64,000 bases of DNA, from assembly GCA_963681505.1 (NCBI GenBank), contig OY811988.1:4941607-5005606 (forward strand), given 5' to 3'. Positions 1 through 64,000 of this stretch are shown here, in pieces. The notes beneath the pieces are model-generated. The model made no database searches. It was not told the DNA's origin and worked only from the letters and a program-made list of their open reading frames with translations. Source of the stretch: Eunapius fragilis (lineage: Eukaryota; Porifera; Demospongiae; Spongillida; Spongillidae). Position 1 is the stretch's first letter. Every line of letters starts with the position of its first letter. The position numbers and the translations under genes were made by a program.

Positions 1-2624
1 GAAATCACTGGGTCGTTTGCTGACTCCCTTGCTAGAACACCAGGGTCTGTGGGGTTGAGTTGCTGACCTATTGTGCGGATAGCACAGACCACATCTACAT
101 CTGCCTCATCCTCCTCCCCATCAAAACTGGTATCTGATTCTGCTGGAAGACGGCTAAGGGCATCTGCGTTCCCATGCTCTGATGTCTTCCGATATTCAAT
201 GCTGTATTGATACTGGTTGAGCATCAGTGCCCATCGAGCCAATCTGTTAGCAGCTAACACCGGGGTTGCTCTGTGTGGACCAAATAAAGCAATGAGAGGC
301 TTATGGTCCGTCACCAAAATGAAGCTGCGACCATACAGAAACTGGTGGAACTTCTTTAATGCAAATATAATGGCTAGCGCTTCTTTTTGAATTTGGCTGT
401 ATCTGCATTGAGTCTCTGTAAGCGTCTTGGAGACGTTTGCAATCGGCCGTTCGCTGCCATCTGGGTATCGGTGAAAAAGGACTGCTCCAATACCAACCTC
501 TGATGCATCACAAGAGATTCCGATTGGAACGGAAGATTGAAAATGAGCCAACACGGTATCTGCACATAAGTTCTTCTTCAGCTCCCTAAAGGCTGCTTCT
601 TCAGTAGAATCCCATTTCCACTTGGTGTCCTTCTTAGTGAGCTGATGCAATGGTGCTAACACTGTAGCTAGATTGGGCAAGAACTTGCTATAAAACTGTA
701 CTGAACCCAGAAAAGAACGAAGACTGCTGACGTTTGTAGGAGGAGGCATCTGTACCAGTGCATCAACCTTCGATCCTTTAGCAATCCCCTTTTGAGAGAG
801 AGTATGCCCCAAGTACTCGATGGATGGTTCTGCAAACTGACATTTTTCCAAGCGGCATCGGAGACCTTTGTCCTGTAGACATTGCAGAAGGGCACGGAGG
901 CTCTCCAGATGTTCTGAAGCATTCATACCACTAACCAGGATGTCGTCAAAGTAGGTGCATACTCCTTTGAGGTCTCCTGTCAGCTGATCCATGATTTCTT
1001 GGAAATAGCCTGGGGCAGAGCTAATGCCAAATGGAAGTCGAAGTTGGAGCAAAACCCCACGATGGGTACTCAATGCAAGCCTCTTCTGGCTTTCTGGACC
1101 AAGCATTACCTGGTTGTAGGCATCTGCTAGATCTATCTTGGAGAAACCGTATCCACCGCTGAGTTTTCGCATCAAGTCTTCAGGAAGGGGAATTGGATAA
1201 CGGTGAGTTTCCAACTGAGCATTGACAGCCACTGAATAATCACCACAAACTCGTAGCTTGCCATTAGTTTGACCTGGTAGAACCTTTTTACGAATCGAGA
1301 CAACTGGAGTTCCATATGCATTGAATTGGGTTGGTTTCCAGACGCCCTTTGCAATACCCGAAACGTAAGCTTGATTTAAGTCATCCAGAATAGCAAAAGG
1401 TACTGGACGAGGTTTACAGAAGGTGGGATTGGACTCTGCCTTGAATTTGATCTCCAATTGAAAATCCTTCAAGCACCCCAGCTCAGGTTTGAAAAGTTCC
1501 GTGAATTCACCACACAGCTTACGGCAAGCTTGCTGTAACTCCTCATCTGGCTTGGGTTCCTTTGTGTGAGTGATACTCTGAAGATTCTGAATTGTTCCTT
1601 TGCCTGGAGTCGAAGACACCCCTAGTAAAGCAGAAACGTTAACCCCAAGTTTAACAATAGCATCACGACCAAGGAGATTGAGTTTTGGAACATCAGTGAC
1701 AGTGAACTCTAATGTTACTGGTTCCTGGTCCTTTAGAAGAGAAGCTGAAGCTCTGAAGGTGCCAAGTACTGGGAGAGGTTGCCCATTAGCCACTTGATAG
1801 CGACTGGAGACTTGTGCGAGTGCAGGTTCTCCAAGTTTCTTCCAAAAGTCCTTGGAACAGAAGTTGTCGCCAGCTCCAGTATCAACTTCGAAAGTGAGTT
1901 GCTGGCCACTAACCCAGACTGACTGTTTCAGTTGCGGAATAGAGTTAATGCTTTTGACTGTTCTCAGTGCACGCCTAGAGATGATCTTGACAGACCCCCC
2001 ATCCTCCTTTTTCTTCTTTAGGCATACTGATTGAAGGTGTCCCATCTTCTGACAGAAATGGCAGGTGCTTTTTATGTGAGGACAGTCCTTAGATAAGTGA
2101 TCAGTCTTTCCACACCTCGGGCAAACTCCTTTGGCGAAATCCCTCCTTTTCTGATCCTTGCTCTTGAACTTCGGTTTCAACACAGAGTATTCATCCGCCT
2201 GCTTCTTGAAATATTGAACTTTGTGAACGGAACCTGATTTGTTTCCATATACCGTCTCCTTGGCAACCTTGGAAGCGTCCTCGGTCTCCATTGCAATCGT
2301 TATTGCCTTGGCGAAAGTTAAGTCACTGTCCTTGACCTTGAATAATGCTTTTAAGACAGCTTCATTGTTGATTGAACAAATAAAGCGAGTGCGCAGTGCT
2401 TCGTCAAGCGGATCCTTGATAGAAGCGAAATCGCACGTCACCGCGTCCTGTCGAATTCTAGCCGCGAGTTCTTGGACTGTTTCCCCCGGCTTCCGAAGCA
2501 TATTCGACCAGAACTTGAAGCGCTCCCGAATAACGTAACGGGTTGGGTCGAACTGGTTCTTCATGAATGTAGCGATCTCGTCATTGACAACGGTGAGTTC
2601 ATTGACATCTTTTGGAGGGGTCAG
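1..2624 (-). CDS. gag C-terminal part, protease, RT and RNase H of Gypsy element (partial)
   Basis: This long minus-strand frame is open from the MITE boundary to the window edge. Two zinc knuckles of CX2CX4HX4C type lie at about 2040-2130. The retropepsin active site D-T-G-A is at about 1872-1883, and a downstream L-L-G-R-D-A motif at about 1650-1685 matches the protease flap/C-terminal region. RT shows the R-L-P-F-G-I-S-S-A-P block near 1000-1050 and the catalytic Y-F-D-D at 942-953. RNase H has T-D-H-K-P-L at about 296-313. Gag and pol share one frame, with no frameshift signal between them. The start codon lies on the other side of the MITE (3604), so as it stands this part lacks its native start. 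Integrase would lie left of the window. Confidence 0.92.
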   Translation of the reverse strand, partial: MTPPKDVNELTVVNDEIATFMKNQFDPTRYVIRERFKFWSNMLRKPGETVQELAARIRQDAVTCDFASIKDPLDEALRTRFICSINNEAVLKALFKVKDSDLTFAKAITIAMETEDASKVAKETVYGNKSGSVHKVQYFKKQADEYSVLKPKFKSKDQKRRDFAKGVCPRCGKTDHLSKDCPHIKSTCHFCQKMGHLQSVCLKKKKEDGGSVKIISRRALRTVKSINSIPQLKQSVWVSGQQLTFEVDTGAGDNFCSKDFWKKLGEPALAQVSSRYQVANGQPLPVLGTFRASASLLKDQEPVTLEFTVTDVPKLNLLGRDAIVKLGVNVSALLGVSSTPGKGTIQNLQSITHTKEPKPDEELQQACRKLCGEFTELFKPELGCLKDFQLEIKFKAESNPTFCKPRPVPFAILDDLNQAYVSGIAKGVWKPTQFNAYGTPVVSIRKKVLPGQTNGKLRVCGDYSVAVNAQLETHRYPIPLPEDLMRKLSGGYGFSKIDLADAYNQVMLGPESQKRLALSTHRGVLLQLRLPFGISSAPGYFQEIMDQLTGDLKGVCTYFDDILVSGMNASEHLESLRALLQCLQDKGLRCRLEKCQFAEPSIEYLGHTLSQKGIAKGSKVDALVQMPPPTNVSSLRSFLGSVQFYSKFLPNLATVLAPLHQLTKKDTKWKWDSTEEAAFRELKKNLCADTVLAHFQSSVPIGISCDASEVGIGAVLFHRYPDGSERPIANVSKTLTETQCRYSQIQKEALAIIFALKKFHQFLYGRSFILVTDHKPLIALFGPHRATPVLAANRLARWALMLNQYQYSIEYRKTSEHGNADALSRLPAESDTSFDGEEDEADVDVVCAIRTIGQQLNPTDPGVLARESANDPVI

Positions 2625-3271
2625 GGCAGGCACTTATGCAGTTTCCCCCCCCACTTTAATTATTCGATTTACGGTATAACATTTACGGTTTCATGAATAC
2701 ATACATTAACCTAATTCCGCTAATTACGTGTGTAAAAGGTCCCTATGTGTCCCGTATCGCTGCTTATGTTTCTGCTTAGCTTTTTGCCATCATTGTTAGC
2801 TAGAAGACCGTCGTGATGCCGCTACGTTGCGTTTACGTAACAATAAATTTAGTACACTAATTTGACTCTTTATTTTTGTAAGAGGGAGGGGTACCCCCTC
2901 CCTCACCCTCCCCGCTTTCTTTTTACTAAGTAACCAACACTCCATGAAATGAAATAAAAAGGGGAGGGTGAGGGAGGGGGAACCCCTCCCTCCTTTAAAG
3001 AACACTGTTACTAGTTAGAGAACAATGGGTTTTTGAAGCCAGAGCGGGAACAGGTAATGCAGCCATCGTAGTAAAAAAGGCGGTAGCAATGACAGGTGTT
3101 TTTCACTATAGATTAAAACATGATTTGAACATTTTAAAAAGGCGGTCGCAATGACAGCTGGTTTTCACTACACATTTTGACGTAGGAAAAATATCTTAAA
3201 TTCTTTTCAATATTTCTTGAATTCAATTAATTAAAGTGGGGGGGGGGAAACTGCATAAGTGCCGGGGTCAG
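2617..3271. mobile_element. MITE inserted in gag, 8-bp target duplication GGGGTCAG
   Basis: The ends are inverted repeats: GGCACTTATGCAGTTTCC then a C run at 2629, and the mirrored sequence ending at 3263. The flanks GGGGTCAG at 2617-2624 and 3264-3271 are a perfect 8-bp duplication, as hAT-type transposases make. Four extra bases (GGCA) sit between the left duplication and the repeat. The interior has no credible gene. It holds a strong internal inverted repeat of purine/pyrimidine-rich DNA (2883-2913 with 2961-2992) and a direct repeat (3073-3110 and 3135-3171). Superfamily assignment to hAT rests on the duplication length only. Confidence 0.85.
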
Positions 3272-3604
3272 TTGCGAAGCAAGATTGCTGAGCGTTTTGA
3301 ACGTTACCAGAGATTGATTTGTCAAAAAGACCTGTGCCTTCTTGTCGTCTGGTATTGAATGAGCCGCGACGAATGTCTGGAAGCGGGCCCAGTAATCCGT
3401 CCAGAGCTCTGACGTTGTGTCGAAAGAGACGAAACTAGGAAAAGACTTTGGAGTTGAATCTCCCCATTTAGCCGCTCCGCCGGTCAAAGTTGCAATAATA
3501 GCTTCCGTCTGTTTCGCGTGTGCCTGTATTTGTGCCTCCGTTTGTTCGCGCTGTATTTTCATTTGTTGCTGCAGCAGCTCCATGAGTTTTGCAGTCTCGC
3601 TCAT
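3264..3604 (-). pseudogene. gag N-terminal part of Gypsy element, split by MITE
   Basis: The ATG at 3604 lies 14 nt past the primer-binding site, the usual place for a gag start. The first 70 residues are rich in Gln, Glu and Lys and look coiled-coil (repeated Q-Q-Q, R-E-Q-T-E-A-Q motifs), followed by F-x-S-F-x-x-x-S-E-L-W-T-x-Y-W, typical of the capsid region of K02A2.6-like Gypsy gags. The frame then runs into the MITE at 3263 and stops inside it. The remaining gag continues from 2624 in the frame expected once the inserted element and one target copy are discounted, so the insertion is the only visible lesion in the coding part. Confidence 0.85.
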
Positions 3605-3617
3605 CTTCGCTGATCCG

Positions 3618-3637
3618 GAATCCTGCCGACTACGCCA
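3618..3637 (-). other. Primer-binding site complementary to tRNA-Ser 3' end
   Basis: The plus strand reads GAATCCTGCCGACTACGCCA. This equals the 3' end of eukaryotic tRNA-Ser (T-arm end, acceptor strand and CCA) over 20 nt, so the minus-strand element RNA can anneal this tRNA. It lies 8 nt from the LTR end. Drosophila 17.6 and 297 also use tRNA-Ser. Confidence 0.85.
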
Positions 3638-3645
3638 ATTTATCC

Positions 3646-3911
3646 TGTTGTGTTTCTCGTTAGAAAATACTCAGGATGTCCAAAGAATATAATATTGCAG
3701 GGAAATCACAGCGATACAAAGTAATACAGCCTATGTCAAAACTACAGTAGAGCACAAAGAGAAATGCACACTGACGTCTATTCCTGTCTAAATCCTACAC
3801 ACGGTGAAATGCTTAAATAGCCAATAGAAAGTTCTAGAACATGCATGCCCAACACATGTTTAATTAACACCTAAAAGCAAGCCAGGTCATGCCAGAGCAT
3901 GCTCCTTAACA
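3646..3911 (-). repeat. Long terminal repeat (5' LTR) of the Gypsy element
   Basis: On the minus strand this 266-bp segment starts TGTTAAGG and ends ACACAACA, the canonical TG...CA LTR ends. It lies directly before the primer-binding site. Its outer boundary is fixed by comparison with the empty target at 29385 and by the unit sequence resuming at 3912. The partner LTR is off-window, so identity between LTRs cannot be used for dating. Confidence 0.8.
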
Positions 3912-6041
3912 CCAACCTTCAACGCCTTGTCGCTGTTGCATTGCGTTAATTTGTTTCTATTATTTATAACACACACACTCAAACCATTGTGATATACCTG
4001 ATATAGGGTTTTAAGAACACAGCAGCATATACAAAACGACGATGCGCAAGCCTCTTATCACAATTATATTTAAGCGTTTCACCGCCAGACGGTTGATTAC
4101 TATTTTTATGTAGGGAATTTCGTTTCAATTATCATTTTACTGGTCTGGGAGAAATCTTTGTATTCGCTCTTTCTGAGAAAAACTTCATGCGCTGATTGAA
4201 CAACTGTAAATGTACAAATGTATCTGTGTCACAGATTATTACTGAAATCGAAATTCTCCGAAGAAAGCTCAGGTAAGGTAAACTGCCATATTAGAACAGG
4301 TTGGCCTTATTGGAACGGGGGAGGGGGAAGGGGGGGAGGGGGGGGTCAGAATAACCGCAGCCTATAACCGCAGTTGATAATACCCTTTAGAGAACTATGC
4401 CCCTAAGTAGTTAATTTGTTTTCACGTACGTACGGAAGCTAGTTAGTAAACCTCTTATTTCTTGGAGGCCAAGCGTGGAAGAAATGGCTGGCAGCAAAAG
4501 GGAAAGCGCCTATCCCAGTTAATAGTAAAGATGCCACGATGGACTTATGTAAACGATATTGCTCCACAGAACCGACCCGTTCGTGCGATCAAAGAAAGTA
4601 GGCCTAGCATTTGGTAAATATAAGGCCAAACTGCAGTACCCAGGACACGTCACCACTGATCTGAACGCCATAAAAATCATAGCCGATTGTGTACCCGATA
4701 TACGCGCATCTTACAATCATTTTCCAATAGTATATATTACAATAATTTAACCAAGTACAGGTACGCAAGTTTTGTTTTGCTGAATTCCAGCGATTCTCAG
4801 GAGGCTGTAGAAGAGGTAGGGATTTGAAACTCATTCTTTCTTGCATAGATTTGTAATTAGCGATGCCAATTTCCACCATGCAAGCTATGGCTCATTTAGT
4901 ACTCACTTCCGGTAATTTTCAATGGAGGTCACGAAGCCTCTCTTTGACTTAAAGTAGCTCATCCGCGTAACCACTTATAACAAAGTTTCAAGCTTGAAAT
5001 CGATGTCTCATGAGTTATGAATAGAAAAATAAATCCATCAGTAGTGACATTGGTGGTGTTAAAACGTCCTCCAGACGATGCGTTTGACTTGTACAGTCCG
5101 TGTAATAACCGGTTCTAAAATGGCAGCTTACCTTATAGTGTTTTTGATTTAAAATTCATTCTAAGTCAACGATGGGAAATGTCTAACGATTCTTATAGGT
5201 GAAATTTCTGCGCAGCATCCCTGGAGTCTCATTACGACATGCAGAGTTCGTTGAGACATCAAGCTCGCAACCGTACGGGGGTAAAAGGTAGGAGTATTAA
5301 CTAGCCGCTAAACGCCAGTCAAATTTCATACCTTTTCAAACTTTCATTGTGGTAATTCTGCAGTTCATAAGTCATGTTATGAATTAAAAGTTGTCGTCCG
5401 TTATTGTGTCAAATTAATTATTTGATTTTATCATTTGAATATAATAACGTAGTCCCCTCATGCATGCACATAATTAGTCATGACGTATAACCCCATCCTC
5501 CTTCTTTATGCTCTAGGCTAGGCTATGGCCATTGTGCAATGTATTAATTCTAATAGTGCGACCGATGCTCCACGTACACACCTACTTATTCGTTCCGCAG
5601 ACACTCTTATGCCTCTCTTAATTAATGCTCAACATGCACACACCATAGATACTAAATTAATGCGCACAGTGGAAGAGGTATAGTGGCAAAGGTAATGGCT
5701 GAACCGCTGCAAGCACTTCAGATGTGATTAAACTAGTAGTACTTCTCTGTGCGAATAGGACCCAGCGCGCGGCAAATAAGTGTGTACAAAGTTCGTCTCG
5801 TTACTGTGCCCATGTTGATGAAAGTTCTATTGGCGGACTGACCACCAAACCCTATATATGTATGAAACGGAAGCAAAGGTAAGTCTACAGGATGTTAAAC
5901 TCACGTTAACAAACACGACCTGATTGTGTAGTCAACCAAACTGAGACAATCAGAAAAATCGAATACACAATCGGCTGGAGTTTTCTGATCTCCCGACTTA
6001 CCATTGAGTTAGGTCAGGATAAAGAGCTTCAAGTGTTGCAG
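3912..6041. other. Spacer without a confident gene; homopurine G-rich tract at 4317-4350
   Basis: The stretch is AT-rich with one G/A-only run (4317-4350) that is longer in R2 (29795-29823). A minus-strand ORF of 91 codons (4604-4879) starts at a real ATG and is partly kept in R2, but nothing recognisable is in it. A possible exon end AAG|GTAAGT with an ATG seven codons before it lies at about 5858-5880; in R3 that ATG is ACG. I see no RNA gene. Confidence 0.5.
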
Positions 6042-6280
6042 ACCAAGCCGTGGTTGAGGAAAAGCTAACAAAATTACTAAGGCTGTTCCTAAGAAATTTA
6101 AGGCAACTAGCTGCCAGTTACGCATTATATATGCACTCGTGTACATACATTGAACTTTTATTTATTGCAGAGCCAAAATTGAATATATATGATAGAACCT
6201 TTAAATGCCTTGAAAATACTATTGTATATTGTAACTTAAGTGTGCGAAATACGCTGAACAAGTCCTGGAATATATGTTGA
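6042..6280 (+). CDS. Candidate 3' coding exon of an unidentified small protein
   Basis: A frame of about 79 codons opens right after a plausible acceptor (GTTGCAG at 6035-6041) and ends at TGA 6280. It encodes a basic, leucine-rich helical segment (K-L-T-K-L-L-R-L-F-L-R-N-L-R-Q) followed by several cysteines. The same frame is kept in R2 (31534-31772) and, shortened by an early stop, in R3 (50356-50552); the inverted copy near 27715-27957 is frameshifted. The upstream exon is not certain: the AAG|GTAAGT end near 5880 is in the wrong phase for a direct join. No family recognised. It may be another relic. Confidence 0.4.
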
Positions 6281-6394
6281 TATTCATTTTTTGTGTATGT
6301 ATGTCTCTGTGAATGAACTGAGCAGCCATGCTAACGTTATCCCACACAAGCTTCTGAGCGATGAAATCTATCATGTGTTAAATTATATTCCTTA

Positions 6395-6980
6395 GATGTT
6401 GGGGATTCCAAAATCTGCAAAGATGTCCCCAAATTTTCAGATGTTTAGGGACTGCCAAAAATGTCAAATTTTGTGGGCGGGGTCCTTATTGTGCAAAAAA
6501 ACCTGCGGGTGGGGGTTCCTCATTCTTTCTGTCCCTACTTCTACGTGACATCGGCAAGTAATCATAAATCTATTCCTAGGTAATGCATGCTACATATGCG
6601 CTCTAAAAGCATACAAGACGTAGTGAGTAGGTTGACTACCGCTCTAAAACATGCATCACTATGCTAACCAAAACATGCAATAATAATGATTTTTCTTTTA
6701 AATTTCAAAACCGAATCAAACGCATTATGAGGTGCTGAAGAATGGCCAAAAGGAGAAGGAACGTTATACTTGACGAATGTTAATCCTACGAGCATCAAAG
6801 CATTCGAGAAAACGATGTATTATTATCGTATTCTTTCCCCGTTGTCCGAATCGGATAGAATGAATAAATAATGTGCGGTTGATACAGTAATGATCAAAAT
6901 CGCTATAGTAGACTAAGTGTGGCATTCTTGCAGAGTAGCTCCATTGTGGTGTTATAGCTTGGCTGCATTTAATGAATTAT
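6395..6980 (-). repeat. Sub-repeat: 3' flank shared by family genes
   Basis: From CTTCTGAGCGATGAAATC and the GTGGGCGGGGTCC box near 6475 to the second exon of the family gene, this roughly 600-bp block recurs within the same unit at about 10612-11215 (same orientation) and again at 21174-21670, 31845-32470, 36000-36620, 50670-51290 and 54830-55380. It is the downstream flank of minus-strand family members and helped to mediate the rearrangements: three non-LTR fragments end at or inside it. Confidence 0.8.
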
Positions 6981-7270
6981 TATGTCAACTATCAAAACCA
7001 CTGCACAATCATTTATGACCAACTCACCTTATTAACCCATTCAATAAGTTCGGTTTGTATCGCTGCCGAAATTAACTTCAAGGCTGGGGTATTGCACGCC
7101 TTTCTTCCATGACAATATTCGAGAGTGTCGTTCAGGTACCACAGTATCTTACACACGGATATGACACTGGGATGAGAAATACTGTCAGTTTCCCTCTTTT
7201 GTATTTGAATAGGGTGACTGATAGTTACTACTATGAAGGTGAGTACCAAGAGACTTAAAATGCTAGACAT
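6903..7270 (-). CDS. Small secreted four-cysteine protein, copy 1 (unit R1)
   Basis: Exon 1 (7270-7028, 81 codons) and exon 2 (6962-6903, 19 codons plus TAG) are joined across a 65-nt intron with AAG|GTGAGT and ATGCAG|CC sites; the phase-0 join keeps the frame. The start is the ATG before the hydrophobic stretch M-S-S-I-L-S-L-L-V-L-T-F-I-V-V, a clear signal peptide of about 19 residues. A Lys-Arg pair follows at 24-25, a possible propeptide site. Cysteines are at 40, 53, 59 and 92; sequons at N47, N85 and N94. The region between them is predicted helical by eye. A TATA box (7329-7338) lies about 60 nt upstream. It is divergent from the copy at 9022. No known family recognised; a secreted ligand or defence peptide is possible but unproven. 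Confidence 0.8.
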
Positions 7271-9021
7271 GCTGTCGTGTTTGAAACACAGGACAATCGT
7301 ATAATGACCCAATGAATCTGGTACTTCACTATATATACGCATCATTCAATGCAAGGGTTGTTGTATATTTGAATCTTGCATTCCGGAAAAGTCATTATTT
7401 CCGTCAGCGGGTGGAAATGAATGAGCAGTTCTCCATGGATACATGATATGAGTTTGCAATAGAGCTTCGGGCATCCTTATACACATACCAGATGCCACCA
7501 CTGGCATCTGAATGCTGATATATGATAAATTATTACTGCCATTGTCCTGTGTCGATGCATATATATGAATGCGTATAAAAAGAAGGGAAAAATTAAAAAT
7601 GAGTGAAATTTCGTTATTTTAAATTTATTAACGCAATCCTTCTGTAGTTGAACGAACGCGACATTAATTGGACAAACGCGACATTAATTCTGCTTCGTAA
7701 ATATGCATGCAGACGCATTAAATAATTATCCGTGGCATCCAAGTCAATCTTACGCGAGCTGTAGAAATTCAGCCATCAATCAATTATAATGTATTTGAGT
7801 GGACTGCTGTCGCGGCATACAAGGTATTTTATACATGTACGTCTCTGAAAATAAACAGGAGAGAATTATTTCAATCGAGGATTTAGTCACTATTCTCATA
7901 AAAATTGATGACATTCCATCAAAACTGTACTCATTATGCCAAATGCCAGGCGGGCCCAGGCCCAGCTCCTGCTTGTGACCGGCAGGCAACAGGATAGGAC
8001 GGATAATTAAATCTTATCGTCGTGATGAGGCTATTGTTTGGTCCCAATATGCTACTAAATTCCTCGTTTCAAAACGATATGGGTCTTGTTGATTGTATCG
8101 TAATTTGGTGATCAACACGTGAGCGATGTCTGAAATATCTATGTAAGGCATGACGCCAAGCAATTATACTTAATGGATGATTGAGGAGGCTTCATTCGTT
8201 TAACGGAAGTAAACAAAGCAAATTATGAATACAAAGATTGCAGACATGTACATATATACATAATTATAGTTTCCACGACAACTTCATTGAAACTCCAGAA
8301 AGTCAGTTACGCCTTTAATTAATGTATTACACCATCCATGCCCATATGGATGTAAGAAGTTACTAACACAATGCATTCACTGTGAACCACGCGAAGTATT
8401 GTTAACATCGATAGAAACAAGAAATTTATTGGATTCAAGGTGCCGACCTAGAGGGTTGTAAACAGCCAGTGGGTTGAAAAACAAAATTTTTAAATTGTAA
8501 GATCAAATTAATGTATACTTTCTTATTTTAGTACTTTAATAAAGGCTTGAATTTTTACTATTCTTTATGGTTGAATTTGTTAGTCAGTATTTATAGCGTC
8601 TGCATGCATGTCGCCAGACTGTATTCCTGAAGCAGAATTAATGTCGCATTTGTTCATTACACTTAACCCACATTTTTTTATTTTTCGCGTTCTCTTTATA
8701 CACATTCGTATATATGCATTATGACTGCAAAATGGCAATAATATTTATCATACTTGAGCATGAGAATCCCAATGGTGGCATCTGGTATGTGTATAAGGAT
8801 GCCCGATGCTCTATTGCTAACTCACATCACGTATCCATGGAGAACTGCTCATACTTTTCCACCCGCTGACGGATATAATTTTCAATAAGTGACTTTTCCG
8901 GAATGCATGATCCGATTATACAACAATTGGTGATTACCCTTGCATTGAGTGATGCATATATAACGACGTACTAGAATCATTGGGTCATTATACGATTGTC
9001 CTGTGTTTCAAACACGACAGC
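7271..9021. promoter_or_regulatory. Shared 5' region between two divergent secreted-protein genes
   Basis: This 1.75-kb region separates head-to-head genes. TATA boxes lie at 7329-7338 (minus) and 8957-8963 (plus), each about 60-70 nt from its ATG. The two halves are partly mirror images. Each carries the same block about 200 nt upstream with a translatable G-G-I-W-Y-V-Y-K-D-A-R stretch (minus near 7500, plus near 8775). A minus-strand ORF at 7780-7989 (L-G-P-P-G-I-W-H-N-E-Y) has no ATG and is not kept in R3. No other gene seen. Confidence 0.55.
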
Positions 9022-9395
9022 ATGCATATGTCTAGCCTTTTAAGTTTCTTGGTACTCACCTTCATAGTAGTAACTATCAGTCACCCTATTCAAATACGAA
9101 AGAGGGAAACTGACATTAGTCCTCATCCTAATGTCACATCAGTGTGTAAGATCCTGTGGCATCTGAACGACACCATTCAATACTGTCGTGGAGGAAAAGC
9201 GTGCAATACCCCAGCCTTGAAGATAATTTTGGCAGCGATACAAACCGAACTTAGAGAATGGCTGAATAAGGTGAGTTGGTCATAAATGATTGTGCAGTGG
9301 CTGTGAAGGTTGACATAATAATTCCTTATATGCAGCCGAGCTATATCACCACAATGGAGCTACTCTGCAAGAATGCCACACATAGTCTATTGTAG
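9022..9395 (+). CDS. Small secreted four-cysteine protein, copy 2 (unit R1)
   Basis: Exon 1 ends at 9270 (AAG|GTGAGT) and exon 2 is 9336-9395 (ATGCAG|CCGAGC to TAG), separated by a 65-nt intron. Two in-frame ATGs, 9022 and 9028, are possible; 9028 matches the start of the other copies, and here an insertion added the first. The protein has a signal peptide (M-S-S-L-L-S-F-L-V-L), a Lys-Arg site at 24-25 and cysteines at 40, 53, 59 and 92. Compared with copy 1 it gains a sequon at N35 and loses the exon-2 one because TAT-AAC became TAT-ATC. TATA at 8957-8963. Paired divergently with the gene at 6903-7270. Confidence 0.8.
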
Positions 9396-9712
9396 TGATT
9401 TTGGTCAATTATGTATGTGTATCTACTATTTAAACACATCATTTATTCATTTAATCGATTTGGACAACGGGCGAATACAATAATAATACGTTATTTTCAA
9501 TTCACGAATGATTTACGTTACTGGAAGCCATTTTCATTCCCAAAAGTAAAACGTTCCTCATCTGTTTATCGTATTTTGCCACCCTTCAACGCCTTGTAGT
9601 AGTTGCATTGCGTTAATTTGATTTTTATTATTAGTATTTACATAAATTAATAAACATATCGTACCCCAGAAAAAAATAATTAAATATACATACATAAATA
9701 AATACACAATAT

Positions 9713-10602
9713 TCAACGAGCCCCTGCAGTGTGAGCCAGCAGTGCCCGTGCATTCTGTCGCATCAAGACAACTGACAGGTGGCAATATAGTTCATTTAGT
9801 GCTGCCGAGCATGATTGTCTCTGGCGCAAACTCAGCAATTTGCTCAAACGGGCAAACATGGAAACAGCCTCCTGGCCCCATCCACCATACGTTTCCACTA
9901 CAAGAGGGATGCAAGACCATCCCCTTTCATTGCAGGGACTATCATTCTTCAAATGCTTGTCCCTTTCCCCCTTCTCCGTTGTGGACCCTGGGATCATGCT
10001 CGCTTCAAGAATACTGTCTGAATTAAGCGGGTTGATGACCTTAAGGTTGAAGGCTGCCGGGCGAGATAAAGACCAATTAGGCACATAGACATCAGCAGAG
10101 CGCATGCGGTCCTTACAACCAAAGTTGCAGCCCTTTTCAACTTCGGGAGCAAGACCTGCGATTTGGCAGAAGTGTGCTAGACAATCTCGGAGACGGTTGT
10201 GTCGGGCTATGACAAACCCACCATGCTTATAAGTTAGTGAACGATGGCCCATTGCATCCATGGCAGAGGAACAGAAAGGGCATAGATCCGTCGGAGAATC
10301 TGAAGGCAACCCCAACAAAAACTTAAGAAGAACCTGCATTTCTGAGCGGTGCCCATTGCATCCATGGCAGAGGAACAGAAAGGGCATAGATCCGTCGGAG
10401 AATCTGAAGGCAACCCCAACAAAAACTTAAGAAGAACCTGCATTTCTGAGGACTCTAGGTTCAAACCCCAACTAGGCGATGGAGTAGCTCGAAGCCAAGC
10501 ATGAGCCTGGGGCTGGGAGACAGCTCTTAGTCTGGCTTTAGCAGCTGTCGATGACTCCTGTATAAGAGAAATAATACCTGCTTCTTCAATCTTCTGAGAC
10601 AA
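9713..10602 (-). pseudogene. C-terminal fragment of RLE-type non-LTR retrotransposon
   Basis: Minus-strand reading gives S-Q-P-Q-A-H-A-W-L-R-A, then C-P-F-C...H, a R-H-N-x-L-R-D block, R-P-A-D-V-Y-V-P-N-W, and the tail V-E-T-Y-G-G-W-G-Q-E-A. This is the arrangement of a CCHC finger and restriction-like endonuclease at the end of a group of invertebrate non-LTR elements. The fourth zinc ligand is Tyr instead of Cys (T-Y-K-H-G-G), and the usual Asp after the P-N-W block appears to be Asn, so it was probably inactive before amplification. A 104-bp duplication breaks the frame further. RT is missing: the fragment starts abruptly at 10602 against the sub-repeat. Confidence 0.8.
10247..10454. repeat. 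104-bp tandem duplication inside the non-LTR fragment
   Basis: The block starting GCCCATTGCATCCATGG at 10247 is repeated at once at 10351. R2 and R3 have one copy, so this arose in R1 after amplification. As 104 is not a multiple of three it shifts the frame. Confidence 0.9.
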
Positions 10603-11158
10603 CAATCTTCAGAGCGATGAAATCTATCATGTATTAAATTATATTCCTTAGATGCTGGGGATTCCAAAATCTACAAAGATATCCCCAAATTTTCAGATGT
10701 TTAGGGACTGCCAAAAATGTCAAATTTTGTGGGCGGGGTCCTTATTGTGCAAAAAAAACCTGCGGGCGGGGGTTCCTAATTCTTTCTGTCCCTACTTCTA
10801 CGTGACATTGGCAAGTAATCATAAATCTATTCCTAGGTAATGCATGCTACATATGCGCTCTAAAAGCATACAAGATGTAGTGAGTAGGTTGACTACCGCT
10901 CTAAAACATGCATCACAATGCTAACCAAAACATGCAATAATAATGATTTTTCTTTTAATTTCAGTACCGAATCAAACGCATTATGAGGTGCTGAAGAATG
11001 GCCAAAAGGAGAAGGAACGTTATACTTAACGAATGTTAATGCTACGAGCATCAAAGCATTCGAGAAAACGATGTATTATTATCGTATTCTTTCCCCGTTG
11101 TCCGAATCGGATAGAATGAATAAATAATGTGCGGTTGATACAGTAATGATCAAAATCA

Positions 11159-11371
11159 CTATAGTAGACTAAGTGTGGCATTCATGCATTGTGGTGTTAT
11201 AGCTCGGCTGCATTTAATGAATTATTATGTCAACCATCAAAACCACTGCACAATCATTTATGACCAACTCACCTTATTAACCCATTCATTAAGTTCGGTT
11301 TGTATCGCTGCCGAAATTATATTCAAGGCTGGGGTATGACACTGGGATGAGAACTAATGTCAGTTTCCCTA
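11159..11371 (-). pseudogene. Relic of the secreted-protein gene with internal deletions (R1)
   Basis: The 3' part of exon 1, the intron with an intact AAG|GTGAGT donor, and part of exon 2 can be read on the minus strand. Exon 2 has lost about 11 nt (the E-L-L-C region). Exon 1 lacks about 80 nt, from the C-N-T-P region to the region before the first cysteine. At 11372 it joins a non-LTR fragment, so signal peptide and promoter are gone. In R3 nearly all of this relic is deleted (55380). Confidence 0.75.
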
Positions 11372-11506
11372 GGGCATGTCTCAACCTCTCTAGCAGTTGA
11401 CTCTTATGGAGCTTGGGGTAGAGAAGCATCAAACTTTCTGACACAAGTCACAGCTAGTCTTGCAATACATGCACCAATCACTGCCAAAGACATAGGGATC
11501 TTTTGA
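11372..11506 (+). pseudogene. Fragment of a second RLE-type non-LTR retrotransposon
   Basis: The frame S-T-S-L-A-V-D-S-Y-G-A-W-G-R-E-A-S continues through L-A-I-H-A-P-I-T to a TGA at 11504. It matches the conserved tail V-V-E-T-Y-G-G-W-G-Q-E-A of the first family but is clearly a different element. Only about 45 codons are present. It recurs in R2 (36762-36902), R3 (55420-55555) and inverted at 26484-26632. Confidence 0.6.
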
Positions 11507-11610
11507 ATTGTTCTTAAACTTGAGTATTTGCTTAATAAGAGCGAATACCAGAACCATCCTCCGAATAGTGTAGAACGGAACTTGTGTTACTTAACGTGTA
11601 TCTGTATGCA

Positions 11611-11857
11611 TATGGGATCGTGGCATCGATAGGACCTAGCACATATTTTTTCAAGTTCTCAAATTATTTCATATTCTAAGAGACACTTGTGCCATCTACG
11701 ACTTTTTTTCTTACGCAATGGAAATTAGTTTGTCCATCATGGAGTTACAAGTGGCCTAATTTTTAATATTACGGTTACATTTTACTTGCACGCGTCAACT
11801 TTGATGCTCCTTCCTGGAAATATGCGCTAGGTCCCTTTTCGCTGCCATGATCCTATA
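11611..11857. mobile_element. 247-bp MITE with about 38-bp terminal inverted repeats
   Basis: The left end TATGGGATCGTGGCATCGA, then GGACCTAGCGCATATTT, is mirrored at the right end (AAATATGCGCTAGGTCCC, then TTTTCGCTGCCATGATCC) with a few mismatches. R3 (55661-55907) keeps the ends best. It has no coding capacity. Copies sit at the same place in R2 (37001-37247) and inverted at 26133-26379, so insertion preceded amplification. A target duplication is not clear. Confidence 0.75.
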
Positions 11858-11984
11858 AAATTATTGTCTTATTGAATTAAACTTTATTTTCTGTGCAACA
11901 CAACGTTGTAATCGACAAAGGTAACTGCAAAACTATTGCATACAGATGAAGCCGGTATTATTATTGTAGTCAAAATTCTCATCA

Positions 11985-12688
11985 CGACTAGCATTGTTTC
12001 AAGAGCGTGGGAGTATGCACAAATGGATATCGTGGTTTTGAAGCTCCTGCATGAAAGACTGCATATATTGGGTGCCATGGAAACTATATGAATATCGTAA
12101 ACTTTGATTTCATAATTTGTTTTGCTTACTACCGTTAAACGAATATAACCGCAAGCATCCATTGCAGCATAATTTCATGGCTTCATACCTTACATAGATA
12201 TATCAGACATGGTTCACGTGTTGGTCAACAAATTACGATACAATCAATAGACCCATTTGGCATAGAGATGAGGAATTAGGTAGCTCATCAGGAGGCAAAC
12301 ACAACCAAGCAATAACGTCATACGGTGGCAGCCACGACGATATGAATCAGAGCTTGTGCCTCACTGTCTAATTCCTAATTTGATGCAAGAATGTATTAAA
12401 TGAAATGAACAAACAGTTATGCATGGCGTTGGCTGTGTGTTGCTATTTAATACATTTGAGATAGAATTAATGTATTCAACCAGTAATAAAAACTTATGAG
12501 AACGTTGGTGGCATATAGGACAGAAAGGTAATTGTGGTGTAAAAAGGGGGTCTAATAAGAAGGGGAAATGTAATAGTCCTATATTTCGCCCATTTTTAGG
12601 ATATTAAGTTTGTGTGCGAAATATACAGCCGAGCTATAACACCACAATGAAGCTGCTCTGCAAGGATGCCACACTTTGTCTACTATAG
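11985..12688 (+). pseudogene. Diverged relic of the secreted-protein family, plus strand (R1)
   Basis: Frame Q-M-D-I-V-V-L-K-L-L-H-E-R-L (about 12015-12090) matches the relic near 14000 with mostly synonymous or conservative changes. Further downstream are R-V-G-Q-Q-I-T with an in-frame TAG and frameshifts, then E-N-V-G-G-I, and finally a complete family exon 2 after an ATACAG acceptor (12629-12688: N-T-T-M-K-L-L-C-K-D-A-T). The 5' part cannot be found. Probably a long-dead paralogue whose last exon survived. Confidence 0.5.
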
Positions 12689-12847
12689 TGATTATGATCA
12701 TTATCGTATCAACCACACATTATTTATCCGATTCGGACAACGGGCGAGAAGAGTACGATAACAATACATTGTTTTCTCGAAAGTTTTGATGGTCATGGCC
12801 ATTTTGATTCGGTAAAGTATAATATTCCTTCTAATATTGGCCCTCCC

Positions 12848-13259
12848 TTGAACGCGCTTCATCAAATTCCCTTCATGCCACACCCTTGCTTCTCCTCATC
12901 GGGATACCCCCGCTTTTCTTTAGATGCCGCACTTCTACATTGGGACACCTCGAACCATTCCATGGCCATCCAGTCCTCCCCACTCCACAAAGTATACCCC
13001 TCGTACTCCACCAGTAGATGCAACCCCCGCTTCTACCTCCGCAACTAGACACCATTTGGGGATCCTAATACACCATCTTCGTATCTTGGATAGGGGTCTG
13101 CTGCAAGTAAATAATGTTGCAGTCCAATTGGACACCATGTCATTATCACACACAGACTATGAATACAGGTGTTCATATCAGCTAGTATGTAGAACAAATT
13201 ACTTAGCTTCGTCAATAGTTTGGTTGGTTAAATTGCAGGAACGAAGGGTGCATGAATGA
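12848..13259 (+). other. Conserved open segment of unclear status
   Basis: Overlapping frames on both strands are open in R1, R2 (38238-38649), R3 (56894-57305) and inverted near 24884-25120. The plus frame is Pro/Ser/Thr/His-rich (S-S-P-P-H-S-T-K-Y-T-P). The segment follows an orphan second exon and looks like the 3' flank seen after other family genes. Openness on both strands at once argues for base composition rather than coding. I do not call a gene here. Confidence 0.3.
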
Positions 13260-13370
13260 TGAATACTGAGCACCACAAAATTAAATGGTCTTATTGCAAA
13301 ATAGTCTAGTTACTACCTCTCATATCACAAAGAAATTAAAACAGATGAAACAAGCAATACAAACATTCTC

Positions 13371-13567
13371 TATGAGAACGTTGGTGGCATGTTGAATTGA
13401 AGGAAACAGGGGTCTAAATTTTAATAGTCCTACATTTCGCACACAAACATTATGTCCTACAAACATAGGACTATAACATTTCCCCTTCTTAATAGACCCG
13501 TGTTTCCTTCCTTCTTACACCACTATTACCTTTCAATCCTATATGCCACCAACGTTCTCATAGAGAA
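13371..13567. repeat. Palindrome where two gene relics converge (R1)
   Basis: CTCTATGAGAACGTTGGTGG at about 13371 is mirrored by CCACCAACGTTCTCATAGAG at about 13547. Between them GAAGGAAACAGGGGTCTAA faces TTAATAGACCCGTGTTTCC. The loop is roughly 60-100 bp. The arms are the matching 3' ends of convergent relics. R3 (about 57410-57610) and inverted block 24420-24640 keep it; R2 lost one arm (see 38790-38815). Confidence 0.8.
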
Positions 13568-14135
13568 TGTTTTCATTACTTGTTGAAAGCATTAATTCTA
13601 TCTCAATTATATGAAATAGCAACACAGTACCAAAGCCGTATTTGATACTTTCTTGCATCACATTAGGAATTAGATAGTAAGGCACAAGCTCTGATTCGTA
13701 TCGTCGTGGCTGCCTCCATACGACATTATTGCTTGATTGTGTTTGCCTCCTGATAGCTACCAAATTCCTCATCTCTATTCGAAATGGGTCTGTTGATTGT
13801 TTCGTGATTTGTTGACCAACACGTGAGCGATGTCTGAAATATCTATGTATTGTATGAAGCCATGAAATTATGCTGCAATGATGCTTGCGGTTATATTCGT
13901 TTAACGGAAGTAAGCAAAGCAAATTATGAAGGCAATGTTTACGATATTCGTATAGTTTCCATGGCACCCAGTATGACTAGTCTGTCATGCAGGACCTTTA
14001 AAACCACGATGTCCATTTGTGTACACTCCCTCTCTCTCGTTCACGGAGATGAGAAGTAATATCAGTTTCCCTTTTCGTATTTGAAGAGAGTCACTGATAA
14101 TTCCTCCTATATGAAGGTGAGAACAGACAATGACG
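13539..14135 (-). pseudogene. Diverged family member or relic, minus strand (R1)
   Basis: From 14135 downwards the frame S-L-Q-I-R-K-R-E-T-D-I-T-S-H-L-R matches exon 1 of the secreted family just after its signal peptide, then diverges (E-C-T-Q-M-D-I-V-V-L-K) to a stop near 13960. A second open stretch (13967-13539, 142 codons) reads R-V-G-Q-Q-I-T-K-Q-S-T-D-P-F and ends Y-E-N-V-G-G-I. Both stretches are kept in R3 and in the inverted copy 23756-24458. The start is a problem: no ATG precedes the first stretch. It is unclear whether this is a working two-part gene or a slowly decaying one. Confidence 0.4.
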
Positions 14136-15453
14136 GAACCCTGGCTTCCGCAGCAGCTGAATGAATCACACTGAATCTGCATGCATGCAGTATGATAACC
14201 GGGCGCGTGCACACCAGAGCACAGCAGAGATAAGCGAAAGCAGCAATTTATTAAGGCAATAATTGTGCTATATAATGTTGCTTGATAGGTGGACATGAGG
14301 CAAGCCAGTTGAATTTTACTAAACATGCACAGCGGATCAGCTGCCCGTGCTAATTCCACTTGTATTGTCGCGCATACGTGTGAATAACCGAGACTGTTAT
14401 GTCATGCACTTAAGCAAAACAACCATGTACGAACTGTTAAATTGCTGTGTTGGTCTCTTACTTTAATAATGTGTAACTAGATTAATAAATTCAACCATGT
14501 GCAAATGAAATATAAACCGCAATGAAATAAGATAGACAAAATCAATACAAAAGTCAATTCTGCTTCCAATAATATGCCATACACATGACACGCAGATCCA
14601 TGAAATATCTACAGCATTAATATCTGCATCGCAATAGATACTTCCTGGTATAAGATTAGGAAAGTGATAGTGAGGCGCAAACTCTGATTAATATCATCGT
14701 GGCAGGCCTCAGGATGACGTTTTTGCTTGATTGTGGTCGCCACCAGATGTGCTACCAAATTTTCTTCTCTATGAGCGAAATGGTCTACCGATCTTGTAGA
14801 TTGCTGTTCAACGCGTGAGCAGAAACATAACTATTTAATTATGTTTCATTTTCTGAACGGAAGTAGTAAAGGACTATTATGAAAGCAAAGTTTACAGACA
14901 TGTACATAATTATATTCACATAGCATCCGAGATGAAACGTCAGAAGTCAGTCATGCCTTTAATTAATGTATTTCAACTATCACTTTCTCTTTATTTACAT
15001 ATTACAGCATCGAATGATCTAAAAAGCTACTAGGTAAAAGTCTTACTCAGATTTAAAGATTAACCTTCTCAACTGGTGCTGACAGAGCTCGCTATTCATG
15101 TTCGCTGTTTACAATCCCCTAGGCAGGCACCTTGTACCATATAATTATCTTGTTTATATCTAGGTATGGGCACTATGCGTAAAATTGATATGTGAACATG
15201 GCATGGATGATGGAGCTGGCCTCCCTCATTTTCCTCACTGATGTGGTTTTATTATTTTCCAAAAGTAGTCATTTGAATGCAACTATGCATATATATAGGT
15301 CTAAGTGTATGCTGTGTACTTTATTGTGTTCAAATATTAATCAGTTGTGTAGTAGTACACTTATGAACTTTCTCGCATTTTTAATTTTTCCCCTTCTGTT
15401 TATATACATGCATATATATGCATTGAGGCATATTACTTATCACATATCAGCAT
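14136..15453. other. Spacer without a confident gene (R1)
   Basis: AT-rich DNA kept in all units. It is a diverged equivalent of 8160-8760 (blocks AACGGAAGTA, ACAGACATGTACATA, GCCTTTAATTAATGTATTTC in the same order), so it is the 5' region of the decayed gene copy at 15705. Confidence 0.5.
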
Positions 15454-15645
15454 ATGAACCCCAGTGGTGGCATCTGGTATGTTTATAAGGATGAACGACG
15501 ATCTGTTGCTAACTCACACCATGTACCCAAGAAGAACTGCTCATTCATTTTGTACCCAATTTCATTTAGTGACATTTCCGGGATGCAAGATCCGAATATA
15601 CAAAAATTGGTGATTACTCTTGCATTCAATAGTGCATATATATAA
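15454..15645 (+). other. Conserved ORF upstream of the family promoter (R1)
   Basis: ATG at 15454 opens 63 codons, G-G-I-W-Y-V-Y-K-D-E-R-R-S-V-A-N-S to A-Y-I. The same block precedes every family promoter; versus the version at 8767 several changes are synonymous (GTT/GTG, CAC-CAT/CAT-CAC), which hints at past coding. Near intact genes it is cut short by a stop after about 30 codons. It could be the end of an older neighbouring exon, or regulatory DNA. Confidence 0.35.
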
Positions 15646-15704
15646 CGGAGTACTAGATTCATTGGGTCATTCATTATACGATTATTCTGTAACAAAAACG
15701 ACAG

Positions 15705-16079
15705 TATTCTAGCCTTTTAAGTCTCCTGGTACTCACCTTCATAGGAGGAATTATCAGTGTCTCTCTTCAAATACGAAAGAGGGATACTGACATTACTTCT
15801 CATCCTAATGCCACATCCGTGTACAAGATACTGAGGTATCTGAACGACCCATTTAATACTGCCGTGGAGGAAAAGCATGCAATACCCCAGTCTTGAAGAT
15901 AATTTCTGCAGTGATATAAACCGAAATTAAAGAATGGGTGTATAAGCCGAGCTTATCATAAATGAATGCGTTTACGAACAGCTGGTTTTGATGGTTGACA
16001 TAATAAATCATTAGATGCAGTCGAGCTACTACAACACCACAGTGGAGCTACTCTGCAAGAATGCCACACATCGCCTATA
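15705..16079 (+). pseudogene. Decayed copy of the secreted-protein gene (R1)
   Basis: Sequence aligns with exon 1, intron and exon 2 of the intact copies, but the start ATG has become ATT (CAGTATTCTAGCC against CAGCATGTCTAGCC), the frame is shifted in the middle, and the donor AAG-GTGAGT is now AAG-CCGAGC. The exon 2 acceptor and the N-T-T region remain. The TATA-like TATATATAA at about 15638 is still there. The same lesions occur in R2 (40870-41245) and R3 (59752-60125), so the gene died before amplification. Confidence 0.8.
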
Positions 16080-16253
16080 ATAATTAGTTTGGTCAATGAT
16101 GTATCTAGTACTGTAACACACTATCTATATACGTGGACAACAGGTGAGGTGTACAGTAATAATACGTTGTTTTATCGAATAGCTTTCTATACTATTGTTA
16201 TATAAAGTATAAATTTCGTTATCTGTTTATCGTATTGGCCATCCTTCAACGCC

Positions 16254-16436
16254 ATGTGTCGTTCCATTACGATTTTGATTCTGTTCTTAAATTATATTAC
16301 AACTGTTATAGATTTTACATGCACAGTGAAAGTAAAAAATACGTTATCACAAGAACTTTACGATGTGTGCAAATGCTTGCTGCGCTGTAACCTTATATGT
16401 AGAAATGACATGCTTGGTTACAACAACCGTGACTGA
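16254..16436 (+). CDS. Candidate small cysteine-rich secreted peptide (R1)
   Basis: ATG at 16254 opens 60 codons. The first 20 residues (M-C-R-S-I-T-I-L-I-L-F-L-N-Y) look like a signal peptide. The remainder has five cysteines, including C-K-C-L-L-R-C-N-L-I-C. It is intact in R2 (41418-41600) and R3 (60299-60481). Against it: it lies in sequence that elsewhere is family 3' flank, and a second frame (16363-16602, 79 codons, ATG) overlaps it and is equally kept. Unrecognised. Confidence 0.35.
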   Translation: MCRSITILILFLNYITTVIDFTCTVKVKNTLSQELYDVCKCLLRCNLICRNDMLGYNNRD

Positions 16437-16602
16437 TGTGTCTTCTCAAGAACCAATTATTTATACGGCGTCACTACGCATCATACCGGTATTCCCATTC
16501 GTCACGCCCCAGACCCTAGCGCTGATGGATTACATCAGCGCAAGTAGTGGAATGTTTGAATTAGGCATGTATTTCACTAGTGCCACCTATTTGATTGCCT
16601 AA

Positions 16603-17207
16603 GTCCTTGTTCTTCTGTTAGAACTGGCAGAGAAAGCTAGCTACAAATAACTTCGGGGCCACTAAGTATATACATCAGAAGCGCTCCGAAAGCGAGCGAT
16701 TTAATTTCCAACTTCAGGTTGGAATCATTATAGTTACGCGACAACAACCGTCCAACCACAAAGCGTTGGTAGTCGGTCATGTATAGCCCTACTGCACACA
16801 GCCCGACAACCATTAAAGAGATATCATATCAACTCCATTTGTTATTTATCACTACGTGACTATCACGCGAATATTCTATCGGAATGTCAATTATAAAAAG
16901 TAACACTCGCATTGAAATGTGTGACTAATTATAAATTCATTTAGTATGATGGATAGTGCAATTTAGGCCATTTGATAGAGGCTCACGGAAAATGAAAAAA
17001 TTTGAAAACTTGAAAAACTACCCAGAAGGATGATTCCCATATATATAATCCTCGTGATACTCAAGTCGTTTGAACCCATGTGGGGGTATATGCACATCTT
17101 GTATGCCTATTTTGTGTGTCCATTGTAATCCTCGCACAAACGGTTGTAAAAATCCATATGAACCGACAAAAGGCCAGAGGAGTGAACCGGCTGGCTTTTA
17201 AACATGA
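16603..17207. other. No gene seen
   Basis: AT-rich sequence kept in R2; in R3 about 110 bp are missing near 60670. No open frame with support and no structured repeat seen. Confidence 0.5.
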
Positions 17208-17397
17208 CGTATGTACTACACTGGTTTTGCCGGTTACGCATTCCTATAGTCTCAGCCCCAGACCTTAATACGTCAAAGATTAAATCACCAGACGTAAGAA
17301 CTAGGGTCTGCGAGCTCGTGGCAAATTCGTGGACGCGAGCCAAACGTATTCCAGCGTCTCCAATCGGATTACAGGCATACCATTTGCTCATGTTGTC
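17208..17397 (-). CDS. Candidate internal exon, minus strand (R1)
   Basis: After the acceptor ATTATCCAG|GAC at 17398 the frame reads M-S-K-W-Y-A-C-N-P-I-G-D-A-G-I and stays open past 17208, where ACATAC|GTCATG could be a donor. R2 and R3 have nine more bases in the same frame (I-H-P-L-F against I-F), and an indel of a multiple of three supports coding. It lies about 400 bp downstream of the next candidate exon on the same strand. Unrecognised. Confidence 0.35.
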
Positions 17398-17809
17398 CTG
17401 GATAATTTGAAAAATTATCAAGGGTGATATTGTTGGACACTTCCATATATAATATATTATGTTTTATGGTAATCAATATAGCATAAAAATCAAATCGACA
17501 CATCGCCCAAAATATTAACGCTTTCGGCTCCCTCCCCATGCTCCCAGTAAAGCACTACCCTTTAACCACACATAGGTATAGCGTCTTGTGCTCGCCTGCA
17601 AAACACAAAACACACACACACACAAGATCAATAGCATTACGACCCATCAATAACATGGAGTGAGGGTCAGCCAAACAACACATATGTATTTAGAGGTGTG
17701 GACCCCACACACCCTCAAGGGAAAAACCTGATGCGCAGATTTAAAAAAACCCTTTGGGAAAAAATCTGCACTCAGGAAAAGCCTTCAAACAAGCACACTC
17801 CCTAAACAC

Positions 17810-17897
17810 CTAATCCCTATATCACAGTCAAATTCTTCCTCCACATCATGAATCATGATCTGATAGGCTGTCAAGGAAACCTCAACTGAGAACTGTT
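17810..17897 (-). CDS. Candidate exon with consensus splice sites, minus strand (R1)
   Basis: A pyrimidine-rich acceptor (TTCTTTGTCCCTGCAG) precedes it at 17898; the possible donor ATTAG|GTGTTT ends it at 17810. The open frame reads S-V-E-V-S-L-T-A-Y-Q-I-M-I-H-D-V-E-E-E-F-D. The frame is also open upstream of the acceptor through a hydrophobic stretch (W-L-S-L-C-V-V-H-L-L), where three R1/R2 differences are synonymous, but no ATG is found there. Downstream of the candidate promoter at 17988-18038. Unrecognised. Confidence 0.35.
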
Positions 17898-17987
17898 CTG
17901 CAGGGACAAAGAACACACAACTACACCAACAAAAAGTTTGCAGCAAGTGAACAACACATAGACTGAGCCAAAAGCCCCGCTCACACC

Positions 17988-18038
17988 TATTTAAACCCCC
18001 ACCACGTGGCCATCAGATTCACGTGCCGTACAACCAAT
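17988..18038 (-). promoter_or_regulatory. Candidate core promoter on the minus strand
   Basis: In minus orientation the order is an inverted CCAAT box (18034-18038), two CACGTG E-boxes (18020-18025 and 18003-18008) and TTTAAATA (17988-17995), a normal RNA polymerase II promoter layout. It faces the candidate exon at 17810-17897. The arrangement is kept in R2 (about 43145-43210) and R3 (about 61910-61970). Confidence 0.45.
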
Positions 18039-18264
18039 CACATATGGAGGGAGCCCAGTTTCTGCCTAATTCACCGTGTTCAACCGACAGAAACGGATAT
18101 GTTCGTATTTTTAACACAACATACCAGACCATTACTATGTGAAAATCCATTATACGCATGCGGAGCACCGAAGTTACAAGGTCCGATACCCCATAGAGTC
18201 AAAACGGCCACATCTTCAGGTAGGAGCGTCCAAATCAGTTCAAATTCGGTACGAGGTCCTGTCG

Positions 18265-18490
18265 TTATTGATTTGTTCTGTTCGTTAATTTTTATTTTAT
18301 CCGTTGGGGAGATATAGCTGTGAAAAGTATGTGCACGGATTCCCGCTTGATTCGCGCCAATGATTTAGGCATTCGCTTCCGTCATTGAATGTCTAATTCG
18401 CTGGCCCGAATAGAGCGGAGAACCGTGCACGCAATTTGCACAGCTATATCTCCGTAACGGATCAAATTAACGAACAGAACAAATCAATAG
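18265..18490. repeat. Foldback inverted repeat, about 70-bp arms (R1)
   Basis: ATTGATTTGTTCTGTTCG to GTGCACGG (18265-18338) is mirrored by CCGTGCACG to CGAACAGAACAAATCAAT (18423-18490), with a loop of about 84 bp. Present at the same place in R2 (43433-43656) and R3 (62188-62411). It may be a MITE remnant; no target duplication is clear. Confidence 0.75.
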
Positions 18491-18684
18491 CGGATTGTAA
18501 ACACAATGGCGATGCATACCGTCCTTATCTCAATAACGTTGAAAGTGATATATCAAATGTGTAAAGATTTAATAAGTGAAATATATGAGTCCACCTTCCA
18601 AGTGCCTCATTGTGTTAAACCTCCAGAGTTCGTTGAGTTATTTGCATATTGACGTGCTATTGTCCTGGGTGTCCGTTTATGTGA

Positions 18685-18920
18685 TTATACATTTATCTTG
18701 GAATAATTCGCGGTTTGCGGGATCAGAACATATGCCCGTGACTGCTTAATACCAGGCACGTCAGATGTCCCCCAACTTAGTTCCCGAGTGATTCTTAGTA
18801 CAGCACATTTGACATTTTCCGTTCTATTGAATTGTTGGGCCATTTTTCTAATGTACGCGAGTGCGTTTCTCAAATTTCCATCATATGGTGCATTATGACA
18901 AAACCTGAAAGATCTGTTGA
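18685..18920 (-). CDS. Candidate 3' coding exon, minus strand (R1)
   Basis: After an acceptor TTTCACTGCAG (AG at 18921-18922) a frame of about 78 codons runs to a stop at 18685. It contains Y-D-G-N-L-R, Y-I-R-K-M-A-Q-Q-F-N-R-T, L-R-I-T-R-E-L-S-W-G. R3 keeps it (62608-62843) with a few replacements. R2 has two extra bases (GCCCGCGTGAC) and is frameshifted. No family recognised, and no upstream exon is certain. Confidence 0.35.
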
Positions 18921-19050
18921 CTGCAGTGAAACCTAGAGCTTATGCATCAAAAAGCCATTGTGTGCCTTTAAACCAATATGAATGTTAAGCAGACAGTCAA
19001 ATGGTTATTATTTTCGAACCTTAGGCAGTTTAAACTGCTTTTCTAGCTTC

Positions 19051-19550
19051 GTCCCCAGGCCGTCAATTAAAGTTTAGGAAAAAAGACGGCCTGGTACCTA
19101 TTGCCACTATGTTAGTGCGCATGCGCTGGCCATTACCTGTAAAACACGTAATCGTATACTGGCTTAGCTTGTAAACCTTTGACATCGTATATACGTATAC
19201 GCTACGCGTATACGTATACGATTGTCAAAGTCTTGTAGGATTTGTGACAGTGTTTTGTCTCGTACATATTATGTCGCACTTTTATCAAGGGAATCTTTGG
19301 CATCAGATCTTGCAAACAGGCTCAGCAAGGTTGCCCGTGTCCCAGTGGCTTCTGAGGATGGTTTGTCCAGGTTCATTTGCATACCTTGCAAAAACAAACT
19401 TGCTTCGCGCGTAACGCTTTACGGAAAGGTTTACAAGCTAAGTATACGATTACGTGTTTTTCAGATAATGGCCAGCGCATGCGCACTAACATAGTGGCAT
19501 AAGGTACCAGGCCGTCTTTTTACCTAAACTTTAATTGACGGCCTGGGGAC
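19051..19550. mobile_element. 500-bp foldback transposon with about 130-bp inverted repeats (R1)
   Basis: Both ends begin GTCCCCAGGCCGTCAATTAA, and the match continues inward for about 130 bp through GTGCGCATGCGCTGGCCATTA to GCTTAGCTTGTAAACC. Within the left half lies a second palindrome of alternating CGTATACG (about 19180-19232). The centre is not repeat-like and encodes a zinc-finger-like segment (19222-19494). R3 has a full copy at 62964-63463; R2 is cut at 44512. The ends may extend a little, since the flanks also show imperfect mirror similarity. Confidence 0.85.
19222..19494 (+). CDS. Zinc-finger-like ORF carried by the foldback element (R1)
   Basis: The frame reads S-C-R-I-C-D-S-V-L-S, then L-A-S-D-L-A-N-R-L, then F-I-C-I-P-C-K-N-K-L: two C-x2-C pairs about 47 residues apart, with the spacing and hydrophobic pattern of ZAD-like treble-clef fingers. 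The frame has no ATG (it opens with TTG in the palindrome) and runs into the right inverted repeat, where it stops. It is kept in R3 (63135-63407) with a handful of replacements. Likely a captured exon fragment or the remnant of a transposon-encoded DNA-binding domain. Confidence 0.5.
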   Translation: MSKSCRICDSVLSRTYYVALLSRESLASDLANRLSKVARVPVASEDGLSRFICIPCKNKLASRVTLYGKVYKLSIRLRVFQIMASACALT

Positions 19551-20576
19551 GACGAGGCTACTGCTTTTCCGATTATGTCTTACCTAAAGCATCTTTGTCC
19601 GACCCCATCCGACGAAAGTTACGCACCAATTAGACCTGTATGATATGTTTGAAGTAAAAAGCAGTGCGATCAAACATGTAATTATAATACTTCCGTGAAC
19701 GAAGGAACCAATAATTTTTTTTCAACTTGGAAGGTAATATTGTCAATTTGAATTTTTAGTATTTTCAAAGGTCATTTAGAAAAAAGGAAGATGACTGCCA
19801 TTTAACCATACGTGAATCGGCGATTAAATGGAGTGCATCTATGTAGAAGGCCTTAGTCAGTTTGTGTCGGTGCGGCGAGATAAGTGAAAAGTATGTTGAG
19901 GGATTACGAGTTCAGTCTGACTACCTGAGCAATTAGTTATACCAATTGTATTTCAGCTGTCAGTGGGTGCGTGGGTAAACTGAAATTGATAATCCTTAAC
20001 ATACCTTCAGTCATTATATTATTATCTCGTCACACCTACGTATTCTATTATATATAGCAATAGCCAATGCATGTAATTTCGATGAGTAACCAACCACTGT
20101 GCACGAAGCTGAAAGTCCGCGGTAAGCATACAGGGTGTCCACGAAAAAACGCAACGCGTTTATTCCAAAATAGGATTGTCAATTTATAAATGTACAATAA
20201 CCATGTTTAGTCAAATACGAACACGTTGCTAGAATTCTATTTTATTTTAACAATTCAAATGATTAAACCAAATAGCTTGCAAGTAATTAATTTGCCACAA
20301 TAATGTACGACAACTTTAAATTTATAACATGATTTAGAATCTGCAGAATTACCATGATGAAAGTATGAAAAAGTATGAAATTTGACTGGCGTAGTACTAG
20401 TTAACATTCAAAACAAATTGCTAAACGGCAATTAATTAACTTAAAATTAGTGGAATGGCCTGCATGGGTGACTTCCGCTCACGCTGTCGTACGAAACATA
20501 AAAATCACAATGGTTTGGGTGTAACTTACCAAACTGTGCAGTAATTATTTCAATTTTTTAAATGTAACAATTAAAT
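19551..20576. other. Spacer without a confident gene
   Basis: Up to about 20090 it matches the end of R3. A diverged inverted copy of 5290-5440 lies at about 20260-20410 (C-A-A-A-T-T-T-C-A-T-A type block). A minus ORF that is open in R3 (63497-63709) is broken here by a T-run change at 19710. No gene supported. Confidence 0.5.
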
Positions 20577-21173
20577 ATATTGACTGAAGGGGTGCAGCAG
20601 GGAGACCCTCTGGGTCCTCTACTCTTTTCCCTTGTCCTTCATGCAACAGCCCAAGCAATTGTGGCTGATCCTCAGTGCACTGATTTGACGAGTATTTGTT
20701 GGTACTAGATGATGGCGTCTTGGCTGGTACTAGAGCTTCATTGATCACAGCTTTGGAGGTCATTCAAGAACACAGTGTGTCTATAGTGGTCTCAGCTTGA
20801 ATTACTCTAAATGTGAATTATTGTACAGTCTCCAAAACCTTGACATGTTCTATCATACAATTTCGCGATCTGCCACACCCTGCTTTGAGATCCTCGGAGC
20901 CCCCATTGGAACCCCTGAGTTCTGTGTAGAAAATATCCAGAAAAAGATAGCTGAGGCACGTCAACTGCTGCATCTTCTTCCTCAGCTATGTGAAACCCAA
21001 GTTGCGCTATCCCTCTTGCGGATGTGTGGGTCATTCTGCAAGATGGCCCACCTCGCTCGTACGACTCCACCCTCCACAGATATTCTTGAGTGTTTCATTC
21101 AATTCGACAGGGACAGTCTGCATTGCCTTGGAACCTCAGCACTTATTGCACTAAGTCCATCTGCTGTTAAGCA
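20577..21173 (+). pseudogene. RT-domain fragment of the RLE-type non-LTR element
   Basis: The frame starts E-G-V-Q-Q-G-D-P-L-G-P-L-L-F-S-L, the RT palm motif B, and goes on with H-A-T-A-Q-A-I-V-A-D-P. The catalytic Y-L-D-D-G block is damaged by a lost base near 20706, so the frame shifts. A second open stretch (20797-21160) follows: L-N-Y-S-K-C-E-L-L-Y, then L-L-R-M-C-G-S-F-C-K-M-A-H-L. It ends at 21173 against the GTGGGCGGGGTCC box of the sub-repeat. Together with 44512-46032 it shows that all these pieces come from one family. Confidence 0.8.
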
Positions 21174-22335
21174 GAAAATTTTGTGGGCGGGGTCCTTATT
21201 GTGCAAAAAAAAAAAAACCGCGGTCGGGGGTTCCTAATTCTTTCTGTCCCTACTTCTACGTGACATCGGCAAGTAATCATAAATCAATTCCTAGGTAATG
21301 CATGCTACATATGCGCTCTAAAAGCATACAAGATGTAGTGAGTAGGTTGACTACCGCTCTAAAACATGCATCACTATGCTAACCAAAACATGCAATAATA
21401 ATGATATTTCAAAACCGGATCAAACGCATTATGAGGTGCTGAAGAATGGCCAAAAGGAGAAGGAACGTTATACTTAACGAATGTTAATGCTACGAGCATC
21501 AAAGCATTCGAGATAACGATGTATTATTATCGCATTCTTTCCCCGTTGTCCGAATCGGATAGAATGAATAAATAATGTGCGGTTGATACAGTAATGATCA
21601 AAATCACTATTGTAGGCTAAGTGTGGCATTCATGCAGAGTAGCTCCATTGGGGTGTTATAGTTCGGCTGCATTTAATGAATTATTATGTCAAACATCAAA
21701 ACCACTGCACAATCATTTATGACCAACTCACCTTATTAACCCATTCAATAAGCTCGGTTTGTAACGCAGCCGAAATGATCTTCAAGGCTGGGGTATTGCA
21801 CGCCTTTCTTCCATGACAATATTCGAGAGTGTCGTTCAGGTACCACAGTATCTTACACACGGATATGACACTGGGTTGAGAACTAATGTCAGTTTCCCTC
21901 TTTTGTATTAGAATAGGGTGACAGACAGTTACTACTATGAAGGTGAGTACCAAGAGACTTAAAATGCTAGACATGCTGTCGTGTTTGAAACACAGGACAA
22001 TCGTATAATGACCCAATGAATCTGGTACTTCGCTATATATACGCATCATTCAATGCAAGGGTTGTTGTATATTTGAAACTTGCATTCCGGAAAAGTCATT
22101 ATTTCCGTCAGCGGGTGGAAATGAATGAGCAGTTCTCCATGGATACATGATATGAGTTTGCAATAGAGCTTCGGGCATCCTTATACACATACCAGATGCC
22201 ACCAATGGCATGTGAATGCTGATATATGATAAATTTTTTCTGCCATTGTCCTGTGTCGATGCATATATATGAATGCGTATAAAAAGAAGGGAAAAATTAA
22301 AAATGCGTGAAATTTCGTTATTTTAAATGTATTAA
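21174..22335. repeat. Direct partial copy of R1 6470-7630
   Basis: Collinear with R1 6470-7630, carrying one intact secreted-protein gene. The left junction is to an RT fragment. The right junction, near 22335, switches to an inverted copy of the 15670 region. Confidence 0.88.
21607..21974 (-). CDS. Small secreted four-cysteine protein, copy 3
   Basis: Exon 1 is 21974-21732 and exon 2 is 21666-21607, with a 65-nt intron and consensus sites. The four cysteines and Lys-Arg at 24-25 are kept. Exon 2 differs most of all intact copies (P-N-Y-N-T-P-M-E-L-L-C-M-N-A-T-L-S-L-Q), which removes one sequon. The proximal promoter with TATA remains, but beyond about 22335 the upstream region is swapped for the inverted promoter region of the decayed copy, so its regulation may differ from that of its sisters. 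Confidence 0.75.
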
Positions 22336-23755
22336 CGCAACCCAATGAATCTAGTACTCTGTTATATATATATGCACTATTGAATGCAAGAGTAATCACC
22401 AATTTTTGTATATTCGGATCTTGCATCCCGGAAATGTCACTAAATGAAATTGGGTACAAAATGAAAGAGCAGTTCTTCTTGGGTACATGGTGTGAGTTAG
22501 CAACAGATCGTCGTTCATCCTTATAAACATACCAGATGCCACCACTGGGGTTCATATGCTGATATGTGATAAGTATTATGCCTTAATGCATATATATGCA
22601 TGTATATAAACAGAAGGGGAAAAATTAAAAATGCGAGAAAGTTCATAAGTGTACTACTACACAACTGATTAATAATTGAACACATTACAGTACACAACAT
22701 ACACTTAAACCTATATATATATGCATAGTTGCATTGAAATGACCACTTTTGGAAAATAATAAAACCACATCAGTGAGGAAAATGAGGGAGGCCAGCTCCA
22801 TCATCCATGTCATGTCCACATATCAATTTTACGCATAGTGCCCATACCTAGATATAAACAAGATAATTATATGGTACAAGGTGCCTGCCTAGGGGATTGT
22901 AAACAGCGAACATGAATAGCGAGCTCTGTCAGCACCAGTTGAGAAGGTTAATCTTTAAATCTGAGTAAGACTTTTTCCTAGTAGCTTTTTAGATCATTCG
23001 ATGCTGTAATATGTAAATAAAGAGAAAGTAATAGTTGAAATACATAAATTAAAGGCATGACTGACTTCTGACGTTTCATCTCCGATGCTATGTGAATACA
23101 ATTATGTACATGTCTGTAAACTTTGCTTGCATAATAGTCCTTTACTACTTCCGTTCAGAAAATGAAACCTAATTAAATAGTTATGTTTCTGCTCACGCGT
23201 TGAACAGCAATCTACAAGATCGGTAGACCATTTCGCTCATAGAGAAGAAAATTTGGTAGCACATCTGGTGGCGACCACAATCAAGCAATAACGTCATTCT
23301 GAGGCCAGCCACGATGATATTTATTAGAGTTTGCGCCTCACTATCACTTTCCTAATCTTATACTAGGAAGTATCTATTGCGATGCAGGAATTCATGGTGT
23401 AGATATTTTATGTATCTGCGTGTCATGTGTATGGCATATTATTGAAAGCAGAATTGACTTTTGTATTGATTTTGTCTATCTTGTTTTATTGCGGTTTATA
23501 TTTCATTTGCACATGGTTGAATTTATCAATCTAGTTACACATTATTAAAGTAAGAGACCAAAACAGCAATTTAACAGTTCGTACATGGTTGTTTTGCTTA
23601 AGTCTCGGTCTCGGTTATTCACACGTATGCGCGACAATATAAGTGGAATTAACATGGGCAGCTGATCCGCTGTGCATGTTTAGTAGAATTCAACTGGCTT
23701 GCCTCATGTCCACCTATCAAGCAACATTTTATAGCACAATTATTGCCTTAATAAA

Positions 23756-24458
23756 TTGCTGCTTTTGCTTATCTCTGCTGTGCTCTGGTGTGCACGCGCC
23801 CGGTTATCATACTGCAGATTCAGTGTGATTCATTCAGCTGTTGCGGAAGCCAGGGTTCCGTCATTGTCTGTTTTCACCTTCATTGGAGGAATTATCAGTG
23901 ACTCTCTTCAAATACGAAAGAGGGAAACAGATATTACTTCTCATCTCCGTGAACGAGAGTGGGAGTGTACACAAATGGACATCGTGGTTTTGAAGGTCCT
24001 GCATGACAGACTAGTCATACTGGGTGCCATGGAAACTATACGAATATCGTAAACATTGCCTTCATAATTTTGCTTACTTCCGTTAAACGAATATAACCGC
24101 AAGCATCAGTGCAGCATAATTTCATGGCTTCATACAATACATAGATATTTCAGACATCGCTCACGTGTTGGTCAACAAATCACGAAACAATCAACAGACC
24201 TATTTCGAATAGAGATGAGGAATTTGGTAGCTATCAGGAGGCAAACACAATTAAGCAATAATGTCGTATGGAGGCAGGCTCAGGCAGCCACGACGATACG
24301 AATCAAAGCTTGTGCCTTACTATCTAATTCCTTATGTGATGCAAGAAAGTATCAAATACGGCTTTGGTACTGTGTTGCTATTTCATATATTTGAGATAGA
24401 ATTAATGCTTTCAACAAGTAATGAAAACATTCTCTATGAGAACGTTGGTGGCATATAG
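23756..24458 (+). pseudogene. Inverted copy of the diverged family relic
   Basis: Same two stretches as 14135-13539: I-R-K-R-E-T-D-I-T-S-H-L, E-C-T-Q-M-D-I-V-V-L-K to a stop at 24052, then the R-V-G-Q-Q-I-T to E-N-V-G-G-I part. An extra CAGGCT within the second stretch (near 24270) and other changes separate it from R1. No ATG starts the first stretch (the frame opens with TTG). Confidence 0.4.
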
Positions 24459-26132
24459 GATTGAAAGGTAATAGTGGTGTAAGAAGGAAGGAAACAAGGG
24501 TCTAATAAGAAGGGGAAATGTTATAGTCCTATATTTGTAGGATATATGGTTTGTGTGCGAAATGAAGGACTATTAAAATTTAGACCCCTGTTTCCTTCAA
24601 TTCTATATGCCACCAACGTTCTCATAGAGAATGTTTGTATTACTTATTTCATCAGTTTTTAATTTCTTTGTGATATGAGAGGTAGTAACTAGACTATTAT
24701 GCAATAAGACCATTTAATTTTGTGGTTCTATTCATCATTCTTGCACCCTTCGTTCCTGCAATTTAATCAACCATACTATTGACGAAGCTAAGTAATTTGT
24801 GCTACATACTAGCTGATATGAACACCTGTATTCATAGTCTGTGTGTGATAATTGCATGGTGTCCAATTGGACTGCAACATTATTTAGTTGCAGCAGACCC
24901 CTTCCAAGATACGAAGATGGTGTATTAGGATCCCCAAATGATGTCTAGTTGCGGAGGTGGAAGCGGGGGTTGCATCTACTGGTGGCGTAGGAGGGGTATA
25001 CTTTGTGGAGTGGGGAGGACTGGATGGCCATGGAATGGTTCGAGGTGTCCCAATGTAGAAGTGCGGCATCTAAAGAAAAGCGCGGGTATCACGATGAGGA
25101 GAAGTAAGGGTGTGGCATGAAGGGAATTTGATGAAGCGCGTTCAAGGGAGGGCCAATATTAGAAGGAACATTATACTTTACCGAATCAAAATGGCCATAC
25201 CATCAAAACTTTCGAGAAAACAATGTATTATTATCGTACTCTTCGCCCGTTGTCCAAATCGGATAAATAATGTGTGGTTGATACGGTAATGATCAAAATC
25301 ACTTTAGTAGACTAAGTGTGGTATTCTTGCAGAGTAGCTTCATTGTGGTGTTATAGCTCAGCTGTATATTTCGCACACAAACGTAATATCCTAGAATTGG
25401 GCGAAATATAGGACTATTACATTTCCCCTTTTTATTAGACCCCCTATTTACACCACTATTATCTTTCTATCCTTTATGCCACCATCGTTCTCATAAGTTT
25501 TTATTACTTGTTCAAAGCATTAATTCTATCTCAAATGTATGAAATAGCAACACACTGCCAACGCCATGCATAACTGCTTGTTCATTTCATTTGATACATT
25601 TTTGCATCAAATTAGGAATTAGACAGTGAGGCACAAGCTCTGATTCATATCGTCGTGGCGGCCTCCGTGTGACGTTATTGCTTGGTTGTGTTTGCCTCCT
25701 GATGAGCTACCTAATTCCTCATCTCTATGCCAAATGGGTCTATTGATTGTATTGTAATTTGTTGACCAACACGTGAACCATGTCTGAAATATCTATGTAA
25801 GGTATGAAGCCATGAAATTATGCTGCAATGGATGCTTGCGGTTATATTCATTTAACGGTAGCAAGCAACGGAAATTATGAAAGCAAAGTTTCCGATATTC
25901 ATATAGTTTCCATGGCACCCCATATAAGTAGTCTTTCATGCAGGAGCATCAAAACCACGATATCCATTTGTGCATACTCCCACGCTCTTGAAACAATGCT
26001 AGTCGTGATGAGAATTTTGACTACAATAATAATACCGGCTTCATCTGTATGCAATAGTTTTGTAGTTACCTTTGTCGATTACAACGTTGTGTTGCACAGA
26101 AAATAAAGTTTAATTCAATAAGACAATAATTT

Positions 26133-26379
26133 TATGGGATCATGGCAGCGAAAAGGGACCTAGCGCATATTTCCAGGAAGGAGCATCAAAGTTGACTCGT
26201 GCAAGTAAAATGTAAGCGTAATATTAAAAATTAGGCCACTTGTAACTCCATGATGGACAAACTAATTTCCATTGCGTAAGGAAAAAAGTCGTAGATGGCA
26301 CAAGTGTCTCTTAGAATATGAAATAATTTGAGAACTTGAAAAAATATGCGCTAGGTCCCTTCGATGCCACGATCCCATA
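26133..26379. mobile_element. Inverted-block copy of the 247-bp MITE
   Basis: Ends TATGGGATCATGGCAGCG and CGATGCCACGATCCCATA are the inverted repeats described at 11611-11857; same position relative to neighbours. Confidence 0.75.
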
Positions 26380-26483
26380 TGCATACTGATACACGTTAAG
26401 TAACACAAGTTCCGTTCTACACTATTCGGAGGATGGCTCTGGTATTCGCTCTTATTAAGCAAATGCTCAAGTTTAAGAACAAT

Positions 26484-26632
26484 TCAAAAGATGCCTATGT
26501 CTTTGGCAGTGATTGGTGCATGTATTGCAAGTCTAGTTGTGACTTGTGTCAGAAATTTTGATGCTTCTCTACCCCAAGCTCCATAAGAGTCAACTGCTAG
26601 AGAGGTTGAGACATGCCCTAGGGAAACTGACA
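26484..26632 (-). pseudogene. Inverted-block copy of the second RLE-type fragment
   Basis: Minus frame S-T-S-L-A-V-D-S-Y-G-A-W-G-R-E-A-S-K-F-L-T-Q-V-T, ending with the same stop as at 11504. Joins the gene relic at about 26633. Confidence 0.6.
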
Positions 26633-26843
26633 TTAGTTCCCATCCCAGTGTCATACCCCAGCCTTGAATATAATTTCGGCTGCGATACAAACCGAACTTA
26701 ATGAATGGGTTAATAAGGTGAGTTGGTCATAAATGATTGTGCAGTGGTTTTGATGGTTGACATAATAATTCATTAAATGCAGCCGAGCTATAACACCACA
26801 ATGGAGCTACTCTGCAAGAATGCCACACTTAGTCTACTATAGT
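26633..26843 (+). pseudogene. Inverted-block copy of the deleted secreted-protein gene
   Basis: Exon 1 has the same internal deletion as at 11159-11371 and no signal peptide. Unlike that copy, exon 2 (26784-26843) and its splice sites are complete, so the exon 2 damage in R1 is later. Confidence 0.7.
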
Positions 26844-27043
26844 GATTTTGATCATTACTGTATCAACCGCACATTATTTATTCATTCTATCCGATTCGGA
26901 CAACGGGGAAAGAATACGATAATAATACATCGTTTTCACGAATGCTTTGATGCTCGTAGCATATACATTCGTTAAGTATAACCTTCCTTCTCCTTTTGGC
27001 CAATCTTCAGCACCTCATAATGCGTTTGATTCGGTACTGAAAT

Positions 27044-27287
27044 TTAACCGATTAAGGCCTAAATATGGTTTGTTATGTACAGGTTATTTGATCTTAAATG
27101 TGGTCACTAAAAATGTTTAGTGGCAGGATAGGGTAATCCAACGATACCCGCTGAAGCCGTGTTCATGAAAGATTTCAAATTGGTAAAATCTTTCATATGT
27201 GGTTTGTGGTCATGTCCCCCAAAATACCTTGGTAGCTGTAAACAACTTTTTGACGCGAATTTGCGGCTACAGGACTTAATCGGTTAA
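27044..27287. mobile_element. piggyBac-like MITE, TTAA target duplication
   Basis: A 236-bp segment (27048-27283) begins CCGATTAAG and ends CTTAATCGG, flanked on both sides by TTAA. All other copies of this site (for example 10965, 36345, 55180) read straight through a single TTAA, so this is an empty-site comparison within the window. TTAA duplication is the hallmark of piggyBac transposition. No coding capacity. An inner inverted pair GAAAGATTT...AAATCTTTC is present near 27170-27195. Confidence 0.88.
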
Positions 27288-27607
27288 AAGAAAAATCATT
27301 ATTATAGCGTGTTTTGGTTAGCATAGTGATGCATGTTTTAGAGCGGTAGTCAACCTACTCACTACGTCTTGTATGCTTTTAGAGCGCATATGTAGCATGC
27401 ATTACCTAGGAATAGATTTATGATTACTTGCCGATGTCACGTAGAAGTAGGGACAGAAAGAATTAGGAACCCTCGCCCGCAGGTTTTTGCACAATAAGGA
27501 CCCCGCCCACAAAATTTGACATTTTTGGCAGTCCCTGAACATCTGAAAATTTGGGGACATTTTGGTAGATTTTGGAATCCCCAGCATCTAAGGAATATAA
27601 TTTAACA

Positions 27608-28952
27608 CATGATAGATTTCATCGCTCAGAAGTTTGTGTTGGATGGCGTTAACATGGCTGCTCAGTTTATTCACAGAGACATGCGTACACAAAAAATGAA
27701 TATCAAATAATTAGCATATATTCCAGGACTTGTTCAACGAATTTCGGCCACTTCAGTTACAATACACAATAGTATTTTCACGGCATTTAAAGGTTCTATC
27801 ATGTATATTCAATTTTGGCTCTGCAATAAATAAAAGTTCAATGTATATACACGAGTACATATAAAGCGTAACTGGCAGCAAATTGCCTTACATTTCTTAG
27901 GAACAGCCTTAGTAATTTTGTCAGCGTTTCCTCAACCACGGCTTGGTCTGCAACACTTGAAGTTCTTTATCCTGACCTAACTCAATGGTAAGTCGGGAGA
28001 TCAGAAAACTCCAGCCGATTGTGTATTCGATTTGTCTGATTGTTTCAGTTTTGTTGACTACACATGCAGGTCGTGTTTGTTCACGTGAGTTTAACATCCT
28101 GTAGACTTACCTTTGCTTCCGTTTCGTACATATATAGGGTTTGGTGGTCAGTCCGCCATTAGAACTTTTATCAACATGTGCACAGTAACGAGACGAACTT
28201 TGTACACACTTATTTGCCGCGCGCTGGGTCCTATTCGCACAGAGAAGTACTACTAGTTTAATCACATCTGAAGTGCTTGCAGCGGTTCAGCCATTACCTT
28301 TGCCAATATACCTCTTCCACAGTGCGCATTAATTTAATATCTATGGTGTGTGCATGTTGAGCATTAATTAAGAGAGGCATAAAAGTGTCTGCGGTACGAA
28401 AAAGTAGGTATGGACGTGGAGCATCGGTCGCACTATTAGAATTTATGCATTGCGCAATGGCCATAGCCTAGCCTAGAGCATAAAGAAGGGGATGGGGTTA
28501 TACGTCATGACTAATTATGTGCATGCATGAGGGGACTACGTTATTATATTCAAATGATAGAATCAAATAATTAATTTGACACAATAATGGACGACAACTT
28601 TTAATTCATAACATGATATATGAACTGCAGAATTACGACAATGTAAGTTTGAAAAGGTATGAAATTTGACTGGCGTTTTGCGGCTAGTTAATATTCCTTC
28701 CTTTTACCCCCGTACGGTTGCGAGCTTGATGTCTCAACGAACTCTGCATGTCATAATGAGACTCAAGGGATGTTGCGCAGAAATTTCACCTATAAGAATC
28801 GTTAGACATTTCCCATCGTTTGACTTAGAATGAATTTTAAATCAAAAACACTATAAGGTAAGCTGCTATTTTAGAACCGGTTATTACACGGACTGTACAA
28901 GTTAAACGCATCGTCTGGAGGACGTTTAAAAACCACCAATGTCACTACTCAT
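27608..28952 (-). repeat. Inverted copy of about 5050-6400 of the unit
   Basis: Reverse complement of the unit 5' part. It holds a frameshifted copy of the candidate exon (27715-27957; two bases lost near 27870). Similarity stops at about 28952, within the ACTACTCATGGATGCG region. Confidence 0.85.
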
Positions 28953-29201
28953 GGATGCGCACCATACCATCGTTTTAAAAGTTTTCCAGCACCTTTAGTT
29001 TTGTATATATACTCGCACCTCTGTGGGGGGGGGGGGGGGGGGGGAGGGGGGTTCGCGAAAAGAAGAATAAAAAATAGAAACCAAATATGTGCAGAGTTAA
29101 ACAAGTTTGCTGCATGTCCCAAATGCTCAGCATGCTACAAGATACAAAATACTACATCTTCAAATATGGTTTGCTCTGAAAAAACTGGACCTCGAATGCA
29201 G
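28953..29201. other. Unique junction DNA with a long poly-G run
   Basis: This is the only stretch after 3912 without an obvious second copy in the window. An almost pure G run of about 30 bases lies at 29024-29051. A frame V-C-A-E-L-N-K-F-A-A-C-P-K-C-S-A-C-Y runs in phase into the orphan exon 2, perhaps by chance. Confidence 0.6.
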
Positions 29202-29261
29202 CCGAGCTATAACACCACAATGGAGCTACTCTGCAAGAATGCCACACTTAGTCTATTATAG
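29202..29261 (+). pseudogene. Orphan second exon of the secreted-protein family
   Basis: ATGCAG|CCGAGCTATAAC to TAG, coding N-T-T-M-E-L-L-C-K-N-A-T-L-S-L-L, with no exon 1 upstream. Followed by the usual 3' flank up to 29385, where R2 begins. Confidence 0.75.
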
Positions 29262-31533
29262 TGATTTGGTCAATTATGTATCTGCTATTTTAGCACATTA
29301 TTTATTCATTTTCGAATTATGTATGTTACTGGAAGCCATTTTCATTCTCAAAGTATAACGCTCTTTATCTGTTTATCGTATTGGCCAACCTTCAACGCCT
29401 TGTCGCTGTTGCATTGCGTTAATTTGATTCTATTATTTATAACACACACACACTCAAACCATTGTGATATACCTGATATACGGTTTTAAGAACACAGCAG
29501 CATATACAAAACGACGATGCGCAAGCCTCTTATCACAATTATATTTAAGCGTTTCACCGCCAGACGGTTGATTACTATTTTTATGTAGGGAATTTCGTTT
29601 CAATTATCATTTTACTGGTCTGGGAGAAATCTTTGTATTCGCTCTTTCTGAGAAAAACTTCATGCGCTGATTGAACAACTGTAAATGTACAAATGTATCT
29701 GTGTCACAGATTATTACTGAAATCGAAATTCTCCGAAGAAAGCTCAGGTAAGGTAAACTGCCATATTAGGACAGGTTGGCCTTATTGGAACGGGGAAGGG
29801 GGAAGGGGGGGGGGGGGGGGGGGTCAGAATAACCGCAGCCTATAACCGCAGTTGATAATACCCTTTAGAGAACTATGCCCCTAAGTAGTTAATTTGTTTT
29901 CACGTACGTACGGAAGCTAGTTAGTAAACCTCTTATTTCTTGGAGGCCAAGCGTGGAAGAAATGGCTGGCAGCAAAAGGGAAAGCGCCTATCCCAGTTAA
30001 TAGTAAAGATGCCACGATGGACTTATGTAAACGATATTGCTCCACAGAACCGACCCGTTCGTGTGATCAAAGAAAGTAGGCCTAGCATTTGGTAAACATA
30101 AGGCCAAACTGCAGTACCCAGGACACGTCACCACTGATCTGAACGCCATAAAAATCATAGCCGATTGTGTACCCAATATACGCGCATCTTACAATGATTT
30201 TCCAATAGTATTTATTACAATAATTTAACCAAGTACAGGTACACAAGTTTTGTTTTGCTGAATTCCAGCGATTCTCAGGAGGCTGTAGAAGAGGTAGGGA
30301 TTTGAAACTCATTCATTCTTGCATAGATTTGTGTTATTACCGTATTTAGCGATGCCAATTTCGACCATGCAAGCTATGGCTCATTTAGTACTCACTTCCG
30401 GTAATTTTCAATGGAGGTCACGAAGCCTCTCTTTGACTTAAAGTAGCTCATCCGCGTAACCACTTATAACAAAGTTTCAAGCTTGTAATCGATGTCTCAT
30501 GAGTTATGAATAGAAAAATAAATCCATCAGTAGTGACATTGGTGGTGTTAAGACGTCCTCCAGACGATGTGTTTGACTTGTACAGTCCGTGTAATAACCG
30601 GTTCTAAAATGGCAGCTTACCTTATAGTGTTTTTGATTTAAAATTCATTCTAAGTCAACGATTGGAAATGTCTAACGATTCTTATAGGTGAAATTTCTGC
30701 GCAGCATCCCTGGAGTCTCATTACGACATGCAGAGTTCGTTGAGACATCAAGCTCGCAACCGTACGGGGGTAAAAGGTAGGAGTATCAACTAGCCGCTAA
30801 ACGCCAGTCAAATTTCATACCTTTTCAAACTTTCATTGTGGTAATTCTGCAGTTCATAAGTCATGTTATGAAATAAAAGTTGTCGTCCGTTATTGTGTCA
30901 AATTAATTATTTGATTTTATCATTTGAATATAATAACGTAGTCCCCTCATGCATGCACATAATTAGTCATGACGTATAACCCCATCCTCCTTCTTTATGC
31001 TCTAGGCTAGGCTATGGCCATTGTGCAATGTATTAATTCTAATAGTGCGACCGATGCTCCACGTACACACCAACTTATTCGTTCCGCAGACACTCTTATG
31101 CCTCTCTTAATTAATGCTCAACATGCACACACCATAGATACTACATTAATGCGCACAGTGGAAGAGGTATAGTGGCAAAGGTAATGGCTGAACCGCTGCA
31201 AGCACTTCAGATGTGATTAAACTAGTAGTACTTCTCTGTGCGAATAGGACCCAGCGCGCGGCAAATAAGTGTAGTGTACAAAGTTCGTTTCGTTACTGTG
31301 CACATGTTGATGAAAGCTCTATTGGCGGACTGACCACCAAACCCTATATATGTATGAAACGGAAGCAAAGGTAAGTCTACAGGATGTTAAACTCACGTTA
31401 ACAAACACGACCTGCATGTGTAGTCAACCAAACTGAAACAATCAGAAAAATCGAATACACAATCGGCTGGAGTTTTCTGATCTCCCGACTTACCATTGAG
31501 TTAGGTCAGGATAAAGAGCTTCAAGTGTTGCAG

Positions 31534-31772
31534 ACCAAGCCGTGGTTGAGGAAACGCTAACAAAATTACTAAGGCTGTTCCTAAGAAATTTAAGGCAACT
31601 TGCTGCCAGTTACGCATTATATATGTACTCGTGTATATACATTGAACTTTTATTTATTGCAGAGCCAAAATTGAATAAATATGATAGAACCTTTAAATGC
31701 CTTGAAAATACTATTGTATACTGTAACTTAAGTGTGCGAAATACGTTGAACAAGTCTTGGAATATATGTTGA
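31534..31772 (+). CDS. Candidate 3' coding exon (R2)
   Basis: Second copy of 6042-6280: same acceptor and stop, a few replacements (E-E-T-L-T-K, Y-S-C-I-Y, L-N-K-Y). The frame is intact. Confidence 0.4.
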
Positions 31773-32394
31773 TATTCATTTTTTGTGTATGTATGTCTCT
31801 GTGAATGAACTGAGCAGCCATGCTAACGTTATCCCACACTACCTTCTGAGCGATGAAATCTATCATGTGTTAAATTATATTCCATAGATGTTGGTGATTC
31901 CAAAATCTACAAAGATGTCCCCAAATTTTCAGATGTTTAGGGACTGCCAAAAATGTCAAATTTTGTGGGCGGGGTCCTTATTGTGCAAAAAAACCTGCGG
32001 GTGGGGGTTCCTCATTCTTTCTGTCCCTACTTCTACGTGACATCGGCAAGTAATCATAAATCTATTCCTAGGTAATGCATGCTACATATGCGCTCTAAAA
32101 GCATACAAGACGTAGTGAGTAGGTTGACTACCGCTCTAAAACATGCATCACTATGCTAACCAAAACATGCAATAATAATGATTTTTCTTTTAAAATTCAA
32201 AACCGAATCAAACGCATTATGAGGTGCTGAAGAATGGCCAAAAGGAGAAGGAACGTTATACTTGACGAATGTTAATCCTACGAGCATCAAAGCATTCAAG
32301 AAAACGATGTATTATTATCGTATTCTTTCCCCGTTGTCCGAATCGGATAGAATGAATAAATAATGTGCGGTTGATACAGTAATGATCAAAATCG

Positions 32395-32762
32395 CTATAG
32401 TAGACTAAGTGTGGCATTCTTGCAGAGTAGCTCCATTGTGGTGTTATAGCTCGGCTGCATCTAATGAATTATTATGTCAACCATCAAAACCACTGCACAA
32501 TCATTTATGACCAACTCACCTTATTAACCCATTCAATAAGTTCGGTTTGTATCGCTGCCGAAATTAACTTCAATGCTGGGGTATTGCACGCATTTCTTCC
32601 ATGACAATATTCGAGAGTGTCGTTCAGGTACCACAGTATCTTACACACGGATATGACACTGGGATGAGAAATACTGTCAGTTTCCCTCTTTTGTATTTGA
32701 ATAGGGTGACTGATAGTTACTACTATGAAGGTGAGTACCAAGAGACTTAAAACGCTAGACAT
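32395..32762 (-). CDS. Small secreted four-cysteine protein, copy 4 (unit R2)
   Basis: Exons 32762-32520 and 32454-32395, 65-nt intron, consensus sites. Differs from copy 1 by only a few residues (S-V-L-S for S-I-L-S, G-R-N-A-C-N for G-R-K-A-C-N). Exon 2 reads P-S-Y-N-T-T-M-E-L-L-C-K-N-A-T-L-S-L-L. All four cysteines, Lys-Arg and sequons are kept. Divergent partner at 34514. Confidence 0.8.
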
Positions 32763-34513
32763 GCTGTCGTGTTTGCAACACAGGACAATCGTATAATGAC
32801 CCAATGAATCTGGTACTTCACTATATATACGCATCATTCAATGCAAGGGTTGTTGTATATTTGAATCTTGCATTCCGGAAAAGTCATTATTTCCGTCAGC
32901 GGGTGGAAATGAATGAGCAGTTCTCCATGGATACATGATATGAGTTTGCAATAGAGCTTCGGGCATCCTTATACACATACCAGATGCCACCACTGGCATC
33001 TGAATGCTGATATATGATAAATTATTACTGCCATTGTCCTGTGTCGATGCATTAATATGAATGCGTATAAAACGAAGGGAAATATTAAAAATGCGTGAAA
33101 TCTCGTTATTTTAAATTTATTAACGCAATCCTTCTGTAGTTGAACGAACGCGACATTAATTGGACAAACGCGACATTAATTCTGCTTCGTGAATATGCAT
33201 GCAGACGCATTAAATAATTATCCGTGGCATCCAAGTCAATCTTACGCGAGCTGTAGAAATTCAGCCATCAATCAATTATAATGTATTTGAGTGGACTGCT
33301 GTCGCGGCATACAAGGTATTTTATACATGTACGTCTCTGAAAATAAATAGGAGAGAATTATTTCAATCGAGGATTTAGGCACTATTCTCATAAACATTGA
33401 TGACATTCCATCAAAACTGTACTCATTATGCCAAATGCCAGGCGGGCCCAGGCCCAGCTCCTGCTTGTGACCGGCAGGCAACAGGAAAGGACGGATAATT
33501 AAATCTTATCGTCGTGATGAGGCTATTGTTTGGTCCCAATATGCTACTAAATTCCTCGTTTCAAAACGATATGGGTCTTGTTGATTGTATCGTAATTTGT
33601 TGACCAACACGTGAGCGATGTCTGAAATATCTATGTAAGGCATGACGCCAAGCAATCATACTTAATGGATGATTGAGGAGGCTTCATTCATTTAACGGAA
33701 GTAAACAAAGCAAATTATGAATACAAAGTTTGCAGACATGTACATATATACATAATTATAGTTTCCATGACAACTTCATTGAAACTCCAGAAAGTCAGTT
33801 ACGCCTTTAATTAATGTATTACACCATCCATGCCCATATGGATGTAAGAAGTTACTAACACAATGCATTCACTGTGAACCCTGAGAAGTATTGTTAACAT
33901 CGATAGAAACAAGAAATTTATTGGATTCAAGGTGCCGACCTAGAGGGTTGTAAACAGCCAGTGGGTTGAAAAACAAAATTTTTAAATTGTATGATCAAAT
34001 TAATGTATACTTTCTTATTTTAGTAATTTAATAAAGGCTTGAATTTTTACTATTCTTTATGGTTCAATTTGTTAGTCAGTATTTATAGCGTCTGCATGCA
34101 TGTCGCCAGACTGTATTCCTGAAGCAGAATTAATGTCGCATTTATTCATTACATTAAACCCACATTTTTTTATTTTTCGCGTTCTCTTTATACACATTCA
34201 TATATATGCATTATGACTGCAAAATGGCAATAATATTTATCATACTTGAGCATGAGAATCCCAGTGGTGGCATCTGGTATGTGTAGAAGGATGCCCGATG
34301 CTCTATTGCTAACTCGCATCACGTATCCATGGAGAACTGCTCATACTTTTCCACCCGCTGACGGAAATAATTTTCAATAAGTGACTTTTCCGGAATGCAA
34401 GATCCGATTATACAACAATAGGTGATTACCCTTGCATTGAGTGATGCATATATAGCGACGTACTAGAATCATTGGGTCATTATACGATTGTCCTGTATTT
34501 CAAACACGACAGC
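32763..34513. promoter_or_regulatory. Shared 5' region of the divergent pair (R2)
   Basis: Equivalent of 7271-9021, with TATA boxes about 60-70 nt before each gene. The upstream block here has a stop (GTGTAGAAGG) within the Y-V-Y-K-D stretch near 34280, which argues that this stretch is not coding now. No other gene seen. Confidence 0.55.
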
Positions 34514-34881
34514 ATGTCTAGCCTTTCAAGTTTCTTGGTACTCACCTTCATAGTAGTAACTATCAGTCACCCTATTCAAGTACGAAAGAGGGAAACTGAC
34601 ATTAGTTCTCTTCCTAATGTCACATCAGTGTGTAAGATCCTGTGGCATCTGAACGACACCATTCAATATTGTCTTGGTGGAAAAGCGTGCAATACCCCAG
34701 CCTTGAAGATAATTTTGGCAGCGATACAAACCGAACTTAGAGAATGGCTGAATAAGGTGAGTTGGTCATAAATGATTGTGCAGTGGCTGTGAAGGTTGAC
34801 ATAATAATTCCTTATATGCAGCCGAGCTATAACACCACAATGGAGCTACTCTGCAAGAATGCCACACATAGTCTATTGTAG
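34514..34881 (+). CDS. Small secreted four-cysteine protein, copy 5 (unit R2)
   Basis: Exon 1 34514-34756 with ATG at 34514, exon 2 34822-34881, 65-nt intron, consensus sites. Signal peptide M-S-S-L-S-S-F-L-V-L; Lys-Arg kept in V-R-K-R-E; cysteines 40, 53, 59 and 92 kept. C-L-G-G-K replaces C-R-G-G-K. Exon 2 retains the N-T-T sequon that R1 copy 2 lost. Confidence 0.8.
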
Positions 34882-35200
34882 TGATTTTGGTCAAATATGT
34901 ATGTGTATCTACTATTTTAACACATTATTTATTCATTTAATCGATTTGGACAACGGGCGAATACAATAATAATACGTTGTTTTCAATTCACGAATGATTT
35001 ACGTTACTGGAAGCCATTTTCATTCCCAAAAGTAAAACGTTCCTCCTATGTTTATCGTATTTTGCCACCCTTCAACGCCTTGTAGTTGTTGCATTGCGTT
35101 AATTTGATTTTTATTATTATAGTATGTACATAAATTAATAAACATATCGTACCCCAGAAATAAATAATTAAATATACATACATAAATAAATACACAATAT

Positions 35201-35989
35201 TCAACGAGCCCCTGCAGTGTGAGCCAGCAGTGCCCGTGCATTCTGTCGCATCAAGACAACTGACAGGTGGCAATATAGTTCATTTAGTGCTGCCGAGCAT
35301 GATTGTCTCTGGCGCAAACTCAGCAATTTGCTTAAACGGGCAAACATGGAAACAGCCTCCTGGCCCCATCCACCATCCGTTTCCACTACAAGAGGGATGC
35401 AAGACCATCCCCTTTCATTGCAGGGACTATCATTCTTCAAATGCTTGTCCCTTTCCCCCTTCTCCGTTGTGGACCCTGGGATCATGCTCGCTTCAAGAAT
35501 ACTGTCTGAATTAAGCTCGTTGATGACCTTATGGTTGAAGGCTGCCGGGCGAGATAAAGACCAATTAGGCACATAGACATCAGCAGGGCGCATGCGGTCC
35601 TTACAACCAAAGTTGCAGCCCTTTTCAACTTCGGGAGCAAGACCTGCGATTTGGCAGAAGTGTGCTAGACAATCTCGGAGACGGTTGTGTCGGGCTATGA
35701 CAAACCCACCATGCTTATAAGTTAGTGAACGGTGGCCCATTGCATCCATGGCAGAGAAGCAGAAAGGGCATAGATCCGTCGGAGAATCTGAAGGCAACCC
35801 CAACCAAAACTTAAGAAGAACCTGCATTTCTGAGGACTCTAGGTTCAAACCCAAACTAGGCGATGGAGTAGCTCGAAGCCAAGCATGAGCCTGGGGCTGG
35901 GAGACAGCTCTTAGTCTGGCTTTAGCAGCTGTCGATGACTCCTGTATAAGAGAAATAATACCTGCTTCTTCAATCTTCTGAGACAACAA
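35201..35989 (-). pseudogene. C-terminal RLE-type non-LTR fragment (R2)
   Basis: Same fragment as 9713-10602 without the tandem duplication. The 262-codon frame is open end to end. Zinc finger C-P-F-C...H...Y lacks the last Cys; R-P-A-D-V is kept; Asn sits where related elements have Asp. No RT, so not autonomous. Confidence 0.8.
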
Positions 35990-36549
35990 TCTTCTGAGCG
36001 ATGAAATCTATCATGTGTTAAATTATATTCCTTAGATGCTGGGGATTCCAAAATCTACAAAGATATCCCCAAATTTTCAGATGTTTAGGGACTGCCAAAA
36101 ATGTCAAATTTTGTGGGCGGGGTCCTTATTGTGCAAAAAAAACCTGCGGGCGGGGGTTCCTAATTCTTTCTGTCCCTACTTCTACGTGACATTGGCAAGT
36201 AATCATAAATCTATTCCTAGGTAATGCATGCTACATATGCGCTCTAAAAGCATACAAGATGTAGTGAGTAGGTTGACTACCGCTCTAAAACATGCATCAC
36301 TATGCTAACCAAAACATGCAATAATAATGATTTTTCTTTTAAATTTCAGTACCGAATCAAACGCATTATGAGGTGCTGAAGATTGGCCAAAAGGAGAAGG
36401 AACGTTATACTTAACGAATGTTAATGCTACGAGCATCAAAGCATTCGAGAAAACGATGTATTATTATCGTATTCTTTCCCCGTTGTCCGAATCGGATAGA
36501 ATGAATAAATAATGTGCGGTTGATACAGTAATGATCAAAATCACTATAG

Positions 36550-36761
36550 TAGACTAAGTGTGGCATTCTTGCAGAGTAGCTTCATTGTGGTGTTATAGCT
36601 CGGCTGCATTTAATGAATTATTATGTCAACCATCAAAACCACTGCACAATCATTTATGACCAACTCCCCTTTTTAACCCATTCATTAAGTTCGGTTTGTA
36701 TCGCTGCCGAAATTATATTCAAGGCTGGGGTATGACACTGGGATGAGAACTAATGTCAGTT
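36550..36761 (-). pseudogene. Relic of the secreted-protein gene (R2)
   Basis: Same exon 1 deletion as 11159-11371. Exon 2 is complete here, but the donor is changed (CTCCCCTTTTTAACCC instead of CTCACCTTATTAACCC on the plus strand). Confidence 0.7.
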
Positions 36762-36902
36762 TCCCTAGGGCATGTCTCAACCTCTCTAGCAGTTGACTCT
36801 TATGGAGCTTGGGGTAGAGAAGCATCAAACTTTCTGACACAAGTCACAGCTAGACTTGCAATACATGCACCAATCACTGCCAAAGACATAGGCATCTTTT
36901 GA
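36762..36902 (+). pseudogene. Second RLE-type fragment (R2)
   Basis: Same S-Y-G-A-W-G-R-E-A frame and stop as 11372-11506. Confidence 0.6.
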
Positions 36903-37000
36903 ATTGTTCTTAAACTTGAGCATTTGCTTAATAAGAGCGAATACCAGAGCCATCCTCCGAATAGTGTAGAACGGAACTTGTGTTACTTAACGTGTATGCA

Positions 37001-37247
37001 TATGGGATCGTGGCATCGATTGGACCTAGCGCATATTTTTTCAAGTTCTCAAATTATTTCATATTCTAAGAGACACTTGTGCCATCTACGACTTTTTTCC
37101 TTACGCAATGGAAATTAGTTTGTCCATCATGGAGTTACAAGTGGCCTAATTTTTAATATTACGCTTCCATTTTACTTGCACGCGTCAACTTTGATGCTCC
37201 TTCCTGGAAATATGCGCTAGGTCCCTTTTCGCTGCCATGATCCTATA
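37001..37247. mobile_element. 247-bp MITE (R2)
   Basis: Same ends, site and flanks as 11611-11857. Confidence 0.75.
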
Positions 37248-38018
37248 AAAGTATTATCTTATTGAATTAAACTTTATTTTCTATGCAACACAACGTTGTA
37301 ATCGACAAAGGTAACTGCAAAACTATTGCATACAGATGAAGCCGGTATTATTATTGTAGTCAAAATTCTCATCACGACTAGCATTGTTTCAAGAGCGTGG
37401 GAGTATGCACAAATGGATATCGTGGTTTTGATGCTCCTGCATGAAAGACTACTTATATTGGGTGCCATGGAAACTATATAAATATCGTAAACTTTGCTTT
37501 CATAATTTGTTTTGCTTACTACCGTTAAACGAATATAACCGCAAGCATCCATTGCAGCATAATTTCATGGCTTCATACCTTACATAGATATTTCAGACAT
37601 GGTTCACGTGTTGGTAAACAAATTACGATACAATCAATAGACCCATTTGGCATAGAGATGAGGAATTAGGTAGCTCATCAGGAGGCAAACACAACCAAGC
37701 AATAACGTCATACGGTGGCAGCCACGACGATATGAATCAGAGCTTGTGCCTCACTGTCTAATTCCTAATTTGATGCAAGAATGTATTAAATGAAATGAAC
37801 AAACAGTTATGCATGGCGTTGGCTGTGTGTTGCTATTTAATACATTTGAGATAGAATTAATGTATTCAACCAGTAATAAAAACTTATGAGAACGTTGGTG
37901 GCATATAGGACAGAAAGGTAATTGTGGTGTAAAAAGGGGGTCTAATAAGAAGGGGAAATATAATAGTCCAATATTTCGCCCATTTTTAGGATATTAAGTT
38001 TGTGTGCGAAATATGCAG

Positions 38019-38078
38019 CCGAGCTATAACACCACAATGAAGCTGCTCTGCAAGAATGCCACACTTTGTCTCCTATAG
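38019..38078 (+). pseudogene. Orphan second exon of a diverged relic (R2)
   Basis: ATGCAG|CCGAGC and N-T-T-M-K-L-L-C-K-N-A-T-L-C. Its upstream parts match the relic at 11985-12688 with the same stops. Confidence 0.5.
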
Positions 38079-38714
38079 TGATTTTGATCATTACCGTATC
38101 AACCACACATTTTTTATCCGATTCGGACAACGGGCGAGAAGAGAACGATAACAATACATTGTTTTCTCGAAAGTTTTGATGGTCATGGCCATTTTGATTC
38201 GGTAAAGTATAATATTCCTTCTAATATTGGCCCTCCCTTGAACGCGCTTCATCAAATTCCCTTCATGCCACACCCTTACTTCTCCTCATCGGGATACCCG
38301 CGCTTTTCTTTAGATGCCGCACTTCTACATTGGGACAGCTCGAACCATTCCATGGCCATCCAGTCCTCCCCACTCCACAAAGTATACCCCTCGTACTCCA
38401 CCAGTAGATGCAACCCCCGCTTCCACCTCCGCAACTAGACACCATTTGGGGATCCTAATACACCATCTTCGTATCTTGGATAGGGGTCTGCTGCAATTAA
38501 ATAATGTTGCAGTCCAATTGGACACCATGTCATTATCATACACAGACTACGAATACAGGTGTTCATATCAGCTAGTATGTAGAACAAATTACTTAGCTTC
38601 GTCAATAGTGTGGTTGCTTAAATTGCAGGAACGAAGGGTGCAAGAATGATGAATACTGAGCACCACAAAATTAAATGGTCTTATTGCAAAATAGTCTAGT
38701 TACTATCTCTCATA

Positions 38715-39290
38715 TCACAAAGAAATTAAAACAGATGAAACAAGTAATACAAAACATTCTCTATGAGAACGTTGGTGGCATGTAGAATTGAAGGAAACAG
38801 TACCAAAGCCGTATTTGATACTTTCTTGCATCACATTAGGAATTAGATAGTAAGGCACAAGCTTTGATTCGTATCGTCGTGGCTGCCTCCATACGACATT
38901 ATTGCTTGATTGTGTTTGCCTCCTGATAGCTACCAAATTCCTCATCTCTATTCGAAACGGGTCTGTTGATTGTTTCGTGATTTGTTGACCAACACGTGAG
39001 CGATGTCTGAAATATCTCTGTATTGTATGAAGCCATGAAATTATGCTGCAATGATGCTTGCGGTTATATTCGTTTAACGGAAGTAAGCAAAGCAAATTAT
39101 GAAGGCAATGATTACGATATTCGTATAGTTTCCATGGCACCCAGTATGACTAGTCTGTCATGCAGGACCTTCAAAACCACGATGTCCATTTGTGTACACT
39201 CCCACTCTCTCGTTCACGGAGTTGAGAAGTAATATCAGTTTCCCTCTTTCGTATTTGAAGAGAGTCACTGATAATTCCTCCTATGAAGGT
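38715..39290 (-). pseudogene. Diverged family relic, 3' end removed by deletion (R2)
   Basis: Same stretches as 14135-13539, but the end with E-N-V-G-G-I is lost: at about 38800 the frame runs from Y-G-F-G-T-V directly into the opposite arm of the former palindrome. Confidence 0.45.
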
Positions 39291-40869
39291 GAGATTAGAC
39301 AATGACGGAACCCTGGCTTCCGCAACAGCTGAATAAATCACACTGAATCTGCATGCATGCAGTACGATAACCGGGCGCGTGCACACCAGAGCACAGCAGA
39401 GATAAGCGAAAGCAGCAATTTATTAAGGCAATAATTGTGCTATATAATGTTGCTTGATTGGTGGACATGAGGCAAGCCAGTTGAATTTTACTAAACATGC
39501 ACAGCGGATCAGCTGCCCGTGCTAATTCCACTTGTATTGTCGCGCATACGTGTGAATAACCGAGACTGTTATGTCATGCACTCAAGCAAAACAACCATGT
39601 ACGAACTGTTAAATTGCTGTTTTGGTCTCTTACTTTAATAATGTGTAACTAGATTGATAAATTCAACCATGTGCAAATGAAATATAAACCGCAATGAAAT
39701 AAGATAGACAAAATCAATACAAAAGTCAATTCTGCTTCCAATAATATGCCATGCACATGACACGCAGATCCATGAAATATCTACAGCATTAATATCTGCA
39801 TCGCAATAAATACTTCCGAGTATAAGATTAGGAAAGTGATAGTGAGGCGCAAACTCTGATTAATATCATCGTGGCTGGCCTCAGGATGACGTTATTGCTT
39901 GATTGTGGTCGCCACCAGATGTGCTACCAAATTTTCTTCTCTATGAGCGAAATGGTCTACCGATCTTGTAGATTGCTGTTCAACGCGTGAGCAGAAACAT
40001 AACTATTTAATTAGGTTTCATTTTCTGAACGGAAGTAGTAAAGGACTATTATGAAAGCAAAGTTTACAGACATGTACATAATTATGTTCACATAGCATCC
40101 GAGATGAAACGTCAGAAGTCAGTCATGCCTTTAATTAATGTATTTCCACTATCACTTTCTCTTTATTTACATATTACAGCATCGAATGATCTAAAAAGCT
40201 ACTAGGAAAAAGTCTTACTCAGATTTAAAGATTAACCTTCTCAACTGGTGCTGACAGAGCTCGCTGTTCAAGTTCGCTGTTTACAATCCCCTAGGCAGGA
40301 ACCTTGCACCATATAATTATCTTGTTTCTATCTAGGTATGGGCACTATGCGTAAAATTGATATGTGGACATGACATGGATGATGGAGCTGGCCTCCCTCA
40401 TTTTCCTCACTGATGTGGTTATATTATTTTCCAAAAGTGGTCATTTCAATGCAACTATATATGTCTAAGTGTATGTTGTGTACTGTATTGTGTTCAAATA
40501 TTAATCAGTTGTGTAGTAGTACACTTATGAACTTTCTCGCATTTTTAATTTTTCCCCTTCTGTTTATATACATGCATATATATGCATTAAGGCATATTAC
40601 TTATCACATATCAGCATATGAACCCCAGTGGTGGCATCTGGTATGTTTATAAGGATGAACGACGATCTGTTGCTAACTCACTCCATGTACCCAAGAAGAA
40701 CTGCTCATTCATTTTGTACCCAATTTCATTTAGTGACATTTCCGGGATGCAAGATCCGAATATACAAAAATTGGTGATTACTCTTGCATTCTATAATGCA
40801 TATATATAACGGAGTACTAGATTCATTGGGTCATTCATTATACGATTATTCTGTAACAAAAACGACAGT

Positions 40870-41245
40870 ATTCTAGCCTTTTAAGTCTCCTGGTACTCAC
40901 CTTCATAGGAGGAATTATCAGTGTCTCTCTTCAAATACGTAAGAGGGAAACTGACATTACTTCTCATCCTAATGCCACATCCGTGTGCAAGATACTGAGG
41001 TATCTGAACGACCCATTTAATACTGCCGTGGAGGAAAAGCATGCAATACCCCAGTCTTGAAGATAATTTCTGCAGTGATACAAACCGAAATTAAAGAATG
41101 GGTGAATAAGCCGAACTTATCATAAATGAATGTGTTTACGTTCAGCTGGTTTTGATGGTTGACATAATAAATCATTAGATGCAGCCGAGCTACTACAACA
41201 CCACAGTGGAGCTACTCTGCAAGAATGCAACACATAGCCTATAAT
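40870..41245 (+). pseudogene. Decayed secreted-protein gene (R2)
   Basis: Carries the lost ATG and lost donor seen at 15705-16079. The exon 2 remnant is C-A-G-C-C-G-A-G-C-T-A-C-T type with an extra triplet. Confidence 0.75.
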
Positions 41246-41417
41246 AATTAGTTTGGTCAATGATGTATCTAGTACTGTAACACACTATCTATATACGTGG
41301 ACAACAGGCGTGGTGTACAGTAATAATACGTTGTTTTATCGAATGATTTTCTATAGTATTGTTACATAAAGTATAAATTTCGTTATCTGTTAATCGTATT
41401 GGCCATCCTTCAACGCC

Positions 41418-41600
41418 ATGTGTCGTTCCATTACGATTTTGATTCTGTTCTTAAATTATATTACAACTGTTATAGATTTTACATGCACAGTGAAAGTAAA
41501 AAATACGTTATCACAAGAACTTTACGATGTGTGCAAATGCTTGCTGCGCTGTAACCTTATATGTAGATATGACATGCTTGGTTACAACAACCGTGACTGA
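41418..41600 (+). CDS. Candidate small cysteine-rich secreted peptide (R2)
   Basis: Second copy of 16254-16436, intact, one replacement (C-R-Y-D-M for C-R-N-D-M). The overlapping 79-codon frame is also intact (41527-41766). Confidence 0.35.
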   Translation: MCRSITILILFLNYITTVIDFTCTVKVKNTLSQELYDVCKCLLRCNLICRYDMLGYNNRD

Positions 41601-43432
41601 TGTGTCTTCTCAAGAACCAATTATTCATACGGCGTCACTACGCATCATACCGGTATTCCCATTCGTCACGCCCCAGACCCTAGCGCTGATGGATTACATC
41701 AGCGCAAGTGGTGGAATGTTTGAATTAGGCATGTATTTTACTAGTGCCACCTATTTGATTGCCTAAGTCCTTGTTCTTCTGTTAGAACTGGCAGAGAAAG
41801 CTAGCTACAAATAACTTCGGGGCCACTAAGTATACACATCAGAAGCGCTCCGAAAGCGAGCGATTTAATTTCCCACTTCAGGTTGGAATCATTATAGTTA
41901 CGCGACAACAACCGTCCAACCACAAAGCGTTGGTAGTCCGTCATGTATAGCCCTACACACAGCCCGACAACCATTAAAGAGATATCATATCAACTCCATT
42001 TGTTATTTATCACTACGTGACTATCACGCGACTATTCTTTCGGAATGTCAATTATAAAAAGTAACACTCGCATTGAAATGTGACTAATTATAAATTCATT
42101 TAGTATGACGGATAGTGCAATTTAGGCCATTTGATAAAGGCTCACGGAAAATGAAAAAATTTGAAAACTTGAAAAACTACCCAGAAGGATGATTCCCATA
42201 TATATAATCCTCGTGATACTCAAGTCGTTTGAACCCATGTGGGGGTATATGCACATCTTGTATGTCTATTTTGTGTGTCCATTGTATTCCTCGCACAAAC
42301 GGTTGTAAAAATCCATACGTCGGTATTTTGAACCGACAAAAGGCCAGAGGAGTGAACCGGCTGGCTTTTAAACATGACGTATGTACTACACTGGTTTTGC
42401 CGGTTACGCATTCCTATAGTCTCAGCCCCAGACCTTAATACGTCAAAGAGCGGATGGATTAAATCACCAGACGTAAGAACTACGGTCTGAGAGCTCGTGG
42501 CAAATTCGTGGACGCGAGCCGCACGTATTCCAGCGTCTCCAATCGGATTACAGGCATACCATTTGCTCATGTTGCCCTGGATAATTTGAGAAAGTATCAA
42601 GGGTGATATTGTTGGACACTTCCATATATAATATATTATGTTTTATGGTAATTGATATAGCATAAAAATCAAATCGATACATTGCCCAAAATATTAACGC
42701 TATCGGCTCCCTTTCCATGCTCCCAGTAAAGCACTACCCTTTAACCACACATAGGTATAGCGTCTTGTGCTCGCCTGCAAAACACAAAACACACACACAA
42801 TAGCATTACGACCCATCAATAACATGGAGTGAGGTTCAGCCGAACAACACATATATATTTAGAGGGGTGGACCCCACACACCCTCAAGGGAAAAACCTGA
42901 TGCGCAGATTTAAAAAAACCCTTTGGGAAAAAATCTGCACTCAGGAAAAGCCTTCAAACAAGCACATCCCTAAACACCTAATCCCTATATCACAGTCAAA
43001 TTCTTCCTCCACATCATGAATCATGATCTGATAGGCTGTCAAGGAAACCTCAACTGAGAACTGTTCTGCAGGGACAAAGAAAACACAACTACACCAACAA
43101 AAAGTTTGCAGCAAGTGCACGACACATAGACTGAGCCAAAAGCCCCGCTCACACCTATTTAAACCCCCACCACGTGGCCATCAGATTCACGTGCCGTACA
43201 ACCAATCACATATGGAGGGAGCACTGTTTCTGCCTAATTCACCGTGTTCAACCGACAGAAACGTAATGTTCCTATTTTTAACACAACATACCAGACCATT
43301 ACTATGTGAAAATCCATTATACGCATGCGGAGCACCGAAGTTACAAGGTCCGATACCCCATAGAGTCAAAACGGCCACATCTTCAGGTAGGAGCGTCCAA
43401 ATCAGTTCAAATTCGGTACGAGGTCCTGTCGT

Positions 43433-43656
43433 TATTGATTTGTTCTGTTCGTTAATTTTTATTTTATCCGTTGCGGAGATATAGCTGTGAAAAATACGTG
43501 CACGGATTCCCGCTTGATTCGCGCCAATGATTTAGGCATTCGCTTCCGTCATTGAATGTCTAATTCGCTGGCCCGAATAGAGCGGAGAACCGTGCACGCA
43601 ACTTGCACAGCTATATATCCGTAACGGATCAAATTAACGAACAGAACAAATCAATA
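43433..43656. repeat. Foldback inverted repeat (R2)
   Basis: Same arms as 18265-18490 with scattered changes. Confidence 0.75.
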
Positions 43657-44219
43657 GCGGATTGTAAATACAATGGCGATGCATACCGTCCTTATCACAA
43701 TAACGTTGAAAGTGATATATCAAATGTGTAAAGATTTAAGAAGTGAAATATATGAGTCCACCTTCCAAGTGCCTCATTGTGTTAAACCTCCAGAGTTCGT
43801 TGAGTTATTTGCATATTGACGTGCTATTGTCCTGGGTGTCCGTTTATGTGATTACACATTTATCGTGGAATAATTCGCGGTTTGCGGGATCAGAACATAT
43901 GCCCGCGTGACTGCTTAATACCAGGCACGTCAGATTTCCCCCAACTTAGTTCCCGAGTGATTCTTCGTACAGCACATTTGACATTTTCCGTTCTATTGAA
44001 TTGTTGGGCCATTTTTCTAATGTACGCGAGTGCATTTCTCAAATTTCCATCATATGGTGTACTATGACAAGACCTGAAAGATCTGTTGACTGCAGTGAAA
44101 CCTAGAGCTTATGCATCAAAAAGCCATTGTGTGCCTTTAAACCAATATGAATGTTAAGCAGACAGTCAAATGGTTATTATTTTCGAACCTTAGGCAGTTT
44201 AAACTGCTTTTCTAGCTTC

Positions 44220-44512
44220 GTCCCCAGGCCGTCAATTAAAGTTTAGGAAAAAAGACGGCTTGGTACCTATTGCCACTATGTTAGTGCGCATGCGCTGGCC
44301 ATTACCTGTAAAACACGTAATCGTATACTGGCTTAGCTTATAAACCTTTGACATCGTATACGTATACGCTACGCGTATACGTATGCGATTGTCAAAGTCT
44401 TGTAGGATTTGTGACAGTGTTTTCTCTCGTACATATTATGTCGCACTTTTTTCAAGGGAATCTTTGGCATCAGATCTTGCAAACAGGCTCAGCAAGGTTG
44501 CCCGTGTCCTTC
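44220..44512. mobile_element. Foldback transposon, right half lost (R2)
   Basis: Left inverted repeat, inner CGTATACG palindrome and the first half of the zinc-finger-like frame are present. The element stops at TGTCC (44508-44512), where RT sequence begins. Confidence 0.85.
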
Positions 44513-46032
44513 ATGCAACAGCCCAAGCAATTGTGGCTGATCCTCAGTGCACTGACTTGACGAGTAATTGTTGGTACCTAGATGATGGCGTCTTGGCTGG
44601 TACTAGAGCTTCATTGATCACAACTTTGGAGGTCAATCAAGAACAAAGTGTGTCTAGTGGTCTCAGCTTGAATTACTCTAAATGTGAATTATTGTACAGT
44701 CTCCAAAACCTTGACATGCTCTATCATACAATTTCGCGATCTGCCACACCCTGCCTTGAGATCCTCGGAGCCCCCATTGGAACCCTTGAGTTCTGTGTAG
44801 AATATATCCAGAAAAAGATAGCTGAGGCACGTCAACTGCTGCATCTTCATCCTCAGCTATGTGAAACCCAAGTTGCGCTATCCCTCTTGCGGATGTGTGG
44901 GTCATTCTGCAAGATGGCCCACCTCGCTCGTACGATCCACCCTCCACAGATATTCTTGAGTGTTTCATTCAATTCGACAGGGACAGTCTGCATTGCATTG
45001 GAACCTCAGCACTTATTGCACTAAGTCCATCTGCTGTTAAGCAAGCCCAACTAAGCATGAGTTTTGGTGGCCTTGGTTTACGGTCTACGGCAATGCACGC
45101 CCCTGCAGCTTATATAGCTTCAGTGTCTCATGCTAGTAGTCTGGAGCCCCTTTTCATCAACTCCTCTCAGGTGCACCTGGATATGGCAGTTTCTACATTC
45201 ATCAACTTGGTTCCACCCTCTGAATCAATCTCCACTGCAGATGTTCTTGACTCTAAACCCAAACAACGGGTTTTGTCTCAGAAGATAGAAGAAGCAGGTT
45301 TTATTTCTCTTATACAGGAGTCATCGACAGCTGCTAAAGCCAGACAAAGAGCTATCTCCCAGCCCCAGGCTCATGCTTGGCTTCGGGCTACTCCATTGCC
45401 TAGTTTGGGTTTGAACCTAGAGTCCTCAGAAATGCAGGTTCTGGTTGGGGTTGCCTTTAGAATCTCCGACGGATCTATGCCCTTTCTGTTCCTCTGCCAT
45501 GGATGAAATGGGCCACCATTCACTAACTTGTAAGCATGGTGGGTTTGTCATAGCCCGACACAACCGTCTCCGAGATTGTCTAGCACACTTCTGCCTAATC
45601 GCAGGTCTTGCTCCCGAAGTTGAAAGGGCTGCAACTTTGGTTGTAAGGACCGCATGCGCCCTGCTGATGTCCTAGTGCCTAATTGGTCATTATCTCGACC
45701 GTAAGGTCATCAACCCGCTTAATTCAGACAGTATTCTTGAAGCGAGCATGATCTCAGGGTCCACAGCTGAGAAGGGGGAAAGGGACAAGCATTTGAAGAA
45801 TGATGGTCCCTGCAATGAAAGGGGATGGTCTTGCATCCCTCTTGTAGTGGAAACGTATGGTGGATGGGGCCAGGAGGTTGTTTCCATGTTTGCCCGTTTG
45901 AGCAAATTGCTGAGTTTGCGCCAGAAACAATCATGCTCGGCAGCACTAAATGAACTATATTGCCACCTGTCAGTTGTCTTGATGCGACAGAATGCACGGG
46001 CACTGCTGGCTCACACTGCAGGGGCTCGTTGA
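44513..46032 (+). pseudogene. RLE-type non-LTR retrotransposon, RT palm to C-terminus
   Basis: The longest copy in the window. RT palm: H-A-T-A-Q-A-I-V, the catalytic Y-L-D-D-G-V-L-A-G at about 44577-44600, L-N-Y-S-K-C-E-L-L-Y, then L-L-R-M-C-G-S-F-C-K-M. Next come G-G-L-G-L-R-S, the C-P-F-C...H...C-K-H-G-G finger with all four ligands (about 45480-45545), R-H-N-R-L-R-D and the V-E-T-Y-G-G-W-G-Q-E tail to the stop at 46032. At least three frameshifts (near 44935, 45450 and 45650) break it. Its 5' half is missing because the start is a recombination junction. An AT-rich 3' end follows. Confidence 0.85.
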
Positions 46033-46343
46033 ATATTTACTTATGTATGTATAATTAATTATTAATTTCTGGGGTACGATATGTTTATTAATTTATGTAA
46101 ATACCAATAATTAAATCAAATTAACGCAATGCAACAACTACAAGGCGTTGAAGGGTGGCAAATACGATAAATAGCAGATGAGGAACGTTATACTTTTGGG
46201 AATGAAAATGGCTTCCAGTAACGTAAATCATTCGTGAATTGAAAACAACGTATTATTATTGTATTCGCCCGTTGTCCAAATCGATTAAATGAATAAATAA
46301 TGTGTTAAAATAGTAGATGCATATACATAATTGACCAAAATCA

Positions 46344-46702
46344 CTACAATTGACTAAGTGTGGCATTTTTGCAGAGTAGCTCCATTGTGGTGTTATAGCT
46401 CGGCTGCATATAAGGAATTATTATGTCAACCTTCACAGCCACTGCACAATCATTTATGACCAACTCACCTTATTCAGCCATTCTCTAAGTTCGGTTTGTA
46501 TCGCTGCCAAAATTATCTTCAAGGCTGGGGTATTGCACGCTTTTCCTCCACGACAGTATTGAATGGTGTCGTTCAGATGCCACAGGATCTTACACACTGA
46601 TGTGACAGGACTAATGTCAGTTTCCCTCTTTCGAATTTGAATAGGGTGACTGATAGTTACTACTATGAAGGTGAGTACCAAGAAACTTAAAAGGCTAGAC
46701 AT
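46344..46702 (-). CDS. Small secreted four-cysteine protein, copy 6
   Basis: Exon 1 46702-46469 (78 codons), exon 2 46403-46344, 65-nt intron, consensus sites. Nine bases are missing in frame before the first cysteine (D-I-S-P-V-T-S-V-C), which drops the His-Pro-Asn stretch. Signal peptide M-S-S-L-L-S-F-L-V-L, Lys-Arg and all four cysteines remain. Divergent partner at 48472. Confidence 0.78.
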
Positions 46703-48471
46703 GCTGTCGTGTTTGAAACACGGGACAATCGTATAATGACCCAATGATTCTAGTACGTCGCTATATATGCATCACTCAATGCAAGGGTAATCACCAATTG
46801 TTGCATAATCGGATCTTGCATTCCGGAAAAGTCACTTATTGACAATTATTTCCGTCAGCGGGTGGAAAAGTATGAGCAGTTCTCCATGGATACATGATGT
46901 GAGTTAGCAATAGAGCATCGGGCATCCTTCTACACATACCAGATGCCACCAACGGGATTCTCATGCTCAAGTATGATAAATATTATTGCCATTTTGCAGT
47001 CATAATGCATATATATGAATGTATATAAATAGAACGGGAAAAATAAAAAATGTGGGTTTAATATAATGAACAAATGCGACATTAATTCTGCTTCAGGAAT
47101 ACAGTGCTGGCGACATGCATGCAGACGCTATGAATACTGACTAACAAATTCAACCATAAAGAATAGTAATAATTCAAGCCTTTATAAAAGTAATGCAACC
47201 GAACTAAAATAAGAAAGTATACATTTATTTGATCTTACAATTTAAAAATTTTGTTTCTCAACCCACTGGCAGCTTACAACCCTCTAGGTCGGCACCTTGA
47301 ATCCGATAAATTTCTTGTTTCTATCGATGTTAATTACACCTCTCGTGGTTCACAGTGAGTGCATTGTGTTAGTAACTTGTTACATCCATATGGGCATGGA
47401 TGGTGTAATAGTTGAAATACATTAATTAAAGGCGTAATTGACTTTCTGGAATTTCAATGAAGTTGTCATGGAAACTATAATTATGTATATTTGCACATGT
47501 CTGCAAACTTTGCATTCATAATTTGCTTTGTTTACTTCCGTTAAACGAACGCAACCTCCTCAATCATCCATTAAGTATAATTGCTTGGTGTCATGCCTTA
47601 CATGGATATTTCAGACATCGCTCATGTGTTGGTCAACAAATTACGATACAATCAACAAGACCCATATCGCATAGAAATGGGGAATTTAGTAGCACATTGG
47701 GCCAAACAATAGCCTCATCACGACGATGAGATTTAATTATCCGTCCTATCCAATTGCCTGCCGGTCTCAAGCAGGAGCTGGGCCTGGGCCCGCCTGGCAT
47801 TTGGCGTAATGAGTTCAGTTTTGATGGAATGTCATCAATTTTTATGAGAAAAGTGCCTAAATCCTCGATTGACATAATTCTCTCCTGTTTATTTTCAGAT
47901 ACGTACATGTAAAAAATACTTTGTATGCCGCGACACCAGTCCACTCAAATACATTATAATTAATTGATGGCTGAATTTCTACAGCTCGCGTAAGATTGAC
48001 TTGGATGCCACGGATAATTATTTCATGCGTCTGCATGCATATTCACGAAGCAGAATTAATGTCGTGTTTGTCCAATTAATGTCGCGTTCGTCCAACTACA
48101 GAAGGATTGCGTTAATACATTTAAAATAACGAAATTTCACGCATTTTTAATTTTTCCCTTCTTTTTATACGCATTCAAATATATGCATCGACTCAGGAAA
48201 ATGGCAGTAATAATTTATCATATATCAGCATTCACATGCCAGTGGTGGCATCTGGTATGTGTATAAGGATGCCCTAAGCTCTATTGCAAACTCATATCAT
48301 GTATCCATGGAGAACTGCTCGTTCATTTCCACCCGCTGACGGAAATAATGACTTTTCCGGAATGCATGTTTCAAATATACAACAACCCTTGCATTGAATG
48401 ATGCGTATATATAGTAAAGTACCAGATTCATTGGGTCATTATACGATTGTCCTGTGCTTCAACACGACAGC

Positions 48472-48839
48472 ATGTCTAGCATTTTAAGTCTCTTGGTACT
48501 CACCTTCATAGTAGTAACTATCAGTCACCCTATTGAAATACAAAAGACGGAAACTGACATTAGTTCTCATCCCAGTGTCATATCCGCGTGTAAGATACTG
48601 TGGTACCTGAACGACACCATCCAATATTGTCACGGAAGAAAGGGGTGCAATACCCCAGCCTTGAAGATAATTTCGGCAGCGATACAAACCGAACTTAATG
48701 AATGGGTGAATAAAGTGCGTTGGTCATAAATGATTGTGCAGTGGTTTTGATGGTTGACATAATAATTCATTAAATGCAGCCGAGCTATAACACCACAATG
48801 GAGCTACTCTGCAAGAATGCCACACTTAGTCTACTATAG
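48472..48839 (+). CDS. Small secreted four-cysteine protein, copy 7
   Basis: Exon 1 48472-48714, exon 2 48780-48839, intron 65 nt. The donor is AAA|GTGCGT, weaker than the AAG|GTGAGT of the other eight. The dibasic site is lost (Q-K-T-E-T for Q-K-R-E-T), and K-G-C-N replaces K-A-C-N. Cysteines are kept. TATA near 48405. Confidence 0.75.
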
Positions 48840-50355
48840 GGATTTTGATCATTGCTGTATCAACCGCACATTATTCATTATTTCTATCAGATCAAAGAAA
48901 GTAGGCCTAGCATTTGGTAAATATAAGGCCAAACTGCAGTACCCAGGACACGTCACCACTGATCTGAACGCCATAAAAATCATAGCCGATTGTGTACCCG
49001 ATATTCGCGCATCTAACAATAATTTTCCAATAGTATTTATTACAATAATTTAACCATGTACAGGTACACAAGTTTTGTATTGATGAATTTCAGCGATTCT
49101 CAGGAGGCTGTAGAAGAGGTAGGGATTTGAAACTCATTCTTTCTTGCATAGATTTGTGTTATAACCGTAATTAGCGATGCCAATTTCCACCATGCAAGCT
49201 ATGGCTCATTTAGTACTCACTTCCGGTAATTTTCAATGGAGGTCACGAAGCCTCTCTTTGACTTAAAGTAGCTCATCCGCGTAACCACTTATAACAAAGT
49301 TTTAAGCTTGTAATCAATGTCTCATGAGTTATGAATAGAAAAATAAATCCATCAGTAGTGACATTGGTGGTGTTATAACGTCCTCCAGACGATGCGTTTG
49401 ACTTGTACAGTCCGTGTAATAACCGGTTCTAAAATGGCAGCTTACCTTATAGTGTTTTTGATTTAAAATTCATTCTAAGTCAACGATGGGAAATGTCTAA
49501 CAATTCTTATAGGTGAAATTTCTGCGCAGCATCCCTGGAGTCTCATTACGACATGCAGAGTTCGTTGAGACATCAAGCTCGCAACCGTACGGGGGTAAAA
49601 GGAAGGAATATTAACTAGCCGCAAAACGCCAGTCAAATTTCATACCTTTTCAAACTTTCATTGTGGTAATTCTGCAGTTCATAAATCATGTTATGAATTA
49701 AAAGTTGTCATCCATTATTGTGTCAAATTATTTATTTGATTTTATCATTTGAATATAAAAACGTAGTCCCCTCATGCATGCACATAAATAGTCATGACGT
49801 ATAACCCCATCCTCCTTCTTTATGCTCTAGGCTAGGCTATGGCCATTGTGCAATGTATTAATTCTAATAGTGCGACCGAGGCTCCACGTACACACCTACT
49901 TATTCGTTCCGCAGACACTCTTATGCCTCTCTTAATTAATGCTCCACATGCACACACCATAGATACTAAATTAATGCGCACAGTGAAAGAGGTATAGTGG
50001 CAAAGGTAATGGCTGAACCGCTGCAAGCACTTCAGATGTGATTAAACTAGTAGTACTTCTCTGTGCGAATAGGACCCAGCGCGCGGCAATAAGCGTGTAC
50101 AAAGTTCGTCTCGTTACTGTGCACATGTTGATAAAAGTTCTGTTGGCGGACTGACCACCAAACCCTATATACGTACGAAACGGAAGCAAAGGTAAGTCTA
50201 CAGGATGTTAAACTCACGTTAACAAACACGACCTGCATGTGTAGTCAACCAAACTGAAACAATCAGAAAAATCGAATACACAATCGGCTGGAGTTTTTCT
50301 GATCTCCCGACATACCATTGAGTTAGGTCAGGATAAAGAGCTTCAAGTGTTGCAG

Positions 50356-50552
50356 ACCAAGCCGTGGTTGAGGAAACGCTAACAAAATTACTAAGGCTGT
50401 TACTAAGAAATATAAGGCAACTTGCTGCCAGTTACGCTTTATATATGCACTCGTGTACATACATTGAACTTTTATTTATTGCAGAGCCAAAATTGAATAA
50501 ATATGATAGAACCTTTAAATGCCTTGAAAATACTATTGCATATTGTAAATGA
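50356..50552 (+). pseudogene. Candidate 3' exon, shortened (R3)
   Basis: Copy of 6042-6280. A change gives Y-C-K-stop at 50552, dropping the last 25 or so residues. The upstream candidate ATG is also lost (ACG at about 50171). Confidence 0.4.
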
Positions 50553-51219
50553 AGTGTGCGAAATACCTTGAACAAGTCCTGGAATACATGTTGATATTCA
50601 TTTTTTGTGTATGTATGTCTCTGTGAATAAACTGAGCAGCCATGTTAACGTTTTCCCACACAAGCATCTGAGCGATGAAATCTATCATGTGTTAAATTAT
50701 ATTCCTTAGATGCTGGGGATTCCAAAATCTACAAAGATGTCCCCTATTTTTCAGATGTTTAGGGACTGCCAAAAATGTCAAATTTTGTGGGCGGGGTCCT
50801 TATTGTGCAAAAAAAATCTGCGGGCGGGGGTTCCTAATTCTTTCTGTCCCTACTTCTACGTGACATCGGCAAGTAATCATAAATCTATTTCTAGGTAATG
50901 CATGCTACATATGCGCTCTAAAAGCATACAAGATATAGTGAGTAGGTTGACTACCGCTCTAAAACATGTGCATCACTATGCTAACCAAAACATGCAATAA
51001 TAATGACTTTTCTTTTGAATTTCCGTACCGAACCAAACGCATTATGAGGTGCTGAAGAATGGCCAAAAGGAGAAGGAACGTTATACTTAACGAATGTTAA
51101 TGCTACGAGCATCAAAGCATTCGAGAAAACGATGTATTATTATCGTATTCTTTCCCCGTTGTCCGAATCGGATAGAATGAATAAATAATGTGCGGTTGAT
51201 ACAGTAATGATCAAAATCG

Positions 51220-51587
51220 CTATAGTAGACTAAGTGTGGCATTCTTGCAGAGTAGCTCCATTGTGGTGTTATAGCTCGGCTGCATCTAATGAATTATTAT
51301 GTCAACCATCAAAACCACTGCACAATCATTTATGACCAACTCACCTTATTAACCCATTCAATATGTTCGGTTTGTATCGCTGCCGAAATGATCTTCAAGG
51401 CTGGGGTATTGCACGCCTTTCTTCCATGACAATATTCGAGAGTGTCGTTCAGGTACCACAGTATCTTACACACGGATATGACACTGGGATGAGAACTAAT
51501 GTCAGTTTCCGTCTTTTGTATTTCAATAGGGTGACTGATAGTTACTACAATGAAGGTGAGTACCAAGAGACTTAAAATGCTAGACAT
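51220..51587 (-). CDS. Small secreted four-cysteine protein, copy 8 (unit R3)
   Basis: Exons 51587-51345 and 51279-51220, 65-nt intron, consensus sites. The dibasic site is lost (Q-K-T-E-T) as in copy 7, and the N-terminal mature region matches copy 7 (I-E-I-Q-K-T-E-T-D-I-S-S-H-P-S). T-E-H-I-E replaces T-E-L-I-E. Cysteines and sequons are kept. Divergent partner at 53346. Confidence 0.8.
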
Positions 51588-53345
51588 GCTGTCGTGTTTG
51601 AAACACAGGACAATCGTATAATGACCCAATGAATCTGGTACTTCACTATATATACGCATCATTCAATGCAAGGGTTATTGTATATTTGAATCTTGCATTC
51701 CGGAAAAGTCATTATTTCCGTCAGCGGGTGGAAATGAATGAGCAGATCTCCATGGATACATGATAAGAGTTTGCAGTAGAGCTTCGGGCATCCTTATACA
51801 CATACCAGATGCCACCACTGGCACGTGAATGCTGATATATGATAAATTATTACTGCCATTGTCCTGTGTCGATGCATATATATGAATGCGTATAAAAAGA
51901 AGGGAAAAATTAAAAATGCGTGAAAGTTCGTTATTTTAAATGTATTAACGCAATCCTTCTGTAGTTGAACGAACGCGACATTAATTGGACAAACGCGACA
52001 TTAATTTTGCTTCGTGAATATGCATGCAGACGCATTAAATAATTATCCGTGGCATCCAAGTCAATCTTACGCGAGCTGTAGAAATTCAGCCATCAATCAA
52101 TTATAATGTATACGTATTAGAGTGGACTGCTGTCGCGGCATACAATGTATTATTTACATGTACGTCTCTGAAAATAAACAGGAGAGAGTTATTTCAATCG
52201 AGAATTCAGGCACTATTCTCATAAAAATTGATGACATTCCATCAAAACTGTACTCATTATGCCAAATGCCAGGCGGGCCCAGGCCCAGCTCCTGCTTGTG
52301 ACCGGCAGGCAATTGGAAAGGACGGATAATTAAATCTTATCGCCGTGACGAGGCTATTGCTTGGTCCCAATGTGCTACTAAATTCCTCGTTTCAAAACGA
52401 TATGGGTCTTGTTGATTGGATCGTAATTTGCTGACCAACACGTGAGCGATGTCTGAAATATCCATGTAAGGCATAACGCCAAGCAATTATGCTTAGTGGA
52501 TGATTGAGGAGGTTGCGTTCGTTTAACGGAAGTAAACAAAGCAAATTATGAATACAAAGTTTGCAGACATGTACATATATACATAATTATAGTTACCATG
52601 ACAACTTCATTGAAACTCCAGAAAGTCAGTTACGCCTTTAATTAACTTGTTACATCCATGCCCATATGGATGTAACAAGTTACTAACACAATGCACTCAC
52701 TGTGAACCACGAGAAGTGTAGTTAACATCGATAGAAACAAGAAATTTATCGGTTTCAAGGTGCCGACCTAGAGGGTTGTAAACATGCAGCCAGTGGGTTG
52801 AAAAACAAAATTTTTAAATTGTAAGATCAAATTAATGTATACTTTCTTATTTTAGTACTTTAATAAAGGCTTGAATTTTTACTATTCTTTATGGTTGAAT
52901 TTGTTAGTCAGTATTTATAGCGTCTGAATGCATGTCGCCAGACTGTATTCCTGAAGCAGAATTAATGTCGCATTTGTTCATTACACTAAACCCACATTTT
53001 TTTATTTTTCGCGTTCTCTTTATACACATTCATATATATGCATTATGACTGCAAAATGGCAATAATATTTATCATACTTGAGCATGAGAATCCCAATGGT
53101 GGCATCTGGTATGTGTATAAGGATGCCCGATGCTCTATTGCTAACTCGCATCATGTATCCATGGAGAACTGCTCATACTTTTCCACCCGCTGACGGAAAT
53201 AATTTTCAATAAGTGACTTTTCCGGAATGCAAGATCCGATTATACAACAATTGGTGATTACCCTTGCATTGAGCGATGCATATATAGCGACGTACTAGAA
53301 TCATTGGGTCATAAGACGATTGTCCTGTCTTTCAAACACGACAGC
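51588..53345. promoter_or_regulatory. Shared 5' region of the divergent pair (R3)
   Basis: Equivalent of 7271-9021, with both TATA boxes. A small inverted repeat (ACTTGTTACATCC / GGATGTAACAAGT, about 52645-52682) is sharper here than in R1. No other gene seen. Confidence 0.55.
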
Positions 53346-53713
53346 ATGTCTAGCCTTTTAAGTTTCTTGGTACTCACCTTCATAGTAGTAACTATCAGTC
53401 ACCCTATTCAAATGCGAAAGAGGGAAACTGACATTAGTCCTCATTCTAATGTCACATCAGTGTGTAAGATCCTGTGGCATCTGAACGACACCATTCAATA
53501 TTGTCGTGGAGGAAAAGCGTGCAATACCCCAGCCTTGAAGATAATTTTAGCAGCGATACAAACCGAACTTAGAGAATGGCTGAATAAGGTGAGTTGGTCA
53601 TAAATGATTGTGTAGTGGCTGTGAAGGTTGACATAATAATTCCTTATATGCAGCCGAGCTATAACACCACAATGGAGCTACTCTGCAAAAATGCCACACA
53701 TAGTCTATTGTAG
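53346..53713 (+). CDS. Small secreted four-cysteine protein, copy 9 (unit R3)
   Basis: Exon 1 53346-53588, exon 2 53654-53713, 65-nt intron, consensus sites. Signal peptide M-S-S-L-L-S-F-L-V-L, Lys-Arg (M-R-K-R-E), N-V-T sequon and all four cysteines are kept. Nearly identical to copy 2 but with the N-T-T sequon in exon 2. Confidence 0.8.
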
Positions 53714-54029
53714 TGATTTTGGTCAATTATGTATGTGTATCTACTATTTTAACACATTATTTATTCATTTAATCGATTTGGACAACGGGCGAATACAATA
53801 ATAATACGTTGTTTTCAATTCACGAATGATTTACGTTACTGGAAGCCATTTTTATTCCCAAAAGTATAACGTTCCTCATCTGTTTATCGTATTTTGACAC
53901 CCTTCAATGCCTTGTAGTTGTTGCATTGCGTTAATTTGATTTAATTATTAGTATTTACATAAATTAATAAACATATCGTACCCCAGAAATAAATAATTAA
54001 ATATACATACATAAATAAATACACAATAT

Positions 54030-54818
54030 TCAACGAGCCCCTGCAGTGTGAGCCAGCAGTGCCCGTGCATTCTGTCGCATCAAGACAACTGACAGGTGGC
54101 AATACAGTTCATTTAGTGCTGCCGAGCATGATTGTCTCTGGCGCAAACTCAGCAATTTGCTCAAACGGGCAAACATGGAAACAGCCTCCTGGCCCCATCT
54201 ACCATACGTAGCCACTACAAGAGGTATGCAAGACCATCCCCTTTCATTGCAGGAACCATCATTCTTCAATTGCTTGTCCCTTTCCCCCTTCTCCGCTGTG
54301 GAACCCGGGATCATGCTCGCTTCAAGAATACTGTCTGAATTAAGCTGGTTGATGACCTTATGGTTGAAGGCTGCCGGGCGAGATAAAGACCAATTAGGCA
54401 CATAGACATCAGCAGGGCGCATGCGGTCCTTACAACCAAAGTTGCAGCCCTTTTCAACTTCGGGAGCAAGACCTGCGATTTGGCAGAAGAGTGCTAGACA
54501 ATCTCGGAGACGGTTGTGTCGGACTATCACAAACCCACCATGCTTATAAGATAGTGAACGGTGGCCCATTGCATCCATGGCAGAGGAACAGAAAGGGCAT
54601 AGATCCGTCGGAGAATCTGAAGGCAACCCCAACCAAAACTTAAGAAGAACCTGCATTTCTGAGGACTCTAGGTTCAAACCCAAACTAGGCGATGGAGTAG
54701 CTCGAAGCCAAGCATGAGCCTGGGGCTGGGAGATAGCTCTTAGTCTGGCTTTAGCAGCTGTCGATGACTCCTGTATAAGAGAAATAAAACCTGCTTCTTC
54801 AATCTTCTGAGACAACAA
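54030..54818 (-). pseudogene. C-terminal RLE-type non-LTR fragment (R3)
   Basis: Open 262-codon frame as in R2. Shares the Cys-to-Tyr change in the finger (S-Y-K-H-G-G) and the Asn after P-N-W, so all three unit copies descend from one already defective insertion. Confidence 0.8.
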
Positions 54819-55419
54819 TTTTCTGAGCGATGAAATCTATCATGTGTTAAATTATATTCCTTAGATGCTGGGGATTCCAAAATCTACAAAGATGTCCCCA
54901 AATTTTCAGTTGTTTAGGGACTGCCAAAAATGTCAAATTTTGTGGGCGGGGTCCTTATTGTGCAAAAAAAAAACCTGTGGGCGGGGGTTCCTAATTCTTT
55001 CTGTCCCTACTTCTACGTGACATCGGCAAGTAATCATAAATCTATTCCCAAGGTAATGCATGCTACATATGCGCTCTAAAAGCATACAAGATGTAGTGAG
55101 TAGGTTGACTACCACTCTAAAACATGCATCACTATGCTAACCATAACATGCAATAATAATGATTTTTCTTTTAAATTTCAGTACCGAATCAAACGCATTA
55201 TGAGGTGCTGAAGAATGGCCAAAAGGAGAAGGAACGTTATACTTAACGAATGTTAATGCTACGAGCACCAAAGCATTCGAGAAAACGATGTATTATTATC
55301 GTATTCTTTCCCCGTTGTCCGAATCGCATAGAATGAATAAATAATGTGCGGTTGATACAGTAATGATCAAAATCACTATAGTATTATGACACTGGGATGA
55401 GAACTAATGTCAGTTTCCC

Positions 55420-55555
55420 TAGGGCATGCCTCAACCTCTCTAGCAGTTGACTCTTATGGAGCTTGGGGTAGAGAAGCATCAAACTTTCTGACACAAGTCA
55501 CAGCTAGACTTGCAATACATGCACCAATCACTGCCAAAGACATAGGCATCTTTTG
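55420..55555 (+). pseudogene. Second RLE-type fragment (R3)
   Basis: Same S-Y-G-A-W-G-R-E-A frame. The neighbouring gene relic is reduced to about 35 bp (55384-55419). Confidence 0.6.
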
Positions 55556-55660
55556 AATTGTTCTTAAACTTGAGCATTTGCTTAATAAGAGGGAATACCA
55601 GAGCCATCCTCCGAATAGTGTAGAACGGAACTTGTGTTACTTAACGTGTATCAGTATGCA

Positions 55661-55907
55661 TATGGGATCGTGGCATCGAAGGGACCTAGCGCATATTTTT
55701 TCAAGTTCTCAAATTATTTCATATTCTAAGAGACACTTGTGCCATCTAAGACTTTTTTTCTTACGCAATGGAAATTAGTTTGTCCATCATGGAGTTACAA
55801 GTGGCCTAATTTTTAATATTACGCTTACATTTTACTTACATGCGTCAACTTTGATGCTCCTTCCTGGAAATTTGCGCCAGGTCCCTTTTCGCTGCCATGG
55901 TCCCATA
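55661..55907. mobile_element. 247-bp MITE (R3)
   Basis: Best preserved outer ends: TATGGGATCGTGGCATCGAA and GCTGCCATGGTCCCATA. Confidence 0.78.
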
Positions 55908-56677
55908 AAATTATTGTCTTATTGAATTAAACTTTATTTTCTGTGCAACACAACGTTGTAATCGACAAAGGTAACTACAAAACTATTGCATACAGATGAA
56001 GCCGGTATTATTATTGTAGTCAAAATTCTCATCACGACTAGCATTGTTTCAAGAGCGTGGGAGTATGCACAAATGGATATCGTGGTTTTGAAGCTCCTGC
56101 ATGAAAGACTACTTATATGGAGTGCCATGGAAACTATATGAATATCGTAAACTTTGCTTTCATAATTTCCTTTGCTTACTACCGTTAAACGAATATAACC
56201 GCAAGCATCCATTGCAGCATAATTTCATGGCTTCATACCTTACATAGATATTTCAGACATGGTTCACGTGTTGGTCAACAAATTACGATACAATCAATAG
56301 ACCCATTTGGCATAGAGATGAGGAATTAGGTAGCTCATCAGGAGGCAAACACAACCAAGCAATAACGTCATACGGAGGCAGCCACGACGATATGAATCAG
56401 AGCTTGTGCCTCACTGTCTAATTCCTAATTTGATGCAAGAATGTATCAAATGAAATGAACAAGCAGTTATGCATGGCGTTGGCAGTGTGTTGCTATTTCA
56501 TACATTTGAGATACAGTTAATGTATTCAACAAGTAATAAAAACTTATGAGAACGATGGTGGCATATACGACAGAAAGGTAACAGTGGTGTAAAAAGGGGG
56601 TCTAATAAAAAGGGGAAATGTAATATCCTATATTTCGCCCATTTCTAAGATATTACGTTTTTGTGCGAAATATACAG

Positions 56678-56737
56678 CTGAGCTATAACACCACAATGAA
56701 GCTACTGTGAAAGAATGCCACACTTAGTCTACTAAAG
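56678..56737 (+). pseudogene. Orphan second exon of a diverged relic (R3)
   Basis: ATACAG|CTGAGCTATAAC; the cysteine codon region is damaged (CTACTGTGAAAG against CTGCTCTGCAAG). Confidence 0.5.
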
Positions 56738-57581
56738 TGATTTTGATCATTACCGTATCAACCACACATTATTTATCCGATTTGGACAACGGGCGAAGAG
56801 TACGATAATAATACATTGTTTTCTCGAAAGTTTTGATGGTATGGCCATTTTGATTCGGTAAAGTATAATGTTCCTTCTAATATTGGCCCTCCCTTGAACG
56901 CGCTTCATCAAATTCCCTTCATGCCACACCCTTACTTCTCCTCATCGGGATACCCGCGCTTTTCTTTAGATGCCGCACTTCTACATTGGGACACCTCGAA
57001 CCATTCCATGGCCATCCAGTCCTCCCCACTCCACAAAGTATACCCCTCCTACTCCACCAGTAGATGCAACCCCCGCTTCCACCTCCGCAACTAGACACCA
57101 TTTGGGGATCCTAATACACCATCTTCGTATCTTGGAAGGGGGTCTGCTGCAATTAAATAATGTTGCAGTCCAATTGGACACCATGTCATTATCACACACA
57201 GACTATGAATACAGGTGTTCATATCAGCTAGTATGTAGCACAAATTACTTAGCTTCGTCAATAGTGTGGTTGGTTAAATTGCAGGAACGAAGGGTGCAAG
57301 AATGATGAATAGAACCACAATATTTAATGGTCTTATTGCAAAATAGTCTAGTTACTACCTCTCATATCACAAAGAAATTAAAAACAGATGAAACAAGTAA
57401 TACAAACATTCTCTATGAGAACGTTGGTGGCATATAGAATTGAAGGAAACAGGGGTCTAAATTTTAATAGTCCTACATTTCGCACACAAACATTATATCC
57501 TACAAATATAGGACTATAGCATTTCCCCTTCTTATTAGACCCGTGTTTCCTTCCTTCTTACACCACTATTACCTTTCAATC

Positions 57582-58170
57582 CTATATGCCACCAACGTTC
57601 TCATAGAGAATGTTTTCATTACTTGTTGAAAGCATTAATTCTATCTCAAATATATGAAATAGCAACACACTACCAAAGCCGTATTTGATACTTTCTTGCA
57701 TCACATTAGGAATTAGATAGTAAGGCACAAGCTCTGATTCGTATCGTCGTGGCTGCCTCCATACGGCATTATTGCTTGATTGTGTTTGCCTCCTGATAGC
57801 TACCAAATTCCTCATCTCTATTCGAAATGGGTCTGTTGATTGTTTCGTGATTTGTTGACCAACACGTGAGCGATGTGTGAAATATCTATGTATTGTATGA
57901 AGCCATGAAACTATGCTGCACTGATGCTTGCGGTTATATTCGTTTAACGGAAGTAAGCAAAGCAAATTATGAAGGCAATTAATGTTTACGATATTCGTAT
58001 AGTTTCCACGGCACCCAGTATGACTAGTCTGTCATGCAGGACCTTCAAAACCACGATGTCCATTTGTGTACACTCCCACTCTCGTTCACGGAGATGAGAA
58101 GTAATATCAGTTTCCCTCTTTCGTATTTGAAGAGAGTCACTGATAATTCCTCCTATGAAGGTGTGAACAG
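57582..58170 (-). pseudogene. Diverged family member or relic, minus strand (R3)
   Basis: Matches 14135-13539. Both stretches are open: I-R-K-R-E-T-D-I-T-S-H-L to a stop at 57986, and R-V-G-Q-Q-I-T to Y-E-N-V-G-G-I at 57582. No ATG starts the first. Confidence 0.4.
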
Positions 58171-59751
58171 ACAATGACGGAACCCTGGCTTCCGCAACAG
58201 CTGAATGAATCACACTGAATCTGCATGCATGCAGTATGATAACCGGGCGCGTGCACACCAGAGCACAGCAGAGATAAGCGAAAGCAGCAATTTATTAAGG
58301 CAATAATTGTGCTATATAATGTTGCTTGATAGGTGGACATGAGGCAAGCCAGTTGAATTTTACTAAACATGCACAGCGGATCAGCTGCCCGTACTAATTC
58401 CACTTATATTGTCGCGCATACGTGTGAATAACCGAGACTGTTATGTCATGCACTTAAGCAAAACAACCATGTACGAACTGTTAAATTGCTGTTTTGGTCT
58501 CTTACTTTAATAATGTGTAACTAGATTGATAAATTCAACCATGTGCAAATGAAATATAAACCGCAATGAAATAAGATAGACAAAATCAATACAAAAGTCA
58601 ATTCTGCTTCCAATAATATGCCATACACATGAATCGCAGATCCATGAAATATCTACAGCATTAATATCTGCATCGCAATAGATACTTCCTAGTACAAGAT
58701 TAGGAAAGTGATAGTAAGGCGCAAACTCTGATTAATATCATCGTGGCTGGCCTCAGGATGACGTTATTGCTTGATTGTGGTCGCCACCAGATGTGCTACC
58801 AAATTCTTTTCTCTATGAGCGAAATGGTCTACCGACCTTGTAGATTGCTGTTCAACGCGTGAGCAGAAACATAACTATTTAATTAGGTTTCATTTTCTGA
58901 ACGGAAGTAGTAAAGGACTATTATGCAAGCAAAGTTTACAGACATGTACATAATTATATTCACATAGCATCGGAGATGAAACGTCAGAAGTCAGTCATGC
59001 CTTTAATTAATGTATTTCAACTATCACTTTCTCTTTATATACATCTTACAGTATTGAATGATCTAAAAAGCTACTAGGAAAAAGTCTTACTCAGATTTAA
59101 AGATTAACCTTCTAAACTGGTGCTGACAGAGCTCGCTATTCATGTTCGCTGTTTACAATCCCCTAGGCAGGCACCTTGTACCATATAATTATCTTGTTTA
59201 TATCTATGCATGGGCACTATGCGTAAAATTGATATGTGGACATGACATGGATGATGGAGCTGGCCTCCCTCATTTTCCTCACTGATGTGGTTTTATTATT
59301 TTACAAAAGTGGTCATTTCAATGCAACTATGCATATATATACGTCTAAGTGTATGTTGTTTACTGTATTGTGTTCAATTATTAATCAGTTGTGTAGTAGT
59401 ACACTTATGAACTTTCTCGCATTTTTAATTTATCCCCTTCTGTTTATATACATGCATACATATGCATGAAGGCCATAATACTTATCACATATCAGCATAT
59501 GAACCCCAGTGGTGGCATCTGGTATGTTTATAAGGATGAACGACGATCTGTTGCTAACTCACACCATGTACCCAAGAAGAACTGCTCATTCATTTTGTAC
59601 CCAATTTCATTTAGTGACATTTCCGGGATGCAAGATCCGAATATACAAAAATTGGTGATTACTCTTGCATTCAATAATGCATGTATATAACGGAGTACTA
59701 GATTCATTGGGTCATTCATTGTACGATTATCCTATAACAAAAACGACAGTA

Positions 59752-60125
59752 TTCTAGCCTTTTAAGTCTCCTGGTACTCACCTTCATAGGAGGAATTATC
59801 AGTGTCTCTCTTCAAATACGTAAGAGGGAAACTGACATTACTTCTCATCCTAATGCCAAATCCGTGTGCAAGATACTGAGATATCTGAACGACCCATTTA
59901 ATACTGCCGTGGAGGAAAAGCATGCAATACCCCAGTCTTGAAGATAATTTCTGCAGTGATATAAACCGAAATTAAAGAATGGGTGAATAAGCCGAGCTTA
60001 TCATAAATGAATGTGTTTACGTTCAGCTGGTTTTGATGGTTGACATAATCAATCATTAGATGCAGTCGAGCTACTACAACACCACAATGCAGCTACTCTG
60101 CAAGAATGCCACACATAGCCTATCA
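59752..60125 (+). pseudogene. Decayed secreted-protein gene (R3)
   Basis: Same lost ATG and lost donor as at 15705-16079. Confidence 0.75.
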
Positions 60126-60298
60126 TAATTAGTTTGGTCAATGATGTATCTAGTACTGTAACACACTATCTATATACGTGGACAACAGGCGAGGTGTACA
60201 GTAATAATACGTTGTTTTATCGAATGATTTTCTATACTATTGTTATATAAAGTATAAATTTCGTTATCTGTTTATCGTATTGGCCATCCTTCAACGCC

Positions 60299-60481
60299 AT
60301 GTGTCGTTCCATTACGATTTTGATTCTGTTCTTAAATTATATTCCAACTGTTATAGAATTTACATGCACAGTGAAAGTAAAAAATACGTTATCACAAGAA
60401 CTTTACGATGTGTGCAAATGCTTGCTGCACTGTAACCTTATATGTAGATATGACATGCTTGGTTACAACAACCGTGACTAA
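60299..60481 (+). CDS. Candidate small cysteine-rich secreted peptide (R3)
   Basis: Third copy of 16254-16436, intact, with four replacements (P for T, E for D, H for R, Y for N). Overlapping frame 60408-60647 also intact. Confidence 0.35.
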   Translation: MCRSITILILFLNYIPTVIEFTCTVKVKNTLSQELYDVCKCLLHCNLICRYDMLGYNNRD

Positions 60482-62187
60482 TGTGTCTTCTCTAGAACCC
60501 ATTATTCATACGGCGTCACTACGCATCATACCAGTATTCCCATTCGTCACGCCCCAGACCCTAGCGCTGATGGATTACATCAGCGCAAGTGGTGGAATGT
60601 TTGAATTAGGCATGTATTTTACTAGTGCCACCTATTTGATTGCCTAAGTCCTTGTTCTTCTGTTAGAACTGGTAGTCCGTCATGTATAGCCCTACACATA
60701 GCCCGACAACCATTAAAGAGATATCATATCAACTCCATTTGTTATTTATCACTACGTGACTATCACGCTAATATTCTATCGGAATGTCAATTATAAAAAG
60801 TAACACTCGCATTGAAATGTGTGACTAATTATAAATTCATTTAGTATGATGGATAGTGCAATTTAGGCCATTTGATAGAGGCTCACGGAAAATGGAAAAA
60901 TTTGAAAACTTGAAAAACTACCCAGAAGGATGATTCCCATATATATAATCATCGTGATACTCAAGTGGTTTGAACCAATGTGGGGTATATGCACATCTTG
61001 TATGTCTATTTTGTGTGTCCATTGTAATCCTCGCACAAACGGTTGTAAAAATCCATACGTCGGTACTTTGAACCGACAAAAGGCCAGAGGAGTGAACCGG
61101 CTGGCTTTTAAACATGACGTACAATGTATGTACTACACTGGTTTTGCCGGTTACGCATTCCTATAGTCTCAGCCCCAGACCTTAATACGTCAAAGAGCGG
61201 ATGGATTAAATCACCAGACGTTAGAACTAGGGTCTGCGAGCTCGTGGCAAATTCGTGGACGCGAGCCGCACGTATTCCAGCGTCTCCAATCGGATTACAG
61301 GCATACCATTTGCTCATGTTGTCCTGGATAATTTGAAAAACTATCATAGGTGATATTGTTGGAAACTTCCATATAATATATTATGTTTTATGGTAATCGA
61401 TATAGCATAAAAAATCATATCGATACATCGCCCAAAATATTAACGCTATCGGCTCCCTTTCCATGCTCCCAGTAAAGCACTACCCTTTCACCACACATAG
61501 GTATAGCGTCTTGTGCTTGCCTGCAAAACACAAAACACACACACACAAGATCAATAGCATTACGACCCATCAATAACATCGAGTGAGGGTCAGCCGAACA
61601 ACACATATATATTTAGAGGGGTGGACCCCACACACCCTCAAGGGAAAAACCTGATGCGCAGACTAAAAAAAACCCTTTGGGAAAAAATCTGCACTCAGGA
61701 AAAGCCTTCAAACAAGCACACTCCCTAAACACCTAATCCCTATATCACAGTCAAATTTTTCCTCCACATCATGAATCATGATCTGATAGGCTGTCAAGGA
61801 AACCTCAACTGAGAATTGTTCTGTAGGGACAAAGAAAACACAACTACACCAACAAAAAGTTTGCAGCAAGTGCACGACACATAGACTGAGCCAAAAGCCC
61901 CGCTCACACCTATTTAAACCCCCACCACGTGGCCATCAGATTCACGTGCCGTACAACCAATCACATATGGAGGGAGCCCAGTTTCTGCCTAATTCACCGT
62001 GTTCAACCGACAGAAACGTATATGTTCCTATTTTTAACACAACATACCAGAATATTACTATGTGAAAATCCATTATACGCATGCGGAGCACCGACGTTAC
62101 AAGGTCCGATACCCCATAGCGTCAAAACGGCCACATCTTCAGGTAGGAGCGTCCAAATCAGTTCAAACTCGGTACGAGGTCCTGTCG

Positions 62188-62411
62188 TTATTGATTTGTT
62201 CTGTTCGTTAATTTTTAATTCATCCGTTGCGGAGATATAGCTGTGAAAAGTACGTGCACGGATTCCCGCATGATTCGCGCCAATGATTTAGGCATTCGCT
62301 TCCGTCATTGAATGTCTAATTCGCTGGCCCGAATAGAGCAGAGAACCGTGCACGCAATTTGCACAGCTATATCTCCGTAACGGATCAAATTAACGAACAG
62401 AACAAATCAAT
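62188..62411. repeat. Foldback inverted repeat (R3)
   Basis: Same arms as 18265-18490. Confidence 0.75.
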
Positions 62412-62607
62412 AGCGGATTGGAAACACAATGGCGATGCATACCGTCCTTATCTCAATAACGTTGAAAGTGATATATCAAATGTGTAAAGATTTAATAAGT
62501 GAAATATATGAGTCCACCTTCCAAGTGCCTCATTGTGTTAAACCTCCAGAGTTCGTTGAGTTATTTGCATATTGACGTGCTATTGTCCTGGGTGTCCGTT
62601 TATGTGA

Positions 62608-62843
62608 TTATACATTTATCTTGGAATAATTCGCGGTTTGCGGGATCAGAACATATGCCCGTGACTGCTTAATACCACGCACGTCAGATTTCCCCCAACT
62701 TAGTTCCCGAGTGATTCTTCGTACAGCACATTTGACATTTTCCGTTCTATTGAATTGTTGGGCCATTTTTCTAATGTACGCGGGTGCGCTTCTCAAATTT
62801 CCATCATATGGTGTATTATGACAAAACCTGAAAGATCTGTTGA
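62608..62843 (-). CDS. Candidate 3' coding exon, minus strand (R3)
   Basis: Copy of 18685-18920 with the same acceptor and stop. Replacements include R-S-A-P-A for R-N-A-L-A and V-R-G-I-K for V-P-G-I-K. Confidence 0.35.
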
Positions 62844-62963
62844 CTGCAGTGAAACCTAGAGCTTATGCATCAAAAAGCCATTGTGTGCCTATGAATGTTA
62901 AGCAGACAGTCAAATGGTTATTATTTTCGAACCTTAGGCAGTTTAAACTGCTTTTCTAGCTTC

Positions 62964-63463
62964 GTCCCCAGGCCGTCAATTAAAGTTTAGGAGAAAAGAC
63001 GGCCTGGTACCTATTGCCACTATGTTAGTGCGCATGCGCTGGCCATTACCTGTAAAACACGTAATCGTATACTGGCTTAGCTTGTAAACCTTTGACATCG
63101 TATATACGTATACGCTACGCGTATACGTATACGATTGTCAAAGTCTTGTAGGATTTGTGACAGTGTTTTGTCTCGTGCACATTATGTCTCACGTTTTTCA
63201 AGGGAATCTTTGGCATCAGATCTTGCAAACAGGCTCAGCAAGGTTGCCCGTGTCCCAGTGGCTTCTGAGGATGGTTTGTCCAGGTTCATTTGCATACCAT
63301 GCAGAAACAAACTTGCTTCGCGCGTAACGGTTTACGGAAAGGTTTACAAGCTAAGTATACGATTACGTGTTGTTCAGATAATGGCCAGCGCATGCGCACT
63401 AACATAGTGGCATAAGGTACCAGGCCGTCTTTTTTCCTAAACTTTAATTGACGGCCTGGGGAC
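62964..63463. mobile_element. 500-bp foldback transposon with zinc-finger-like centre (R3)
   Basis: Complete copy of 19051-19550. The central frame (63135-63407) keeps both C-x2-C pairs (C-R-I-C and C-I-P-C). Confidence 0.85.
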
Positions 63464-64000
63464 GACGAGGCTACTGCTTTTCCGATTATGTCTTACCTAA
63501 AGCATCTTTGTCCGACCCCATCCGACGAAAGTTACGCACCAATTAGACCTGTATGATATGTTTGAAGTAAAAAGCAGTGCGATCAAACATGTAATACTTC
63601 CGTGAACGAAGGAACCAATAATTTTATTTTCAACTTGGAAGGTAATATTGTCAATTTGAATTTTTAGTATTTTCAAAGGACATTTAGAAAAAAGGAAGAT
63701 GACTGCCATTTAACCATACGTGAATCGGCGATTAAATGGAGTGCATCTATGTAGAAGGCCTTAGTCAGTTTTTGTCGGTGCGGCGAGATAAGTAAAAAGT
63801 ATGTTGAGGGATTACGAGTTCAGTCTGACTACCTGAGCAATTAGTTATTCCAATTGTATTTCAGCTGTCAGTGGGTGCGTGGGTAAACTGAAGTTGATAA
63901 TCCCTTAACGTACCTTCAGGCAATATATTATTATCTCGTCGCACCTACGTATTCTATTATATATAGCAATAGCCAATGCATGTAATTTCGATGAGTAACC

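What the first reader, a model, noticed from the sequence alone, without database searches (positions are those of the whole stretch)
6903..53713. Nine intact copies of an unrecognised two-exon, four-cysteine secreted protein family
Copies at 6903-7270, 9022-9395, 21607-21974, 32395-32762, 34514-34881, 46344-46702, 48472-48839, 51220-51587 and 53346-53713 share a signal peptide, four cysteines, an exon of about 81 codons, a 65-nt intron and a 19-codon last exon. Every intact frame keeps its splice phase, although the surrounding DNA has many relics. The encoded protein matches no family I know. Frame preservation is seen directly; function as a secreted ligand, defence or recognition factor is inference.
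Basis: partly seen in the sequence, partly recalled or inferred. Interest (0 to 1): 0.8.

Follow-up and report, generated by a model that had tools for sequence, protein, structure and literature searches.

The report
Expanding family of small secreted proteins
The window, probably from a sponge, holds nine working-looking copies of a small disulfide-bonded secreted protein that belong to a much larger, still unnamed family packed on one chromosome and kept by natural selection, whose job in the animal is unknown but is most likely outside the cell, in defence or recognition.

Summary
Nine copies have an intact signal-peptide-like start, four cysteines (one copy has a fifth), a phase-0 GT-AG intron of 65 nt and a 19-codon last exon. 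They are not nine independent witnesses: the window is a young, partly inverted duplication array of segments about 93-98% identical, with 16 further broken or partial copies. About 83 near-full-length first exons in five subfamilies lie on one chromosome (C18, 3.7-5.1 Mb) of a 219-Mb genome. The other subfamilies have an eight-cysteine plan. The window form is derived from one of them and kept exactly the cysteines that aligned members share. The genes look real: omega 0.40, 0.49 and 0.36-0.38 in three subfamilies, each rejecting 1; introns of 14 lengths; a TATA box 47-75 nt before the ATG in 43 of 45 genes against about 5% background. No Pfam, PDB, prokaryotic or viral relative was found. 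Best reading: an orphan secreted disulfide-stabilised family under birth-and-death evolution, probably an extracellular effector or recognition factor. Function and expression were not shown.

The parts
6903..7270 (-). Copy W1: exon 1 7270-7028, intron 7027-6963 (65 nt), exon 2 6962-6903; 100 aa, 4 Cys
9028..9395 (+). Copy W2: exon 1 9028-9270, intron 9271-9335, exon 2 9336-9395; extra in-frame ATG at 9022
21607..21974 (-). Copy W3: exon 1 21974-21732, intron 21731-21667, exon 2 21666-21607; fifth Cys at residue 18
32395..32762 (-). Copy W4: exon 1 32762-32520, intron 32519-32455, exon 2 32454-32395
34514..34881 (+). Copy W5: exon 1 34514-34756, intron 34757-34821, exon 2 34822-34881
46344..46702 (-). 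Copy W6: exon 1 46702-46469 (in-frame 9-nt deletion), intron 46468-46404, exon 2 46403-46344; 97 aa
48472..48839 (+). Copy W7: exon 1 48472-48714, intron 48715-48779 (donor GTGCGT), exon 2 48780-48839; no dibasic site
51220..51587 (-). Copy W8: exon 1 51587-51345, intron 51344-51280, exon 2 51279-51220; no dibasic site
53346..53713 (+). Copy W9: exon 1 53346-53588, intron 53589-53653, exon 2 53654-53713
7271..7400 (-). Upstream region of W1 with a TATA box starting 67 nt before the ATG; a like box (64-71 nt before the ATG) stands before the other eight copies
15708..16082 (+). Broken full-length copy (frameshift); sister relics at 40872-41246 and 59753-60127
11159..11370 (-). Partial copy with part of exon 1 missing; sisters at 26620-26842 (+) and 36544-36766 (-); related fragment at 55385-55420
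14042..14124 (-). Relic of the signal-peptide part only; sisters at 23874-23951, 39215-39293, 58087-58163
12621..12688 (+). Exon-2-only relic; sisters at 25302-25369, 29195-29261, 38011-38078, 56670-56737
3912..20091 (.). Duplication unit, matched in pieces at 29385-44509 and 48890-64000 (about 96-98% identity), with inverted pieces such as 27047-22340 (95.4%) and 48892-45425 (93.7%)

Best explanation
The nine copies are members of a superfamily of secreted, disulfide-stabilised small proteins, about 83 near-full-length first exons in one 1.4-Mb stretch of one chromosome. Shown by sequence: a TATA-type box, a hydrophobic N-terminal segment like a signal peptide, one phase-0 short intron (by splice consensus), a C-x12-C-x5-C core with a last invariant cysteine in exon 2, and purifying selection. 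Inferred: the signal peptide is cut near residue 18. In 28 of the 45 genes read a dibasic pair between residues 24 and 26 can be cut by a furin-like protease, releasing a roughly 70-100 residue, mostly helical, possibly N-glycosylated mature protein. In the window subfamily a deletion of about 15 codons at the intron/exon-2 junction and further losses removed four cysteines, which should leave two disulfides among the four that the other aligned members share; that simplified form then multiplied by tandem and inverted segmental duplication under birth-and-death turnover. The most likely role is an extracellular effector or recognition factor, towards microbes, neighbours or self, in a probable sponge. 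The gene family and its architecture are about 0.95 likely; secretion about 0.9; the defence-or-recognition role about 0.45.
For: Gene models in 45 genes with one phase-0 intron of 56-89 nt; 43 of 45 introns would break the frame if kept. Codon models: omega 0.40-0.41 (23 A genes), 0.49 (6 E genes), 0.36-0.38 (10 F genes), with omega = 1 rejected at p 5e-7, 1.6e-4 and 6.6e-6. Two D-F pairs: pairwise omega 0.14 and 0.20, though dS is near saturation there (1.7-2.3). Members of other subfamilies only 32-58% identical to the first row keep the same plan. TATA box starting at -75 to -47 in 43 of 45, background 5.2-5.7%. C-x12-C-x5-C in 44 of 45. In the 15-row alignment the only invariant cysteines are the four kept in the window form. 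The A clade is sister to three E genes (support 93) inside E, on a long branch, in the midpoint-rooted codon tree of 44 genes. Every match listed by two whole-genome protein searches lies on C18 (in one search, 150 of 187 candidates were scored and a few matches were not listed). Array structure and relics.
Against: No transcript or peptide was seen, and splice sites were chosen by me from consensus patterns, so the kept frames are partly a matter of that choice. Omega was computed on intact frames only (C4010, broken in exon 2, was left out of the all-gene alignment), which biases it downward, and gene conversion in the array would disturb both tree and omega. Pairs across the A-E split have omega 0.63-0.79 (three pairs), much nearer to 1 than within subfamilies: relaxed or adaptive change at that split is not told apart. 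In the A subfamily the signal and pro segments show pN above pS (0.045 vs 0.014; 0.091 vs 0.018) and the start of the mature part 1.1, so constraint is seen in the core and exon 2 only. Broken copies are not cleanly neutral: pN/pS 0.51-0.94 for two relics against five references, against 0.45-0.52 for five intact pairs. The dibasic site is missing in 17 of 45, including all six E and eight of ten F genes. Predicted net charge of ten mature forms is about -3.5 to +2.9, so they are not typical cationic antimicrobial peptides. The structure model is poor (pLDDT 57).
Confidence: 0.6

Rival explanations
1. The intact frames are a by-product of very recent segmental duplication; the sequence is not under selection.
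For: Segments carrying the copies are about 93-98% identical, and 16 of 25 family places in the window are already broken or partial.
Against: Members of other subfamilies, 32-58% identical to the first aligned row, keep frame, intron phase, core cysteine spacing and in nearly all cases the TATA box; omega is well below 1 in three subfamilies.
Confidence: 0.04
2. A venom- or toxin-like offensive secretion: a prepro-peptide family with a conserved signal segment and a fast mature part.
For: Signal, short pro-segment and dibasic site precede a cysteine-stabilised mature part in 28 of 45 genes; in five A-E pairs the signal/pro segment has 3-7 replacement differences over about 53 sites against 39-45 over about 130 in the rest of exon 1; tandem array with birth and death.
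Against: Core and exon 2 are under purifying selection within the A subfamily; the dibasic site is dispensable; no toxin family matched in Pfam.
Confidence: 0.18
3. An endogenous signalling ligand or gamete/self-recognition pheromone family rather than a defence factor.
For: Near-neutral, N-glycosylation sequons in all ten members examined, weak helix-pair prediction, strong core constraint.
Against: Dozens of young copies and heavy turnover are unusual for a hormone (general knowledge); no receptor is known.
Confidence: 0.25
4. A skeletal-matrix or structural secreted protein family (as galaxins and calcarins).
For: Secreted-looking, cysteine-bearing, duplicated, and the animal is probably a sponge (inference).
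Against: No di-cysteine in any of 45 proteins; regions of repeated di-cysteines mark calcarins (PMC12419799, passages).
Confidence: 0.08

Closest known systems
SCRiPs, small cysteine-rich proteins of reef corals (PMC2652719, passages seen)
   Same: Taxonomically restricted, signal peptide, proprotein-convertase site in almost all but not every member, cysteine-rich mature part, several genes
   Different: The SCRiP spacing motif ends in CCC and the mature part is 41-48 residues; here no CC occurs in 45 proteins, the core is C-x12-C-x5-C with a final C-x8-C in the eight-cysteine forms, and the part after the dibasic site (or after residue 18) is 74-100 residues in ten members
Mussel CRP-I family (PMC10138031, title and start of abstract in the listing only)
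   Same: By that listing, a marine gene family with presence/absence variation between individuals; used as an analogy only
   Different: Not compared in sequence
Pfam DUF19 (PF01579)
   Same: Weak profile match in 2 of 15 members (best E 0.034)
   Different: For the one such member scanned on its own, 13.9 bits against a curated cut-off of 23.2
Galaxin/calcarin proteins (PMC12419799, passages seen)
   Same: Secreted, cysteine-bearing, duplicated genes in a sponge
   Different: Di-cysteine regions and beta-hairpins; no di-cysteine here

Membership tests
SCRiP | Cysteine spacing Cx6-7Cx4-6CPx3-6Cx4-6Cx5-6CCC | tested here: not met
   Spacing listed for 45 proteins; no CC in any
SCRiP | Signal peptide plus, in almost all members, a proprotein-convertase site before the cysteine-rich part | tested here: inconclusive
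   Hydrophobic N-terminus in the 45 proteins by eye, no predictor was available; dibasic pair in 28 of 45
Galaxin/calcarin | Repeated di-cysteine residues | tested here: not met
   No CC in 45 of 45 proteins
Pfam DUF19 | Score at or above the curated cut-off of 23.2 bits | tested here: not met
   13.9 bits for the one matching member scanned on its own; 2 of 15 members match at E up to 1, best E 0.034
Any family with a solved structure | Sequence or profile match in the PDB | tested here: not met
   phmmer 0 matches at E up to 10; a profile of 15 members gave 8 matches, all one kinase (haspin), at E 0.37 or worse
Lineage-restricted secreted disulfide-rich multigene families (general kind) | Local cluster, birth and death, signal peptide, conserved cysteines, purifying selection on the core | tested here: met
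Lineage-restricted secreted disulfide-rich multigene families (general kind) | Restriction to one lineage | tested here: inconclusive
   No relative in prokaryotic genomes or viral contigs, each scanned with one peptide pattern; no other eukaryotic genome could be searched
Lineage-restricted secreted disulfide-rich multigene families (general kind) | Expression and secretion of the product | not testable with these tools
   No RNA or peptide data

The most novel reading that the evidence does not exclude
A sponge chromosome carries a single-locus, rapidly turning-over repertoire of secreted helical mini-proteins. One branch lost half of its cysteines by a junction deletion and further changes and then expanded into an individually variable array that serves as a self/non-self or microbe-discrimination code.
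Probability: 0.15. Interest if true: 0.78.

Novelty: new member of a known kind. Interest (0 to 1): 0.5.

Why it matters
It adds an orphan secreted-protein superfamily, with a series from an eight- to a four-cysteine form, in what is probably an early-branching animal, where the molecules of allorecognition and microbe sorting are poorly known (general knowledge). Because all the matches found lie in one 1.4-Mb stretch, its variation between individuals and its expression after grafting or microbial challenge can be tested directly.

Tried and rejected
Rejected: duplication alone (omega); SCRiP, galaxin/calcarin and DUF19 membership. A prokaryotic or viral relative was not found (9 and 15 pattern matches, none confirmed; one peptide pattern per scan). 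A cationic antimicrobial-peptide reading is weakened by near-neutral charge in ten members.

Led nowhere: profile search of PDB sequences; structure prediction on exon 1 only (pLDDT 57), too weak for a fold search, so none was run; Rfam on the window (no match); organism naming by an 18S fragment (a 50-base match in a short insert) and by a silicatein query (best full-length match 52% identical, not decisive). A homeodomain query gave seven matches, 44-49% identical, five of them within about 110 kb of C16; with recalled knowledge that sponges lack Hox genes and keep an NK cluster, this suggests a sponge. The paper search meant to support that point found nothing. Paper searches (listings only) showed no paper on this family; searching by words cannot prove absence. 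NCBIfam and PHROGs were not searched.

One control row (r15726) was put in the wrong register by my own offset and is dropped; two relics remain.
Full report
Observation. Exon 1 runs from ATG for 81 codons (78 in one copy) to an AAG or AAA codon followed by GTG. The intron is 65 nt, phase 0, and ends in GCAG. Exon 2 is 19 codons and a stop. The product is 97-100 residues with cysteines at 40, 53, 59 and 92 (37, 50, 56 and 89 in the shorter copy) and one extra cysteine in the copy at 21607. The window also holds 16 partial or broken copies among 25 family places.

Context. A self-comparison shows a young duplication array: 3912-10346 matches 29385-35834 at 97.8%, related segments return at 48890-64000, and inverted pieces match at 93.5-95.4%. 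The units lie about 19 and 25 kb apart.

Extent. DNA and protein searches of the whole assembly (219 Mb, 24 contigs) place every listed match on contig C18, the protein matches between 3.7 and 5.1 Mb. I count about 83 near-full-length first exons: 39 of the window type (rows at E below 1e-33), 6 of type E, and 24 of type F (two lacking the signal part), 6 of type D and 8 of type C. Three further C-like matches and other partial matches are left out. The tool scores only the best candidates (150 of 187, 101 of 101) and did not list every match, so the count is a lower bound and does not prove absence elsewhere. Most of these places were not read base by base, so not all are known to be intact.

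Gene models. I read 45 genes: 23 of the window type (nine in the window), 6 E, 10 F, 2 D and 4 C; the rest were not read because letters from the genome were limited. Splice sites were set by a consensus pattern for each subfamily. On these models all have one phase-0 GT-AG intron of 56-89 nt, 14 different lengths; 43 of 45 introns would break the frame if retained. C4010 has a broken exon 2. A TATA-type box starts 47-75 nt before the ATG in 43 of 45; the other two are F4328 (box at -77) and C4180 (no match). Random stretches of the same region have such a box in 5.2% and GC-matched ones in 5.7%. Related genes are not independent, so the binomial figure printed overstates the strength.

Cysteines. 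The E, F, D and C genes carry eight cysteines in the mature part, except D4258 with nine, E4860 with seven and the broken C4010; a few have further cysteines in the signal segment. The spacing C-x12-C-x5-C is kept in 44 of 45, and the last pair is C-x8-C in the E, F, D and C genes other than C4010. In a 15-row alignment the only invariant cysteines are four, and these are exactly the four of the window type. Compared by eye with E genes, the window type lacks about 15 codons at the start of exon 2, has its donor moved by a few codons, and has lost four cysteines. In a codon tree of 44 genes the window type is one clade (support 100) and is sister to E4840, E4866 and E4869 (support 93) inside an A+E clade (support 98). 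Rooting is by midpoint and gene conversion is not modelled. The direction eight to four is inferred from this tree and from the other four subfamilies.

Selection. With a one-ratio codon model omega is 0.40-0.41 for the window type (lnL -1277.4 against -1290.1 at omega 1), 0.49 for E (-1175.5 against -1182.6) and 0.36-0.38 for F (-978.1 against -988.2); p is 5e-7, 1.6e-4 and 6.6e-6. Pooled pN/pS over the nine window copies is 0.47. Against this, three A-E pairs give 0.63-0.79, so the change to the four-cysteine form went with weaker constraint or adaptive change. Within the window type, core and exon 2 have pN/pS of 0.27 and 0.21, the start of the mature part 1.1, and the signal and pro segments 3.3 and 5.0. 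Those last values reflect very little synonymous change: 3 of 26 codons vary synonymously against 26 of 42 in the core (Fisher p 4e-5), a contrast not significant in E or F. Gene conversion of the 5' end or constraint on its nucleotides could cause it. Two broken copies give pN/pS of 0.51-0.94 against five references, and five intact pairs 0.45-0.52: the right direction, but small numbers.

Identity. Pfam gave no match for two window-type proteins and only scattered sub-threshold matches for 15 members. The PDB gave none of meaning. Prokaryotic genomes and viral contigs gave none. The coral SCRiP motif and the calcarin di-cysteine rule are not met. No other eukaryotic genome could be searched, so how far the family is spread outside this genome is open.

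Structure. AlphaFold2 on the nine first exons gave a low-confidence model (pLDDT 57, pTM 0.32) with two helices, 34-55 and 62-80, after the signal helix. It covers three of the four cysteines and should be read only as a hint of a helical core.

Organism. Seven matches to an Antennapedia homeodomain are 44-49% identical, and five of them lie within about 110 kb of contig C16. With recalled knowledge of sponge NK clusters and missing Hox genes, this suggests a sponge; a silicatein query was not decisive. This is inference.

Function. Secretion is likely from the hydrophobic N-terminus and the cysteines. A dibasic site follows in 28 of 45. N-glycosylation sequons occur in all ten members examined. 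Local clustering, heavy turnover, young duplicates and core constraint are the pattern of extracellular effector or recognition families (general knowledge); the near-neutral charge argues against a classical cationic antimicrobial peptide. I commit to an extracellular defence or recognition role at about 0.45, with a signalling ligand (0.25) and an offensive secretion (0.18) as rivals.

Verdict. A real, unnamed, selected gene family, larger and older than the finding says; a new member of a known kind (lineage-restricted secreted disulfide-bonded multigene families), with an unusual halving of the cysteine set before expansion.

Noticed in passing
window 7271-7400 and exon 1, codons 1-26, of the A subfamily: Synonymous variation is nearly absent in the signal/pro segment of the window type (3 of 26 codons against 26 of 42 in the core), and 5' flanks are less diverged than 3' flanks in the seven A-type pairs compared, nearly equal in one, as if the 5' end were homogenised or constrained.
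   Followed up: partly
window 10247-10450: A tandem pair of 104 bp (100% match) overlaps a long open frame that looks retroelement-like by recall.
   Followed up: no
window 44344-45024, 20734-21237, 35201-36007, 54030-54836: Long open frames that look like pieces of a retroelement (by recall), repeated with the duplication units; a weak, sub-threshold reverse-transcriptase match in the first only of the two scanned.
   Followed up: no
window 12621-12688 and its four sisters: Exon-2-only relics all break off within a few bases of the splice acceptor, which suggests one truncation event copied by the segmental duplications.
   Followed up: partly
L040 (C18:4409000-4415200) and L037 (C18:4257600-4258900): In two of 45 genes (F4411, D4258) the intron is a multiple of three without a stop, so intron retention would give a longer in-frame protein.
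   Followed up: no
C16 2.88-2.99 Mb of the same genome: Five homeodomain matches within about 110 kb, 44-49% identical to Antennapedia: possibly an NK-like cluster, with no closer Hox-like match in that search.
   Followed up: no
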